From positions 1 to 56,930 of the forward strand of contig FONU01000022.1 in assembly GCA_900112995.1 (NCBI GenBank): a stretch of 56,930 nucleotides of DNA. The letters run 5' to 3'. Positions 1 to 56,930 of this stretch are shown one piece after another. The position numbers were made by a program, and so were the translations under genes. Below the pieces are notes generated by a model. That model did no database searches and had not been told where the DNA came from. It saw nothing but the letters and a program-made list of their open reading frames with translations. Numbering within the stretch: position 1 is the first letter of the stretch; every line of letters starts with the position of its first letter. This DNA is from [Lactobacillus] rogosae. Its GTDB lineage: Bacteria > Bacillota > Clostridia > Lachnospirales > Lachnospiraceae.

Positions 1-1
1 T

Positions 2-547
2 AATTATGAGATATCAAAAACAAGGAAATACAAGAATGATATTGGAAAGATAGAAAACATGGAATACGATAAAATATCCGATTTTTATACATGTAAGAAT
101 AACAGGAAACTTACAGTATCACATATAAGACACAATAAAACTAAAACAGGATATGTGAGTGAAAAAACTATCTACACATGTGAGAATTGCAGCGACTGCC
201 CTTACAAGAGTGACTGCATAAAAGATAATAACTGCAAAACGCCATTAGGAGAAAGAACCAAGGTATTACAAGTTGCAAAAACATTTATAAAACACAGAAA
301 AGAGGATTTGGAACGAATCATATCTGATGAAGGGGTATTGTATCGGATGAACCGGAGCATTCAGGCTGAAGACTCATTTGGAGACATAAAACAGGACATT
401 CAGTTCAGAAGATACCTAAGCAAAGGGACTGCGAATGTACTCGCTGAAAGTACTCTTTTAGCAATTGCAAGAAACATAAATAAACTTCATAATAAGATTC
501 AGAACGGGAAGACAGGAACATATTTATTTCCTTTAAAAAGTGCCTGA
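2..547 (+). CDS. IS1182-family transposase, C-terminal part (5' end outside window)
   Basis: The reading frame is open from base 2 and continues off the left edge, so this is the C-terminal part of a larger transposase; the ATG at 59 is internal. The visible part has a Cys cluster (CENCSDCPYKSDC, about residues 60-72 of the visible frame) followed by the terminal segment with EDSFGDIKQD, FRRYLSKG and a closing LLAIARNINKL helix, which I recognise as the C-terminal end of IS1182-type DDE transposases. In this family the last acidic residue of the DDE triad lies in the E-x-x-F-G-x-I-K motif, and that motif is intact here. The rest of the IS lies outside the window, so I cannot say whether the element is functional. 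Confidence 0.8.
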   Translation, partial: NYEISKTRKYKNDIGKIENMEYDKISDFYTCKNNRKLTVSHIRHNKTKTGYVSEKTIYTCENCSDCPYKSDCIKDNNCKTPLGERTKVLQVAKTFIKHRKEDLERIISDEGVLYRMNRSIQAEDSFGDIKQDIQFRRYLSKGTANVLAESTLLAIARNINKLHNKIQNGKTGTYLFPLKSA

Positions 548-666
548 ATTTAGAAATATCAAAATAAAAATTTTTAAAACCTGTATAGGTTTATTAAAGT
601 ACGCCAATTTGGGGCACATCCCATTCATTTTAATAAATAGTAACTTAAAAATCGTATTTTTATAGG

Positions 667-720
667 AAAAAGAGGCTGGTACCTTAACGATTTTCAATCG
701 TTAAAGCGACAGCCCCTTTT
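667..720. terminator. Bidirectional hairpin terminator
   Basis: A G/C-rich outer stem (AGAGGCTG with CAGCCCCTTTT) encloses a perfect inner stem TAACGAT/ATCGTTA, with A-rich sequence on the left and T-rich sequence on the right. It can end the transposase transcript on the plus strand and the tRNA-Gly transcript on the minus strand. Confidence 0.7.
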
Positions 721-732
721 GTTATCTAAGAG

Positions 733-804
<72 letters not shown>

Positions 805-916
805 ATATTATATTGTGTTGTTCGTTTGGTTTCTCGCGAACACAAGTGATATAATACACGCAAAAGTTAAAAGTGTCAAGCACTTTTTTGAAAAAATTTC
901 AAAAAAATTAAAATAA

Positions 917-1795
917 TTACTTTGTTGAGAAGAAAGCGACAGTAATTCCCCCAGGTCCAATATGTGTTCCGATTGTAGCTCCTACTTTTATTCTGGCCGG
1001 AACAGGAATCTTATTTTCCCATAAAGAGCTGCTGTCCTTAATGTATTTGTCGATAAGTTCTGTTGAACAGCCGGTGTAGCCAAGAAGGACGGGCATAGAA
1101 TAATCAATTCCACCGTAGGTGTTGACCTGTTCAATTAAGAAGTTGTTGCCCTGCTTTGAGCCGCGGGCTTTACCTAATATGGCAACTTCACCATTATCAA
1201 TTGCGATTACAGGTTTTATTTTTAATACATTTCCTAAGAAAGCGGCACTGCTTGATATTCTGCCACCTTTTTTAAGATATTCCAGAGTATCAAGAAGTGC
1301 TACAAGACGTATGCGTTTTTTGGCGGAGTTTAACTCATCAGCGATTGCTGTGGCTGACAATCCATCATTAATAAGTTTTAAAGCATATTCAATTAGAATC
1401 TGTTCGCCTACAGTTACATTTTCGCTGTCTATAATATATATTTTCCCCTGGCTGCCGGCGTGTTCGCTTTCATAATCCCCGGCGGCTATGCAGGCACTCT
1501 GGTAAGTTCCCGATAATTTAGAAGAAAGAGTTATCACTATAACGGCATCAGAATGGGTGAGTGCAGTTTCATAGGCAGAGGTAAATGCGAAAGGACTTAC
1601 CTGGCTTGTCTTAGGGAGAGTGTCGCTTTCGATGAGTTTCATATAGAACTCATCTGCTGAGAGTGTGACACCATCTTCAAATTGTTCATCTCCAAATGAT
1701 ATAGTCATTGGAAGAACTGTGACCTGATTGTGTAAATTTCCTGGCATATCCGATGCTGAATCTGTTATAATTGTTATCTTAGAAGCTGAATTCAT
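917..1795 (-). CDS. DegV family protein (fatty-acid binding)
   Basis: This 292-residue protein has the usual DegV length and features: the N-terminal strand with TDSASDMP (about residues 10-18), the KTSQVSPFAF segment (about 61-70), the VIVITLSSKLSGTYQSA segment and the C-terminal IGTHIGPGG. DegV/FakB proteins bind a fatty acid and present it to a fatty-acid kinase for phosphorylation and lipid incorporation; the kinase FakA is not encoded in this window. The start at 1795 is supported by a GAGGA motif just upstream. Its 5' region contains an inverted repeat and two palindromes listed separately. Family assignment is secure; the bound ligand is unknown. Confidence 0.93.
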   Translation of the reverse strand: MNSASKITIITDSASDMPGNLHNQVTVLPMTISFGDEQFEDGVTLSADEFYMKLIESDTLPKTSQVSPFAFTSAYETALTHSDAVIVITLSSKLSGTYQSACIAAGDYESEHAGSQGKIYIIDSENVTVGEQILIEYALKLINDGLSATAIADELNSAKKRIRLVALLDTLEYLKKGGRISSSAAFLGNVLKIKPVIAIDNGEVAILGKARGSKQGNNFLIEQVNTYGGIDYSMPVLLGYTGCSTELIDKYIKDSSSLWENKIPVPARIKVGATIGTHIGPGGITVAFFSTK

Positions 1796-1811
1796 AAATA
1801 ATCCTCATTTC

Positions 1812-1847
1812 TGCGTACCATTGCTGACAGGCAGGTGCTGGTACGCA
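1812..1847. repeat. Inverted repeat in degV leader
   Basis: A perfect 9-bp inverted repeat (TGCGTACCA at 1812-1820, TGGTACGCA at 1839-1847) with an 18-nt loop lies 17 bases upstream of the degV-type gene start. It would form a stable hairpin in the leader transcript or act as a DNA operator. No regulator can be named. Confidence 0.55.
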
Positions 1848-1859
1848 AAGCCACAAGCC

Positions 1860-1928
1860 TGAAAATAGTATTGCAATACAGGAAGTGTGTAAAACCCCAA
1901 AATTGAACGTGAAAATAGTATTGCAATA
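1860..1928. promoter_or_regulatory. Two identical palindromic boxes between divergent genes
   Basis: A 19-bp sequence, TGAAAATAGTATTGCAATA, occurs exactly twice (1860-1878 and 1910-1928), 50 bp apart. In the first copy the core is the perfect 12-bp palindrome GTATTGCAATAC; in the second the last base differs (GTATTGCAATAT). The boxes lie between the divergent DegV and MATE genes, so they look like a pair of operator sites about five helical turns apart. The rest of the 1796-2178 gap is AT-rich and holds nothing else I recognise. Confidence 0.5.
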
Positions 1929-2178
1929 TGGTCTGTAAATATACAGCTAAGATACATTTTCCAATTAAATCATAATAATATTATCAAATATTTTTATAAT
2001 CAAAATATAACAAACGGGATTATATAACATATTACTTTGTATGTCAAACTATAATTGATTTTCTGGTTGAATTACTGTATATTAATATTGTTGTTTATGC
2101 AGCATATAAGTGTATTGAAATAACTGGAATATTCTGGTTAAGATATGGTATATGCTTACGGAAAGATGAGGAATATTA

Positions 2179-3495
2179 ATGGACATAAGGAAGAAATTTG
2201 CTAAATATGTGTCACAGAACATATTCGGTATGCTTGGAATATCGTGTTATGTTGTTGCAGACACATTTTTTATATCTAAATTCGCAGGGGCAGACGGAAT
2301 TACAGTTCTTAATCTTGTACTTCCTGTATTTAATGTTATATTTGCTGTTGGCTCAATGATAGGTGTTGGTTCGGCGATAAGATTTAAGATATTAAGAGCC
2401 AAGAATAATGAGAGGGCAGATGATTATTTTTCAAATGCAATAATGTGTGCGTGCCTGTTAAGCATAGTATTTATACTTGTGGGACTGTTTGCACCAGATA
2501 GGCTTTTAAGGCTTATGGGTGCAGATGATACAATTACGGCACTTGGAACCTGCTATACAAGGACATTTCTTATGTTTACTCCATTTTTTATGTGTAATTA
2601 CATTGTAAGTGCATATGTAAGAAATGATAATGATCCCTCAAGGGCGATGATTGCGACACTTTGTGGAAGTCTTTTTAATATAGTGTTTGATTATATATTT
2701 ATGTTTCCAATGAAGCTTGGGCTGTTAGGGGCTGCGATGGCTACTGCAGCTTCACCTGTATGCAGTATATTGGTGTGCTTGACACATTTTTTTGGTAAGA
2801 ATAATACGGTTGTGTTTAAATGGCACTTTCCGTCTTTAAAAATGCTCTGGGAGTCGTGTATGCTTGGAACAGCCGCATTTATTGGTGAGATAGCATCGGC
2901 GGTTACTACAACTGTATTTAATATGCTGTTACTGTCAATCACAGGAAATATCGGTATTGCAGCATATGGAGTTGTTGCTAATTATGCTTATATTGGAACA
3001 GCTATATTTAATGGTATTGCCCAGGGAACACAGCCGCTTATTAGTGAATGTTACGGCAGGGGTGACAGAAAAGATGCTGAAAGGCTGTACAGAATGAGTG
3101 CTGCTACAGCGGTTGCACTTTTTGCAGTAATATATATAATTGTATTTAGATTTACAGACCAGCTTGTTGCACTGTTTAACAGTGAGGGTGTTGAGACACT
3201 TGCTGTATATGCACATAGCGGAATGATAATATATTTTGCAGGATTTTTATTTGCAGGATTTAATATAGTATCTGCCGGATATTTTAGTGCAGTGGAGTGT
3301 GCTAAAGAATCATTTGTGGTATCATTATTAAGAGGAATTGTGCTTATGCTTATTATGTCAATCAGCCTTTCAAAGCTGTTTGGAATGACAGGAGTATGGA
3401 GCAGTTTTCCGGCAACAGAATTAATAACGGCAGTTGTATGCGTAGTATTTCTTATACTAAAGAATAACAGAATGCGAAAGCATAATAATATATAG
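2179..3495 (+). CDS. MATE family efflux transporter
   Basis: This 438-residue, highly hydrophobic protein has the two-fold MATE architecture, about twelve membrane segments, with the N-terminal VADTFFISKFAGADGITVLNL region (about residues 25-46) and the equivalent second-half segment around IAAYGVVANYAYIG, followed by IAQGTQPLISECYGRG. MATE proteins export drugs, metabolites or other organic cations by proton or sodium antiport in the cytoplasmic membrane. A GAGGA motif precedes the ATG. The substrate cannot be inferred. It starts a run of co-directional genes (2179-7189) and is separated from the divergent DegV gene by the palindromic boxes. Confidence 0.93.
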   Translation: MDIRKKFAKYVSQNIFGMLGISCYVVADTFFISKFAGADGITVLNLVLPVFNVIFAVGSMIGVGSAIRFKILRAKNNERADDYFSNAIMCACLLSIVFILVGLFAPDRLLRLMGADDTITALGTCYTRTFLMFTPFFMCNYIVSAYVRNDNDPSRAMIATLCGSLFNIVFDYIFMFPMKLGLLGAAMATAASPVCSILVCLTHFFGKNNTVVFKWHFPSLKMLWESCMLGTAAFIGEIASAVTTTVFNMLLLSITGNIGIAAYGVVANYAYIGTAIFNGIAQGTQPLISECYGRGDRKDAERLYRMSAATAVALFAVIYIIVFRFTDQLVALFNSEGVETLAVYAHSGMIIYFAGFLFAGFNIVSAGYFSAVECAKESFVVSLLRGIVLMLIMSISLSKLFGMTGVWSSFPATELITAVVCVVFLILKNNRMRKHNNI

Positions 3496-3509
3496 TCGGA
3501 GGATATGAT

Positions 3510-3740
3510 ATGGTTAATCCAGCATCAATTATGAAAATAATGAACTTAAAGAATAAATTTGCCGCAAACCATCCAAAGTTTGTGTCATTTATTAACTACT
3601 GCCTCAATGGTGGAATTCAGGAGGGAACAGTTATAGAGATAACTGTGACAAAGCCTGGAGAACAGCCGGTAACTTCTAATATGAAGGTTATGCAGTCAGA
3701 TATAGATATTGTTAATGAACTTAAGACTTTATCCAAATAA
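3510..3740 (+). CDS. Small conserved-looking protein of unknown function (76 aa)
   Basis: The ATG at 3510 is preceded by GGAGGATATGAT, a strong ribosome binding site, and begins 14 bases after the MATE stop codon, so it is probably cotranscribed. The 76-residue product is soluble, with an N-terminal helix (about residues 1-30) and a segment rich in alternating hydrophobic residues (GTVIEITVTKPG, about 41-52) that looks like a beta hairpin. I do not recognise a named family and assign no function. Confidence 0.75.
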   Translation: MVNPASIMKIMNLKNKFAANHPKFVSFINYCLNGGIQEGTVIEITVTKPGEQPVTSNMKVMQSDIDIVNELKTLSK

Positions 3741-3771
3741 GGTTTATTAAGCATTTGCTGGGGGTGTATAT

Positions 3772-4869
3772 ATGGGAAATATAATGGATTATCTTGACTG
3801 GCGTGGGGATATAACATTTGAACAGTCACCTTTTAATGAGGTTGATAATGTTATTCTTGCACAGCTTGCATACGTTAATTTCAGGGATATTATACCATCA
3901 CCTGAGGAGAAGAGAAGCATTACATTAAAAGAAGCATCGCAGATGTTTTTTGATATGTATACAGAAAATGAACTAAAGCAGGATAAATCATTTATTAGTG
4001 AAGCTCCATTTCTTATGAAAAAAGCGGCAGCTTCCAAAAGATTTGGAAATCTGATTTTATCTAATTATGTAGATACAGTAGATGAAACCTTGGAAAAGCA
4101 GTTCGGGGCATTTCACATAAGAATAAGCCCTAAGCATACTTATGTTGTATTCAGGGGTACAGATGATACACTTGTCGGCTGGAAAGAGGATTTTAATATG
4201 AGCTTTATTATGCCTGTTCCGTCACAGGAGGCGGCGGTAGAGTATATTAATAGTACATGCCAGTACATAAGAGGAAGGCTTTATATAGGCGGACATTCCA
4301 AGGGTGGCAATCTTGCTATATATTCGGCTGTAAAATGCAGTGAGAGAGTAAGAAAAAAGATAGATTGTGTATACAATAATGATGGCCCTGGATTTGATGT
4401 GAATATGATAAAAAGTGCGAAATATCAGGCGATGTTACCGCTTATCAAAAGCATAGTCCCAGAGAATTCGATAGTAGGAATGTTACTTGAACACGATGAG
4501 GATTATATTATTGTTAAGAGTTCACAGAGCGGGCTTATGCAGCATGATGCAATGTCGTGGCAGGTGCTTGGTGCTTTTCTTGTAAAGGCTAAGAAATTAA
4601 GTGCACAGAGCAGAAGGCTTAATAAGGCATTAAGCAGCTGGATTAACAGCGTTGATAATGAACGCAGGGAGGAGTTCGTTGAAACTTTATTCGGACTTTT
4701 ATATGCCAGCGGTGCTAAGAATTTGTCAGATGTGTCAGCAGACAGATTAAGAAGCACAAGGGAGGTTATACGTCAGTATGCCGGACTTGATAAGGACAGC
4801 AGAACACTTATTAAGAATATGCTTTTGTCGCTTACTGATAAGATAAGCAAGGCAAGATTTGAGAAATGA
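3772..4869 (+). CDS. Mbeg1-like / DUF2974 alpha/beta-hydrolase-fold protein
   Basis: This 365-residue protein starts with the typical MDYLDWRGDITFEQSPFNEVD N-terminal segment and has VVFRGTDDTLVGWKEDFN (about residues 125-142) and the nucleophile elbow GGHSKGGN, with the serine at residue 176. These match the DUF2974/Mbeg1-like branch of lipase-like alpha/beta hydrolases, widespread in Firmicutes. There is no signal peptide, so it is likely cytoplasmic. The substrate is unknown; esterase or lipase activity is inferred only from the GxSxG-type motif. The start is supported by GGGGGTG upstream. Confidence 0.85.
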   Translation: MGNIMDYLDWRGDITFEQSPFNEVDNVILAQLAYVNFRDIIPSPEEKRSITLKEASQMFFDMYTENELKQDKSFISEAPFLMKKAAASKRFGNLILSNYVDTVDETLEKQFGAFHIRISPKHTYVVFRGTDDTLVGWKEDFNMSFIMPVPSQEAAVEYINSTCQYIRGRLYIGGHSKGGNLAIYSAVKCSERVRKKIDCVYNNDGPGFDVNMIKSAKYQAMLPLIKSIVPENSIVGMLLEHDEDYIIVKSSQSGLMQHDAMSWQVLGAFLVKAKKLSAQSRRLNKALSSWINSVDNERREEFVETLFGLLYASGAKNLSDVSADRLRSTREVIRQYAGLDKDSRTLIKNMLLSLTDKISKARFEK

Positions 4870-4906
4870 TATTATAGAAATATTATAGAAGAAATGGAGA
4901 TTAGAT

Positions 4907-5077
4907 ATGTCAGGAATTATTAATATTATACTTGGTGCAGTTGTACTATTTGTTGTAGTTGTATTGTTCCTGTGGGTTTCATCTAAGCACAAAGAGAGCG
5001 GACTTGGAGATACCTGTAGCGGCAATTGTTCTTCGTGCAGTGCCCATTGTTCAACTGGTTCTAAAGATAAGAAGTAA
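4907..5077 (+). CDS. Small Cys-rich membrane protein, FeoB-associated type (56 aa)
   Basis: A 56-residue ORF starts at an ATG with GGAG eight bases upstream and ends 14 bases before the next gene. Residues 4-26 form a single hydrophobic membrane segment (IINIILGAVVLFVVVVLFLW), followed by a short basic stretch and a Cys cluster CSGNCSSCSAHC near the C terminus. This layout, one membrane helix plus a short Cys-rich tail, is that of the FeoB-associated Cys-rich membrane proteins. No feoB is visible here, so a link to iron transport is not shown. A Cys cluster of this kind could bind a metal ion or Fe-S cluster; its position before an Fe-S protein and a CorA-type transporter fits that idea but does not prove it. 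Confidence 0.7.
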   Translation: MSGIINIILGAVVLFVVVVLFLWVSSKHKESGLGDTCSGNCSSCSAHCSTGSKDKK

Positions 5078-5091
5078 GAAAGAGAATAAAT

Positions 5092-6264
5092 ATGACTAAT
5101 GAATTCAGGAAAAAGGCTGTCGAACTTGGAAAGCTAATGAATAGCAAGTCTAAATTATCTGTACCGCTTGTAAAATGTATTATTGAGTGTTTTGAGATTG
5201 TATTTGATGAGCAGGATATAGATTATATGCTTCTTATGAAGGACGGATATTACAGCAGGGATGAGCTTAAAGAATTGTGGCAGCTTGACGGTGAGGCATT
5301 TGAGAAAGTATTTACAAGCATAAGGGACAAAGGCGGAATATGGGAGAGCAGGCAGGAAGGTGTCTATGATATAACGCCGATATTTCCGGGCTGGGTTGAG
5401 CTGTATGCCTCTGGACCGCTTAATGATAAGAGAAGACGGCTTCTTATTAAGTTTGCAGAATTTGAGGAACTTCTTATAAAGCTTAATATAGCACCTGTAA
5501 GAATGTATATGAACCGTGTCAATGAGCGCAATATGCAAAGAGAGCAGGGAAGAATGTCAACGCTTATACCTGACCCTGCCAATAATCTGAGTGCTAAAAA
5601 GAGAATTATTAAGATTAATAAAAATGTAGATGCTGTGCAGGCTGTGTATACAGAGGGTGAGGTTATGGATATTCTTAACAGGAATAAGGAACATATTGCT
5701 GTTATGAACTGTTTCTGTCGCACCAAAAAGATGCTTGAGAATGGAAAATGTGACTATGATATGCCGATTGAGTCGTGTATGGCGGTTGGAAGAATGGCTG
5801 TACAGCTTGAAAAAGCTGGCGTTGCAAGACACATTTCCATAGATGAAGCCAGAAAGCTTATAGACACGCTTGAGAAAAAAGGCTGTATACATACATTATA
5901 TCACTATGGCACATACTCTGGTAATGAAGAGATTGTGCTGTGCAACTGTTGTATAGACTGCTGTTTCTTATATGGAAGCTTCAGGGAGGGTGCTTTATCG
6001 CAGCTTATGATTAAGGCATTTTACAGACCACAGATAGTTGATAACGCGAAATGTACAGGCTGTAACAGGTGCGCCTGTTTCTGTCCGACCAATGCAACGT
6101 GGTATGATAAAGAGCGCGCAGAGCTTGTATATGATATAGACAGGTGCATAGGCTGTGGACAGTGTGTAACGCAGTGTCCGTCAGGTTACAGAAGTATGGT
6201 TAAAGATGAGAGAAACATTTTCGTAAAGACCAGAAAGAAGGTGGATTATGGTAGAAATCTATAA
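5092..6264 (+). CDS. 4Fe-4S ferredoxin-domain protein
   Basis: This 390-residue protein has a helical N-terminal region with a winged-helix-like stretch (LKELWQLDGEAFEKVF, about residues 49-64), a middle part with several isolated Cys motifs (NCFCRTKKM, LCNCCIDCCF) and a C-terminal two-cluster ferredoxin domain: CTGCNRCACFCP and CIGCGQCVTQCP (about residues 322-362). Each set has the CxxCxxCxxxCP spacing for a [4Fe-4S] cluster. Related proteins occur in many anaerobic Firmicutes; their electron partner is not known to me. The gene overlaps the following CorA-type gene by 17 bases, suggesting translational coupling. Confidence 0.8.
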   Translation: MTNEFRKKAVELGKLMNSKSKLSVPLVKCIIECFEIVFDEQDIDYMLLMKDGYYSRDELKELWQLDGEAFEKVFTSIRDKGGIWESRQEGVYDITPIFPGWVELYASGPLNDKRRRLLIKFAEFEELLIKLNIAPVRMYMNRVNERNMQREQGRMSTLIPDPANNLSAKKRIIKINKNVDAVQAVYTEGEVMDILNRNKEHIAVMNCFCRTKKMLENGKCDYDMPIESCMAVGRMAVQLEKAGVARHISIDEARKLIDTLEKKGCIHTLYHYGTYSGNEEIVLCNCCIDCCFLYGSFREGALSQLMIKAFYRPQIVDNAKCTGCNRCACFCPTNATWYDKERAELVYDIDRCIGCGQCVTQCPSGYRSMVKDERNIFVKTRKKVDYGRNL

Positions 6265-7189
6265 GACAGATAATAAGGTACTGCAAAAGCTTGATAATAT
6301 AGAAGAAGGCTGCTGGGTTAATATGATTGACCCGACAAGCAGTGAATTATCCCTTGTATCAGGCTATTTTGAGATAGACTTAGCTGACCTTGCGACAGCA
6401 CTTGATGAGGAAGAAAGTTCACGAATAAGTCTTGAAGACGGTTATACACTTATTCTTGTGGATATACCAACACCTGAGGTACGACACGAGAAAAAGATGT
6501 ATACAACAATACCATTAGGTATCATATTAAAGAATGATGCAATAATAACGATATGCAGGGAAGATACACCCGTGCTTAACTATTTTGTGCGCAATAAGTT
6601 AAAAGAGTTCAGTACTAAGAAGAAAATGCGTTTTATATATGAAATGATGTTCCGCTCGGCTATGCTTTATCAGGCTTACTTACGTGGGATTGATAAGAAA
6701 AGAACTGAGATAGAAGAAAGAGTTGGCGATGATACACACGATACAGATATTATCGAGCTTCACGAATTAGAATCGACGCTTGTATACTTTGCTACATCTT
6801 TAAGGGCGAACAGCATTGTGCTTGAAAGATTAAGACGATACAAAAGACTTGAACAGTATCCGGAGGATATGGAACTGCTTGAAGATGTAACAGTCGAATA
6901 CCAGCAGGCTATCGAGATGACGTCTATATACAGGGATATTATAGATGGTACAAGAGAGCTGTTGTCATCGGTTATTAATAACAGGCTTAATAATGTAATG
7001 AAAATTCTTACATCAATCACTATAGTTATGGCTATACCTACAATAATATCGGGAATATATGGAATGAATGTTGCCGGTGAGTGGATGCCTTTATCAGCAA
7101 CCAGGTATGGATTTTATATAATTGTTGTAATAATATTTATTATATGTGTGTTTGTATTGTGGTTCCTTAAGAAGAAGAAAATGCTTTAA
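6248..7189 (+). CDS. CorA-like divalent cation transporter
   Basis: This 313-residue protein ends with the CorA two-helix membrane module, and the signature GMN is at residues 272-274 (IYGMNVAG) at the end of the first membrane helix. The second helix is FYIIVVIIFIICVFVLWFL followed by a lysine-rich tail. The long N-terminal cytoplasmic domain with helical coils fits the CorA funnel. CorA-type pentamers carry Mg2+ (also Co2+ or Ni2+ in some members). The ATG at 6248 lies inside the previous gene, with GAAGGTGG upstream as ribosome binding site. Confidence 0.93.
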   Translation: MVEIYKTDNKVLQKLDNIEEGCWVNMIDPTSSELSLVSGYFEIDLADLATALDEEESSRISLEDGYTLILVDIPTPEVRHEKKMYTTIPLGIILKNDAIITICREDTPVLNYFVRNKLKEFSTKKKMRFIYEMMFRSAMLYQAYLRGIDKKRTEIEERVGDDTHDTDIIELHELESTLVYFATSLRANSIVLERLRRYKRLEQYPEDMELLEDVTVEYQQAIEMTSIYRDIIDGTRELLSSVINNRLNNVMKILTSITIVMAIPTIISGIYGMNVAGEWMPLSATRYGFYIIVVIIFIICVFVLWFLKKKKML

Positions 7190-7260
7190 GGTGTTTAAGA
7201 AGATTTATTATATATAAAAAATATAATATACAATGGTAAAATTATATAATTTGTTTAATA

Positions 7261-7376
7261 AAAGCTGTGGAACAGTAATTATCTTTAAAAGTAGTCTTTA
7301 TCCCGAAGTAGTCTTTATCCAAGAGTAATCTTTGCTTAAAAATAATCTTTTAAAGATAATGCTTGTCCACAGCTTT
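7261..7376. terminator. Long hairpin with tandem repeats in its loop
   Basis: An imperfect inverted repeat of about 30 bp (7261-7291 with 7347-7376, both ends reading AAAGCTGTGG in their own 5'-3' sense) encloses about 55 nt. The loop contains imperfect tandem copies of AGTAGTCTTTATCC, AGTAGTCTTTATCC, AGTAATCTTTGC and AATAATCTTT at about 16-nt intervals. It separates the convergent CorA-type gene (+) and small ORF (-), so a bidirectional terminator is the simplest reading. Confidence 0.55.
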
Positions 7377-7413
7377 ATAATTGCTAGTAATATTTGTTAT
7401 TATACTTATATGC

Positions 7414-7575
7414 TTACTTGTAAACTTCCTGCCAGCGTGACACCATCTCCTCAGCTTCTGTCTTAGATGATACTTTTGTTACAATGACCCCGTCAAGATA
7501 AATCTCATATACCGGAAACTTCTTAGGACTGTCTCCGTGATACACCTCTACTCTGCTGAATTTCACACGCTCCAT
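7414..7575 (-). CDS. Small hypothetical protein (53 aa)
   Basis: A 53-residue ORF on the minus strand starts at 7575 after a textbook GGAGG about ten bases upstream. The predicted product is compact and mixed alpha/beta: MERVKFSRVEVYHG, then EIYLDGVIVTKV, then a helix SSKTEAEEMVSRWQEVYK. The good ribosome binding site, the plausible fold pattern and its location between a hairpin and a promoter region suggest a real gene. I recognise no family. Confidence 0.7.
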   Translation of the reverse strand: MERVKFSRVEVYHGDSPKKFPVYEIYLDGVIVTKVSSKTEAEEMVSRWQEVYK

Positions 7576-7684
7576 AATAAAAAACCTCCACATATTAAAT
7601 TAATAATATATAATTGTTAAAACAAATCAACAATATGTTGTATTGTATCACATACATATTTAAAATAAAATACAAGATTTACCA

Positions 7685-7702
7685 TTGGTACTAAAGTACC
7701 AA
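7685..7702. promoter_or_regulatory. Palindromic operator candidate upstream of GGDEF gene
   Basis: TTGGTACT and AGTACCAA form a perfect 8-bp inverted repeat around a two-base centre. It lies immediately upstream of the predicted promoter for the GGDEF gene, with its centre near -60 relative to the expected transcription start. That position suits an activator site, or a repressor for the divergent small ORF. Confidence 0.45.
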
Positions 7703-7718
7703 AAAACAAATAAAATTG

Positions 7719-7747
7719 TTGCATATTTGTGCATTATAAACTATAAT
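7719..7747 (+). promoter_or_regulatory. Sigma-A type promoter of the GGDEF gene
   Basis: TTGCAT (7719-7724), a 17-bp spacer and a perfect TATAAT (7742-7747) lie 46 bases upstream of the GGDEF start codon. Spacing and the -10 match the housekeeping consensus. Confidence 0.6.
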
Positions 7748-7793
7748 AATCGCAGGGTTATTTCGACAATTGAATTAAGGAGAAGGTTTAGAT

Positions 7794-9632
7794 ATGTATT
7801 CACAACAGAATGTTGGAATCGGGGATGACTATGTGACAGCACATAGACTAGACCGCCGGCTTGCGGTCATAGACAGATTTTATCTTACTAATGTAACGAA
7901 CCGTGCCTTTAATGACTATTTTGGAAATACGTCATATGGCTGTCTTACGGAGTTCGTACATCCAGATGATAAAGAGAAGTTAATAGAGCTTATTGATTCG
8001 TTTGATGGAAGTCCTGTGGGTAAATGCTTTTTATTCAGGGACTATAAGGGGGAGTACAGACAGAATCTTATTAAGCTTTTGTCATTTGAGAATAATGATG
8101 CTCTGCGTAATATTGATATAGAGATGATCGATATAGATAGTGTTGTAGAGACTAATCGCAGGATATGTGACGATATCGCAATGGAAAGAGTAGTTATGGG
8201 ACTCACAGGCGAGTATGTATTTGCGTATTCTGAGAAGACTGGGGATATTAAGATTGTAAGATATGAGGGCATTTCAAGAGAAGTAATAACTAGAATGCCT
8301 ATTGATGAATGGAAAGCATATATGCTTGATGGCAGAATTCTTGAAGAGGACGTTGTTGAACTGAATAATCTGATAAGGTATATAAAGCTGTATACATCAG
8401 AGTTCAGTGTCAAGCTTACAACTAATATGAGAACCTTTGGCAAAGCTATGGAAAAGGTTAAGTTCGTAGGAGCTGTATATACTAAGTATACAGGTGAGAA
8501 TATGGTTATCGGAAGGATTATTCTTGCTGACGGAACTAACAGTATGGGTAATATTGTTGAGATTGCCGATGAACTTACTATGGATTCGCTTACCAAGGTG
8601 TATAATAAGAAGACTATAACAGAGTATGCACAGAAGCTTGTTAAGAAAGAGAAGATTAACAGGGTAAGCATAGTTATACTTGATGTTGATTATTTCAAGC
8701 AGGTTAATGACAGATATGGACATCTCTATGGAGATAAAGTACTTACAAGAGTAGCCAAGAAGCTTAAAGAGGTTGTTGGTGAAGATGGTGTTGTCGGACG
8801 TATAGGCGGAGATGAATTTATGATCGTCTTAAATGGAATTAATGACGATTATTCATTAAGAGGAATATTAAGAGCTATACGAACACAGGTTAAGTGGGAA
8901 TTCAAGAATGATTATGAAAATTTTCAGGTCACGACATCAATAGGTGTTGCATTCAGTCCTAATAATGGACACGAATATGAAGAATTGTTTAAAAAGGCTG
9001 ATTTCTGTCTTTATGTAGCAAAGGAAAAGGGCAGGGACAGGTATGTATTTTTCAGGGATGAGATACATAAAGAGTCTTATGAGAATTCTCTTAACCAGAA
9101 GGATAAGATATTTAATGACGGCAGGGAGATGCGCGAATTAAGATATCTTACAGACATTATGTTACAGTTTAACACAGACAGAAAGGGTGCTGTAAGCAAT
9201 ATGTTTGAACATATGATTCAGACTTACAAGGTGGACAGCATAAGCATTTATAAAGGTAAGGCTTTAAAGAGGTGTTTGACATTTGGACAGCAGCTTGAGG
9301 ATGCGGAGTATCTGCCATATGTTAATACAGATGGCTTTAATAAGCTTATGGGAGATAAGAATTATATATCAGCCGATTTCGTCAACAGAAATCTGGATGT
9401 AGCTCCTGAATTTGTTGAGGAGATGAAGAAGCGGCATATATGTTCAACAATCCAGTGCTTTATTGGTGGCAGGGATGATATAAAAGGCGTTCTTACAATA
9501 GATAAGACAAAAGAAGCTTCACAGTGGGCAGAATATGAGATAGAGTGTGCTGTGATAACATCAACTTTATTGTATACGATAATAAGTGATGAAGAGCAGA
9601 ATTATGTTGCAGCAATGAATATTACTGATTAA
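7794..9632 (+). CDS. Diguanylate cyclase with N-terminal PAS-like and C-terminal GAF-like regions
   Basis: This 612-residue protein has a complete GGDEF domain in its middle (about residues 262-425): DSLTKVYNKKT, ILDVDYFKQVND and the active-site GGDEF at residues 338-342. The family makes cyclic di-GMP from two GTP. The RxxD inhibitory site expected five residues before GGDEF is absent, so product inhibition through that site is unlikely. The N-terminal 250 residues look like tandem PAS-like sensor modules, and residues after about 440 (EMRELRYLTDIMLQF through GVLTIDKTKEASQW) look GAF-like; both are inferences from pattern, not motif matches. No membrane segments are evident, so it is probably a cytoplasmic sensor. 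It has its own promoter and a downstream terminator. No EAL or PilZ partner is present in the window. Confidence 0.9.
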   Translation: MYSQQNVGIGDDYVTAHRLDRRLAVIDRFYLTNVTNRAFNDYFGNTSYGCLTEFVHPDDKEKLIELIDSFDGSPVGKCFLFRDYKGEYRQNLIKLLSFENNDALRNIDIEMIDIDSVVETNRRICDDIAMERVVMGLTGEYVFAYSEKTGDIKIVRYEGISREVITRMPIDEWKAYMLDGRILEEDVVELNNLIRYIKLYTSEFSVKLTTNMRTFGKAMEKVKFVGAVYTKYTGENMVIGRIILADGTNSMGNIVEIADELTMDSLTKVYNKKTITEYAQKLVKKEKINRVSIVILDVDYFKQVNDRYGHLYGDKVLTRVAKKLKEVVGEDGVVGRIGGDEFMIVLNGINDDYSLRGILRAIRTQVKWEFKNDYENFQVTTSIGVAFSPNNGHEYEELFKKADFCLYVAKEKGRDRYVFFRDEIHKESYENSLNQKDKIFNDGREMRELRYLTDIMLQFNTDRKGAVSNMFEHMIQTYKVDSISIYKGKALKRCLTFGQQLEDAEYLPYVNTDGFNKLMGDKNYISADFVNRNLDVAPEFVEEMKKRHICSTIQCFIGGRDDIKGVLTIDKTKEASQWAEYEIECAVITSTLLYTIISDEEQNYVAAMNITD

Positions 9633-9639
9633 AAACAGC

Positions 9640-9677
9640 CCCCTAATTACTATTGGCATAAGTAATTAGGGGAATTT
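9640..9677 (+). terminator. Rho-independent terminator after GGDEF gene
   Basis: A perfect 12-bp stem CCCCTAATTACT/AGTAATTAGGGG (9640-9651 with 9661-9672) with a 9-nt loop is followed by AATTTTA. It begins eight bases after the stop codon. Confidence 0.85.
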
Positions 9678-9683
9678 TATATA

Positions 9684-9731
9684 TTGCAGTATATTGTATT
9701 TATATTGTATTAAATCCACAACATATTGTGT
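9684..9731 (+). promoter_or_regulatory. Putative NrdR box pair upstream of nrdD
   Basis: CCACAACATATTGTGT (9716-9731) matches the NrdR-box pattern ACAC-A-ATATAT-TGTGT at about 14 of 16 positions, and a weaker match, TTGCAGTATATTGTAT, starts 32 bp upstream at 9684. Paired NrdR boxes about three helical turns apart are the usual arrangement for ribonucleotide reductase operons. The consensus used is from memory; the second box is weak. Confidence 0.5.
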
Positions 9732-9771
9732 TTGTATTGACTTGAAGATATATGTGATGTAAAATTTAAAC

Positions 9772-9803
9772 TGCGCTATACAAGAGAACTCTTGTGTAGC
9801 GCA
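9772..9803. repeat. Strong hairpin in nrdD upstream region
   Basis: TGCGCTATACAAGAG and CTCTTGTGTAGCGCA pair over 15 bp with one G-U and a two-base centre. No T-tract follows, so it is probably not a simple terminator. It lies 134 bases upstream of nrdD and could be a leader hairpin or a protein site. The remaining part of the 9633-9936 gap is AT-rich with no further gene. Confidence 0.5.
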
Positions 9804-9936
9804 TTATATACGATTAGGGTAGATAAAGCCCCAATATGATATATTTTATTATTAATAAATATTACGCGTAATTTTATTTGTATACTAAATGTGAATAGAA
9901 ATTTATTGTCAGGTAAAAAGGGAGGGTTTACTAATT

Positions 9937-12120
9937 ATGAAGATAATCAAACGTAGTGGATCAGAAGTTACATTTGATATTAGTAAAATAATGGCAGCAG
10001 TTGCAAAGGCAAATAAGGAGGTTGTACATAGCGAAAGACTTTCTGATGAGCAGATTGAAACAATATCTGATAATGTCGAGAGCATCTGCCAGGAGATGAA
10101 CAGATCACTTAATGTTGAAGAAATTCAGGATCTTGTTGAGAACCAGATTATGAATATGAGGGCATTTGCAGTAGCCAGAAAGTATATCACATACAGATAT
10201 AAGAGAGCTCTTGTAAGAAAGTCTAATTCAACAGATGAGCAGATATTAAGCCTTTTAGAGTGCAATAATGAGGAAGTAAAGCAGGAGAATTCCAATAAGA
10301 ATCCTACTGTTAATAGTGTACAGAGAGATTATATGGCAGGAGAGGTAAGCAAGGATATTACTAAAAGATTTCTTCTTCCAGCAGATATTGTAGATGCACA
10401 CGAGCAGGGGCTTATACATTTTCACGATGCAGATTATTTCGCACAGCATATGCACAACTGTTGTCTTGTGAACCTTGAAGATATGCTCCAGAACGGAACG
10501 GTTATAAGTGAAACAATGATTGAGAAGCCACATAGCTTTTCTACAGCCTGTAATATAGCTACACAGGCTATTGCACAGATTGCCAGCTCACAGTATGGCG
10601 GACAGAGCATTTCATTAGCACACCTTGCTCCATTTGTCCAGATAAGCAGGGAAAAGTTCATTAAACAGGTTGCAGAGGAATTCAAGGCGACTGGAATTGA
10701 TGCAGGAGAAGATAAGATTAAGGAAGTCGCAGAATTAAGAGTAAGAGATGAAATTAAACGTGGTGTACAGATGATTCAGTATCAGGTCATAACACTTATG
10801 ACAACTAATGGACAGGCTCCATTTGTTACTGTATTTATGTATCTTGATGAGGTTCCAGAAGGACAGACAAGAGAAGACCTTGCCCTTGTAATAGAGGAAG
10901 TTCTTAAGCAGAGAATACAGGGTGTTAAGAACGAAAAAGGTGTATGGATTACACCAGCGTTTCCTAAGCTTATATATGTGCTAGAGGAAGATAATATAAG
11001 AGAAGATTCAAAGTATTGGAACATTACACAGCTTGCCGCTAAATGTACAGCTAAGAGAATGGTTCCAGATTATATATCAGAAAAGATTATGAAGAAGCTT
11101 AAGGTTGATAAGTTTGGAGAAGGACATTGCTTCCCATGTATGGGTTGTCGTTCTTTCCTGACACCTTATAATGACCCGGAGAATGATAATAAGCCTAAAT
11201 ATTATGGACGTTTTAATCAGGGTGTAGTTACGCTTAACCTTGTAGATGTAGCCTGTTCATCAGGTAAGGATATGGATAAATTCTGGAAAATTCTTGATGA
11301 AAGACTTGAGCTTTGTAAGAGAGCACTTATGTGCAGACATTATAGATTAAAAGGTACTCCATCAGATGTTGCACCAATTCTCTGGCAGAATGGTGCACTT
11401 GCAAGACTTAAGAAGGGCGAAACTATTGATAAGCTTCTTTATGGTGGATATTCTACTATTTCTTTAGGGTATGCTGGTCTGTGTGAATGTACTTACTATA
11501 TGAAGGGTGTTACACATACAGATCCTAATGGTACAGAATTTGCATTAAAGCTTATGACGTATTTAAGAGATACCTGCAACCGCTGGGCCAAGGAGACTAA
11601 TATAGATTTCAGTCTTTACGGAACACCGCTTGAATCAACAACTTATAAGTTTGCTAAGAATCTTCAGAAAAGATTTGGCAAGATAAAAGGTGTTACGGAT
11701 AAGAATTATATAACTAATAGTTACCATGTTCATGTAACAGAGAATATCAACGCATTTGACAAGCTGAAGTTCGAGGCTCAGTTCCAGGAGCTTTCACCAG
11801 GTGGTGCAATAAGCTATGTAGAAGTTCCAGATATGAATGATAATATACCAGCAGTTCTTTCTGTTATGCAGTTCATATATGACAATATTATGTATGCAGA
11901 GCTTAATACAAAAAGCGATTATTGTCAGGTATGCGGCTATACAGGACAGATACAGATTATAACTGATGATGATGGAAAGCTTATATGGGAATGTCCTAAT
12001 TGTGGTAACCGTAATCAGGATAAGATGAATGTTGCAAGAAGAACCTGCGGTTATATTGGAACACAGTTCTGGAATCAGGGACGTACACAGGAGATTAAGG
12101 AAAGAGTTCTTCATCTTTAA
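9937..12120 (+). CDS. nrdD: Anaerobic ribonucleoside-triphosphate reductase (class III)
   Basis: This 727-residue protein has an N-terminal ATP-cone (KRSGSEVTFDISKIMAAVAKAN, allosteric site), the long catalytic barrel with HFHDADY-type segments, a C-terminal zinc ribbon (CQVCGYTG and CPNCGNRN) and the glycyl radical loop RRTCGYIG with the radical glycine at residue 705. Class III enzymes reduce ribonucleoside triphosphates to deoxy forms in the absence of oxygen. The activase gene nrdG, often adjacent, is not next to it here. Preceded by AGGGAGGG and a possible NrdR box pair, and ended by a strong terminator. Confidence 0.97.
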   Translation: MKIIKRSGSEVTFDISKIMAAVAKANKEVVHSERLSDEQIETISDNVESICQEMNRSLNVEEIQDLVENQIMNMRAFAVARKYITYRYKRALVRKSNSTDEQILSLLECNNEEVKQENSNKNPTVNSVQRDYMAGEVSKDITKRFLLPADIVDAHEQGLIHFHDADYFAQHMHNCCLVNLEDMLQNGTVISETMIEKPHSFSTACNIATQAIAQIASSQYGGQSISLAHLAPFVQISREKFIKQVAEEFKATGIDAGEDKIKEVAELRVRDEIKRGVQMIQYQVITLMTTNGQAPFVTVFMYLDEVPEGQTREDLALVIEEVLKQRIQGVKNEKGVWITPAFPKLIYVLEEDNIREDSKYWNITQLAAKCTAKRMVPDYISEKIMKKLKVDKFGEGHCFPCMGCRSFLTPYNDPENDNKPKYYGRFNQGVVTLNLVDVACSSGKDMDKFWKILDERLELCKRALMCRHYRLKGTPSDVAPILWQNGALARLKKGETIDKLLYGGYSTISLGYAGLCECTYYMKGVTHTDPNGTEFALKLMTYLRDTCNRWAKETNIDFSLYGTPLESTTYKFAKNLQKRFGKIKGVTDKNYITNSYHVHVTENINAFDKLKFEAQFQELSPGGAISYVEVPDMNDNIPAVLSVMQFIYDNIMYAELNTKSDYCQVCGYTGQIQIITDDDGKLIWECPNCGNRNQDKMNVARRTCGYIGTQFWNQGRTQEIKERVLHL

Positions 12121-12135
12121 TATTTAACAGTATAT

Positions 12136-12172
12136 AAAAAGCCAGCCGGAATAATATCCGGCTGGCTTTTTG
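12136..12172. terminator. Bidirectional terminator between nrdD and thiC
   Basis: AAAAGCCAGCCGGA pairs with TCCGGCTGGCTTTT, with an A-run on one side and a T-run on the other. The convergent genes on both sides fit a shared terminator. Confidence 0.92.
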
Positions 12173-12177
12173 GTGTA

Positions 12178-13485
12178 TTATTCATCAAATATACTAACGA
12201 TTTCACCGTCCATAATTTTATTCATATTCTTAACGGCACAGAAATTACCGCACATAGAGCAGGTATCTTCTTTTTCTGGCTTGGCTTCCTGTCTGTAGCG
12301 TCTTGCTTTTTCTGGGTCTATGGCAGCATCAAACTGTGCATCCCAATCAAGTACACGTCTTGCTTTATCCATCTTTAAATCCCAGTCGATTGCACCGGGA
12401 ACACCTTTTGCAATATCAGCAGCGTGAGCTGCAATTCTTGCTGCAATAATTCCTTCTTTAACATCATTTAAGTCAGGAAGACGAAGATGTTCGGCAGGAG
12501 TTACATAGCAGAGGAAAGAAGCACCATATGTAGCAGCGATAGCACCACCGATAGCAGAAGTTATATGGTCATAGCCAGGTGCAATATCTGTAACAAGAGG
12601 TCCAAGTACATAGAAAGGAGCACCTTTGCATATGGTTTTTTGGATTTCCATATTAGCCTGAATCTGGTTGATTGGCATATGTCCAGGTCCTTCAATCATA
12701 ACCTGAACGTCCTTTTCCCACGCACGTCTTGTAAGTTCACCTAGAGTAACAAGCTCCTCAATCTGTGATATATCAGAGGCATCCATAATACAGCCAGGCC
12801 TGCAGGCATCACCAAGACTCATAGTAACGTCATATTCACGGCATATATCAAGTACTTCGTCATAGTATTCAAAAAATGGATTTTCATTGCCTGTCATTTC
12901 CATCCACGCATAGATGATTGAACCGCCTCTTGATACAATGTTCATAAGACGTTTGTCGGCTCTGAATTTCTTAGCTGTAGCTTTGTTAATTCCACAATGG
13001 ATAGTCATAAAGTCGACACCATCTTTAGCGTGCATTCTTACAATATCAAGCCATTCCTTAGCAGTAATTTCCTTAAGAGCCTTGTGATAATATACAACGG
13101 CATCATATATTGGAACAGTACCGATGATTGCTGGACATTCAGTAGTGAGCTTTCTTCTGAACTTCTGTGTGTCCCCAAATGAACTTAAATCCATTATGGC
13201 CTCAGCACCCATTTTTACTGCATTATTTACCTTATCAAGTTCCATATCAAGGTCAACACAGTCTCTTGAAGTACCAAGATTGACGTTAATTTTAGTACGA
13301 AGCATAGAGCCTATTCCGTTAGGGTCAAGGCATTTGTGATTTTTGTTAGCTGGTATAATAACTTGTCCACAGGCTACGAGTTTTACAAGTTCATTAATAT
13401 CCATGTGTTCTTTAGCTGCAACACATTCCATTTCTTTAGTGATAATGCCTTTTCTGGCGGCATCCATCTGTGTTGTGTATTCCAT
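12178..13485 (-). CDS. thiC: Phosphomethylpyrimidine synthase ThiC
   Basis: ThiC is a radical-SAM-type enzyme that converts aminoimidazole ribotide to the hydroxymethylpyrimidine phosphate of thiamine. The sequence shows the family core ([59 protein letters not shown]) and a C-terminal cluster motif CSMCGNFC. As read, the last two cysteines are three residues apart, one fewer than in the C-x2-C-x4-C form I recall for proteobacterial ThiC; I believe the short form occurs in clostridia. A longer reading frame begins at 13515, but I prefer the ATG at 13485, which has GGAGG seven bases upstream (435 residues). A TPP riboswitch lies upstream. No other thiamine gene is nearby. Confidence 0.95.
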
Positions 13486-13691
13486 AAGTATCCTCCATTT
13501 CCACACATAATACAAAATTAAAATTCATAATAAGTATTGGTGCTTTCGTGTAATGTATTAATTAGGGAACTGACTGGAAGAATTAGGAAGATGAATATTT
13601 ATACAGATTAAAAAATAGAATGTAACATAAAATTATAATATCTGCATTTAATTTAACATCATATATTTTATTAAAATGACTAGAGAATAAT

Positions 13692-13782
13692 AATCTTCCT
13701 ACGGTGGCATTATCCACATCAGGTATATGGGTCGGAACCGGATTCCCTCTCAGCCAGGCAAAAGCCTTCTGCTCCCCAGTTA
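13692..13782 (-). promoter_or_regulatory. TPP riboswitch (THI box)
   Basis: On the minus strand the conserved THI-box elements occur in order: GGGGAGC, GGCTGAGAGGGA, GACCC, ACCTGAT, TGGATAATGCCA, CGTAGGAA. These are the conserved helices and pyrimidine-binding core of the thiamine pyrophosphate riboswitch. The following 200 nt to thiC contain no clear terminator hairpin, so translational control or a weak terminator is possible; the rest of this leader is AT-rich and featureless. Confidence 0.95.
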
Positions 13783-13808
13783 ATATCTTATGATTGATAG
13801 TATAACAT

Positions 13809-13853
13809 CTGCCCGATAAAAGTCAATCTTATGTAAAGACTTTTATCGGGCAG
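13809..13853. terminator. Perfect 16-bp hairpin between thiC leader and PAP2 gene
   Basis: CTGCCCGATAAAAGTC (13809-13824) pairs perfectly with GACTTTTATCGGGCAG (13838-13853) around a 13-nt loop. It lies 18 bases downstream of the minus-strand PAP2 gene, so it probably ends that transcript before the TPP riboswitch, although T-runs are weak on both sides. Confidence 0.6.
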
Positions 13854-13871
13854 GTTATAATAATATTATTG

Positions 13872-14561
13872 TTAGTCTGTTATAGACTGCTGGCTTTCAG
13901 CTTCGCACTTTGCTTCTGCATTTCTTTCTGGCAGAATGTAAAGCATAAAATACATAAATGCCATAAGAACGATACCTCCGATAACATCATATACAGAGTG
14001 TTGTTTTAAGAATATTGTTGACAGGCATATAAGTATACATAATATAAGTGAGGCATTGACAATATATTTGTGATCTTTAAGTGCCTTACACTTTGAAAGG
14101 GCAGTGTGGACGGCAATTGAATTATATACATGTATGCTTGGAAATACGTTGGTTGTTGTATCGGTAGCATAGAGTACAGTAACAAGCTTTCCAAATATAT
14201 TATCAGGGATGTTATCAGGTCTTAATGTTAGACCATTAGGGTATATCATACATATAAACATAGATACAGACATACCGATAATAAGTGAAAGAGCAAATCT
14301 TATAAATTCTTTATTGTCAGCTTTCAGAACCATATATATGCATGAAGCAGCTATATAGACAAACCATAAAAGATAAGGGATTATAAATATCTCAAGGAAA
14401 GGTATATAGCTGTCGATTGTTCCGTTTAATATGTGAATTCCGGGATAATCCATAGTTATTTTATGCTCAAGATAAAAGAACCAGGGAAGATATATAAAAG
14501 CGTAAAGTGCAAAAAGCAGACGCCACCATATTTTTTTAAATGTTTTCATCATAACCTTCAT
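13872..14561 (-). CDS. PAP2-family membrane phosphatase/transferase
   Basis: This 229-residue integral membrane protein has about six hydrophobic segments and the PAP2 active-site motifs FPSIHVYNS (about residues 140-148) and KQHSVYDVIGG (about 186-196), which supply the catalytic histidines and aspartate. PAP2 membrane enzymes act on lipid phosphates such as phosphatidate, or on undecaprenyl pyrophosphate. The upstream KxxxxxxRP motif is not evident, which is also seen in the inositol-phosphotransferase-like branch. The start is uncertain: ATG codons at 14561, 14552 and 14549 are in frame, and the last has AAGG at a good distance. A terminator-like hairpin follows. Confidence 0.8.
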   Translation of the reverse strand: MKVMMKTFKKIWWRLLFALYAFIYLPWFFYLEHKITMDYPGIHILNGTIDSYIPFLEIFIIPYLLWFVYIAASCIYMVLKADNKEFIRFALSLIIGMSVSMFICMIYPNGLTLRPDNIPDNIFGKLVTVLYATDTTTNVFPSIHVYNSIAVHTALSKCKALKDHKYIVNASLILCILICLSTIFLKQHSVYDVIGGIVLMAFMYFMLYILPERNAEAKCEAESQQSITD

Positions 14562-14825
14562 TTCCAGCAGATAACCGCTATAATAAATAATATTAAGATG
14601 TTAGCATTGTTTCTAATCAAAAGCAATAGCAATTTGATTATGTGTTTACAAAGTTATAGATTTTTAATATAATATTTTGTTGTGATTTAATATTTAATAA
14701 AAAATTATTATAATAGTTAGAAAATGTTTGTAAAGTAAGTGATGGATTGGTATACAATTATGTTGTAGATGTCCGGATATATTAACGGCTGTCACTTAAT
14801 TATATGATATGAATTGGAGAAAAAT

Positions 14826-15500
14826 ATGCTTAAATTAAGCCATATAAAAAAGAGCTATAAGAAGAATGAAGTTCTTACAGATATATCCTTTACATTTGAG
14901 GAGGGACAGATATATCCTATACTTGGTGGACCGGGAGCTGGAAGAACAACATTATTTGAGTGTATATGTGGAGATATATCTGTTGATGACGGAAGCATAG
15001 TTACAATTGATAAGTGTAAATATTTTTATGCGGCAAAGCAGAGTGTTCTTCCTGTATACATAACAGGTTATGAGTTTATAAGTATGCTTTGTGATATGGA
15101 GAGAGACGACCCTGAGCCAGAGGATATATTTGATAGAATTGGGTTCAGTGTTGCCAAGAGAGATGAGCTTATAGCGGATTATACATTTGAGGAGAAGAAG
15201 CTTTTACAGCTTGCCTGTATTCTTGTAATAAGACCTTATGTTGTGCTTTTTGATGAGCCACTTGATTATTGCAGTGAAGAATACATTAATAAGTTTATCG
15301 AAGTTATTAATACAATAAAAGAAGGCAGGATAATACTTATCTCAACAGGACTTCTAGAGATTTCCAAGAGGATAAGTGAGGATACGCTAGTCTTAAATAA
15401 CGGAGAATTTAATCACATAGATAAAAAGACTATGGAAATTCCAGAGATAAGGAAGGCAGTTTTAGATATATTAGGGGAGACAGACAATGAGATTATTTAG
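14826..15500 (+). CDS. Degenerate ABC transporter ATP-binding protein
   Basis: This 224-residue protein has the length and order of an ABC nucleotide-binding domain, but several key motifs are altered. Walker A reads GGPGAGRTT, with arginine at residue 40 where ATPases have lysine; the LSGGQ signature region reads DYTFEEKKLLQLA; Walker B is intact (VVLFDEP); the switch histidine of the H-loop is replaced (ILISTGLLEIS). ATP hydrolysis is therefore doubtful. I start at ATG 14826, with GGAG seven bases upstream, instead of the TTG at 14814. The stop overlaps the next gene by 14 bases, suggesting a two-component complex with the membrane protein that follows. Confidence 0.85.
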   Translation: MLKLSHIKKSYKKNEVLTDISFTFEEGQIYPILGGPGAGRTTLFECICGDISVDDGSIVTIDKCKYFYAAKQSVLPVYITGYEFISMLCDMERDDPEPEDIFDRIGFSVAKRDELIADYTFEEKKLLQLACILVIRPYVVLFDEPLDYCSEEYINKFIEVINTIKEGRIILISTGLLEISKRISEDTLVLNNGEFNHIDKKTMEIPEIRKAVLDILGETDNEII

Positions 15501-16302
15501 GAAGCTGTTTGCTGAGAAGATTTTAAGGTTTTATGAGGGTACTAATGCAGGTATAAGATATATAAGTAATGCACCACTTATAGGCAGATGTGTTAAAGAG
15601 AATACATTTGCAGAGAATTCCAAGGCGAGATTATTTGTTGGAATTATGGCACAGTTATTTATGGTTTTATGGGAATTTATAAAGAAGTTTGCATATGTAT
15701 TTATTCTTATATATATACCATATGTGCTTATAGGTCTTGAGTGTCCATTGATTAAGGCCAATCAGGAGCTTACAATTATATATATGTTTGTTATGCTTTC
15801 GGTTATATGCGGAAGTCTTTCTAACAACATATTATTTACTATAGGTGACAGGGATTACCTTATGATAAGAGTTATGTCAATAAGTCCATATATGAATTTT
15901 TTAGGAAAGCTTCTTTATAAGATGGCTGCTGAATTCATATTTTATTTTATTATTCTTAATATATTCGGCGTTTCGTGGTTTCATTCGCTTATGCTCTGTA
16001 TGCTTACGATATGCGTAAGACCTATAGGTGAGATGTTTGCGATTATGTCTTTTGATCATTTTATATGGGTATATGAGAATAGAAGTGTGTTTAATGGAAC
16101 TGTTATGGCGGTATGTGTTTTACTTGCGTATGGTGTGCCATTTTTTGTAAGACGACTTTCCCATAACTGGCTCTATGCAGTACATCCTTTTGTGGTGCTG
16201 GTATTTTTCCTTGCAGGAGCTGGTGCAATGTATTTCTTATGGTGGTATAAGTATTACAGAAAGATTGTCAGAGAGGCTATGCATTTAAAACACGAGAGCT
16301 GA
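15487..16302 (+). CDS. ABC-type membrane protein of unknown substrate
   Basis: This 271-residue protein has about six membrane segments (for example FIKKFAYVFILIYIPYVLIG, AEFIFYFIILNIFGVSWFH, VMAVCVLLAYGVPFFV and VVLVFFLAGAGAMYFLWWY). It shows no strong signature of a known permease family, but its 14-base overlap with the ATP-binding gene makes it the likely permease partner. The start is well supported by GGGGAGAC in the upstream gene. The transported compound is unknown. The following Asp-box protein is 21 bases downstream and probably in the same operon. Confidence 0.75.
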   Translation: MRLFRKLFAEKILRFYEGTNAGIRYISNAPLIGRCVKENTFAENSKARLFVGIMAQLFMVLWEFIKKFAYVFILIYIPYVLIGLECPLIKANQELTIIYMFVMLSVICGSLSNNILFTIGDRDYLMIRVMSISPYMNFLGKLLYKMAAEFIFYFIILNIFGVSWFHSLMLCMLTICVRPIGEMFAIMSFDHFIWVYENRSVFNGTVMAVCVLLAYGVPFFVRRLSHNWLYAVHPFVVLVFFLAGAGAMYFLWWYKYYRKIVREAMHLKHES

Positions 16303-16323
16303 TTAGGATGATGGAGAACGAAT

Positions 16324-17799
16324 ATGAAGAAAAAGAACAGAGAAAAGTTAAGATTGATTACATTAAGGGTATGTATAGGGATTCTTTGTGCTTTTGTTAT
16401 AGCTGTATTCATACGTTCGTATTATTACAGAAGCAAGGAAAGTAATCTTGATATTAAGTCAAGGTATACTTTCACGGTGGATATAGATGCTTACGGGGAT
16501 GTTATTGATGAGCAGTATCAGACAAGGGCAGCTACATATGATGATTCTAATGTCATAAATACGATGCCTGATGTATCACAGGTTAAGACAGAAACAGTGG
16601 CCAGGACGTGGCTTAATGAGTATGTTAATCAGTATATGAATGAGTATCTTCCGTATAATAAGTCAGTTAAGAAGATGACAATAGATGATATTAACGTATT
16701 GAATGAAGATGAACATACAGCGTTAATAAGTTTTTCGGTAATTCTTAAAAATGCTGCTTCTGATTATTTTCTTTCGTGGGACGGAGTTACTGATGATGAC
16801 AGATTGAAATGTGAGTGGGTTGTATCTTACTATATTGATGCACATACTGACAACACTGCTACGGTGTATGTTACATCAGCATTAAGTCCGGAAGAATACG
16901 GAATAGCACAGTACAATGAGAAGGCAGCCCTGGCAGCAGATAGCGAGAACAAGACCAATGCTTCTACAGACCTGCTTGCAAGATATGTTATAAGAGATGA
17001 TATATTGAGTGTAACTTATGATGATGGTGAGCATTATGCAACTGTTCCAGTAGATGTTGAAAATCTTATGTATGAAAGCGGAAGTACAAGCACGTTGAAG
17101 GATGGAAGCTATCTTATAACTACATCAAAGACTGCATTTTTATTTGGCGGCAGGATGGGAAGTTCTAAGAAAGTACCGGTAACTCTTATATATTCTGATG
17201 ATAAAGGTGTTAACTGGACCAGCTGTGAACTTGATAATATATATAACGCAGAAGATTACTATGTTGATTTCTTTGATGAGAATAAGGGTGTTATTGTATG
17301 TGGTTATGCCAGGACTGATAATGAAAAGGAGTCTTACAGGATATACCAGACAGCTAATGGTGGCGAGACGTGGACAACAGTTGGAAGCGGTCCTGCTAAT
17401 TATATATTAAAAGGTGTTATGTATGTGGACGAAAATGTTGGATTTTTCTGTTACAATTATGCAGAAGGAATGGACGGCAATCTTTATATGACTAAAGATG
17501 GCGGCAAGACATTTTCTAAAGTGACACTTCCAGAACAGGAGCTTGACAGTACAGCTAAGTCATCAACGGCTTCAAGCACGGTAGCAGATGATGAGTTAAA
17601 ATGGAATGATGTATACAAGGAAGCGTTAGTTCCTACAGTTGATGATAAAGGTATTATAACTGTATATCTTACACAGGGTTCTGATGGAACTTATAATGAT
17701 GGAAAGACGGCGGCTAAGTATCAGTCATCTGATAAAGGTGATACATGGGTGTTCGTAAGGCAGCTTGAGATTACGCAGAATAATAATAAGCATAATTGA
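16324..17799 (+). CDS. Membrane-anchored Asp-box (BNR) beta-propeller protein
   Basis: This 491-residue protein begins with a basic stretch and one membrane segment (about residues 13-28, VCIGILCAFVIAVFI), so it is probably anchored with the rest outside. The C-terminal half has four Asp boxes: SDDKGVNW, TANGGETW, TKDGGKTF and SSDKGDTW (about residues 290, 340, 390 and 468). Asp boxes mark blades of sialidase- or sortilin-type propellers that bind sugars, proteins or other ligands. It is the third gene of an operon with the degenerate ABC pair, so a sensory or accessory role for that complex is an inference. GGAG lies seven bases before the ATG. Confidence 0.8.
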   Translation: MKKKNREKLRLITLRVCIGILCAFVIAVFIRSYYYRSKESNLDIKSRYTFTVDIDAYGDVIDEQYQTRAATYDDSNVINTMPDVSQVKTETVARTWLNEYVNQYMNEYLPYNKSVKKMTIDDINVLNEDEHTALISFSVILKNAASDYFLSWDGVTDDDRLKCEWVVSYYIDAHTDNTATVYVTSALSPEEYGIAQYNEKAALAADSENKTNASTDLLARYVIRDDILSVTYDDGEHYATVPVDVENLMYESGSTSTLKDGSYLITTSKTAFLFGGRMGSSKKVPVTLIYSDDKGVNWTSCELDNIYNAEDYYVDFFDENKGVIVCGYARTDNEKESYRIYQTANGGETWTTVGSGPANYILKGVMYVDENVGFFCYNYAEGMDGNLYMTKDGGKTFSKVTLPEQELDSTAKSSTASSTVADDELKWNDVYKEALVPTVDDKGIITVYLTQGSDGTYNDGKTAAKYQSSDKGDTWVFVRQLEITQNNNKHN

Positions 17800-17850
17800 C
17801 TTTTTGCTTGAATTATTATTCATTATATGATAATATTTATAGAGTTTAAG

Positions 17851-17880
17851 AAAAAAAGACATTTTTGTGTCTTTTTTTTT
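17851..17880 (+). terminator. Terminator of the ABC/Asp-box operon
   Basis: A-rich sequence leading into AAAGACA, a short T loop, TGTCTTT and a run of ten T. The stem is short but the T-tract is strong. Confidence 0.7.
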
Positions 17881-17913
17881 GCGCAAAAGTCAATTGAAAC
17901 TATATAAAGACTA

Positions 17914-17941
17914 TTAACAGTTGTGGTTTGCGCACTATAAT
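17914..17941 (+). promoter_or_regulatory. Likely promoter of carAB
   Basis: TTAACA (17914-17919), a 16-bp spacer and a perfect TATAAT (17936-17941) precede carA by 34 bases. A sequence GCGCAAA at 17881 is repeated inversely as TTTGCGC at 17927-17933 just before the -10, a possible operator. No attenuator or PyrR-like site is visible in the short leader. Confidence 0.55.
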
Positions 17942-17975
17942 CAATTTAATATACGAAAGGGAATAGGTGGCATTC

Positions 17976-19049
17976 ATGAAAGCATTTTTAATACTTGAAG
18001 ATGGAACAGTATTTAAGGGAACAAGTATTGGTTCCACTCGCGAAGTCATTAGCGAAATAGTTTTTAATACTTCGATGACAGGATATCTGGAGGTGTTAAC
18101 TGATCCTTCATATGCAGGACAGGCAGTTACAATGACATATCCTCTGATTGGCAACTATGGCATATGCTATAAAGATATGGAGTCTGAAAAAGCATGGCCA
18201 GATGGATTTATTGTGAGAGAATTATCAAGGATGCCAAGTAACTTCAGAAATGAAGCTCCTATACAGAAGTTCCTTTTAGATAATGATATACCAGGTATCT
18301 GTGGAATAGATACAAGAGCCCTTACTAAGATATTAAGAGAAAAGGGTACTATGAACGGAATGATTACAACTAACGAAAACTATAATCTTGATGAAGTACT
18401 TCCTAAGATTAAGGAATACAAGGTTGCGGGAGTTGTAAGAAAGGTTACATGCAAGGAAAAGTATGTACTTAACGGAGATGGACCAAGAGTTGCACTTATG
18501 GACTTTGGTGCTAAGAAGAATATTGCTAAGTCTCTTAATGACAGAGGCTGTGAGGTTACAGTATATCCAGCGTATACTAAGGCAGAGGAAATCTTAGCTT
18601 CTAATCCAGATGGTATTATGTTATCAAATGGTCCTGGAGATCCTAAGGAATGTGTAGAGATAATAGAAGAGATAAAGAAGCTTTATGCAAGCAATGTGCC
18701 TATATTTGCCATATGTCTTGGACATCAGCTTATGTCTCTTGCGACAGGTGCTGATACACACAGATTAAAGTATGGACACAGAGGTGCTAACCACCCAGTT
18801 AAGGATCTTGCTACTGGAAAGGTATATATATCAACACAGAATCATGGTTATGTTGTAGATGAAGCAACACTTAATCCAGAGGTTGCAGAACCAGCATTTG
18901 AAAATGTTAATGATAAGACTAATGAAGGTCTATCTTATAAGGGTAAGAATATATTTACTGTACAGTTCCATCCGGAAGCTTGTGCAGGACCACAGGATAC
19001 AGCGTATCTTTTTGACAGATTTATGGATATGATGAAGAAGGAGGACTAA
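17976..19049 (+). CDS. carA: Carbamoyl-phosphate synthase small (glutaminase) subunit
   Basis: This 357-residue subunit supplies ammonia from glutamine to CarB for carbamoyl phosphate, the precursor of pyrimidines and arginine. The N-terminal CarA domain (LEDGTVFKGTSIG, EIVFNTSMTGYLEVLTDPSYAGQ) is followed by a class I glutamine amidotransferase domain with the nucleophile cysteine in FAICLGHQL and the catalytic histidine in QFHPEA. I start at ATG 17976, which has AGGTGG five bases upstream, instead of GTG 17967. The gene ends four bases before carB. Confidence 0.97.
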   Translation: MKAFLILEDGTVFKGTSIGSTREVISEIVFNTSMTGYLEVLTDPSYAGQAVTMTYPLIGNYGICYKDMESEKAWPDGFIVRELSRMPSNFRNEAPIQKFLLDNDIPGICGIDTRALTKILREKGTMNGMITTNENYNLDEVLPKIKEYKVAGVVRKVTCKEKYVLNGDGPRVALMDFGAKKNIAKSLNDRGCEVTVYPAYTKAEEILASNPDGIMLSNGPGDPKECVEIIEEIKKLYASNVPIFAICLGHQLMSLATGADTHRLKYGHRGANHPVKDLATGKVYISTQNHGYVVDEATLNPEVAEPAFENVNDKTNEGLSYKGKNIFTVQFHPEACAGPQDTAYLFDRFMDMMKKED

Positions 19050-19053
19050 GACA

Positions 19054-22000
19054 ATGCCAAAGAATCCTAATATAAAGAAGGTTTTAGTAATCGGTTCAGG
19101 TCCAATCGTAATCGGACAGGCAGCAGAATTTGACTATGCAGGTACACAGGCTTGCCGTTCTCTTAAGGAAGAGGGAATAGAAGTATGCCTCGTTAACTCT
19201 AACCCAGCGACTATCATGACAGATAAGGATATTGCTGATGAAGTATATATCGAACCTCTTACTGTAGAAGCATTAAAGCAGATTATATTAAAGGAAAAGC
19301 CAGACAGCATCTTACCTACACTTGGTGGACAGGCTGGTCTTAACCTTGCTATGGAGATAGCAGAGACAGGTTTCCTTGAAGAGAATAATGTACAGCTTAT
19401 AGGTACAACTGCACTTACAATTAAGAAGGCAGAAGACAGACTTATGTTCAAGGAAACTATGGAAAAGATAGGTGAACCTTGTGCACCTTCATTAGTTGTT
19501 AATGATGTTCCATCTGGTGAAGCATTTGCAGCTAAGATTGGTTATCCGGTTGTTCTTCGTCCTGCTTACACACTTGGTGGAAGCGGCGGTGGTATCGCCC
19601 ATAACGTAGAAGAATTAAGAGAGATTCTTGAGAATGGTTTAAGACTTTCAAGAGTTGGTGAAGTTCTTGTTGAAAGATGTATATCTGGCTGGAAGGAAAT
19701 CGAATATGAGGTAATGCGTGACAGCAACGGAACATGCATAACTATATGTAATATGGAGAATATCGATCCTGTTGGTGTACATACGGGTGATAGTATCGTA
19801 GTTGCTCCTTCACAGACACTTTCAGATAAGGAATATCAGATGCTTAGAACATCTGCCCTTAACATTATAGATGAGCTTGGTATCACAGGTGGATGTAATG
19901 TACAGTATGCACTTCATCCAGACAGCTTTGAGTATTGCGTTATCGAGGTTAACCCTCGTGTAAGCCGTTCTTCAGCACTTGCTTCTAAGGCTACAGGTTA
20001 TCCTATTGCCAAGGTTGCAGCTAAGATTGCACTTGGTTATACACTTGATGAGATTAAGAATGCAGTTACAGGAAAGACATATGCAAGCTTTGAGCCAGCA
20101 CTTGACTACTGTGTAGTTAAGATACCTAGACTTCCATTTGATAAGTTTATCTCTGCAAAGAGAACACTTACAACACAGATGAAGGCTACTGGTGAGGTTA
20201 TGAGTATATCTGATAACTTCGAGGGTGGTCTTATGAAGGCTATACGTTCACTTGAACAGCATGTTGACAGCCTTATGTCATACGATTTTACAGGACTTAC
20301 AGATGAGGAACTTTTAGAAGATCTTGCTGTAGTTGATGACAGAAGAATCTGGAAGATAGCAGAAGGCTTAAGAAGAGGCATAGAGCCAGCAGTTATGCAT
20401 GACATAACAAAGATTGACAGATGGTTTATAGATAAGCTTCAGATTATCGTTGAGATGGAGAATTCTTTAAAGAAAGGTCCTCTTACAGAAGAATTATTAA
20501 GAGAGGCTAAGAGAATTGAGTTCCCTGATAATGTTATTGGAGAACTTACAGGACATACAGAAAGAGAAATAAAAGAACTTCGTGATAAGTATGATATTCA
20601 CGCAGCATTTAAGATGGTTGATACTTGTGCCGCTGAGTTCGCAGCCACAACTCCGTATTACTATTCAGTATATGGCAGTGAGAATGAAGCTGCAGAGACT
20701 AAGGATAAGAAGAAAGTTCTTGTACTTGGTTCAGGTCCAATAAGAATTGGACAGGGTATTGAATTCGATTTCTGTTCAGTACATTGTACATGGGCATTTA
20801 AGAAAGAGGGTTATGAGACAATTATTATCAATAATAACCCAGAAACAGTATCAACAGACTTTGATATTGCTGATAAGCTTTACTTTGAGCCACTTACAGA
20901 AGAAGATGTTGAAAGTATTGTAGAATTCGAGAAGCCGGATGGAGCTGTAGTTCAGTTTGGTGGACAGACAGCTATCAAGCTTACAGAAGCTCTTATGAAG
21001 ATGGGTGTGCCAATTCTTGGAACTAAGGCAGAAGATGTAGATGCTGCTGAGGATAGAGAGTTATTTGATGAGATTCTTGAAAAGACACAGATTCCTAGAG
21101 CAAAAGGACAGACAGTATTCACTGTTGAGGAAGCCCTTAAAGCTGCTAATGAACTTGGTTATCCTGTTCTTGTACGTCCTTCATATGTACTTGGTGGACA
21201 AGGTATGCAGATTGCTGTATCTGATGAAGATGTAGTGGAATTTATGGGAATTATCAACAGAATTAAGCAGGATCACCCAATCCTTGTAGATAAGTACCTT
21301 ATGGGTAAGGAAATTGAAGTGGATGCCGTATGCGATGGCGAAGATATTCTTATTCCTGGTATTATGGAACACATTGAAAGAGCTGGTATTCATTCTGGAG
21401 ATAGTATTTCAGTATATCCAGCTAAGTCAATCTCTCCAAAGATAACTGAAATGATTGCTGATTACACAGGAAGACTTGCGAGAGCACTTCATGTAAAGGG
21501 TATGATTAATATCCAGTTTATTGTATACAACGATCAGGTATATGTAATTGAAGTAAATCCACGTTCAAGCCGTACAGTACCATATATCAGCAAGGTTACT
21601 GGTATTCCTATTGTTAAGCTTGCAACTAAGGTTATTACAGGAGCTAAGATAAGAGATTTAGGTTATGAGCCAGGTCTTCAGAAGGCTGCTGATTACTATG
21701 CAATCAAGATGCCAGTATTCTCGTTCGAGAAGATCAGAGGTGCTGATATAAGCCTTGGACCAGAAATGAAGTCTACAGGTGAGTGCCTTGGTATATCTAA
21801 GAGCTTTGATGAAGCACTTTACAAGGCATTTGAGGGAGCTGGAATAAGACTTCCAAAGCATAAGCAGATTATTATGACTCTTGCAGATAAGGATAAGCAG
21901 GACGGTATTGATATAGCACAGAGATTTGAAGCACTTGGATACAAGATATATGCTTCAAGAGGTACAGCTAAGGTTCTTAAAGAAAATGGCGTACACGCTA

Positions 22001-22266
22001 TTCAGGTTAATAAGATTGGACAGGAAGCTCCAACACTCCTTGACCTTATATTAGAGCATAAGATTGATCTTGTTATTGATACACCAGAAAATGGTATTGA
22101 GAGAGCAAAGGATGGTTTCCTTATAAGAAGATATGCTATCGAGACAGGCGTTCACTGCCTTACAAGTCTTGATACAGCTCACGCACTTATCTCAAGTCTT
22201 GAGCATGCATTTAATAATCAGGAACTTTCAATAGTAGATATTGCTACAATTGATAACAGAGGTTAA
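19054..22266 (+). CDS. carB: Carbamoyl-phosphate synthase large subunit
   Basis: This 1070-residue protein has the full duplicated architecture: two ATP-grasp halves, each starting with the same Rossmann-like motif (VLVIGSGPIVIGQAAEFDYAG near residue 10 and VLVLGSGPIRIGQGIEFDF near 560), matching GGSGGGIA and GGQGMQIA loops, and a C-terminal MGS-like regulatory domain (about residues 940-1070). It makes carbamoyl phosphate from bicarbonate, ATP and ammonia delivered by CarA. The first half carries out carboxy phosphate synthesis, the second carbamate phosphorylation. Length and motifs are complete. Confidence 0.98.
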   Translation: MPKNPNIKKVLVIGSGPIVIGQAAEFDYAGTQACRSLKEEGIEVCLVNSNPATIMTDKDIADEVYIEPLTVEALKQIILKEKPDSILPTLGGQAGLNLAMEIAETGFLEENNVQLIGTTALTIKKAEDRLMFKETMEKIGEPCAPSLVVNDVPSGEAFAAKIGYPVVLRPAYTLGGSGGGIAHNVEELREILENGLRLSRVGEVLVERCISGWKEIEYEVMRDSNGTCITICNMENIDPVGVHTGDSIVVAPSQTLSDKEYQMLRTSALNIIDELGITGGCNVQYALHPDSFEYCVIEVNPRVSRSSALASKATGYPIAKVAAKIALGYTLDEIKNAVTGKTYASFEPALDYCVVKIPRLPFDKFISAKRTLTTQMKATGEVMSISDNFEGGLMKAIRSLEQHVDSLMSYDFTGLTDEELLEDLAVVDDRRIWKIAEGLRRGIEPAVMHDITKIDRWFIDKLQIIVEMENSLKKGPLTEELLREAKRIEFPDNVIGELTGHTEREIKELRDKYDIHAAFKMVDTCAAEFAATTPYYYSVYGSENEAAETKDKKKVLVLGSGPIRIGQGIEFDFCSVHCTWAFKKEGYETIIINNNPETVSTDFDIADKLYFEPLTEEDVESIVEFEKPDGAVVQFGGQTAIKLTEALMKMGVPILGTKAEDVDAAEDRELFDEILEKTQIPRAKGQTVFTVEEALKAANELGYPVLVRPSYVLGGQGMQIAVSDEDVVEFMGIINRIKQDHPILVDKYLMGKEIEVDAVCDGEDILIPGIMEHIERAGIHSGDSISVYPAKSISPKITEMIADYTGRLARALHVKGMINIQFIVYNDQVYVIEVNPRSSRTVPYISKVTGIPIVKLATKVITGAKIRDLGYEPGLQKAADYYAIKMPVFSFEKIRGADISLGPEMKSTGECLGISKSFDEALYKAFEGAGIRLPKHKQIIMTLADKDKQDGIDIAQRFEALGYKIYASRGTAKVLKENGVHAIQVNKIGQEAPTLLDLILEHKIDLVIDTPENGIERAKDGFLIRRYAIETGVHCLTSLDTAHALISSLEHAFNNQELSIVDIATIDNRG

Positions 22267-22395
22267 TTGAATTAATGCAAATAGTATAATTATGCAGAGT
22301 GATATATATATAATGAGCACAAATGAGCTCATCCTAAAAGCTACGCAAAAATTGTGATATAATGTTTATATAATACATTTTATAAGTAATATTAT

Positions 22396-22453
22396 AGTCC
22401 TCCAGAAGCTAAGTAAGGCGAATGTGCCTTAAAAGCTTTTGGGGGACTTTTAT
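22396..22453 (+). terminator. Terminator of carAB
   Basis: AGTCCTCCAGAAGCT (22396-22410) pairs with AGCTTTTGGGGGACT (22434-22448) with two G-U pairs, an inner AAGGC/GCCTT hairpin sits in the loop, and TTTTA follows. It lies 130 bases after the carB stop; the bases between are AT-rich with no gene. Confidence 0.75.
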
Positions 22454-22529
22454 AATCAGAGGGATTATGTTAAAATGCTTAATATGTCCTGAATAATATA
22501 TTTGATAATCAGGGCAAAAAGGAGAATAT

Positions 22530-23540
22530 ATGAGATTATTGAATATAGGTGATAAGCTTATTAATCTAAAGAATAAATTGAAGTTAAAAAATGCAGTGTC
22601 AATAGCGGCAGCTGTTATGCTTGGTGTAACTTCACTTGCAGGCTGTGGCTTTGTGTCTAACCCGGTTGAATATATGAGCCAGGCAGATAATGAGAATGGT
22701 ACGGTTAGCGATAACACTGATAAGATAACAGATAATAGTGGAAATAATGCGGGCGGTATGAAAGATAACAGCTCTGATGCCGGAAGTATTGTTAATGGCA
22801 GCGACAAAAGTAATGGTAATAACCAGACCAGTGGTAAGCGAAAGGTTTGTATTGTTGGGACATATGGAAGTGTGAGCGAGCTTGTTAATACAGCAGATTA
22901 TGAGGATAAAATAGATATTGAATTAATTCAGGAAAATAAAGATTTTGATGAAACAAAGGATTTAATATCATTAGCTTCTAAAGTCCAGGAAATATGTAGT
23001 GGTGATGCGGATATAGTTATCGTATCGGCAAGGAAAAGATTTGCAGACCAGATCAGATATTTTCTTACTTATACAATAGATACAGATAAGAGTATATATG
23101 TTGTTGAGGAAGATAATAACAATTATAAGACAGAAATAGCTGATATTGTTGATAATAAAGCGAATAAGGTTAATGATAGTGCAAAACATCATTTTGACGT
23201 GACAGAGATTAAGGATATGGGCTATGTCGGTATGGTTAATGATTATATAGGCAATGATGTGTATACAGCACAGAAAATAATGGCTTCATATGAGTCTGTA
23301 GTAGTAGTCAGCGATACTGCTGACGGAAGTCTGTCGCCAGCAATGACACAGCTTGTAAAAGATGTATCAGGTTATATTAAGGTAATTGTTGTTAATAATT
23401 CTGGCAGTGAATATGACTATGCGGCTGATGGTTTAAATGTCATCACAGCACAGACAATGACAAGCTGGCAGGCAAGAATAATGGCAATGTTATGTCTTAC
23501 AGATAAGAATATAACTGACTGGCAGGAGTTCTTTAATTAA
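22530..23540 (+). CDS. Lipoprotein with a degenerate asparaginase-like domain
   Basis: This 336-residue protein has a lipoprotein signal: hydrophobic core SIAAAVMLGVTSL and lipobox LAGC with the cysteine near residue 39. A Ser/Asn/Asp-rich linker (about residues 50-100) leads to a globular part beginning KRKVCIVGTYGSVSE. From here on the layout follows asparaginases: an N-terminal strand with TxGS where TGGTI is usual, a ...YFL segment, and a C-terminal VVVV...VIVVNNSGS...ARIMAMLCL that resembles the asparaginase C-terminal domain (GTG.., ARI.LMLAL). The nucleophile threonine reads serine and the TD catalytic pair region reads SARK, so activity is unlikely. This relation is my own pattern comparison and is tentative. 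AAGGAG precedes the ATG. Confidence 0.6.
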   Translation: MRLLNIGDKLINLKNKLKLKNAVSIAAAVMLGVTSLAGCGFVSNPVEYMSQADNENGTVSDNTDKITDNSGNNAGGMKDNSSDAGSIVNGSDKSNGNNQTSGKRKVCIVGTYGSVSELVNTADYEDKIDIELIQENKDFDETKDLISLASKVQEICSGDADIVIVSARKRFADQIRYFLTYTIDTDKSIYVVEEDNNNYKTEIADIVDNKANKVNDSAKHHFDVTEIKDMGYVGMVNDYIGNDVYTAQKIMASYESVVVVSDTADGSLSPAMTQLVKDVSGYIKVIVVNNSGSEYDYAADGLNVITAQTMTSWQARIMAMLCLTDKNITDWQEFFN

Positions 23541-23745
23541 TGGCAGTTGTGAAGCTGTAATGTGGCAGTGCAATTTGCAGATGCGGTATATTACATAATT
23601 CGTGCAGTTATATCAGGGCAGCTGAATTAAATAAAACAGAGTAAAGATTTTGTGAGTTGAATCATTAAATAAAGTTGAATTGATAATTGTACACAAATAT
23701 GTTACTATTATACATATGATGCAATTCGGAAAGGGTATATATATT

Positions 23746-24711
23746 ATGAATCAGACAAAAATACAGGACGTAATAAGACATATCAGCAAAGATGAAGACT
23801 ACGGCGTAGATATGATGGAGAAGCTTTCTTTAGCTGATGCAGTAGAGGTTATGGCTGTTGTACTGCCATCTTTAAAGAAAAGAGCCAAGGAGATGGGCAA
23901 TACTAACGATTTAGCATATTTTGGAAGAATTGAAGAGATATATGCAAAGGTTATAGCTGATAAATTAAGAAAAGAGGAACATTTATGGGTTGTATATTCA
24001 AGTACAACATCGTACCCATATATGGTAGACAGTGATTTATTTGTTCTTTTTAATCCTAAGAATTCTTCACTTATTGAGAAAAAGCTTAAGCTCAGTGGTT
24101 ACGAGGTATCAGTTGGTGTTGAGAATAATGATGCGTTTGCTATGGAGTTATGCCATATGTATCGTAATGGATATAAGAATATAAGACTTACAGATGGCGA
24201 CAAGCTTGAATATGTAATACCAAGAGAAGCATTTGGAACATATGATGAGTTCTTTAGGGATGATTATGTGACTAACCCAGGTTTACAGAATACAATGATT
24301 TCTTATTTTCAGGAGTTCAGAAAGAATACAGACAAAGATACAATAAAAGAGCTTCTTGATAAGAGAGAAAATGCTATGTTAAATGCTATGGTTAATTCTG
24401 AATATATGGTTCCATGTGTTAAGGAGGAGACAGAGGAAGAAGTATCTATAGCACATCATTTTATTGATGTTACAGACAGGGTTAAGCATAAGGAAGACGA
24501 GCAGGTTATAGCAATACCGGCATTTACAGATGGTTTTGAGATGGACAAATGCTATAAGGGACAGTATGAGAATATGCTCTATACATATAAGGAACTTGTT
24601 GAGGCTATAGACGAGCTTGGAGCTTCAGGAGCAATATTTAATCCACTTGGAATAAGTTATTATATTCCACTTGAAACACTTAAGAAAATAGAAAAAGATT
24701 TCAATAAATAG
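23746..24711 (+). CDS. SseB-like domain protein
   Basis: A 321-residue soluble protein starting at ATG 23746, which has GGAAAGGG upstream (in-frame codons from 23680 lack a ribosome binding site). Its C-terminal region (about residues 240-321), with VIAIPAFTDGFEMDKC, YTYKELVEAIDELG and GAIFNPLGISYYIP, resembles the SseB N-terminal domain found in many bacterial proteins of unknown role; a similar but weaker arrangement (WVVYSSTTSYPYMVDSDLFVLFN) occurs near residue 75. No enzymatic motif is visible. It has its own terminator downstream. Confidence 0.6.
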   Translation: MNQTKIQDVIRHISKDEDYGVDMMEKLSLADAVEVMAVVLPSLKKRAKEMGNTNDLAYFGRIEEIYAKVIADKLRKEEHLWVVYSSTTSYPYMVDSDLFVLFNPKNSSLIEKKLKLSGYEVSVGVENNDAFAMELCHMYRNGYKNIRLTDGDKLEYVIPREAFGTYDEFFRDDYVTNPGLQNTMISYFQEFRKNTDKDTIKELLDKRENAMLNAMVNSEYMVPCVKEETEEEVSIAHHFIDVTDRVKHKEDEQVIAIPAFTDGFEMDKCYKGQYENMLYTYKELVEAIDELGASGAIFNPLGISYYIPLETLKKIEKDFNK

Positions 24712-24721
24712 AATAATATGT

Positions 24722-24801
24722 AAGCCTGCTTGTATCGGGTTTTATGATTGTATCACAATTATGTGATATATTGTAAGATGTGATACTGGCAGGCTTTTTA
24801 T
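24722..24801 (+). terminator. Terminator after SseB-like gene
   Basis: AGCCTGC pairs with GCAGGCT, with a second helix GTATC/GATAC inside it, followed by TTTTTA. The hairpin has a long internal loop. Confidence 0.7.
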
Positions 24802-24910
24802 GTAATAGGGAAATCTAATTAATTTAATTCATTATACATAAAAAGTCCTATATACAGGTTCGTACTGCAGTGCAAATATAGGCACCTATAATAAAAAATA
24901 CTTATGTAAA

Positions 24911-24943
24911 AACACTTTTATAAAATTACTTTATGAAAGTGTT
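24911..24943. promoter_or_regulatory. Inverted repeat in GH43 promoter region
   Basis: AACACTTTTATAAA and TTTATGAAAGTGTT pair over 14 bp with one mismatch and a 5-nt loop. It lies 73 bases upstream of the GH43 start, with no T-tract after it, so it is a candidate operator for sugar-responsive control. The rest of the 24802-25016 interval is AT-rich. Confidence 0.45.
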
Positions 24944-25016
24944 GGCAAATTACTTGTAATGATGTAAACTTAGATTAACTTAAGAAATATTATGTATGAT
25001 TATGGAGGTAATGTTT

Positions 25017-26714
25017 ATGTGGTTAGCTGATTTGGGCAATGGAAATTATAGGAATCCGATACTTTATGCAGATTATTCTGACCCTGATGCTATAAGAGTG
25101 GGAGAAGATTATTTTATGGTAGCATCAAGCTTTTCTAATTCGCCAGCACTTCCAATATTACATTCAAAAGATTTAGTGAATTGGAAGGTTGTTAATTATT
25201 GCTTGAAACACATTCCGGAATTCAGATATAACAATCCGCTGCACGGATGTGGTGTGTGGGCACCATCTATAAGATACCACGAGGGTACATATTATGTATG
25301 TTTTCCAATGCCAGATGAGGGAATATATATGACAACAACCAAAGATCCGTTTGGTGAATGGAGCGAGCCTGTTAATATAAGACCAGGTGCAGGCTGGATT
25401 GACCCTTGTCCATTCTGGGATGATGACGGTAATGCTTATCTTGTGGCAGGTGTTGCAAAGAGCAGAATTGGATATAAGAGTGTTCTTCATATAGTAAGAA
25501 TGAGACCAGACGGTATGGGGATATTTGGAGATGAAGTAAAGATATTTGATGGTAATGAGAATGATCAGATAACAATAGAAGGACCTAAAATGTATAAACG
25601 TAACGGATATTATTATATATTTGCACCAGCAGGCGGTGTTAAGACCGGCTGGCAGACAATACTCCGTTCCAAAAATCCATTTGGACCATATGAATATAAG
25701 GTTGTATTAAGACAGGGTGACTCTCCAGTCAACGGACCTCATCAGGGTGCGTGGGTAGATACAATTACTGGTGAGGACTGGTTCTTACATTTTCAAGATG
25801 TGTATGCCGCAGGCAGAATAACACATTTACAGCCAATGCATTGGGAAAATGACTGGCCAATAATTGGCGTTAATAAAGAGGGCAATGATTACGGTGAACC
25901 AGTTATGCAATATGTAAAGCCCAATATTGGAAAGACAGCAGAGGAGTTTAAGGACACAGATAAATATCCAGTATGTGAGCCAGACACAACAGATGAATTT
26001 GATACCGACAAGATGATGTTACAGTGGCAGTGGAATTCTAATTATGATGACAGCTGGTATGTGACTAAGACAGATGCCTATGGAAAGAAAACACCAGACG
26101 GCTCATATATAAGACTTAATGCACTTGCATCAACACCTCTTAGACCAGTGAGCGATTACAGAAATCTTCTCTTACAGAAATGGCCTGCACCTGAATTTGA
26201 GTGTGTTACTAAAATGTGCGTGAATGGTCTTGAAAATGGAGACTATGCCGGAATTGTGTCATTAGGCGTGGAATATGGAGCAGTTGGAATTGTCAAGAAT
26301 TTCGGGGAATATGCAATAAGGACAGTCAGAGGCACCCAGAGCTTTGATTGTGAGGCGGCATATTCTAAGGAAGATTTTAAGGACTATCCTATAGCTAAGG
26401 ATACATTTGCTGATAAGGAAAAGACTGTATATTTAAGGTATACAGTTAAGAGAACAGGAACTAAGGATACCAAGGAAATGGCACTGGCTGTTAAAAATGT
26501 TCCTGTAGAAGAGGTGACTTTGGAGATAAGCTTTGATGGAAAGGCTTATGAGAAGCAGGTGAGCTTTACAGCAAAGGCAGGACGCTGGGTTGGCGTTAAG
26601 AATGGAATGTTTGTTAATCATAATAATGAGATTAAGAATGAGAATCAGGGGGATGGATTTGTGACGGTTGATTATATCAGGTATAGATGTATAGACAACG
26701 GGAGATTGGATTAA
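25017..26714 (+). CDS. Glycoside hydrolase family 43 (beta-xylosidase-like)
   Basis: This 565-residue protein has no signal peptide and is likely cytoplasmic. The N-terminal five-bladed catalytic propeller shows the family hallmarks: the base aspartate in ADYSDPDAIRVG, GWIDPCPFWDDDGNAYLV around the second aspartate, and the acid glutamate in TIEGPKMYKRNG. A C-terminal beta-sandwich (from about residue 325) resembles the accessory domain of GH43 beta-xylosidases. It would cleave xylo-oligosaccharides, or arabinose- or galactose-containing oligosaccharides, after import. Of the in-frame start codons, ATG 25017 is the one with GGAGG at a good distance (eight bases). The stop codon lies inside the left arm of a repeat element. 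No sugar transporter is adjacent. Confidence 0.9.
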   Translation: MWLADLGNGNYRNPILYADYSDPDAIRVGEDYFMVASSFSNSPALPILHSKDLVNWKVVNYCLKHIPEFRYNNPLHGCGVWAPSIRYHEGTYYVCFPMPDEGIYMTTTKDPFGEWSEPVNIRPGAGWIDPCPFWDDDGNAYLVAGVAKSRIGYKSVLHIVRMRPDGMGIFGDEVKIFDGNENDQITIEGPKMYKRNGYYYIFAPAGGVKTGWQTILRSKNPFGPYEYKVVLRQGDSPVNGPHQGAWVDTITGEDWFLHFQDVYAAGRITHLQPMHWENDWPIIGVNKEGNDYGEPVMQYVKPNIGKTAEEFKDTDKYPVCEPDTTDEFDTDKMMLQWQWNSNYDDSWYVTKTDAYGKKTPDGSYIRLNALASTPLRPVSDYRNLLLQKWPAPEFECVTKMCVNGLENGDYAGIVSLGVEYGAVGIVKNFGEYAIRTVRGTQSFDCEAAYSKEDFKDYPIAKDTFADKEKTVYLRYTVKRTGTKDTKEMALAVKNVPVEEVTLEISFDGKAYEKQVSFTAKAGRWVGVKNGMFVNHNNEIKNENQGDGFVTVDYIRYRCIDNGRLD

Positions 26715-26815
26715 ATTAACATAAGTAACAAAGATATGCTTTCGCTGAGTGTCGCTATCAGCGGTACTAAAGTGCTAAAGTACAGCACTTAAGTGCCGGC
26801 GGCTCCACATATGGC
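26710..26815 (+). repeat. Structured repeat element, copy A (right arm lost)
   Basis: The core from 26745 to about 26808 matches copies B and D: CTGAGTGTCGCT, then GCGGTACTAA, an internal stem AAGTGCT/AGCACTT and GTGCCGGCGGCTCC. Its left outer arm (26710-26734) is 25 nt and almost identical to the left arm of the palindrome at 29655, with two C/T differences. No matching right arm follows. It begins on the stop codon of the GH43 gene. Confidence 0.75.
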
Positions 26816-26882
26816 TGGGACATAGGATGTATGGCAGGAGTTATTTTAGTTGTTGGAGATGTTTAATTAAATAGTTATGAAG

Positions 26883-26922
26883 AGTGTGTATTTTGCTGTA
26901 GTGGCGGAGTGCACACTTTTTT
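26883..26922 (+). terminator. Rho-independent terminator upstream of trkH
   Basis: AGTGTG and CACACT pair around a 23-nt loop, followed by seven T (from 26917). It probably ends transcription that reads through the repeat element. The rest of the 26816-27057 gap has no gene. Confidence 0.6.
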
Positions 26923-27057
26923 GTGGGAAGGTTTGGAAGCTGACATTAGAATATTTATGAGGATTTTGCTTGCATTGGAGAGCAGGGTGGTATATAGTAT
27001 CTTAAATGATAAATTTTATGAGATTTGAGTATAAATATTGCGATTTAAGGAAGTACT

Positions 27058-28359
27058 ATGATGGTTAATTTAATAAGAAAGCAGTCGCCTGCAAGAATAA
27101 TAGCGTTTGGGTTTATATTTGTGATTATAGCAGGGTCAGTGCTTTTGTCTTTGCCGTTTAGTGTTAGGGATGGTGTTGATTTAAAATACACGGATGCTTT
27201 GTATACATCAACGAGTGCAGTATGTGTAACGGGGCTTGTGGTGGTTGACTCATATGACACATTTACACCTGTGGGGCAATTTATACTAGGGGCACTTATT
27301 CAGATAGGTGGTCTTGGTGTGACAACTATGGGTGCCGGAATAATACTTGTTATGGGTAAAAAGGTAGATATAAAAGGACGTACTCTTTTAAAGGAAGCAC
27401 TGAATATGGATACGGCAAAGGGGCTTGTAAGGCTTATACATAAGATATTTATTGTTACGCTTATATTTGAGGGGGCTGGTGCAATAGCAGGTTTTCTGGT
27501 GTTTATAAGAGATTATCCATTTTTTAGGGCATTGGGAATAAGCGTGTTTCATTCGGTAGCGGCGTTTAATAATTCTGGTTTTGATATTCTTGGAAATAAC
27601 CAGAACCTTATTAATTACAGTGGTAATATAGCACTTAATATTATAACCTGTACGCTTGTATTTTTTGGAGGTATTGGCTTTTTTGTAATATGTGAATTGT
27701 GGGAAAAGAGATTTAAGTGGAAGAAATTCTCAATGCACACAAGGATTGTAATATCAGTGAGTATTGTGCTTATTATCGCTGGTGCTCTGCTTCTTAAGAT
27801 TACAGAAAATATCTCGTGGATGGGAGCATTCTTTATGAGTGTATCAGCCAGAACGGCTGGATTTGCAACATATTCACTTGGGACATTTTCAAAATCGGGA
27901 CTACTTGTGATTATAATACTTATGATTATAGGAGCTTCGCCGGGATCTACAGGAGGTGGAATAAAGACAAGCACATTTTTTGTCCTCATACAGGGTGTTA
28001 AGTCGGCGGCAACTAATAAGTCGGAGAAAGCATTTCATTATGCAGTACCTAAGGAAGCGTTCAGAAAGGCTTCGGTTATTATGATACTTGCTATGTGTGT
28101 TGTGACCGTGGGAGCTTATCTTATGGGAATATTTGAGCCGGATATTGATTTTATTGATATATTATTTGAGGTCGCAAGTGCATTTGGAACGGCAGGGCTT
28201 TCAACAGGAATTACACAACAGATAGGAATTGCAGGAAAGCTGTTATCTATTGTTATTATGTACATAGGAAGACTTGGACCGCTTACGATTGCTACATTGT
28301 GGCATTTCTCTAAGGGAGAGAGGATTAATTATCCGGAGGGTAATATAACTATAGGGTGA
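27058..28359 (+). CDS. Potassium uptake protein, TrkH/KtrB family
   Basis: This 433-residue membrane protein carries the four P-loop repeats of the TrkH/KtrB family, with selectivity segments TSAVCVTGL, FNNSGFDIL, SARTAGFAT and AFGTAGLSTG. The length is that of KtrB/TrkH of Firmicutes. It carries K+ (with Na+ or H+) across the cytoplasmic membrane when bound to a ring of TrkA/KtrA, and that subunit is encoded 600 bases downstream. AAGGA precedes the ATG pair at 27058 and 27061. The two subunit genes are separated by two structured repeat elements, which is unusual for this pair. Confidence 0.95.
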   Translation: MMVNLIRKQSPARIIAFGFIFVIIAGSVLLSLPFSVRDGVDLKYTDALYTSTSAVCVTGLVVVDSYDTFTPVGQFILGALIQIGGLGVTTMGAGIILVMGKKVDIKGRTLLKEALNMDTAKGLVRLIHKIFIVTLIFEGAGAIAGFLVFIRDYPFFRALGISVFHSVAAFNNSGFDILGNNQNLINYSGNIALNIITCTLVFFGGIGFFVICELWEKRFKWKKFSMHTRIVISVSIVLIIAGALLLKITENISWMGAFFMSVSARTAGFATYSLGTFSKSGLLVIIILMIIGASPGSTGGGIKTSTFFVLIQGVKSAATNKSEKAFHYAVPKEAFRKASVIMILAMCVVTVGAYLMGIFEPDIDFIDILFEVASAFGTAGLSTGITQQIGIAGKLLSIVIMYIGRLGPLTIATLWHFSKGERINYPEGNITIG

Positions 28360-28367
28360 TGATTGTG

Positions 28368-28545
28368 AAATATATGGGGCAACGGACGCTGGGCGGCTGG
28401 TAGAAGCAACGAAGACACGTTTGCACTGAGTGTCGCTCGCAGCGGTACTAAAGCGCTAAAGGACAGCGCTTAAGTGCCGGCGGCTCCCCATCGTCTTCTT
28501 ATGCTTCTACCAGCCGCCCAGCTGGGTTGCGATTGCCATATGTTT
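28368..28545 (+). repeat. Structured repeat element, copy B (complete)
   Basis: The core (28409-28504) is enclosed by a perfect 21-bp inverted repeat (28388-28408 with 28502-28522), extended by weaker pairing to 28368-28377 with 28536-28545. GAAGAC (28411) and GTCTTC (28493) close the core. Inside, GTCGCT and AGCGG sit before the conserved GGTACTA, and the internal stem is AAGCGCT/AGCGCTT. The first 43 nt of the core and its last 28 nt are identical in copy D. Confidence 0.85.
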
Positions 28546-28599
28546 AACAATTATCAGCGCCAGAACGGAGTGTGAAGAATTCGGGTGTGGTTTTGAGTG

Positions 28600-28800
28600 T
28601 GGATTTTTTGGTGATGGTGTCGTTTTTGTTATGGCATTAAGTTATGGTATATAAGATACGATATATATGTTATGGTTTTTAATTTAATTATATAGAAGAT
28701 ATAATATATATGTTAGGGCTTATAACTTATTATATAAAAGATATGATATATGTTATTGTTTGTGCATTATGATATATATATAAAATATGGTGTGTGAATG
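28600..28800. repeat. AT-rich degenerate tandem repeats
   Basis: This stretch consists of irregular repeats of ATATATGTTATG, AAGATATGATATATG and similar words. I see no gene or clear hairpin here. Confidence 0.5.
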
Positions 28801-28812
28801 TATGTGGAGAGA

Positions 28813-28924
28813 GTATTGATGTGCTGGCTTGGTGTCCGCTGCGGTTTCAAGTAGCGAAAGCGTGCCCAGCGGTAATATAGTCCGCACTCACAACGTCCGT
28901 TAGCCAACACCCAATCATCAATAC
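28813..28924. repeat. Second structured inverted-repeat element
   Basis: GTATTGATG (28813-28821) pairs perfectly with CATCAATAC (28916-28924); TGCTGGCT with AGCCAACA adds a second helix with one mismatch, and CCGCTG with CAGCGG forms an inner helix. The whole is a branched, G/C-rich hairpin about 112 nt long, 36 bases upstream of the RCK gene. It has the same layout as copies A, B and D, but its core is not clearly homologous to theirs. Confidence 0.55.
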
Positions 28925-28959
28925 ACACCCAACAATAATACGTGAATTCGGAGGTAATT

Positions 28960-29637
28960 ATGTTTAAAACTAGAATATCAAATAAAAATACTACTTATGG
29001 AATTATAGGTTTAGGAAGATTTGGCGAGTCGCTTGCATTATCGCTTGCTAACAGCGGTGCTGAATTTATGGTTATAGACAAAGATGAGGAAAAGGTAAGA
29101 GAAATGCGCGATTATACGGAAAATGCCTATGTCGTGCAGACACTTGACAAGAAAAGCCTTAGCGCAACAGGAATACAGAATTGTGATGTTGCAGTTGTGT
29201 GTATAGGTGAACATATTGATACGTCAATTCTTACAACGCTTAATCTTGTCAGTATGGGAATAAAAAAGGTTATAGCGAAAGCAAGAGGTCTTGAACACGG
29301 AGAAATATTGGCTAAGCTTGGGGCAGAAGTTGTATATCCTGAGAAGGATATGGCAGAAAGACTTGCTAACCGTCTTATAGCTTCGCAGGTTATAGATGTC
29401 ATTCAGCTTAGTGAGAAAATTAATATATCTAAGGTTATGCTTCCTGACAGGCTTGAGGGCAAAACAGTTGTGGATATTAATATGCGTAAGAAATTTAATG
29501 TTAATATAATTGCAATTGAGAATAATGGGGAAGTTATGCAGGTTGTAAATCCAGAGTATGTGTTTAGAAATGGGGATATATTGTATCTTTCGGGGAGTTC
29601 GGAAGGGCTTAATAAGTTTGGTGAGTGGATAGGCTAG
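28960..29637 (+). CDS. Potassium uptake regulatory subunit, TrkA/KtrA (RCK)
   Basis: This 225-residue cytoplasmic protein has an N-terminal nucleotide-binding RCK domain with GLGRFG (GxGxxG) and the acidic end of the second strand in MVIDKDEE, then a C-terminal RCK_C domain (about residues 140-225: SKVMLPDRLEGKTVVDINM). Rings of this subunit gate the TrkH/KtrB channel in response to NAD(H), ATP/ADP or c-di-AMP, depending on the family member. I start at ATG 28960, with GGAGG in place, instead of GTG 28942. Its partner TrkH-type gene is upstream. Confidence 0.95.
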   Translation: MFKTRISNKNTTYGIIGLGRFGESLALSLANSGAEFMVIDKDEEKVREMRDYTENAYVVQTLDKKSLSATGIQNCDVAVVCIGEHIDTSILTTLNLVSMGIKKVIAKARGLEHGEILAKLGAEVVYPEKDMAERLANRLIASQVIDVIQLSEKINISKVMLPDRLEGKTVVDINMRKKFNVNIIAIENNGEVMQVVNPEYVFRNGDILYLSGSSEGLNKFGEWIG

Positions 29638-29654
29638 ATAGGACAGACAATTAC

Positions 29655-29699
29655 ATTAAATCAACATAAGCAACAAAGACAAGCTTATGTTGATTTAAT
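29655..29699. repeat. Perfect 17-bp palindrome, core-less relative of the repeat family
   Basis: ATTAAATCAACATAAGC (29655-29671) pairs perfectly with GCTTATGTTGATTTAAT (29683-29699); the loop is AACAAAGACAA. Loop and left arm together match the left flank of copy A, and the loop carries the AAC(A/G)AAGAC word that borders the cores of copies B and D. A weaker hairpin CACC/GGTG followed by CCTTTTT (about 29709-29730) lies just after it, and both may serve as terminators between the convergent RCK gene and the cell wall hydrolase gene. Confidence 0.75.
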
Positions 29700-29746
29700 C
29701 CAACCTGACACCTTACAGGGGTGCCTTTTTGGCAGGAGATGGTTAG

Positions 29747-30856
29747 CTAATAGAAGACATGGTCGCCTATTATTGTGCCGCCTTTATCGACAGTGCTGTC
29801 GTAGACGTGAAAGTACAGAGCGGCGATTGTTATATGACCATTAAGAACCTCATTAGCGGCTCTGGTACATTCAGCGTTAGCACCTCTGGCAAGGACAATT
29901 GCGAAACGTCCACTTGCGACAGGGCTGAACTGGGAAGGGGCGTAGAGTACGGATTGGATTGTGTTGCCAAATTTAGGACTGTTTACACGATTTACGATAA
30001 CGCTTCCAACGGCAAGCTTGCCCTCATAAGGCTGGTTGGCAGCTTCACATTCTATCATAGCGGATACCATTGCAAGGTCGCTTGTATCATATGCTATAGG
30101 TGTATTATTAATGACTTCATCAACTGATGGGGTCATTTTTTTGATTTCTTCAAGCTGTCTTTGGATTTCTTCCTGACGGATACGTTCCTCGTATTCTAAT
30201 GCAAGGGCTTCAGCTTTGGCAATATTTTCAGAGTTAGTATCTATTTTTGACTGCTTTGAAGCTATGAGCCTTTTAATATTATTAGACTCAGCTATTGACT
30301 GCTCTTTTAAAGACACAAGTTCTGTCATATTAGTCTGTAGACTTAGCTGGTTCTGGTTAAGCACAGCAATAAGAGAACTTAATTCTTCAAGCATTTTGCG
30401 GTCATATTGGGAAATGCGCGAAACATATTCGTTTCTTTGCAATAAATCAGCCATACTTGAAGAAGAAAGCAATACATCAAGAAAACTATAGTCGCTGTTC
30501 TCGTACATATATTGTATACGAAGCTTCATAGTATCGAACTGGTGTTGTTTCTCAATCTCCATATTGCTTATGTTTTCATTAAGGCTGTCAATCTGTTCCT
30601 GTGTATCAGCAATTCTGTCATTAATAGAGTTCAGCTTTTCACCAGCATTATCAAGCTCTGAATTAAGGTCGTTAAGTTCACTTGAGAGCTGCGACTGCTC
30701 ATTTCTTAAGCGTTCAAGTTCTTTGTTATTATCATCATATTCTGTCTTGGTATCAGCAAGTGAATATACAGGTGATGTAACGGATATGAAAGTCAGGCAG
30801 ACAATGAGTGCCAACGCTATGTATTTAGTTACTGCATTAAAATGTTTCAACTGCAA
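29747..30856 (-). CDS. Secreted coiled-coil protein with SleB-type cell wall hydrolase domain
   Basis: This 369-residue protein starts at a TTG codon (30856) after AAAGGA; no ATG in the first 100 codons would keep the signal peptide. A cleavable signal is clear (about residues 13-33, IALALIVCLTFISVTSPVYS). A long coiled coil (about 36-225), similar to the N-terminal part of PcsB/CwlO-type peptidoglycan hydrolases, is followed by a SleB-type cell wall hydrolase domain (about 262-369: MVSAMIECEAANQPYEGKLAVGSVIVNR). The glutamate in IECEA is the likely catalytic residue of this lytic-transglycosylase-like family. It probably acts in the cell wall during growth or division; the coiled coil may be a regulatory part. 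Confidence 0.85.
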   Translation of the reverse strand: MQLKHFNAVTKYIALALIVCLTFISVTSPVYSLADTKTEYDDNNKELERLRNEQSQLSSELNDLNSELDNAGEKLNSINDRIADTQEQIDSLNENISNMEIEKQHQFDTMKLRIQYMYENSDYSFLDVLLSSSSMADLLQRNEYVSRISQYDRKMLEELSSLIAVLNQNQLSLQTNMTELVSLKEQSIAESNNIKRLIASKQSKIDTNSENIAKAEALALEYEERIRQEEIQRQLEEIKKMTPSVDEVINNTPIAYDTSDLAMVSAMIECEAANQPYEGKLAVGSVIVNRVNSPKFGNTIQSVLYAPSQFSPVASGRFAIVLARGANAECTRAANEVLNGHITIAALYFHVYDSTVDKGGTIIGDHVFY

Positions 30857-31139
30857 GTTATATCCTTTCTGATTCTATAAATTTGATGTCAGGAGTGGCT
30901 GAAAGTCAAAAGTCTTATCGTGCAGGCAAGAACAACTGTCAGACATTTTATACCTGATATCGTATTATTAATATTTTTTAGCTATAACACCAAAATCTTA
31001 ATATAGTATAAAATGTGTCCACATAAATTGCAAGCAGCCACAACGGGTGTTATTATTAATTAGCATATCAAATTAATGGTAATGAGATGATGAGAGTTTT
31101 ATCGTGGTATACTAAATTATAGAAAGAAAGAGGAATTAT

Positions 31140-33866
31140 ATGCTTGAATTAATTAATATTAAGAAAGATTATGAAACCGGTGATACAAAGGTTGCAGCTT
31201 TAAAGGGCATTAACTTAAGGTTCAGGGACTGCGAATTTGTATCAATACTCGGTCAGTCGGGCTGTGGTAAGACAACTATGCTTAATATTATCGGAGGACT
31301 TGATAAGTATACAAGTGGTGATTTAAGAATTAATGGTGTGTCTACTAAAGATTATAAGGACAGGGATTGGGATGCGTACAGGAATAATTCAATTGGTTTT
31401 GTATTCCAGAGCTATAATCTTATACCACACCAGACAGTTCTTTCTAATGTAGAGCTTGCACTTACATTATCAGGTGTATCAAAGGCAGAGAGAAGGAAAA
31501 GAGCAGTTGAGGCACTTGAGAAGGTAGGACTTGGTGAACAGATTCATAAGAAGCCTAACCAGATGTCAGGTGGACAAATGCAGAGAGTAGCCATAGCGAG
31601 AGCACTTGTCAATAATCCTGATATTCTTCTTGCAGATGAACCGACAGGTGCACTTGATACAGAGACAAGTGTACAGATTATGGAGCTTCTTAAGGAGATT
31701 TCCAAAGACAGGCTTATAATTATGGTTACGCATAACCCGGAACTTGCTATGAAATATTCAACAAGAATTGTAAGGCTTCTTGACGGAACTATTGTTGATG
31801 ACTCAGATCCATATACAGAGGAACAGCTTAAAAAAGACATAGCAGAGGGAACAGATAAGTCAGGCACAGCAACAGCCAATGGTTCAGCATATAATTCAGG
31901 CGTGTCAGGTCAGGGAACAAGTATATCTGTCTCAAAGACTCAAAGAAAGAAAAAGCCAAAGACCTCAATGTCATTTTTTACAGCATTATCTTTAAGTTTT
32001 AACAATCTGATGACGAAAAAGACAAGAACAATTCTTACAGCCTTTGCAGGAAGCATAGGAATTATCGGTATAGCACTCATTTTATCAATATCAAATGGTA
32101 TCCAGTTATATATTGACAGGGTGCAGAGGGATACATTATCAAGTTATCCAATCCAGTTACAGTCAGAAACTGTAGATATAAGTAGTATGGTTTCAAGTAT
32201 GACAGATAATGGCGGCAGTGGTGAAACACACGAGGATATGGATAAAATATATAGCAACAATATAATGTCTGATATGATGAATACTATGGTTGCAGAGGTT
32301 CAGAGCAACAACCTTAAGGAATTCAAGCATTATATAGAGAATGGTGGAAGCGATATAAAGGATTATGCGAGTGCCATAGAATATACTTATGATATTCCAG
32401 TTAATATATATAAGTCAGATACATCTGATAAGGTAACACAGCTTAACCCTAATACAATGTTTGATGCGATGTATGGCGGTTCTTCACAGAGCAGTATGAG
32501 TGGAATGAGCATGTACTCTAATTCAAGCGTATGGTCACAGTTATTTGATAATAAAGAGATACTTGAGTCGCAGTATACTGTACTTGCCGGACACTGGCCG
32601 GAAAGCTATAACGAGGTTGTGCTTGTTGTTAATGAGAACAATGAAATTGATGATTATACTTTGTATTCAATAGGACTTAAAGACCCTGACGAGATTACAG
32701 AGATGATTAAGGCTATGATGTCAGGAAAGAACTATACTCTTGATAATGATGAAACAACTTACACATTTGACGAGATATTAAATACAACATTTAAGCTTAT
32801 ACTTCCAACTGATGTATATTCGTATAATGAAAGTAAGGAAATCTGGGAAGATAAGTCTGATAATGATATATTTATGAAAAATGTTGTCAACAACGGAACA
32901 GATATAAAGATTGCAGGAATTATTAAACCTTCAGAAGAAGCAGTAAGTACATCTTTAAGCCGTGGAATTGGTTATACAAAGGAACTTACAGAATATATTA
33001 TCAATGGTGTTAATGACAGTGCTATAGCTAAGGCACAGCTTGCAGATGAGGATACAGATATATTCACAGGTGTTCCATTTGATAATAATAAAGATACACC
33101 TATAACAATGGATGATGTGCAGGCATATCTTGAGAGTCTTCCATCAGATGAGCAGGCACAGACAAGAATGTTCTTATCGACTATGACAGATGAGCAGATA
33201 CTTGATATGTTCTCGCAGTCAGTTAAGGCACAGACAACTGATGCGACACTGGAAACTAATAAAAGCAAGCTTGGAATAACTGATTTGGACGATCCGTCAG
33301 GAATTAATATATATCCATCAGATTTTGACTCTAAGGAGCATATTCAGAACATAATATCAGATTATAATACAAGCCAGCAGAAAGATGGCAAGGATGAAAA
33401 TGTTATCAACTACACAGACTATGTAGGAATAATAATGTCATCAGTAACAGTTATAATTAATGCTATTTCATATGTATTAATAGCATTTGTTGGAATATCA
33501 CTTATCGTATCTTCAATAATGATAGGAATTATCACTTACATTTCAGTTCTTGAAAGAACTAAGGAGATTGGCATACTTAGAAGTATAGGAGCATCAAAGA
33601 AGGATATTTCAAGAATATTTAACGCAGAGACACTTATTGAAGGCTTTGTTGCAGGTGCACTTGGTATAATTGTCACACTTATTTTATGTGTGCCAGCTAA
33701 TGCAATTATTAAAAATGTTACATCGATTGCCAATGTTGCACAGCTTCCTGTTGCAGGTGGAGTTATTCTTGTTATAATAAGTATGCTTCTTACGCTTATT
33801 GCAGGACTTATACCGGCACGACTTGCAGCAAAGAAAGACCCGGTAGTTGCATTGCGTTCGGAGTAG
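31140..33866 (+). CDS. MacB-type ABC transporter: fused ATPase and FtsX permease
   Basis: This 908-residue protein fuses a complete ABC ATPase (Walker A GQSGCGKTT near residue 38, signature MSGGQMQRVAI near 143, Walker B LLADEPTGALD near 165) to a permease. A linker (about 228-280) is followed by a first membrane helix (about 300-330, AFAGSIGIIGIALILS), a large extracytoplasmic domain (about 335-760) and three C-terminal helices, the FtsX arrangement, with SVLERTKEIGILRSIGASKKDI at the coupling helix. Such transporters export peptides or lipoproteins or transmit force across the envelope. RBS: AGAGGA. The substrate is unknown. Confidence 0.92.
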   Translation: MLELINIKKDYETGDTKVAALKGINLRFRDCEFVSILGQSGCGKTTMLNIIGGLDKYTSGDLRINGVSTKDYKDRDWDAYRNNSIGFVFQSYNLIPHQTVLSNVELALTLSGVSKAERRKRAVEALEKVGLGEQIHKKPNQMSGGQMQRVAIARALVNNPDILLADEPTGALDTETSVQIMELLKEISKDRLIIMVTHNPELAMKYSTRIVRLLDGTIVDDSDPYTEEQLKKDIAEGTDKSGTATANGSAYNSGVSGQGTSISVSKTQRKKKPKTSMSFFTALSLSFNNLMTKKTRTILTAFAGSIGIIGIALILSISNGIQLYIDRVQRDTLSSYPIQLQSETVDISSMVSSMTDNGGSGETHEDMDKIYSNNIMSDMMNTMVAEVQSNNLKEFKHYIENGGSDIKDYASAIEYTYDIPVNIYKSDTSDKVTQLNPNTMFDAMYGGSSQSSMSGMSMYSNSSVWSQLFDNKEILESQYTVLAGHWPESYNEVVLVVNENNEIDDYTLYSIGLKDPDEITEMIKAMMSGKNYTLDNDETTYTFDEILNTTFKLILPTDVYSYNESKEIWEDKSDNDIFMKNVVNNGTDIKIAGIIKPSEEAVSTSLSRGIGYTKELTEYIINGVNDSAIAKAQLADEDTDIFTGVPFDNNKDTPITMDDVQAYLESLPSDEQAQTRMFLSTMTDEQILDMFSQSVKAQTTDATLETNKSKLGITDLDDPSGINIYPSDFDSKEHIQNIISDYNTSQQKDGKDENVINYTDYVGIIMSSVTVIINAISYVLIAFVGISLIVSSIMIGIITYISVLERTKEIGILRSIGASKKDISRIFNAETLIEGFVAGALGIIVTLILCVPANAIIKNVTSIANVAQLPVAGGVILVIISMLLTLIAGLIPARLAAKKDPVVALRSE

Positions 33867-33880
33867 AAACGAGGATTAAT

Positions 33881-34597
33881 ATGAGATTTACATTAGATAC
33901 ACATACGCATACAATTGCAAGCGGACACGCATATAATACAATAGACGAGATGGCAGTATATGCTGCAGGACATGGGGTTACACATCTTGCAATAACAGAC
34001 CACGCACCTAAGATGCCGGGAAGTGCAGGTGTATTATATTTTTCTAATATGGGAATAATTCCAAGAAAGAAATATGGCGTTAATATATATATGGGCTGTG
34101 AAGTTAATATTATGGATTATGACGGCAGAATAGACTTATCAGAGTATGGACTTAAGGGCTGTGATGTAGTTATAGCAAGCCTTCACATTCCGTGTATTAA
34201 GCCAGGAAGCATTGAACAGAATACTAAAGCTTTAATAAATGCTATGGATAATCCATATGTTAATATAATAGGACACCCTGATGATTCAAGATACCCGGTT
34301 GATTATGAACAGCTTGTAAGGGCAGCGGGGGAAAAGCACGTCTTATTAGAACTTAACAATACATCATTATCACCTACAGGACCAAGACAGGGAGCATATG
34401 ATAATGATGTTACAATGCTTAAGCTTTGCAAAGAAGCCGGCGTATGTATATCTATTGGAAGTGATGCCCATATTAAAGAGTCAATATGTGATTTTGACAG
34501 GGCTTATAAGGTGATTGAGGAAGTAGGTTTCCCGAAGGAGCTGATTGTGAACAGTAATACAGAATTATATGAGTCATATATAGGAAAAAGACAGTAA
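33881..34597 (+). CDS. PHP-domain phosphoesterase (YcdX type)
   Basis: This 238-residue protein has the metal-binding motifs of the PHP superfamily: DTHTHT (residues 5-10), TDHAPKMPG (about 40), GCEVNI, SLHIP, IIGHPDD and SDAHIKE. The order matches YcdX-like PHP phosphatases, trinuclear-metal enzymes acting on small phosphomonoesters; the physiological substrate is not known. It begins 14 bases after the ABC gene with GAGGATTAAT as ribosome binding site, so the two may be cotranscribed. Confidence 0.9.
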   Translation: MRFTLDTHTHTIASGHAYNTIDEMAVYAAGHGVTHLAITDHAPKMPGSAGVLYFSNMGIIPRKKYGVNIYMGCEVNIMDYDGRIDLSEYGLKGCDVVIASLHIPCIKPGSIEQNTKALINAMDNPYVNIIGHPDDSRYPVDYEQLVRAAGEKHVLLELNNTSLSPTGPRQGAYDNDVTMLKLCKEAGVCISIGSDAHIKESICDFDRAYKVIEEVGFPKELIVNSNTELYESYIGKRQ

Positions 34598-34686
34598 AAT
34601 TAATAAAATGTATTTACTGTAGGACTTTACTGTGTTAAACTGTACAATATATTATAAATGCAGATTAGCAAAAGTTGAGGGTTAAT

Positions 34687-34989
34687 ATGAACGATAAGTT
34701 AAAATCAAAAGAAGTTGAGCAATTATTTGAGGCTATATTAAGTCTTAATGATGTTAAAGAGTGCTATGATTTTTTTGAGGATGTATGCACAATTAATGAA
34801 CTTTTATCTTTAGCTCAGAGATTTGAGGTAGCCAAAATGTTAAGAGAACAGAAGACATATCTTGAGATAGCGGAAAAGACAGGTGCTTCAACAGCTACAA
34901 TAAGCAGGGTCAACCGTTCGCTTAATTATGGCAATGATGGATATGACAGGGTATTTGAAAGACTTGGTATATTATCAGATAAGCAGTAA
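34687..34989 (+). CDS. YerC/TrpR-type transcriptional regulator
   Basis: This 100-residue protein matches the YerC/YecD branch of the Trp-repressor superfamily: an N-terminal helical part (EVEQLFEAILSLNDVKECYDFFEDVC) and a helix-turn-helix with LLSLAQRFEVAKMLREQKTYLEIAEKTGASTATISRVNRSLNYG. I start at ATG 34687, with GAGGG five bases upstream, instead of TTG 34675. Members are DNA-binding regulators of largely unknown targets. In other Firmicutes the gene is often near DNA-repair genes, which is not the case here. Confidence 0.9.
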   Translation: MNDKLKSKEVEQLFEAILSLNDVKECYDFFEDVCTINELLSLAQRFEVAKMLREQKTYLEIAEKTGASTATISRVNRSLNYGNDGYDRVFERLGILSDKQ

Positions 34990-35033
34990 AGATGCTGATA
35001 AGATTATTATTATAAATTATGATTCCAGGAATA

Positions 35034-35068
35034 AGTTATTACTATAAGAACGAGTTATTACTATAAGA
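35034..35068. repeat. Two tandem copies of a 16-bp unit
   Basis: AGTTATTACTATAAGA occurs at 35034-35049 and 35053-35068. The gap 34990-35269 is otherwise AT-rich, with a possible promoter for the next gene; I see no gene in it. Confidence 0.5.
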
Positions 35069-35269
35069 TGGATAATCTCCCTCTTGATATATGGTTTTTA
35101 ATACTATATAATATGATACAAGTATTAAAAATGTAAAGTGATGTTTTTGTATACAGAGACATCATTTTGTACTTGATATATTTTATATTTAGATAATTAC
35201 AGACGGGTTGTGATATATCATAGGAAGTATGTGGCTGTCTAAGTTAATATTGGTTAGGAGTGGAGTATT

Positions 35270-35935
35270 ATGAACAAAGATAATCAGGAATTTGTTAATT
35301 CTTTATTGCAAAGGCTGGCGAAGCTTAATTATATTAAACCGGGAGATGTGCCTAATATAGATTTATATATGGATCAGGTCACAACATTTATGGATGAACA
35401 TTTATCAGATGTCAAAAGGTATGAGGATGATAAAATTCTTACTAAGACTATGATTAACAATTATACTAAGAATGACCTGCTTCCACCTCCGGTAAAGAAA
35501 AAATATTCTAAAGAGCATATATATGTTCTTACTTTTATATATTATCTTAAGAATATTCTATCTATAAGCGATATTCAGAAGCTTTTAAATCCATTGACAG
35601 ACAAATTCTTTAATAAAGAAGAACTTCCAGATCTGGAATATATATATAGTGAAATATACAATATGGAAAAGGCACAGATAGCAAGCCTTTCTAAAGATGT
35701 TGTTGAAAGAACGCAGGTTGCAAAGGAAGCATTCTTAGATGTGGAAAATGAGGAGGATAAGGATTTTCTTCAGTTATTCAGCCTTGTGGGACTTTTAAGC
35801 TTTGATGTATATATGAAGAAAAATATAATAGAAAGCCTCATAGATGATTATACTAACAAGGCAGATGTATTATCGTCTGGTAAGGGAAATGTCAAAGAAG
35901 ACAAGAAGGAAGTTAAGAAAAGAACGAAAAATTGA
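35270..35935 (+). CDS. DUF1836 family protein
   Basis: This 221-residue protein matches DUF1836: an N-terminal region with YIKPGDVPNIDLYMDQVTTFMD, then TKTMINNYTKNDLLPPPVKKKYSKEHI, which looks like a MerR-like winged helix, and a helical C-terminal half, ending in a lysine-rich tail. The likely DNA-binding element suggests a regulator, but no target is known. RBS GGAG is present. It stands alone, with its own upstream region. Confidence 0.85.
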   Translation: MNKDNQEFVNSLLQRLAKLNYIKPGDVPNIDLYMDQVTTFMDEHLSDVKRYEDDKILTKTMINNYTKNDLLPPPVKKKYSKEHIYVLTFIYYLKNILSISDIQKLLNPLTDKFFNKEELPDLEYIYSEIYNMEKAQIASLSKDVVERTQVAKEAFLDVENEEDKDFLQLFSLVGLLSFDVYMKKNIIESLIDDYTNKADVLSSGKGNVKEDKKEVKKRTKN

Positions 35936-36068
35936 TAATATTTTATAAAGATTTCTGACAAGTATTGATAAATTAACGTGACTTTTAATTATCTATATAG
36001 TATAATTACCTTATTGGTTCTAAATATAAGGAATCATATAATATTGATTTGATATATGGGAGGATTTT

Positions 36069-36755
36069 ATGGGTATTTTAACAAGATTTAAGGACATTAT
36101 GAGCGCTAATATTAATGCACTTCTTGATAAGTGTGAAGATCCAGAGAAGATGATTGACCAGTATATGAGAAATCTTGAAAGTGATCTTGGCAAGGTTAAG
36201 GCTGAGACAGCATCTGTTATGGCTGAGGAGACAAGAGCTAAGAGAGAACTTGATGAGTGCACAGAGCAGATTAACAAGATGCAGGCATATGCAGAGAAAG
36301 CATTAAAGGCTGGTAATGAATCAGATGCCAGATCATTCCTTGAGAAGAAGCAGCAGCTTGCAACAACACAGGCAGCTTTAACACAGGCTTACAATGTGGC
36401 AGCAGATAATGCAGCTAAGATGCGTCAGATGCACGATAAGCTTGTTAAGGATATATCTTCACTTGAAGCAAGAAGAACTGCTATTAAGGCTACAGTAAAG
36501 GCAGCTAAGGCACAGGAAAGAATTAACAAGGTTGGTTCAAGTGTTGTGGGTGCAAGCAATAGTATGGATGCTTTCAATAAGATGGAAGCTAAGGCTAACA
36601 AGATGCTTGATGAAGCTAATGCTATGGCTGAACTTAATGCATCAGCAGAGGATTCTAATATTGATAATCTTGCAGCTAAGTATGATGCTGAGCCAGCTAA
36701 TACTGCAGTTGATGATGAACTTGCTGCACTTAAGGCACAGATGGGAATTGAATAG
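36069..36755 (+). CDS. PspA/IM30 family protein
   Basis: This 228-residue protein is almost entirely helical and coiled-coil, with the family start MGILTRFKDIMSANINALLDKCEDPEKMIDQYMRN and the long hairpin region (about residues 30-180). PspA/Vipp1/IM30 proteins assemble into rings or rods on the inner membrane surface and stabilise damaged membranes. The C-terminal acidic tail ends with AALKAQMGIE. RBS GGGAGGA precedes the ATG. It is followed 25 bases downstream by an SPFH-domain gene, so the two probably form a stress module. Confidence 0.93.
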   Translation: MGILTRFKDIMSANINALLDKCEDPEKMIDQYMRNLESDLGKVKAETASVMAEETRAKRELDECTEQINKMQAYAEKALKAGNESDARSFLEKKQQLATTQAALTQAYNVAADNAAKMRQMHDKLVKDISSLEARRTAIKATVKAAKAQERINKVGSSVVGASNSMDAFNKMEAKANKMLDEANAMAELNASAEDSNIDNLAAKYDAEPANTAVDDELAALKAQMGIE

Positions 36756-36780
36756 AATTAATTGATAATTGGAGGACACC

Positions 36781-37719
36781 ATGGGTTTATTTAAGAGTCA
36801 GTTATCTAATGTTGTAGAATGGGAAGAATACAAGGACGATTGTATATTCTGGAAGTGGACTAATAAAGAGATTAAGAAAGGAAGCCGTCTTATAATCCGT
36901 CCCGGACAGGATGCAATATTTCTTTACAATGGCAAGATAGAAGGAATATTTAAGGATGAAGGTGAATTCGATATAGAATCACAGATTATTCCATTTCTTT
37001 CAACACTTAAAGGCTTTAAATTCGGTTTTAACAGTGGTATGAGAGCGGAAGTTCTCTTTGTTAATACTAAGGAATTTAATGTCAACTGGGGAACTAAGAA
37101 TCCTATAGCTATTCCAGCAGCTAACCTTCCAGGAGGTATGCCAATAAGAGCATTTGGTAATTTTGCATTTAAGGTAACTGATTATGTATGCTTGATTGAT
37201 AAAGTTGCAGGCGTTAAGCAGATGTATGTTGTTAATGATGTTAAGGAAAGAGTTGTAGCAGTGTTAGATCAGCTTCTTATGAAGTGGATAACTAAGGAAG
37301 GCAAGGATATGTTCAACCTTCAGGCTAATGCTTTTGATATTTCATCAGGAATTAAAGACGACCTTGATATGCAGATGAGCAAGCTTGGAATTGAGATTAC
37401 AGATTTTAATATAGCAAGCTTCTCTTATCCAGAAGAGATACAGAAGATGCAGAATAAGGCAGCTTCACAGTCTATGGTAGCAGATATGGGAAAGTACAGC
37501 CAGGTGGCTATGGCAGATAATATCGGCAAGGGTGGCAATAACATTGCTGGTGATATGATGAGCGTACAGATGGGTATGGCAATTGGACAGCAGATGATGA
37601 AGAATGTTGATATGAATAGTAGTTTAGAATCAGCGGGTACATACAAGTTCTGTCCTAATTGTGGGACACCTGCGAATGGTGCTAAGTTCTGCTCTAATTG
37701 TGGAACGAAGTTATCATAA
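36781..37719 (+). CDS. SPFH-domain protein with C-terminal zinc ribbon
   Basis: This 312-residue protein has the virion-core/YdjI-type SPFH domain of Firmicutes (FLYNGKIEGIFKDEGEFDIESQIIPFLSTLKGFKFGFNSG and the RAFGNFAFKVTDYVCLIDKV segment) and ends with a zinc ribbon, CPNCGTPANGAKFCSNCG (about residues 290-308). SPFH proteins form scaffolds on membranes, and in Bacillus the YdjI-type acts with a PspA-like protein (YdjF). The start at ATG 36781 has GGAGG at the correct distance. It likely works with the adjacent PspA protein at stressed membranes. Confidence 0.88.
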   Translation: MGLFKSQLSNVVEWEEYKDDCIFWKWTNKEIKKGSRLIIRPGQDAIFLYNGKIEGIFKDEGEFDIESQIIPFLSTLKGFKFGFNSGMRAEVLFVNTKEFNVNWGTKNPIAIPAANLPGGMPIRAFGNFAFKVTDYVCLIDKVAGVKQMYVVNDVKERVVAVLDQLLMKWITKEGKDMFNLQANAFDISSGIKDDLDMQMSKLGIEITDFNIASFSYPEEIQKMQNKAASQSMVADMGKYSQVAMADNIGKGGNNIAGDMMSVQMGMAIGQQMMKNVDMNSSLESAGTYKFCPNCGTPANGAKFCSNCGTKLS

Positions 37720-37791
37720 ATAGCAGTATAAATAGCAAAATGCCAGATAACATAATTAAGAATTATATTGTTATGCAATAAGGTTATATAT

Positions 37792-37831
37792 AATGGGTTA
37801 TATGTGGACTTAAGTCTGCATATAACCCATT
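37792..37831 (+). terminator. Hairpin after the PspA-SPFH operon
   Basis: AATGGGTTATATG pairs with CATATAACCCATT around a 14-nt loop. The following T-content is moderate, so terminator function is probable but not certain. Confidence 0.6.
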
Positions 37832-37832
37832 T

Positions 37833-38000
37833 ATGTTTCTTTATATATATGCTGCAATAGTTGGAATGGCTGTTAATCTTGGACATATGTGGAGCATAGC
37901 AGAGACATTTAATGGACTTATGACTATACTTAATCTTATTGCCGTATTCTTGTTGTCAGTCGTTGTAATTAAGCTTGTAAAAGAGTATTTTAATGGGTGA
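37833..38000 (+). pseudogene. Remnant of a sodium:alanine/glycine symporter (C-terminal)
   Basis: This frame codes for 55 residues: MFLYIYAAIVGMAVNLGHMW, then SIAETFNGLMTILNLIAVFL and a last hydrophobic run ending in VIKLVKEYFNG. That is the layout of the final part of AGCS (sodium:alanine symporter) proteins, where a W-x2-A-[DE]-x2-NGLM motif precedes the last membrane helix. The frame is closed by a stop codon immediately upstream of the hairpin, and no ribosome binding site is evident. It looks like the tail of a symporter gene left after deletion or recombination at the terminator. Confidence 0.6.
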
Positions 38001-38048
38001 GGTAACATTAAGGGAAGTAATAAAATGTGCTAAGAAAGGGAGAAGACT

Positions 38049-39674
38049 ATGGATGATAAACATGTAATTAATTGTAATGATGTGCCTGAGATTGATATGA
38101 CACGACAAGATGGCGGATTGGAACATAAGGCTGGTGTGTATACATATCAGATAAGGAGGAGCTGCCGCACGGATGGAGATTATACATATAACCACGCACC
38201 TATGCTTACTGCTTTTAATAACAGGCTTGTGCTTTCATATATAAGCGGTAAGCGTGATGAGCACGGTGCACCTGATGAAATCGTGTATACAACATCTAAA
38301 GACGGCTGTGTATGGGATAAGGAAAAGGTACTTTTTCCATATATGTTAGCGGACACAGATGGATATACAGGACCTGATAAAGAACTTCTTCCTAAGAAAG
38401 CACCGGCAATAGTGCATTTTAGAATGTGTTTTTATAAGGCTTCCAATGGAAAGCTTATTGCAACAACATTTTATGGCTTCTCACCAGACAGCCACAGAGC
38501 CCCTAATAATGGTTATGGTGCAGCACGTCTTGTAAGAGAAGTGTATAAAGATTACACATTGTCAGATATGTATATTATTAAATATAATGAGGCTGGTGGA
38601 TTTAATGGGGACAACACAATATTTTATTCACCAGAGGGCAGTAATGAACAGCTTGATATTCCATATTATGTTCATTCTTCGGATAAAGAATTCGTTAAAG
38701 CCTGTGATGAGCTGCTTACTAAGAAGCTTATACTTGAGCAGTGGTATGAGGAGGAGATGTATGATAAATCATATAAGACACACGGCAGGGCTGTTTCCCT
38801 TTATGAAGATGCCTATGGCAATATAGTAGGGCTTTGCAAGAAAGGTGAGGGGTATCTGTTTGATAAAGAGGGGAATGTTCTTATAGATGAGAAAATACCC
38901 TCTCTTATAACTAATACTGCTAAAGTATGGGGACAAAAGACACCTGATGGAAATTATATTATATGTTATAATCCAACAACGGATGGTTCTCACAGATGGC
39001 CTTTAGCAGTTATGGAAAGTAACGACGGCAGGGAATATTATAATATGAAAGCACTTATTCCAGAGATACCTCCTTATAAATATCAGGGTAATATTAAGAA
39101 TCTTGGTGCACAATATATGCGTGGAATATGTTCATATAATGGAAATTTTGATAAAAATGTGTGGATAACCTATAGCTGTAATAAGGAAGATATATGGATA
39201 AGCAAGCTGACAAAAGATAATAAATATTCAATAATGAAACCTTTATGGTGTGATATTAACTATGAACATAATCCAAAACCATATTCAGACAGGGATAAAT
39301 TCACCGATTATGATGATAAATATGAGATTATTGACCGCGATGCGTGTGCAAGAGCAATAATAGAATATTTTCCGCAGAATAAGGATATTATCAGATTACA
39401 AGTTGAAGTTGACAGAATGTCGGATGACAATGGCGTGAAAGTTCAGTTTGTTGGAAAAAATAATAAAATTATTCAAGAAGTAGTATGTATCAAAGGGAAT
39501 ACGCCAATTGAGGTAGATAACCATTCAGGAGATATAAATAGTGTGATAATATACTCTAAAAATATATTGAAATTAAACACTATAGATGATGATGGAAGAC
39601 ATTCCACCCTTTCTGATATGCCAGAGGCTGAAAGAAAAGATTATTATATACAATTTAAAGTATTGATATTTTGA
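38049..39674 (+). CDS. Sialidase-like propeller protein, putative glycosidase
   Basis: This 541-residue protein has no signal peptide. The N-terminal two-thirds look like a sialidase-type propeller: an RSCRTDGDYTYNHAPM start, an Asp-box-like TSKDGCVWDK, then HFRMCFYKASNGKLIATTFYGFSPD. Repeated aromatic/aspartate turns continue (KTPDGNYIICYNP, MESNDGREYYN). The last 120 residues form a separate beta-rich part. I do not recognise the exact family; a cytoplasmic glycoside hydrolase or lyase is an inference from the fold pattern and from the glycosidase setting. RBS GGGAGAAG. Confidence 0.6.
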   Translation: MDDKHVINCNDVPEIDMTRQDGGLEHKAGVYTYQIRRSCRTDGDYTYNHAPMLTAFNNRLVLSYISGKRDEHGAPDEIVYTTSKDGCVWDKEKVLFPYMLADTDGYTGPDKELLPKKAPAIVHFRMCFYKASNGKLIATTFYGFSPDSHRAPNNGYGAARLVREVYKDYTLSDMYIIKYNEAGGFNGDNTIFYSPEGSNEQLDIPYYVHSSDKEFVKACDELLTKKLILEQWYEEEMYDKSYKTHGRAVSLYEDAYGNIVGLCKKGEGYLFDKEGNVLIDEKIPSLITNTAKVWGQKTPDGNYIICYNPTTDGSHRWPLAVMESNDGREYYNMKALIPEIPPYKYQGNIKNLGAQYMRGICSYNGNFDKNVWITYSCNKEDIWISKLTKDNKYSIMKPLWCDINYEHNPKPYSDRDKFTDYDDKYEIIDRDACARAIIEYFPQNKDIIRLQVEVDRMSDDNGVKVQFVGKNNKIIQEVVCIKGNTPIEVDNHSGDINSVIIYSKNILKLNTIDDDGRHSTLSDMPEAERKDYYIQFKVLIF

Positions 39675-39717
39675 TTGTGAAATATGCACCTAGAGATAAA
39701 GAAAGGTAGATGATCTT

Positions 39718-41160
39718 ATGATGAAAAAGTTACACCAACAGAATCTTATTATCATATGGTGTTCGGTAGTGGCATTAAGTCTTGTATCTGTATTCGGATA
39801 TGGGATGACAGCAATGGCACTTAAAGGAAGTATGATAGTTATTGTGTCAGGAATTATTTCAACCATCGGGTATTTCCTCCCAATATCAGATTCCAGAAAA
39901 GCATTAATATTAGCACTGCCACCAGCAATAGGAACTTTGTTCTATTCGTGGGTATCAGGAGGAAATTCTATACCTTACATAGCAAATTTCGTATTACTTG
40001 CAATGACTGCAACATATTTTATTGAGAAAGTAATAATTTCGTTTGCAGTTCCATTTACAATTATTTCGGTTATATTCGGTATTGTTAGTCCACAGACTAT
40101 AGCAGGTATTGAATATACTGTTGCAGGAGTTGTATCAAGAATTCTATTGTTTGGAATAACTGCGTTGATACTTTATTTTGCAACTAAGAGAGGTGCTTCA
40201 GTTGTAAAAAGTACGGAAGAAGCACTTTATATTGTACAGCAGAATGCAAAGCTGGCTAATGACATAGCAGATGACCTTAGTGCTACGATTAACACAAGCA
40301 AGATCGCAGTTAATGAACTGGCAGACGGAAGCAGTAATGTTAATCAGGCGGCAAGACAGATGCAGCAGATAGTTGAAGAAGCTGCAAAGTCAACAGTAAA
40401 TGTTATGGAAAAGGTTAATGCGGCAACAGAGGAAGTTGGAAATAATTATGAACTGGCTGGACAGCTTGATAATGGCTTTAACAATGTTAAAGAAGCTGTA
40501 GAAAAAGGTAATGAGGCTGTTGAAGAAGCTAAGAGTACGATTGCTTCTGTTAAGAGTACAGTAGGAGCAGCACATAAGACTACAAGTGAGCTTCTTACAC
40601 AGATGAAGAAGATTACAGACATTCTTGGTGAGATTAATTCAATTGCGGCACAGACTAATCTGTTATCACTCAATGCGTCTATTGAAGCGGCAAGAGCAGG
40701 TGAACACGGAAAAGGTTTTGCTGTTGTTGCGGATGAAATCCGTGCATTATCAGAAGAGAGTGCAAAGTCCGCTGGAAATATACAGAATATACTAAAGTGG
40801 CTTACTGATACTACCAGACAGGTTGATGATGAGATTACACAAGGTACCAATGCGGCGGCGGAGAGTGTTGATACTATTGATGGACTTCTTGAATACTTTA
40901 AGAATATTAATAATGCCACAGAGCAGGCAAGTGATATTGTCAAAGAAGAGTATAGCATTATTGATAATATAAAGCAGAGCTTTGGAACTATACAGGAAGA
41001 AATGCAGACTTTGGTTGCAACATCAGAGGAGAATTCAGCAACAATCGAAGATATATCACAGACTATTGTTGCACAGAATAATTCGATTGGTAATATTCTT
41101 AGTGATATTGAGAATATTTCAGAAGTATCAGAAAAACTTCAGAAGCATTTTGAAATATAA
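39718..41160 (+). CDS. Methyl-accepting chemotaxis protein without external sensor domain
   Basis: This 480-residue chemoreceptor begins with about six membrane helices packed within residues 10-160 and has no large external ligand domain. The cytoplasmic half (about 180-480) carries the conserved signalling tip EINSIAAQTNLLSLNASIEAARAGEHGKGFAVVADEIRALSEESA and long helical coils on both sides. Such receptors probably sense something within or across the membrane, for example redox state or membrane tension. CheA/CheW genes are not in the window. Preceded by GAAAGG. Confidence 0.92.
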   Translation: MMKKLHQQNLIIIWCSVVALSLVSVFGYGMTAMALKGSMIVIVSGIISTIGYFLPISDSRKALILALPPAIGTLFYSWVSGGNSIPYIANFVLLAMTATYFIEKVIISFAVPFTIISVIFGIVSPQTIAGIEYTVAGVVSRILLFGITALILYFATKRGASVVKSTEEALYIVQQNAKLANDIADDLSATINTSKIAVNELADGSSNVNQAARQMQQIVEEAAKSTVNVMEKVNAATEEVGNNYELAGQLDNGFNNVKEAVEKGNEAVEEAKSTIASVKSTVGAAHKTTSELLTQMKKITDILGEINSIAAQTNLLSLNASIEAARAGEHGKGFAVVADEIRALSEESAKSAGNIQNILKWLTDTTRQVDDEITQGTNAAAESVDTIDGLLEYFKNINNATEQASDIVKEEYSIIDNIKQSFGTIQEEMQTLVATSEENSATIEDISQTIVAQNNSIGNILSDIENISEVSEKLQKHFEI

Positions 41161-41231
41161 TATTGGGGTAACTTAATAAGGGAATTGTATTGAATTAATA
41201 TAAATAGGGCTGCGACAACCCTGTTGAATAA

Positions 41232-41275
41232 AAGGCGTTTTATAGTACTGTGTAAGTGACAGCTATAAAACGCCT
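41232..41275. terminator. Bidirectional hairpin between chemoreceptor and esterase genes
   Basis: A perfect 14-bp stem AAGGCGTTTTATAG/CTATAAAACGCCTT encloses a second helix CTGT/ACAG. It separates the convergent genes. T-runs are weak, so its efficiency is uncertain. Confidence 0.65.
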
Positions 41276-41347
41276 TGTCGATTATTATAATAAATGTATT
41301 ACAAATTATTGCCGGATATATACAGTGTTGTATGAATATAATTATAT

Positions 41348-42124
41348 TTATTTAACTACAGGAAGTCCTGCGTAATCAAGGAATTTCTGTAATTCGATAT
41401 CCCAGAATTTCCATTCGTGTCCAAGTCCTTCAAGTTCATCATAGGTGTAATTGTAGAAATCATTATGTTCAAGGAAATAATCTCTTACAATATGGTTCAT
41501 GTCAAGCCAGGGATCAAGACTTCCACAGGCGTGATATATATCAGGGGCAAGTGCCTTCTTATTATCAGTTATAAGCTTATCCGCAAGATATGTAAGGCAG
41601 TAATCTGTATTGTGGATATCTTTGTCACCGAATAATAATATGCGGTTTTTGGCTTTAGTACTGTTATCATTAACAAATACAGAATCGGCTTTATCACCAG
41701 CAGAAAAAGCACCAACCTTTGAGAAAGTTGAAGGATATTTGAGGGCTGAATGTAAACAGCCATAGCCTCCGTTGGAAAATCCAGACACATAATTATATTT
41801 TCTGTCATCAGAGATACACGCAAACATATTATGTATAGTAGATGGCAGTTCTTTGGCAACAAAGCTTTCGTACCTGTCGCCTATATTCATATTGACAAAG
41901 CAGGATTCAAATACTTCTGGCAGAACAGCCGCAAAATGGCGTTCGTTAACAGTATCCACCAAAGAAGTGTGATAGAGCCATTCCGTATGGTCACCACTTC
42001 CGCCGTGGTAAAGCCATACGCAGGGAAGCTTTTCATCATCGTTAATCTTATCAGGAAGAACGACAGTTACATCAATAGTTCTCCTTAACATCATAGAGAA
42101 TAAGTTAATATTAATTACCGACAT
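41348..42124 (-). CDS. Esterase-D/CE1-like alpha/beta hydrolase (copy 2)
   Basis: This 258-residue cytoplasmic hydrolase has the oxyanion region LYHGGSGDHTEW, the nucleophile elbow GFSNGGYG and the C-terminal histidine motif GLGHEWKFW. It resembles the esterase-D / S-formylglutathione hydrolase / feruloyl- and acetyl-esterase group. The start at 42124 is fixed by GGAGG at six bases, within the end of the upstream gene (10-bp overlap). It is a paralogue of the gene before it (MLRRTIDVTVVLPDK versus ALNMPIMLDVLIPQG). Deacetylation of imported oligosaccharides is plausible but unproven. Confidence 0.85.
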   Translation of the reverse strand: MSVININLFSMMLRRTIDVTVVLPDKINDDEKLPCVWLYHGGSGDHTEWLYHTSLVDTVNERHFAAVLPEVFESCFVNMNIGDRYESFVAKELPSTIHNMFACISDDRKYNYVSGFSNGGYGCLHSALKYPSTFSKVGAFSAGDKADSVFVNDNSTKAKNRILLFGDKDIHNTDYCLTYLADKLITDNKKALAPDIYHACGSLDPWLDMNHIVRDYFLEHNDFYNYTYDELEGLGHEWKFWDIELQKFLDYAGLPVVK

Positions 42125-42906
42125 AATGACCTCCATTCTGCACCTTTTACATTGTATATATAATCAATTGTATTTTTAATACATCTGTCCCAGTATTCCC
42201 AGTTGTGACCACCATCTGTTTCGTAATAAGACGTGTTAATTCCGGCGGCTGAAAGAGCATTATTAAATTCACAGCTCATATGTATTCTTGGGTCCTGCAA
42301 TCCGCAGGTTATTACAAATTTGGTATCGTTATATTGAGTGTCAGAAGCCTTAAGCTTTTCGTTCTCCTTAGCATAGGCGTCAATAAGGCTGTATAAATCC
42401 AGCTTGTTATTGATAAGGTCATCACGGCTTCCGAATACAGGGAACATATCAATTCCCTGAGGATTATCGTAGCGTTCAAGTATATTAAGAAGACCTGAAT
42501 ATGAAAATGCGGTGTTATACATAGAAGGATTATTAAGTGCTGCATAAAATGCACCATATCCGCCCATTGACATACCGGCAATATAGCGGTCTTTAGGGTC
42601 GCGGCTTATGTTAAACCACTGTTCACACTGTGTTATAAGTTCCTTTACAGCATAAGTATAATAGTCCTTGCCGTGAATATTATTGATATAGAAACGGTTA
42701 TTGCCAGATGGCATAACTACAGCAATATCAGTAGTATTTACATAATCTGCAATACGGGTGTTAAGTACCCAGCTTGAGTGGTCACCGCCTGCACCATGCA
42801 AAAGATACAGGACTTTATAATTCCCTCTTCCCTGAGGTATAAGGACATCAAGCATAATAGGCATATTGAGGGCAGAAGATTTGTAATTAATAGTTAAGTG
42901 AGCCAT
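42115..42906 (-). CDS. Esterase-D/CE1-like alpha/beta hydrolase (copy 1)
   Basis: This 263-residue paralogue of the preceding entry has LYLLHGAGGDHSSW, the nucleophile elbow GMSMGGYGAF and the histidine motif GGHNWEYWD. I start at ATG 42906 (GGAG six bases upstream); a longer frame from 42978 has no ribosome binding site. It has no signal peptide. Overlap with the next gene indicates translational coupling. The upstream region contains several TGTGCA-type sites that may bind the adjacent GntR regulator. Confidence 0.87.
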   Translation of the reverse strand: MAHLTINYKSSALNMPIMLDVLIPQGRGNYKVLYLLHGAGGDHSSWVLNTRIADYVNTTDIAVVMPSGNNRFYINNIHGKDYYTYAVKELITQCEQWFNISRDPKDRYIAGMSMGGYGAFYAALNNPSMYNTAFSYSGLLNILERYDNPQGIDMFPVFGSRDDLINNKLDLYSLIDAYAKENEKLKASDTQYNDTKFVITCGLQDPRIHMSCEFNNALSAAGINTSYYETDGGHNWEYWDRCIKNTIDYIYNVKGAEWRSLCR

Positions 42907-42921
42907 AATAATCTCCATTTC

Positions 42922-42998
42922 TGTGCATATTTTTGCACATATAAAGTTTGTGGCTGTGCACGTTTTTTGTGATAACAATTTTATGTCATATGTGCACA
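42922..42998. promoter_or_regulatory. Cluster of TGTGCA sites upstream of the esterase operon
   Basis: TGTGCA (42922) and TGCACA (42934) form an inverted pair, another TGTGCA lies at 42955 extending to GTGCAC, and a perfect palindrome TGTGCACA at 42991. The cluster sits between the esterase operon and the upstream GntR/FCD regulator, whose family typically binds short inverted repeats of this size. Confidence 0.5.
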
Positions 42999-43054
42999 GG
43001 CACTAATCTTAAGGGTTAAAATATATTTTTACGCTGATAAGTAGCAGTCATTAA

Positions 43055-43735
43055 TTATTCTTTAAAGTACTCAGCATAATTATCTTTTATAGAATTAATA
43101 TTCTCAGTATATCTGTTTAAGTGACGTTTAGATATTTCACGGGCTTTATCAGTCTCCCTGTTCTCAATGGCAGCCACAAGTTCCTCATGGTCTGATAAAA
43201 TATGGCCAACAGATATACATCTGAAACTAAGAATAGTAGTTCTGTCAAAATGTGGTGAGATATTATTCACTAATTCATACCAGTAATTCTTATTGCACAT
43301 TTTATATAATGATTTGTGGAATTCTTTATCAAGCTGGAATATCTTTTCTTCGTCATTACGTTTCATATACATCTGCCATAAAGCGACATTTTCCCAGAGC
43401 ATATTAATCTGCTCTTTGTTAAGAGTAGTACAGGCAAGAGCTGCAAGCTCAGCTTCCAGCACGCTTCTTAATTCCCTTACTTCCTCGACAATATTGGCAT
43501 CAATCAATGATACATAAGCACCAATCTTAGGCTTGATTTCAATAAGACGTGTCTGTGAAAGTTCAAGCTCTGCCTCACGTATAGGGTTCTTGCTGACATT
43601 AAGAAGTTCGCTTATCTCGTCAGAGTCAAGCTGCTGTCCCGGTGTAAGATTGATGTGGACAATGTTATATACAAGTTGTCTTACAACATAATCTTTAGCA
43701 GATTCTTTAGGGAGTCTTTCATCAATTTTAAACAT
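43055..43735 (-). CDS. GntR-family regulator, FCD type
   Basis: This 226-residue protein has an N-terminal winged helix (SAKDYVVRQLVYNIVHINLTPGQQLDSDEISELLNVSKNPIREAELELSQTRLIEI) and a C-terminal FCD ligand domain (about residues 85-220) with EEVRELRSVLEAELAAL and the metal/ligand residues in DKEFHKSLY and NRETDKAREISKRHLNRY. FCD regulators respond to organic or sugar acids. I start at 43735 with AAGGA upstream; in-frame codons from 43837 are not needed for the domain. The gene lies upstream of, and in the same direction as, the esterase genes, so it probably regulates them. Confidence 0.88.
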   Translation of the reverse strand: MFKIDERLPKESAKDYVVRQLVYNIVHINLTPGQQLDSDEISELLNVSKNPIREAELELSQTRLIEIKPKIGAYVSLIDANIVEEVRELRSVLEAELAALACTTLNKEQINMLWENVALWQMYMKRNDEEKIFQLDKEFHKSLYKMCNKNYWYELVNNISPHFDRTTILSFRCISVGHILSDHEELVAAIENRETDKAREISKRHLNRYTENINSIKDNYAEYFKE

Positions 43736-44065
43736 AGATGTAATTCCTTTCTTAAATCGTGATATATCTAAACGTGTTAAATATACGCGTTGATTTATGA
43801 ATAGAGTATAGCATATATATTTCAAGATATTAAGCATTTTTAGGTATAAAACCTGTTACAAATATGTATTTCTTATCTGGTGCCTTGCCGATAATTCTAA
43901 CAGCTTTTGTTGATACTTTGTCTTTAATTGTGTTATTTATATTGCTATAATACTACTATTGGATTTATAATTAAATTATATTAGCAGGATTTTAACAGAC
44001 TTTCAAGGTTGAATATTCATAATAAATATAATATATAAAAGTGTAAATAGCAGGGAAGGATACAG

Positions 44066-44281
44066 ATGATATATACAGTTAAGGATATTGAAGAACCGGA
44101 TTTTGGCTGTGAGGGTCTTATGGATGGACAGCAGGTTATTGATAAGGTTACACTTATAGATGAGAAGGGAAATCTTCTATATATAGAAGCGGCAGATATG
44201 TATCTTTATGATAAGGGTATAGATGTCGGCGATAAAGTAATTATACAGGACAATCTGTTAGTTAAGGCTGGGCAGGAATAA
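44066..44281 (+). CDS. Small protein of unknown function (71 aa)
   Basis: A 71-residue soluble protein with GGGAAGGA-type ribosome binding site, located 29 bases before an aldo/keto reductase gene. The acidic, beta-rich sequence (EEPDFGCEGLMDGQQVIDKVTLIDEKGNLLYIEAADMYLY) has a single Cys and ends in VGDKVIIQDNLLVK, which looks like a small barrel-type domain. I recognise no family. Confidence 0.7.
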   Translation: MIYTVKDIEEPDFGCEGLMDGQQVIDKVTLIDEKGNLLYIEAADMYLYDKGIDVGDKVIIQDNLLVKAGQE

Positions 44282-44310
44282 TAAAATAATACATAGAAAA
44301 GAGGAATATT

Positions 44311-45336
44311 ATGGTTAAGGTTACATTAGGAAGTACAGGAATAACAGTTAATAAAAATGGATTTGGCGCACTGCCAATCCAGAGAATTAGCAGCGAGGCA
44401 TCTGCCCATTTGTTAAGAAAGGCATATGAGGCGGGGATAGATTTTTATGATACAGCAAGATTTTATACAGACAGCGAAGAAAAGATTGGTGAAGCTTTGT
44501 CAGATGTAAGAGATAATATTTACATTGCAACAAAGACAGCGGCACAGAATTCAGAGGATTTCTGGAAGGACCTTGCAACAAGCCTTAATAATTTAAAGAC
44601 AGATTATATTGATATTTACCAGTTCCACAATCCATCATTCTGTCCAAAGCCGGGTGATGGAACAGGACTTTATGAAGCTATGCTTGAGGCAAAAGCACAG
44701 GGAAAGATAAGACATATAGGAATTACTAACCACAGGCTTAATGTTGCTATGGAGGCACTTGAGTCAGGACTTTATGAAACATTGCAGTTTCCATTTAACT
44801 ATCTTGCAACAGATAAAGAACATAAGCTTGTTGAAGTCTGTCGTGAGAAAAATATCGGATTTATAGCAATGAAAGCACTTTCTGGAGGACTGATAACTAA
44901 TTCCAAGGTTGCATATGCTTATCAGGCACAATACGATAATGTTCTTCCAATATGGGGTGTCCAGAGGGAAACAGAATTAGATGAGTTCATAAGTTACATA
45001 GATAACCCTCCAGTTCTTGATGAAGAGATTAAAGCGGTAATTGAAAATGATAAGAAAGAGCTTGCTGGCAACTTTTGCAGGGGATGTGGATATTGTATGC
45101 CAACGTGTCCAGCACATATAGAGATTAACAATTGTGCAAGAATGTCACTGCTTCTTAGACGTTCACCATCAGAGCTTCAGCTTACTAAGGAAGTACAGGC
45201 TAAGATGAAGAAGATAGAAGATTGTATACATTGTGGAGCGTGCAGTGCACATTGTCCATACGGACTTGATACACCTAAGCTGCTGGAGGATAATTATAAG
45301 GATTATAAGGAAGTGCTGGCAGGAAAGCCATTATAA
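44311..45336 (+). CDS. Aldo/keto reductase with C-terminal ferredoxin domain
   Basis: This 341-residue protein has an N-terminal aldo/keto reductase barrel (GFGALPIQRI, AYEAGIDFYDTARFYTDSEEKIGEAL with the catalytic Asp and Tyr, and IYQFHNP in place of the usual histidine region) and a C-terminal Fe-S part with CRGCGYCMPTCP and CIHCGACSAHCPYG (about residues 252-326), two [4Fe-4S] motifs. This fusion is common in clostridia and suggests ferredoxin-linked electron transfer instead of only NADPH. The substrate is unknown. Confidence 0.88.
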   Translation: MVKVTLGSTGITVNKNGFGALPIQRISSEASAHLLRKAYEAGIDFYDTARFYTDSEEKIGEALSDVRDNIYIATKTAAQNSEDFWKDLATSLNNLKTDYIDIYQFHNPSFCPKPGDGTGLYEAMLEAKAQGKIRHIGITNHRLNVAMEALESGLYETLQFPFNYLATDKEHKLVEVCREKNIGFIAMKALSGGLITNSKVAYAYQAQYDNVLPIWGVQRETELDEFISYIDNPPVLDEEIKAVIENDKKELAGNFCRGCGYCMPTCPAHIEINNCARMSLLLRRSPSELQLTKEVQAKMKKIEDCIHCGACSAHCPYGLDTPKLLEDNYKDYKEVLAGKPL

Positions 45337-45441
45337 TAAGAGTAAAAGAAGACGAAAGAGAAGAACTTAAGAAAATGCTGTGTTACTAAATAGTAAACGA
45401 ATTTAATCAATAAAAATAAAGTAAAGCAAATAAAAACAAGG

Positions 45442-45542
45442 AAAGAGGCTGTCATATCAGATATTGTTCATATAATATATAAACTGTAAGTAATAACTAA
45501 CAGATATATTGTATGGATTATGCCTGATATGACAGCCTCTTT
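45442..45542. terminator. Perfect 19-bp terminator stem with a 63-nt loop
   Basis: AAAGAGGCTGTCATATCAG (45442-45460) pairs perfectly with CTGATATGACAGCCTCTTT (45524-45542), with T-rich sequence at the right end. The loop contains another near-palindrome, CTGTAAGTAATAACTAACAG. It lies between the aldo/keto reductase (+) and the small ORF (-). Confidence 0.7.
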
Positions 45543-45558
45543 TCTTGTATGTCCGCTA

Positions 45559-45813
45559 TCAGTAAGTATACTCGTGGTGAGGACAATAATAAAATGACTG
45601 TAACTGGCTCTTATTATTGTAAGTAACAGTATAGCAGTCAGCAGGTGCATTGTTGTAAGCTTCAAAAGCAATCTTCATATTCATTGTCTGGCTATGAGGC
45701 TTTTCACCGCTTTTATGTTCAGCACTTGTATTATCGCGTCCTATACCTTTAAGATTACTGATGGTCTGGACAGGGTACACTTTTGAATTGCTAATAACTC
45801 CATTTACTGCAAT
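45559..45813 (-). CDS. Small hypothetical protein, probable ATT start (84 aa)
   Basis: The coding frame is open from 45834 down to 45559. The only strong Shine-Dalgarno motif, AAGGAGG (45818-45824), is followed by ATT codons at 45816 and 45813 in frame; the only standard start in frame is a GTG at 45780, about 37 bases away from it. I therefore give the ATT at 45813. The product has a Lys/Ser-rich middle and an aromatic, Cys-containing end (FYYCPHHEYTY). No family is recognised; the reading frame and the start are both uncertain. Confidence 0.45.
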   Translation of the reverse strand: MAVNGVISNSKVYPVQTISNLKGIGRDNTSAEHKSGEKPHSQTMNMKIAFEAYNNAPADCYTVTYNNKSQLQSFYYCPHHEYTY

Positions 45814-45967
45814 AATCCCTCCTTGGACCTTATTTCAAAATGTTACTTTTATATTATATATCGACAAAATATGACAGATTATAACATACAAATATAAAAA
45901 GATGTTCATACTTCTATTAAATTTTTTTAAAATTTTTAAAATTTATATTTTCTTTTGATATATTTTA

Positions 45968-46019
45968 TTGACAGATTAAAGCTTAGCATTTATACTTGAA
46001 ATAGTTTCCTAACGAACTA
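45968..46019 (+). promoter_or_regulatory. Promoter and operator of the marR-type gene
   Basis: TTGACA (45968-45973), a 17-bp spacer and TATACT (45991-45996) form a near-consensus promoter. The inverted repeat TAGTT-N8-AACTA (46002-46019) covers the expected transcription start, a typical place for autorepression by a MarR dimer. Confidence 0.7.
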
Positions 46020-46051
46020 AATACTGCATAATATTTTAAGGAAGGTTAACA

Positions 46052-46480
46052 ATGGATGCCTATGATTTAATTACATCAGGGTTGCAGCTTAGAAAGCTTC
46101 TTGCTAAAAGGGTTGAACCTATTATGGAAGAATATGGATTAAGACCAGTTGAACTGGATATTCTTGAATTCATCACCAAAGAGAATATCGACACAGCTAA
46201 AGAGATTATACACAGAATACATTTATCAAAGTCGCATATTTCTAAGTCGTTGGAACATTTATTAGAAAAGGGGCTTATTAATATGAAAGAAGACGAAGAT
46301 GACCGCAGGGTAATGAGAATTACGCTGACAGAGGCTTCTTATAAGGTCATAGATAAAGTTAATGTTGCATATGAACAGTGCAGGCAGATACTTACGGAGG
46401 GGGTTTCAGAAGAGGAGTTGCAGGTATTTAGAAGAGTCATAAGACAGATGAATGACAATGTTAATGGTGAACTTGAGTAA
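46052..46480 (+). CDS. MarR-family transcriptional regulator
   Basis: This 142-residue protein is a MarR-type winged helix: ELDILEFITKENIDTAKEIIHRIHLSKSHISKSLEHLLEKGLINMKEDEDDRRVMRITLTEAS contains the recognition helix (SKSHISKSLEHL) and the wing with DDRR. Dimerisation helices are at both ends. The promoter has an inverted repeat on the start point, so autorepression is likely. Citrate synthase lies 64 bases downstream and may be under its control. RBS AAGGAAGG. Confidence 0.92.
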   Translation: MDAYDLITSGLQLRKLLAKRVEPIMEEYGLRPVELDILEFITKENIDTAKEIIHRIHLSKSHISKSLEHLLEKGLINMKEDEDDRRVMRITLTEASYKVIDKVNVAYEQCRQILTEGVSEEELQVFRRVIRQMNDNVNGELE

Positions 46481-46544
46481 CTAAAGTTGTATATGTGCTG
46501 GACGTAGCACAGGTTTATGTTAGTTTGATAGGAAAGGAAGGCAT

Positions 46545-47918
46545 ATGATGGAAAGGTGGAACAAAACTATGGAGAATATTAATGATTATTCAAAGAAACA
46601 GGCTGATATGTGCATTGATAATGACCGCATTCCAAAGGCTTTATATGCAGATTACGGAGTTAAGAAGGGTCTTAGAGATGAAAATGGACAGGGAGTTCTT
46701 ACAGGACTTACTAATATATCAAGTGTAAGGGCATTTGATGTAATAGACGGAGAGAAAGTACCTTGTGATGGAGAACTTTTATATAGGGGTTATGATGTAA
46801 CTAAACTTGTAAAAGGTGCTGGCGATAAGAGATTTATATTTGAGGAAAGTGCATATCTTTTATTATTTGGTGAACTGCCAGATGCCACACAGCTTGAAGA
46901 ATTCAGACATATAATTGCTAACTGTATGGAGCTTCCGACTAACTTTACAAGAGATGTAATTATGAAAGCACCTTCAGCTGATATTATGAACTCAATGACA
47001 AGAAGTATTCTTACACTTGCATCTTACGATGACAGGAAAGATGATCTTAGCATAGAAAATGTATTAAGACAGAGCATACAGCTTATAAGTACATTTCCAA
47101 TGCTTGCTGTATATGGTTACCACGCATACAATCATTATGAGAGAGATGATAGTATGTATATCCACAGACCAGATAAGGAATTATCACTTGCTGAGAATTT
47201 TTTAAGAATGTTAAGACCAGATATGAAATATACACCACTGGAAACACATGTACTTGATATTGCACTGCTTCTTCATATGGAACATGGTGGTGGTAATAAT
47301 TCATCATTTACAACAAGAGTTGTTACTTCCTCAGGTTCAGATACATACTCAGCAATTGCAGCAGCTATGTCATCACTTAAGGGAAGAAAGCATGGTGGTG
47401 CTAATCTTATGGTTATGAATATGATGGAAGATATAAGGGCACATATTAAGGATTATCACGATGAAGAGGAAATAGAGCATTATCTTGATAAAATTCTTAA
47501 TAAAGAAGCATTTGATAAGAAAGGTCTTATATATGGTATGGGTCATGCTGTATATTCGTTATCAGACCCAAGAGAAAGAGTGTTCAAGGGATTTGTTGAG
47601 CAGCTTGCTAATGCAAAGGGAAGAGCTGAGGATATGGCATTGTACAATAATATAGAGAGGATTGCACCAATGCTTATTGCCAAGGAGAGAAAGATATTCA
47701 AGGGTGTAAGTCCTAATGTTGATTTCTATAGTGGATTTGTATACGATATGCTGGATATACCAAAGGAACTCTATACACCGCTTTTTGCAATAGCAAGAAT
47801 TGTTGGCTGGAGTGCACACAGAATAGAAGAACTTGTTACAACTGACAAGATTATCCGTCCAGCATATAAGAGCCTTGTTACTAAGAGGGAATATGTTGAC
47901 AGAAGCCACAGGGATTAA
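46545..47918 (+). CDS. Citrate synthase (clostridial long type)
   Basis: This 457-residue protein has the citrate-synthase core: LLYRGYDVTKLVKG near residue 85, the histidine segments MEHGGGNNSSFTTRVVTSSGSD and LKGRKHGGAN, and MGHAVYSLSDPRERVF with the last active-site residues. It condenses oxaloacetate and acetyl-CoA, probably feeding 2-oxoglutarate and glutamate synthesis in an anaerobe with an incomplete TCA cycle. The long N-terminal extension is typical of this clostridial branch. It is not linked to aconitase or isocitrate dehydrogenase here. Confidence 0.92.
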   Translation: MMERWNKTMENINDYSKKQADMCIDNDRIPKALYADYGVKKGLRDENGQGVLTGLTNISSVRAFDVIDGEKVPCDGELLYRGYDVTKLVKGAGDKRFIFEESAYLLLFGELPDATQLEEFRHIIANCMELPTNFTRDVIMKAPSADIMNSMTRSILTLASYDDRKDDLSIENVLRQSIQLISTFPMLAVYGYHAYNHYERDDSMYIHRPDKELSLAENFLRMLRPDMKYTPLETHVLDIALLLHMEHGGGNNSSFTTRVVTSSGSDTYSAIAAAMSSLKGRKHGGANLMVMNMMEDIRAHIKDYHDEEEIEHYLDKILNKEAFDKKGLIYGMGHAVYSLSDPRERVFKGFVEQLANAKGRAEDMALYNNIERIAPMLIAKERKIFKGVSPNVDFYSGFVYDMLDIPKELYTPLFAIARIVGWSAHRIEELVTTDKIIRPAYKSLVTKREYVDRSHRD

Positions 47919-48034
47919 TCATTATCAGCAGCACTTTGGTAATTATTAATAGCAGATAATAATATTGATAGTATAAGTCAGTATATGAAATTGCAATATT
48001 AAATAAAAATATCAGATAAAAGGAGGTTTTAAAT

Positions 48035-48979
48035 ATGCCAAAGGAACGAGAAGATAAACAGTTTAAGTCTTCTAGCGGAATATGTAATATCCACGCGGTT
48101 ATATGGTATCCGGACAGTGACGTGTATAAGAAGCCTGTAGGTGTAATACAGATTGCACACGGAATGATAGACCATATTGAAAGGTTTGAAGAGATGGCAG
48201 AATACTTTACAGGCAAAGGCTTTGTAGTTGCAGGTAATGATCATTTAGGACACGGAGATTCAGTTAATAGTGATGAAGATCTGGGATATTTTGCCAAGGG
48301 TAATCATGGTGCAGACTTTTTAATTAAAGATATGCACAGGCTTACACTTATAATGAAGAAGAATTATCCAGACCTTCCATATGTTCTTATCGGTCATAGT
48401 ATGGGTTCATATATGTCAAGAAAATATGCCAGCATATATGGAGATGAGCTTGACGGAGTTATATTCTTAGGAACAGGCAACCAGCCTAAGGCAGTTGTTG
48501 ACAGCGGCCTTAAGCTTGCACATATTGCGAAGCTTGTAAGGGGAGAAAGATATAGAAGTGAACTCCTCAATACGATTATGTTCGGTGCATATAATAAGAG
48601 AATTAAGGACAACAGGACAGCTAACGACTGGCTTACTAAGGATACTAAGATAGTTGATGAGTACCTAAGCGACCCTAAGTGTTCTTATAAGTTCACAGCC
48701 AATGCGTATATAGGATTTTTAAATGTTATTAAATATGATATTGATAAGAAGAATATAGCAAAGACACCGGATAAGCTTCCTGTATTATTTGCATCAGGAC
48801 TTGAAGACCCGGTAGGAGATTATGGTAAGGGTGTAAAGAAGGCATTTAAAATGTATACTAAATATGTGGATAATGTTGAACTTTATCTTTATGAAGATGA
48901 CAGACACGAACTTCACAGTGAAACAGACCGTGAGGATATATTCAGCGATTTATATAAATGGATTGAAGAAAATGTGTAA
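48035..48979 (+). CDS. Lysophospholipase-like alpha/beta hydrolase
   Basis: This 314-residue protein belongs to the S33/monoacylglycerol-lipase-like group: QIAHGMIDHIERFEEMAEYFTGKGFVVAGNDHLGHGDS with the oxyanion loop, the nucleophile elbow GHSMGSYMSRKYA (about residues 121-133), the acid residue near GLEDPVGDYG and the histidine in DDRHELHSE. Such enzymes hydrolyse monoacylglycerols or lysophospholipids in the cytoplasm. GGAGG precedes the ATG. It lies between citrate synthase and a lipid-type operon, which may hint at lipid turnover. Confidence 0.85.
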   Translation: MPKEREDKQFKSSSGICNIHAVIWYPDSDVYKKPVGVIQIAHGMIDHIERFEEMAEYFTGKGFVVAGNDHLGHGDSVNSDEDLGYFAKGNHGADFLIKDMHRLTLIMKKNYPDLPYVLIGHSMGSYMSRKYASIYGDELDGVIFLGTGNQPKAVVDSGLKLAHIAKLVRGERYRSELLNTIMFGAYNKRIKDNRTANDWLTKDTKIVDEYLSDPKCSYKFTANAYIGFLNVIKYDIDKKNIAKTPDKLPVLFASGLEDPVGDYGKGVKKAFKMYTKYVDNVELYLYEDDRHELHSETDREDIFSDLYKWIEENV

Positions 48980-49117
48980 TTGAATAGCTGTTTAATTGTA
49001 TATAATATAATGAGTGCATTACAGTATTAAAATCATATTATATAGTAATGAAAGCCATATCACATAGTAATAAGAGAACACAATATAATGATTGGAACTA
49101 TATTGAAAGATATTAAA

Positions 49118-49193
49118 GCTACATTTTGGAGTATTAACTCTACATTTTGTTGACAAACAGGTTGCAGAGGGGTACAATACAACAAATTGTAGC
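49118..49193 (+). promoter_or_regulatory. Consensus promoter with three copies of a CTACA-TTTG box
   Basis: TTGACA (49150-49155), a 17-bp spacer and TACAAT (49173-49178) make a near-perfect promoter. GCTACATTTTG (49118), CTCTACATTTTGTTG (49138) and, inverted, CAACAAATTGTAGC (49180-49193) are three copies of the same box placed before the -35, on its edge and at the start point. That layout suggests a repressor acting on the lipid/glycosyltransferase operon. The flanking 48980-49117 is AT-rich with no gene. Confidence 0.65.
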
Positions 49194-49248
49194 TTTTTGC
49201 TTTATATCTTATTCTATAAAGCAGACAGTGATTGGAGATGATAATATT

Positions 49249-50034
49249 ATGAAGGCTGACAGAACTATATATTATAGTTCATACACAGATGATGTTGTTA
49301 AAAGCCACAATCAGAGTTTTAAGTTAAAGACTAATTACGAATGGATAAATAACAGCTTATTATTTAAAATGGCTTCAATGGTTATATATGTATTGGCAAT
49401 AGTTATAGGTTACATATGCTGTAAGTTATTTTTTAATATAAGCTACAAGAATAGAAAGCTTTTAAAGAAGTGTAAGAAAGATGGCTATTTTGTATATGCC
49501 AATCACACACAGCCTGTAGGAGATGTTGTAATACCAGCACTTGCGTGTGTAGGAAAGAGAGTATATGTAATAGTAAGCCAGGCCAATTATGGAATACCCG
49601 TTATAGGTAAGATACTCCCAGAGCTTGGTGCACTTCCTGTTCCGGATTCCATAAGCCAGTATAAGAAGTTTACAGAAGCGTATAAGAAGCACATTGAGCA
49701 GGGTCATCCTGTTATTATATATCCTGAGGCACACGTCTGGCCGTATTATACACAGATAAGACCATTTGAGAAGACGTCATTCCGTTTTCCAGCGGAGCTT
49801 AATAAACCGGTGTATGTGATGACGACAACATATACGCATAGACATTTTCTTAAGAACATTATAAAAAGACCAAAGGTCAATGTGTATATTGATGGACCGT
49901 TTTATCCAGACACAGGTGCAGGAATAAAGGATAACCAGAAGATGCTTCACGATAGGGTATATGAAGTTATGAAGTCGCGAAGTCATCTTAGCGATTATGA
50001 ATATATAAGATATGAAAGAAAGAATGTTATGTAA
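49249..50034 (+). CDS. 1-acyl-glycerol-3-phosphate acyltransferase-like protein (first)
   Basis: This 261-residue protein has one N-terminal membrane helix (about residues 40-60, ASMVIYVLAIVIGYICC) and the PlsC acyltransferase core: the histidine block reads NHTQPVGDVV, with five residues between His and Asp instead of the usual four (HX4D), and IYPEAHVWPYYTQIRPF corresponds to the glycerol-phosphate block. It would transfer an acyl chain to lysophosphatidate or another lipid acceptor at the membrane. I start at ATG 49249; the TTG-started longer frame from 49147 overlaps the promoter. It is the first gene of a four-gene lipid/glycan operon. Confidence 0.82.
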   Translation: MKADRTIYYSSYTDDVVKSHNQSFKLKTNYEWINNSLLFKMASMVIYVLAIVIGYICCKLFFNISYKNRKLLKKCKKDGYFVYANHTQPVGDVVIPALACVGKRVYVIVSQANYGIPVIGKILPELGALPVPDSISQYKKFTEAYKKHIEQGHPVIIYPEAHVWPYYTQIRPFEKTSFRFPAELNKPVYVMTTTYTHRHFLKNIIKRPKVNVYIDGPFYPDTGAGIKDNQKMLHDRVYEVMKSRSHLSDYEYIRYERKNVM

Positions 50035-50055
50035 TAGCATTGCAGGATTACAGAT

Positions 50056-50901
50056 ATGAATATATTGTTTTGTGGAGATAAGAATATACAGAATGGGCTT
50101 CTTATAGCGGTTATATCATTATTGGAACACACCAAAGAAGACCTTGATGTATATGTATTAACGCTTGATATGTCTGTTAATGATAAGCATTATGAGCCGA
50201 TAGATGGCAGACTTTCTGACTATTGTAATACAGAATTATCGAAGAAATATGATAACAGACTTCGTATTAAATTTATTGATACGTCCGGTTTATTCAATAA
50301 AGAAGTGCCTCTTGCCAATATGTCGACAAGATTTACGCCATGCTGTATGTTAAGATTATTTGCAGATGAGATAGCAGAGCTTCCAGACAGGCTGTTGTAT
50401 CTTGATACTGATATAATATGCAGAAAAGATTTTACAGAATTTTATTATCAGAATATGGAAAATGTAGAGATAGCTGGAGTTCTTGATTATTACGGAAGCT
50501 GGTTTTTTAGAAAGAACATTTTTAAAAGAGATTATCTTAACTCGGGAGTGCTTCTTATGAATATGGTACAGTTAAAGAAGACGGGGCTTTTAAAGAAATG
50601 CCGTGAAATGTGTACTTCAAAGCAGATGTTTATGCCAGACCAGTCGGCACTTAACAAGTTATCGGTTAATAAGAAGATATGTGAAAGAAAATATAACGAC
50701 CAGAGAAGACTTCACAGTGATACAGTATTCCAGCATTTTACAACACATTTTAAGTTCTTTCCTTATGTCAGGACAGAAACAGTGAAGCCGTGGCAGACAG
50801 AAGAAGTATTTGAGGCGCTTAAAATACCAAGAGAAGAATACGAGGTATTGTTTAATAAATACAAAAATGCTTTGGCAGAGCTTGGCAGCTATGAAATATA
50901 A
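50056..50901 (+). CDS. Glycosyltransferase family 8 (first)
   Basis: This 281-residue protein has the GT8 pattern: FCGDKNIQNGLLIAVISLLEHTKEDLDVYVLTLD near the N terminus, the metal-binding DxD in LLYLDTDIICRKDF (about residues 114-127), YLNSGVLLMNM and a C-terminal H-x-T/H region (VFQHFTTHFKFF). GT8 enzymes transfer galactose, glucose or xylose from UDP-sugars with retention. It is placed directly after an acyltransferase and before a second GT8, so a glycolipid substrate is likely. AGGA precedes the ATG. Confidence 0.87.
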   Translation: MNILFCGDKNIQNGLLIAVISLLEHTKEDLDVYVLTLDMSVNDKHYEPIDGRLSDYCNTELSKKYDNRLRIKFIDTSGLFNKEVPLANMSTRFTPCCMLRLFADEIAELPDRLLYLDTDIICRKDFTEFYYQNMENVEIAGVLDYYGSWFFRKNIFKRDYLNSGVLLMNMVQLKKTGLLKKCREMCTSKQMFMPDQSALNKLSVNKKICERKYNDQRRLHSDTVFQHFTTHFKFFPYVRTETVKPWQTEEVFEALKIPREEYEVLFNKYKNALAELGSYEI

Positions 50902-51003
50902 TTATTATTTATGAGTATTTGTACAGATTAATGAAATTAAAATATGTAAATAAAAATATTAAAATAATTAAAATAATAAAGATAATTGGAATGGAGAATT
51001 AAT

Positions 51004-51972
51004 ATGATTAACAAGAATGAGATAATACCAATATTTTTTACAATTGATGATGCATATGCACCATATCTGCATGTTGCATTAATATCACTTATTGAAAATG
51101 CTTCAAAGGACAGAAACTACAAGATAATAGTAGTTTACCAGGAGCTTAATGAGGAGAATAGAAATAATCTTGCTGAACTGGTTAAGGATCATCCTAATTT
51201 TGAGATGGAATTTAAGTATATGAAGCAGAGCCTTGATATGATAACAGACAGAATTGAGAACAGACTTCGTTCAGATTATTTCACAATGACAATATATTTC
51301 AGAATATTTATTCCAGATATGTATCCGGAATATGATAAGGCTATATATATAGACAGTGATATAGTTGTTCCTGGCGATATATCAGAGCTTTATGATACAG
51401 ATATGCACGGCAATCTTATAGGAGTGTGCAAAGATAGTTCAGTTAATGATGCTCCTGAATTGCAAAGATATATGACAGAATCACTTGGTTTAAAGCTTGG
51501 TGATTACTTTAATTCAGGTATGCTTCTTATGAATATGAAGGCTTTAAGAGAGGTTAATCTTGCAGAGCATTTCTTATATCTTCTTAATAAATACCATTTT
51601 GACTGTATCGCACCAGATCAGGATTATCTTAATTCTATGTGTTATGGTAAGATAGAATATCTTGAATCCTGCTGGGATGCAATGCCTAACAGAAATAAGC
51701 CTGAGAATCCATCACCTAAGATAATTCATTATAATTTATTTGATAAGCCTTGGTGCTATGATGGAATTCAGTACGAGAGTTATTTCTGGGATTATGCTAA
51801 ACGTTCTGTTTATTATGAAGACATTGTTAAGAGCAAAGAGAATTATTCAGATGAACAGAAGGCAGAGGATAAAGAGCATATGGCTGATCTTTTCAGAAGA
51901 GCAGGAGCTAATGCAGATACAGAAGTAACATTTAGAAAAGTGCTTGAAAGTGGAGAAAAGATAAGATTATGA
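51004..51972 (+). CDS. Glycosyltransferase family 8 (second)
   Basis: This 322-residue GT8 protein shows IPIFFTIDDAYAPYLHVALISLIENAS at the start, the DxD motif in KAIYIDSDIVVPGDI (about residues 113-127), DYFNSGMLLMNM, LAPDQDYLN-like APDQDYLNSM and the C-terminal IIHYNLFDKPW. The start at ATG 51004 has GGAG six bases upstream; a TTG-started longer frame from 50986 is less likely. Its last codons overlap the following acyltransferase by four bases (ATGA), so coupling is strict. The two GT8 proteins could add two sugars in sequence to one lipid. Confidence 0.88.
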   Translation: MINKNEIIPIFFTIDDAYAPYLHVALISLIENASKDRNYKIIVVYQELNEENRNNLAELVKDHPNFEMEFKYMKQSLDMITDRIENRLRSDYFTMTIYFRIFIPDMYPEYDKAIYIDSDIVVPGDISELYDTDMHGNLIGVCKDSSVNDAPELQRYMTESLGLKLGDYFNSGMLLMNMKALREVNLAEHFLYLLNKYHFDCIAPDQDYLNSMCYGKIEYLESCWDAMPNRNKPENPSPKIIHYNLFDKPWCYDGIQYESYFWDYAKRSVYYEDIVKSKENYSDEQKAEDKEHMADLFRRAGANADTEVTFRKVLESGEKIRL

Positions 51973-52835
51973 TAATAGGTGGAAGCAAGAAGGAAGTTGT
52001 TGCTAATATTAAAAATGCGGCAGATAACGGAAGGTTTAATGACAAAGTAGAAATCGGCGATCCGGAACTTGACAGTACAAGAAGAAAAAAGCTTCTTGGC
52101 AAATATGTAAAACAGCGTAATGAAATTCCATATCATTACAGGAACTGGCTTGCAAGAAGAATTGTTGATTTTATAACTTTTGGCGTTAATGCTAATACAA
52201 AGGTTGTAGGTGCAGAGAAGATTAAACATATTAAATCAGGAGCTATTATAACAAGTAATCATTTTAATCCTGTTGATACAACGATTATAAGATATGGAAT
52301 TAAGAAGGCAAGAAGATACAGAATGTTTATCGTAAGTCAGGATACTAACTTTGCAATGAAAGGTTTTCTTGGTTTTCTTATGAGATATGCAGATGAAATT
52401 CCAGTCAGCAAAGATAAGGATTATATGGAAAGACATTTTTATAGAACACTTAATAACCTTCTTGTTAATAAGAAAGAGTATATTCTTATATATCCAGAGC
52501 AGGAAATGTGGTTTAATTACAGAAAGCCTCGTCCACCAAAGAGGGGGGCATACTTTTATGCAGCCAAGTTTAATGTTCCGATTATATCGTGCTTTGTTGA
52601 GATGAAAGATATGGATAAGGATGATACAGAGGAATTTAAAAGAGTTAAGTATGTTCTTCACATATTAGACCCTATATATCCAGACCCGGAAAAGAATGAG
52701 CGTGATAACAGCTTTGATATGATGAAAAAAGATTATGAGCAGAAGAAAGCAGCTTATGAGCAAATATATAAAAGGCCTCTTGATTATGCTTTTAGTGACA
52801 GTGATATCGCGGGCTGGAAAGGGACAACAGAATAG
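51969..52835 (+). CDS. 1-acyl-glycerol-3-phosphate acyltransferase-like protein (second)
   Basis: This 288-residue protein has the canonical PlsC histidine block SNHFNPVD (HX4D, about residue 95), FIVSQDTNFAMKGFLGFLMRYADEIPVSKD, and IYPEQEMWFNYRKPRPPKRGAYFYAAKFNVPII for the second and third blocks. The start overlaps the previous gene as ATGA. Unlike the first acyltransferase it keeps the normal spacing of the HX4D motif. No long membrane segment is obvious, so it may bind the membrane surface. It completes the four-gene operon. Confidence 0.87.
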   Translation: MIIGGSKKEVVANIKNAADNGRFNDKVEIGDPELDSTRRKKLLGKYVKQRNEIPYHYRNWLARRIVDFITFGVNANTKVVGAEKIKHIKSGAIITSNHFNPVDTTIIRYGIKKARRYRMFIVSQDTNFAMKGFLGFLMRYADEIPVSKDKDYMERHFYRTLNNLLVNKKEYILIYPEQEMWFNYRKPRPPKRGAYFYAAKFNVPIISCFVEMKDMDKDDTEEFKRVKYVLHILDPIYPDPEKNERDNSFDMMKKDYEQKKAAYEQIYKRPLDYAFSDSDIAGWKGTTE

Positions 52836-52910
52836 CAGAGGCAATTTTGTACTGTGACTTTAATAGTCCTTGTACAGGAAAATAACAGAAAAAAGAATAT
52901 TAAAAGTAAA

Positions 52911-52967
52911 GTGTGTATCTTACAGGCAGCTATAATTGGGTAGTTATCTGACGGATACACATTTTTT
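52911..52967 (+). terminator. Terminator of the acyltransferase/GT8 operon
   Basis: TGTGTATC pairs with GGATACACA and is followed by TTTTTTG. It lies 75 bases after the stop codon. Loop length is about 33 nt. Confidence 0.75.
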
Positions 52968-53033
52968 GTGTAATAGTGAATTCTGATAGAATTCATTTTA
53001 AAATTAAAATGCCTTAAATGAGAAAAATTATCC

Positions 53034-53062
53034 TTGCAAAATACCCACAGGGGGTATATATT
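53034..53062 (+). promoter_or_regulatory. Copper-operon promoter with CsoR operator in the spacer
   Basis: TTGCAA (53034-53039), a 17-bp spacer and TATATT (53057-53062). The spacer carries ATACCC-ACAGG-GGGTAT (53041-53057), the G-tract/C-tract inverted repeat of CsoR-type operators. Copper would release the repressor and allow transcription of the three genes that follow. Confidence 0.8.
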
Positions 53063-53112
53063 ATAGATGATGATATTAACACAGTAATATAGCAGGCGAA
53101 AGGAGTGGTTGA

Positions 53113-53421
53113 ATGGCAGAAGATAAACAATGCTGTTGTGGCAGCAAGATGAAAGAAAGAAGTGATTCAGAGAAGAAGCTTCTTCTTAACAGATTAAAAA
53201 GGATAGAAGGCCAGATAAGAGGAATATACGGTATGGTTGAGAATGATGCCTACTGTATAGATATTCTTAATCAGGCACTTGCCGCTAACGCGGCGCTTAC
53301 TGCATTTGATAAAGCATTACTTTCTAATCATATTAAGACCTGCGTAGTTGATGACATAAAGAATGGTGATGATGAGGTAGTTGATGAACTTATTATGACA
53401 ATGCAGAAGTTTATGAAGTAA
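53113..53421 (+). CDS. csoR: CsoR/RcnR-type copper-sensing repressor
   Basis: This 102-residue helical protein has the DUF156 core NRLKRIEGQIRGIYGMVENDAYCIDILNQ and LLSNHIKTCVVDDI. The Cys in AYC, the His in NH and the Cys in KTC give the C-H-C set that binds Cu(I) in CsoR. The N terminus also has a short Cys cluster (QCCCGS). An operator of the expected form lies in its promoter, and copper-handling genes follow. AAAGGAG is the ribosome binding site. Confidence 0.92.
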   Translation: MAEDKQCCCGSKMKERSDSEKKLLLNRLKRIEGQIRGIYGMVENDAYCIDILNQALAANAALTAFDKALLSNHIKTCVVDDIKNGDDEVVDELIMTMQKFMK

Positions 53422-53435
53422 GAAAAGAGGTATAT

Positions 53436-53798
53436 ATGGGAACAGCGATAATAATTGTAGTATTAGTTATTATAGTAATATTTGCAGTAAAAAGCGGCAT
53501 AAAGCACGGCAAAGGAGAAGGCGGCTGCTGTGGCAGCGGTGGAACAATGAAAGAGGACAAGAAAGTGCTTGCAGGTGACATAATTGCAACTAAGCTTGTA
53601 ACAATTGAGGGTATGCACTGCGATAACTGCAAGAACAGCATAGAACATCAGATTAACAGAATAGATGGAGCGGCCTGTGAAGTTAATTTAAAGAAAAAGA
53701 CAGCTGCAATACAGCTTGATAAGCCTGTTGATGATGATTTAATAAGAAGAACTATAGAAAGATTAGATTTTAAGGTAGTAGATATTAAGACAATATAA
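53436..53798 (+). CDS. Membrane-tethered copper chaperone-like protein
   Basis: This 120-residue protein has a single N-terminal membrane helix (about residues 3-18, TAIIIVVLVIIVIFAV), a Gly/Cys-rich linker (GGCCGSGG) and one heavy-metal-associated domain (about 50-120) with the metal-binding GMHCDNC. It looks like a CopZ-type domain attached to the membrane, with the domain on the cytoplasmic side if the positive-inside rule is applied to GIKHGK. It lies between the repressor and the exporting ATPase, so it may hand Cu(I) to CopA. The N-terminal layout (helix plus Cys) resembles the 56-residue protein at 4907. Confidence 0.8.
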   Translation: MGTAIIIVVLVIIVIFAVKSGIKHGKGEGGCCGSGGTMKEDKKVLAGDIIATKLVTIEGMHCDNCKNSIEHQINRIDGAACEVNLKKKTAAIQLDKPVDDDLIRRTIERLDFKVVDIKTI

Positions 53799-53837
53799 TT
53801 AATGTGCTTAACAGATTAAGGGAGGAGATGATACATT

Positions 53838-56510
53838 TTGAAACAATACAATGTTACAGGGATGACCTGTGCCGCGTGTCAGGCAAGAGTTGAGAAAGCT
53901 GTATCCAAGGTTCCTGGTGTAACTAGCTGTTCAGTCAGTCTGCTCACTAATTCAATGGGCGTTGAGGGTGCAGCCGCAGACGAGCAGATAATAAAGGCAG
54001 TAACCGATGCAGGATATGGTGCAAGCATAAGAGGTTCAGAAAGTTCAGGTAGTAAAAGTGAAGGCAATCAAACAATAGCAGGACTTGAGGAATCGCTTAA
54101 AGATACAACAACACCTAAGCTTGCCAAAAGACTTGTGGCATCGCTTGTATTTCTGCTTATACTTATGTATTTCAGTATGGGACATATGATGTGGGGCTGG
54201 CCGCTTCCAGGTGTACTTGAGAATAACCATATAGCTATGGGACTTATACAGATGCTTCTTACAATAATAATTATGGTTATTAACCAGAGATTTTTTATAA
54301 GTGGTTTTAAAAGTATGCTTCACGGCTCACCTAATATGGATACGCTTGTAGCACTTGGCTCTGGTGCAGCATTTTTATACAGCACATATGCCTTATTTGC
54401 GATGACTGATGCACAGGTGCGTATGGATATGGATGGTGTAATGCATTATATGCACGAATTCTATTTTGAGTCAGCGGCAATGATTCTTACACTTATAACA
54501 ATAGGTAAAATGCTTGAGGCCCATTCAAAAGGAAAGACAACAGATGCACTTAAAAGCCTTATGAAGCTTGCGGCGACAACAGCGACAGTAGTTATTGATG
54601 GTAATGAACAGGTTGTTCCGGTAGAACAGGTTCACAAAGGGGATACATTTGTTGTAAAACCAGGAGAGAATATTCCTGTTGATGGTGAGATTATAGAGGG
54701 TATGAGTGCGGTTAATGAGTCAGCCCTCACAGGAGAGAGTATCCCGGTCGATAAAAATGTCGGTGACAGTGTATCAGCGGCAACTCTTAACACATCAGGT
54801 TATATAAAATGTGTTGCAACAAGAGTAGGTGAGGATACAACTTTATCAAAAATTATACAGATGGTAAGTGATGCGGCGGCAACTAAAGCACCTATTGCAA
54901 AGATAGCAGATAAGGTATCAGGAGTATTTGTGCCTGTAGTAATAGGAATCGCAGCAGTTACTATTATAGTGTGGCTGTTAGCCGGACAGAGTGCTGGATT
55001 TGCACTTGCAAGAGGAATATCGGTGCTTGTTATAAGCTGTCCTTGTGCACTTGGACTAGCAACGCCAGTTGCTATTATGGTTGGTAATGGTGTTGGTGCT
55101 AAGAATGGTATAATGTTTAAGACAGCCATTTCACTTGAACAGACTGGTAAAATGCAGATTGCTGCCCTTGATAAGACAGGTACAATAACAGCTGGTGAAC
55201 CGGTAGTTACTGATGTTGTAAGTGCAGATGGAATTACTGACGACAAGCTTATATCAATAGCGAAGCTGTTAGAGGCAAGAAGTGAGCATCCACTTGCTAA
55301 AGCTGTTGTGAATTACGATTATACAGCAAAGCAGAATGATTATTCAGATATTATATCAATAGATGTATCAAATGCAGTTGCAGGAAATGGGCTTGAAGCC
55401 AGTGCACAGTATATTAAAGCATTTGAGGCGGACAGTGCAGATATTTCTGATAAAATCAGCTTATACGGCGGTAATGCAGATTATATAAGCAAAAAGGCAA
55501 CAATACCACAAGAATATATAAAAAAATCCTACGAGCTTTCAGGCGATGGAAAGACACCTATGTTCTTTGCAACAGATAAAGAATTCTTAGGAATTATCGC
55601 TGTTGCCGATACAATAAAAGAGGACAGTCCTAAAGCCATAAAGGAATTAAAGGATATGGGTCTTTATGTTGTAATGATAACAGGTGATAATGAAAGAAGT
55701 GCCAATGCGATAGGAAAGATAGCAGGTGTTAATGAGGTTATTGCAGGAGTTCTTCCGGACGGTAAGGAAAAGGAAATACAGCGTCTTAAGAAGTATGGCA
55801 AAGTAATAATGGTTGGTGATGGAATTAATGATGCACCAGCATTGACATCAGCAGATATAGGTATTGCGATTGGTGCAGGAACAGACGTGGCGATTGATGC
55901 AGCAGATGTTGTTATTATGAAGAACTGCTTAAGTGATGTTGCGGCGGCTATCAGGCTCAGCCACAGGACGATAAGAAATATCCACGAGAACCTGTTCTGG
56001 GCATTCATATACAATATAATAGGAATTCCACTTGCAGCAGGTGTGTGGATACATCTGACTGGCTGGGAGATGAATCCTATGTTTGGTGCGGCGGCGATGA
56101 GCCTTTCAAGCTTCTGTGTTGTGACTAATGCTTTAAGGCTTAATCTTGTAAAGATATATGACACAGCAAGAGATGAGGTATACAAAAAGAGAGCTGCCAG
56201 AAAGGGTCTTATTGTTAAGACAACAGACAATACTGATAATAGCCCTGTGAATAATATTACATCACAGGATATTAATAATAAAAGAAAAGAGGATAATAAA
56301 ATGACAAAGACAATGAATATTGAAGGTATGATGTGTGGACACTGTGAGGCAAGAGTAAAGAAGGCATTAGAGTCAGTTGACGGTGTAAGCGGGGCAGTTG
56401 TAAGCCACGAGAAGAATGAGGCTGTCGTGACACTTGCAAAGGAAGTTGATGATGAGGTACTTAAGAAGGCTGTGGAGGAGCAGGATTATAAGGTGATAGC
56501 GATAAATTAA
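53838..56510 (+). CDS. copA: Copper-exporting P1B-type ATPase with C-terminal HMA domain
   Basis: This 890-residue ATPase exports Cu(I) from the cytoplasm. It starts at a TTG (53838) after GGAGGAG; an N-terminal HMA domain (GMTCAAC, residues 8-14) is followed by eight membrane helices, the actuator TGES motif, CPC at residues 401-403, the phosphorylation site DKTGT (445-449), SEHPLAKA and the hinge GDGINDAP. After the last helices comes a Lys/Arg, then Asn/Asp/Ser-rich linker (about 785-820) and a second HMA domain with GMMCGHC (Cys833, Cys836). An in-frame ATG at 56301 preceded by AGAGGA could also start the terminal HMA as a separate 69-residue chaperone. Length is greater than that of a standard CopA because of this extra domain. 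Confidence 0.95.
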
Positions 56511-56550
56511 TTGAGGTTGTGAGGATTAAGAACGGGAGGTTGTGAGTGAG

Positions 56551-56692
56551 GATTGGGGAAGCTTATAGTTACAACGAAGACACGTTTGCACTGAGTGTCG
56601 CTCGCAGCGGTACTAAGTCGCCAGCCAGGGCTGCCGACTAAGGACCGGCGGCTCCCCATCGTCTTCTTATGCAACTATAAGCTTCCTCAATC
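56551..56692 (+). repeat. Structured repeat element, copy D (complete)
   Basis: Outer arms 56551-56570 and 56673-56692 pair over 20 bp with one mismatch (GGAAGCTTATAGTT with AACTATAAGCTTCC in their inner 14 bp). The core is closed by GAAGAC (56576) and GTCTTC (56661). Its first 43 nt and last 28 nt are identical to copy B, while the internal hairpin differs in sequence (AGTCG-c-CAGC with GCTG-c-CGACT). It starts 41 bases after copA. Confidence 0.85.
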
Positions 56693-56843
56693 TGATTTAC
56701 GTTCTTGAAGTGATTTGCTTAGGAATTAATTTATTGATGAGGGACACTAACAGGGGGAGAAGAGGGTATCAGGGATTTTGGTAGATATTGACTTTTCTGT
56801 TTTTGATTGGTTTCTTGAAGATTTTGGATAATAACTGACGCTC

Positions 56844-56863
56844 GCCCAGACTTATGTCTGGGC
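56844..56863. repeat. Short perfect hairpin near right edge
   Basis: GCCCAGAC and GTCTGGGC pair around TTAT. No T-tract follows. The rest of 56693-56930 holds no gene I can support, and a run of ten G lies near 56898-56907. Confidence 0.6.
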
Positions 56864-56930
56864 ATTGCTGGTTGTTGGGGGAGTATATGTTGATTGGTGG
56901 GGGGGGGTGATGATTTTTTGGCTGGTATGT

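Follow-up and report, generated by a model that had tools for sequence, protein, structure and literature searches.

Small DNA hairpins, probably mobile, form a large and apparently undescribed repeat family in Roseburia-related gut bacteria

In the 56,930-nt stretch of DNA analyzed here (the window), a first-pass annotation described three elements, A, B, and D, that have a fixed core, an inner stem that changes on both strands together, and outer arms particular to each locus. It proposed either a structured RNA in 3′ UTRs or a mobile unit inserted in palindromes, and the locus therefore raises the question of which these repeats are. We consider it probable that they are copies, partly decayed, of small, non-autonomous, MITE-like mobile DNA elements, and that their palindromic pairing belongs to the DNA rather than to a transcript; the movement of the window copies, the helper, and the role of the tip are the parts that we infer.

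The repeats in the window

The common core of A, B, and D was borne out by a covariance model (R1, unfiltered), which scored B at 102.8, D at 84.2, and A at 70.5 bits and added a fourth, C, which lies on the minus strand at 28815-28879 (34.2 bits, E 7e-7) and was absent from the first description. Because B and D are in the seed alignment (A3) of R1, their scores are partly so by construction; A and C are outside it. Three more R1 matches in the window, with E-values of 0.09-0.7, are noise or part-matches.

The whole hairpin of copy B spans 28388-28522 (+; R1 part 28401-28506) and comprises an outer stem, the core, and an inner hairpin. Its outer stem is a perfect 21-bp inverted repeat, as first described (arms 28388-28408 and 28502-28522, +), and its minus strand carries a mini-hairpin, GT-GCAA-AC (loop of GNRA type), at 28419-28426; a variable inner hairpin, AAGCGCT..AGCGCTT, lies at 28451-28471 (+). 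Copy D (56551-56692, +; R1 part 56566-56674) is also a whole hairpin with outer stem, core, and inner hairpin (AGTCG..CGACT, 56616-56639, +), its mini-hairpin being GT-GCAA-AC on the minus strand at 56584-56591. Its outer stem, previously given as 20 bp with one mismatch, measured 23 nt at 91% identity (56551-56573/56670-56692). Of the two blocks reported as identical between B and D, the 28-nt block stands (28477, 56645), while the 43-nt block is really 45 nt long (28407, 56572). DNA folding yielded z-scores of -9.2 (+) and -7.5 (-) for B and of -6.6 (+) and -7.6 (-) for D; the mini-hairpin is present in the minus-strand minimum-energy DNA fold of D and absent from the minimum-energy DNA folds of B. 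Beyond the arms of D, a further inverted repeat composed only of A+T (ATAAATTAATT / AATTAATTTAT) extends over 56502-56734, its left part overlapping the end of the ATPase gene.

The other two copies are less complete. Copy A (26720-26825, +) has a type 1-like core and has lost its outer stem (outer stem score 18, cut 20); its mini-hairpin, GC-GAAA-GC, is on the minus strand at 26738-26745. Copy C is a truncated, reversed type 2 copy, matched by a type 2 query in blastn at 28836-28878 with 95% identity, and around it lies an imperfect inverted repeat (28803-28821/28916-28934, 79%). The subtypes differ by eye in their stem ends, which read GATTGG..AAGCAAC in type 1 and GTTGTG..ATATTACCGCTGGG in type 2. 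The statement that the outer arms have no similarity was too strong: the middle of the stem is locus-specific, but the stem ends are conserved within a subtype (by eye). The window has two perfect inverted repeats of at least 18 bp with a spacer of up to 130 nt, at B and at 45442, against none in 20 mononucleotide-shuffled windows.

Anatomy, strand symmetry, and gene orientation

When intact, an element forms a single long, imperfect palindrome whose arms lead to an asymmetric, conserved tip. This tip, the "fixed core" of the first description, consists of a mini-hairpin of two base pairs that protrudes, a helix that has an AG bulge as well as an A.A mismatch, and the variable inner hairpin. 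The covariation seen in the inner stem holds in more copies: two-sided changes were found at 17 of 19 core pairs among 116 distinct sequences, and 97.5% of core alignment cells were paired against 79.2% after shuffling, in an alignment that is biased towards the structure by having been fitted to it. On the minus strand, the loop of the mini-hairpin conforms to GNRA in 111 of 114 copies, and both closing pairs are G-C in 94 of 116; a published rule for DNA mini-hairpins asks for a GNA or GNNA loop together with two or more G-C pairs (PMC4686876). By eye, the variable stem is enclosed by conserved ends, indicating that much of it belongs to the element. In three of four sets of recent copies, arm changes were mostly one-sided, which argues against constant palindrome repair as a general process; L226, L230, L234 (G224), L205 (G130), and L117 and L118 (G013) were left out of this count as divergent, and L235 and L211-L217 are outside the arm alignments too.

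Could the repeats be structured RNAs with a regulatory or trans-acting role, a family that transposition dispersed and that is now selected as RNA, with the core as its functional domain? The strong core covariation and the minus-strand GNRA loop would speak for this, as would two core pairs that vary via T.G rather than C.A (30 vs. 1 cells, the pairs having been picked after the table was seen), a preference that would fit a single-stranded fold of the plus strand, whether RNA or DNA. However, these clues conflict as to strand, GNRA pointing to the minus and T.G to the plus strand, and the wobbles are otherwise symmetric. In outer stems, which are not part of R1 and are present in 113 of 116 copies, G.U pairs numbered 244 against 227 for A.C, their opposite-strand equivalent (p 0.46), and it is because of this near-equality that the palindrome is read as a DNA-level property. 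Inner hairpins had 12 G.T and 24 A.C (p 0.065; 92 distinct hairpins), and core wobbles stood at 38 vs. 14 with pair 86-196 included (26 at that pair) and at 12 vs. 13 without it. A positive control of 11 tRNA acceptor stems gave three G.U and no A.C, too small a sample to carry weight.

Gene orientation bears on the same question. Copies A, B, and D were noted to lie after a gene in the same direction, and this is so (GH43, TrkH, and P-type ATPase, by Pfam), but it does not apply to C and is no rule for the family, the upstream gene being co-directional in 52 of 108 copies (ORF-based gene calls; of the 116 distinct copies, 109 could be assessed by their neighbors, one of these lying within an ORF). 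This random orientation, together with outer-stem wobbles that favor neither strand, leads us to reject a 3′-UTR RNA as a general rule. Replication-strand bias was absent in genome G214, with 12 leading to 10 lagging among the 22 copies listed of 37, a hand count based on skew from 20 sampled pieces of a contig with two extra sign changes, in which three copies at ~1.19-1.21 Mb are uncertain. Rfam matched only tRNA and TPP in the window and left the repeats unmatched at the gathering score; for five loci searched at E up to 1, the result was six weak miRNA matches, all in one locus (L142) and outside the element. An RNA family is accordingly an unlikely explanation, and a tip that is conserved and common to copies with unrelated arms points to DNA structure rather than an RNA gene.

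Distribution, ends, and a candidate helper

In the search of relatives that had been suggested, a covariance model of the core had 27 matches in the genome of the window and 5 to 46 in each of six other genomes. When 200 genomes were sampled from the same bacterial family, 89 had a match; outside that family, a 398-genome sample of the phylum gave one weak match. The elements are found mainly in one bacterial family, Lachnospiraceae according to named records. In a scan of named genomes, 15 stretches matched a 21-base pattern, and 14 of them also matched R1; the 15th, in a Halobacteriales MAG (L177), is unmatched by R1 and is a chance match. The core of B was unmatched in plasmid sequences and had two part-matches in phage sequences, both in unannotated fecal records, and an exact pattern was unmatched in IMG/VR. 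Among the titles and abstract openings listed in searches of open-access papers, none contained an account of the repeat family.

The suggestion of a mobile unit found its support in relatives, where terminal inverted repeats and target-site duplications (TSDs) are present. From 80 loci given to the analysis, 57 copies were bracketed by AGGCNNTTGCGAAACTC ends, and 28 of these had a TSD of 8-14 bp (counted from 8 bp), against a mean of 0.18 and a maximum of 2 in a swapped-flank control. Bracketed copies were 202-210 bp long in 51 of 57 cases, so that these multicopy units are too short for a transposase gene. Near-identical copies occur in G013 and in G224, and some elements, judged by eye, have the same ends but lack the apex. 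Recognizable ends are the minority condition among the 116 sequences (both in 13, one in 8, none in 95; one end in 3 in a wrong-orientation control), and A, B, and D in the window are without recognizable terminal inverted repeats; the window copies show no TSDs either. The genome of the window has no TSD excess (at least 8 bp in 2 of 21 copies, B and D included; control 7%); one of its copies, L009, has both ends and a 12-bp TSD. We suggest that the window copies, which carry no recognizable ends, were mobilized likewise.

Transposition would occur in trans, through an IS1182-like DDE transposase whose own element has nearly the same ends. The candidate is L185, a broken element whose ends are nearly those of the repeats and which contains IS1182-like pieces; among 11 loci examined for an autonomous element, it alone has facing ends, ~1.76 kb apart. 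Its putative transposase pieces scored 21.9 and 25.1 bits, far below the IS1182 cut-off of 270. Since its gene is broken and a relative was found in only 1 of 15 genomes, its own, the recent copies in G013 and G224 are left without an identified helper. DDE_Tnp_1 (PF01609) was unmatched in G013, G130, and G012 and had two matches in G000, and eight loci with solo ends in G013 and G130, read by eye, showed no paired ends with a transposase. Dispersed palindromic intergenic repeats, arranged as inverted pairs at several loci, would also recall repeats of the REP/REPIN type, which a Y1 (RAYT) transposase mobilizes; however, the TSDs, the uniform length of bracketed copies, and the long variable arms make this a very improbable origin.

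Arms, tip, and known systems

In genome G021, a 94-bp core is common to two sets of copies with unrelated arms: between the sets, arms are 50% identical (shuffled 49%) and cores 92%, as within sets. One inner variant is identical in both sets, and a second is common to both but for one loop base. In the genome of the window, 7 of 21 copies lie within a further inverted repeat of at least 8 bp, against 3.8% with swapped flanks. In G214, the terminal sequence differs by eye, with ACAGCCCC at the right end in four of five aligned copies and GGGGCTGT, exactly or nearly, at the left end of those four.

These observations, namely the sharp edges of a core common to unrelated arms, the other terminal sequence in G214, and the surrounding inverted repeats, would suit a core that is itself the mobile unit and enters the loops of pre-existing palindromes, for which IS1272, of the IS1182 family, is a precedent through its published stem-loop-replacing transposition (excerpt of PMC5678879). 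However, in the type with recognizable ends, the TSD-flanked ends lie outside the arms, core-less relatives resemble deletion products by eye, and a core-less hairpin with the arms of the second G021 set was absent from four genomes when sought by one exact pattern. Homologous exchange between core-bearing elements explains the common variants equally well, and entry into loops seems improbable overall. A bolder and rather doubtful proposal is that the core is a new shape-recognized DNA hairpin cap, a module of ~94 bp with a one-strand GNRA mini-hairpin, mostly d(GCGNRAGC). Several unrelated families of palindromic elements would have acquired it, and it would pass between their tips, possibly by entering hairpin loops in the form of a folded single strand, giving arms and tip separate histories.

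If the repeats are MITE-like elements, as we favor, the tip may be kept because a protein, either the transposase or a host factor, recognizes the folded DNA by its shape, which within this proposal would leave the stem sequence free to change, and tips may be exchanged between copies by recombination. A widespread family of this kind illustrates that strong covariation and a conserved core can give repeats the look of a structured RNA even though the pairing is a property of DNA, and counts of G.U versus A.C offer a simple strand-symmetry test for RNA-like DNA palindromes. Should the tip indeed be a module recognized by shape, it would provide a natural system in which to study protein action on extruded DNA hairpins.

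Prokaryotic MITEs are short, multicopy, and bounded by terminal inverted repeats and TSDs, and the repeats are like them, with such ends and TSDs in part of the family; they differ in being mostly one palindrome with a conserved asymmetric tip, common to elements that differ in arms and ends. The IS1182-like pieces of L185 and the activity of IS1272 on stem-loops may link the repeats to the IS1182/IS1272 group, although the new insertions in the excerpted IS1272 study were without TSDs, whereas TSDs of 8-14 bp were scored here (PMC5678879). ERIC, BOX, RUP, and YPAL are likewise dispersed stem-loop repeats (PMC2267715), from which the present family differs by its locus-specific arm sequence and fixed tip. 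REPINs are also dispersed, palindromic, and mobile, but size, TSDs, and anatomy differ. For the manner of working only, and with no claim of membership, the repeats can be compared with integron attC sites, in which the DNA is folded, the stem sequence is free to vary, and extrahelical features are conserved.

Hairpin repeats of the window and their hosts

The three repeats A, B and D of the window, as described in the first-pass annotation, are real, with small corrections. Their core is a conserved asymmetric hairpin tip (mini-hairpin, bulged helix and variable inner hairpin), enclosed by an outer stem, the arms. The two blocks common to B and D were confirmed at 28 nt for the last, while the first has 45 identical bases rather than 43. 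An inverted-repeat search recovered the perfect 21-bp outer stem of B; that of D is self-complementary as claimed, at 91% over 23 nt instead of 20 bp with one mismatch. Copy A had no outer stem in a stem search on 116 distinct copies. A fourth, truncated copy, C (28815-28879, minus strand), was matched by R1, a covariance model of the core. It lies near B but on the strand opposite to it, in the interval from the TrkH gene to the gene that follows, whose product has TrkA_N and TrkA_C domains. The window also has a perfect inverted repeat at 45442-45543, with arms of about 19 bp, a loop of 65 nt and TTTTCTT downstream; it looks like a long-stemmed terminator outside the hairpin-repeat family, and the R1 search of the window gave no match there. 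A TPP riboswitch (Rfam RF00059) is present at 13679-13788 (minus strand).

R1 was derived from A3, an alignment of 22 copies with short inner hairpins, plus an assigned structure. In the genome of origin (2.8 Mb in 49 contigs, the window being the whole of contig C18), the core of B matched 20 places by blastn and a typed composite of subtype type 2 matched 19, the two sets overlapping partly. R1 at E 0.001 gave 27 matches there, and 21, 37, 5, 35, 17 and 46 in six other genomes. At E 0.01, 17 of 41 genomes (own genome and 40 relatives) were positive; the 16 that belong to different families within the order gave no match. At least 89 of 200 sampled genomes of the window's family were positive at E 0.001, and at least 5 of 398 in a phylum sample at E 1e-4, searched with strict filters that make absence there a soft result; four of these belong to the same family, and one match (E 2.7e-5) lies outside it. 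The host family is called Lachnospiraceae because the 14 named stretches matching R1 include four from Roseburia inulinivorans DSM 16841, a member of that family, and four from Lachnospiraceae MAGs; the remainder come from Eubacteriales, Eubacterium, Clostridium and Clostridiaceae MAGs. A search of the open PMC literature by host and repeat kind found no description of these repeats among titles and abstract openings, and passages of PMC2267715 do not mention Lachnospiraceae.

RNA helix or DNA palindrome

The reported covariation was upheld in more copies: in A4, an alignment of 116 distinct sequences (roughly one in five of them own-genome copies, and hence not independent) that was fitted to the structure, 17 of 19 core pairs change on both sides, and 97.5% of core pair cells are standard (79.2% in shuffles). 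The helix RCUUG/CAA(A)GY also seems to covary (L041, L047, L030 and other loci, by eye). An RNA helix under selection tolerates G.U but not A.C, whereas a DNA palindrome treats both alike because each becomes the other on the opposite strand. Outer stems, which are absent from R1, were found in 113/116 copies; ranking G.U and A.C equally, in a local alignment that may extend beyond element ends, gave 4557 Watson-Crick, 244 G.U, 227 A.C and 540 other pairs. This wobble symmetry marks the outer arms as a DNA palindrome rather than an RNA-strand stem. Core wobble pairs favored G.U (38 vs. 14 A.C, p 0.001), but 26 fell at one pair, and without it the counts were 12 and 13. Inner hairpins had 12 G.U vs. 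24 A.C (p 0.065); a tRNA acceptor-stem control (3 vs. 0, 11 tRNAs) was too small to carry weight. The structured 3′-UTR RNA, one of the two options proposed earlier, is not supported as a general rule by the outer stems, nor by orientation, the upstream gene being co-directional with the repeat in 52/108 copies, as at random (simple ORF calls). There was no visible replication-strand bias (12 to 10 in a hand count of 22 of the 37 G214 copies).

Arms and tip were compared in ten copies of genome G021 (of 29 matches there), which sort by arms into set A (six) and set B (four). Between sets, arms are 50% identical (shuffled, 49%); the core stays at 92% whether copies of one set or of different sets are compared. 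A sharp-edged block of 94 nt (98.9%) is common to L236/L241 and L239/L242. Of the inner-hairpin variants, one occurs unchanged in both sets, and another does so apart from a single loop base. Four of five aligned copies in G214 have different ends by eye (ACAGCCCC right, GGGGCTGT or a near match left). Together, the G021 split and the G214 ends show that the history of the tip is in part distinct from that of the arms. Among recent copies, arms diverged more than core in all four sets: 5.1 vs. 2.6% in G224 (14 copies), 4.3 vs. 2.9% in G130 (15), 1.8 vs. 1.0% in G013 (9), and 12.7 vs. 2.6% in G223 (6). Paired two-sided to one-sided changes were 10:16, 3:21 (with 4 further two-sided arm changes without pairing), 2:5 and 13:6, respectively; of these four sets, coupled arm change is therefore dominant in G223 only. 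In copy L006 (G000:C12:63137-63245), CGTCCGTT stands in place of the usual CTGGGTTGCG in the right outer arm; it is complementary to the left end, which gives the impression that one arm served as template for the other. Cores also occur as four same-strand tandem units of period 148 bp (L103 1353-1903, G146) and as inverted pairs about 60-510 bp apart (L042, L049, L076, L092, L095, L066, L100, L010, L152), with arms and inner hairpins differing between partners in several cases.

Ends, duplications and a candidate helper

The mobility implied by the other option of the first-pass annotation was borne out by ends and target-site duplications (TSDs) in relatives. Near-identical copies in G013 are bounded by TAGGCGTTTGCGAAACTC-like ends, and 28 of 57 bracketed copies (from 80 loci) have TSDs of at least 8 bp, mostly scored at 10-14 bp with up to two boundary bases counted in; swapped flanks gave a mean of 0.18 and a maximum of 2. 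In the general set (n = 116), both ends were found in 13 copies, one in 8 and none in 95, while the wrong-orientation control found one end in 3. Own-genome copy L009 has element ends and a 12-bp duplication; 21 other own-genome copies tested had no TSD excess. A further inverted repeat of at least 8 bp encloses 7/21 own-genome copies, including D (control, 3.8%), and several of these are A+T-rich. By eye, elements without the hairpin apex retain these ends, and a duplication can be seen around some of them. Solo or minimal terminal-repeat remnants without arms or core were seen at L139 1856, where flanks resemble the duplication, and L149 1811-1855. A long form, with about four extra hairpins at the inner-hairpin position, was recognized by eye at two G130 loci in opposite orientations (L142 1653-2000 and L143 1298-1652).

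Genome G083 carries a broken 1.76-kb element with ends nearly the same as those of the repeats (one mismatch each). Stop-free stretches of this element match DUF772 (E 4e-12) and, weakly and far below cut-off, IS1182 transposases. Of 15 genomes searched, one, G083 itself, contained a relative.

Proposed mechanism and known hairpins

Most likely, the repeats are non-autonomous DNA elements that a DDE transposase, supplied by an inferred helper, would move in trans. The folded DNA would be recognized by shape, which fits the free stem sequence and the kept asymmetric tip. For IS1272, stem-loop-replacing transposition has been proposed (PMC5678879).

The 5′ side of the core carries a mini-hairpin of two pairs. 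Of its 114 four-base loops, 111 read GNRA on the minus strand (loop length differs in the two remaining copies), and both closing pairs are G-C in 94/116 copies. A has the commoner form, GC-GNRA-GC, and B and D have GT-GCAA-AC. The minimum-energy DNA fold contains the mini-hairpin on the minus strand of D; that of B lacks it. Extraordinarily stable DNA mini-hairpins have a GNA or GNNA loop and at least two G-C pairs, according to PMC4686876, whose reference list includes d(GCGAAAGC). The GC-GNRA-GC form fits this rule, whereas the form in B and D has only one G-C pair.
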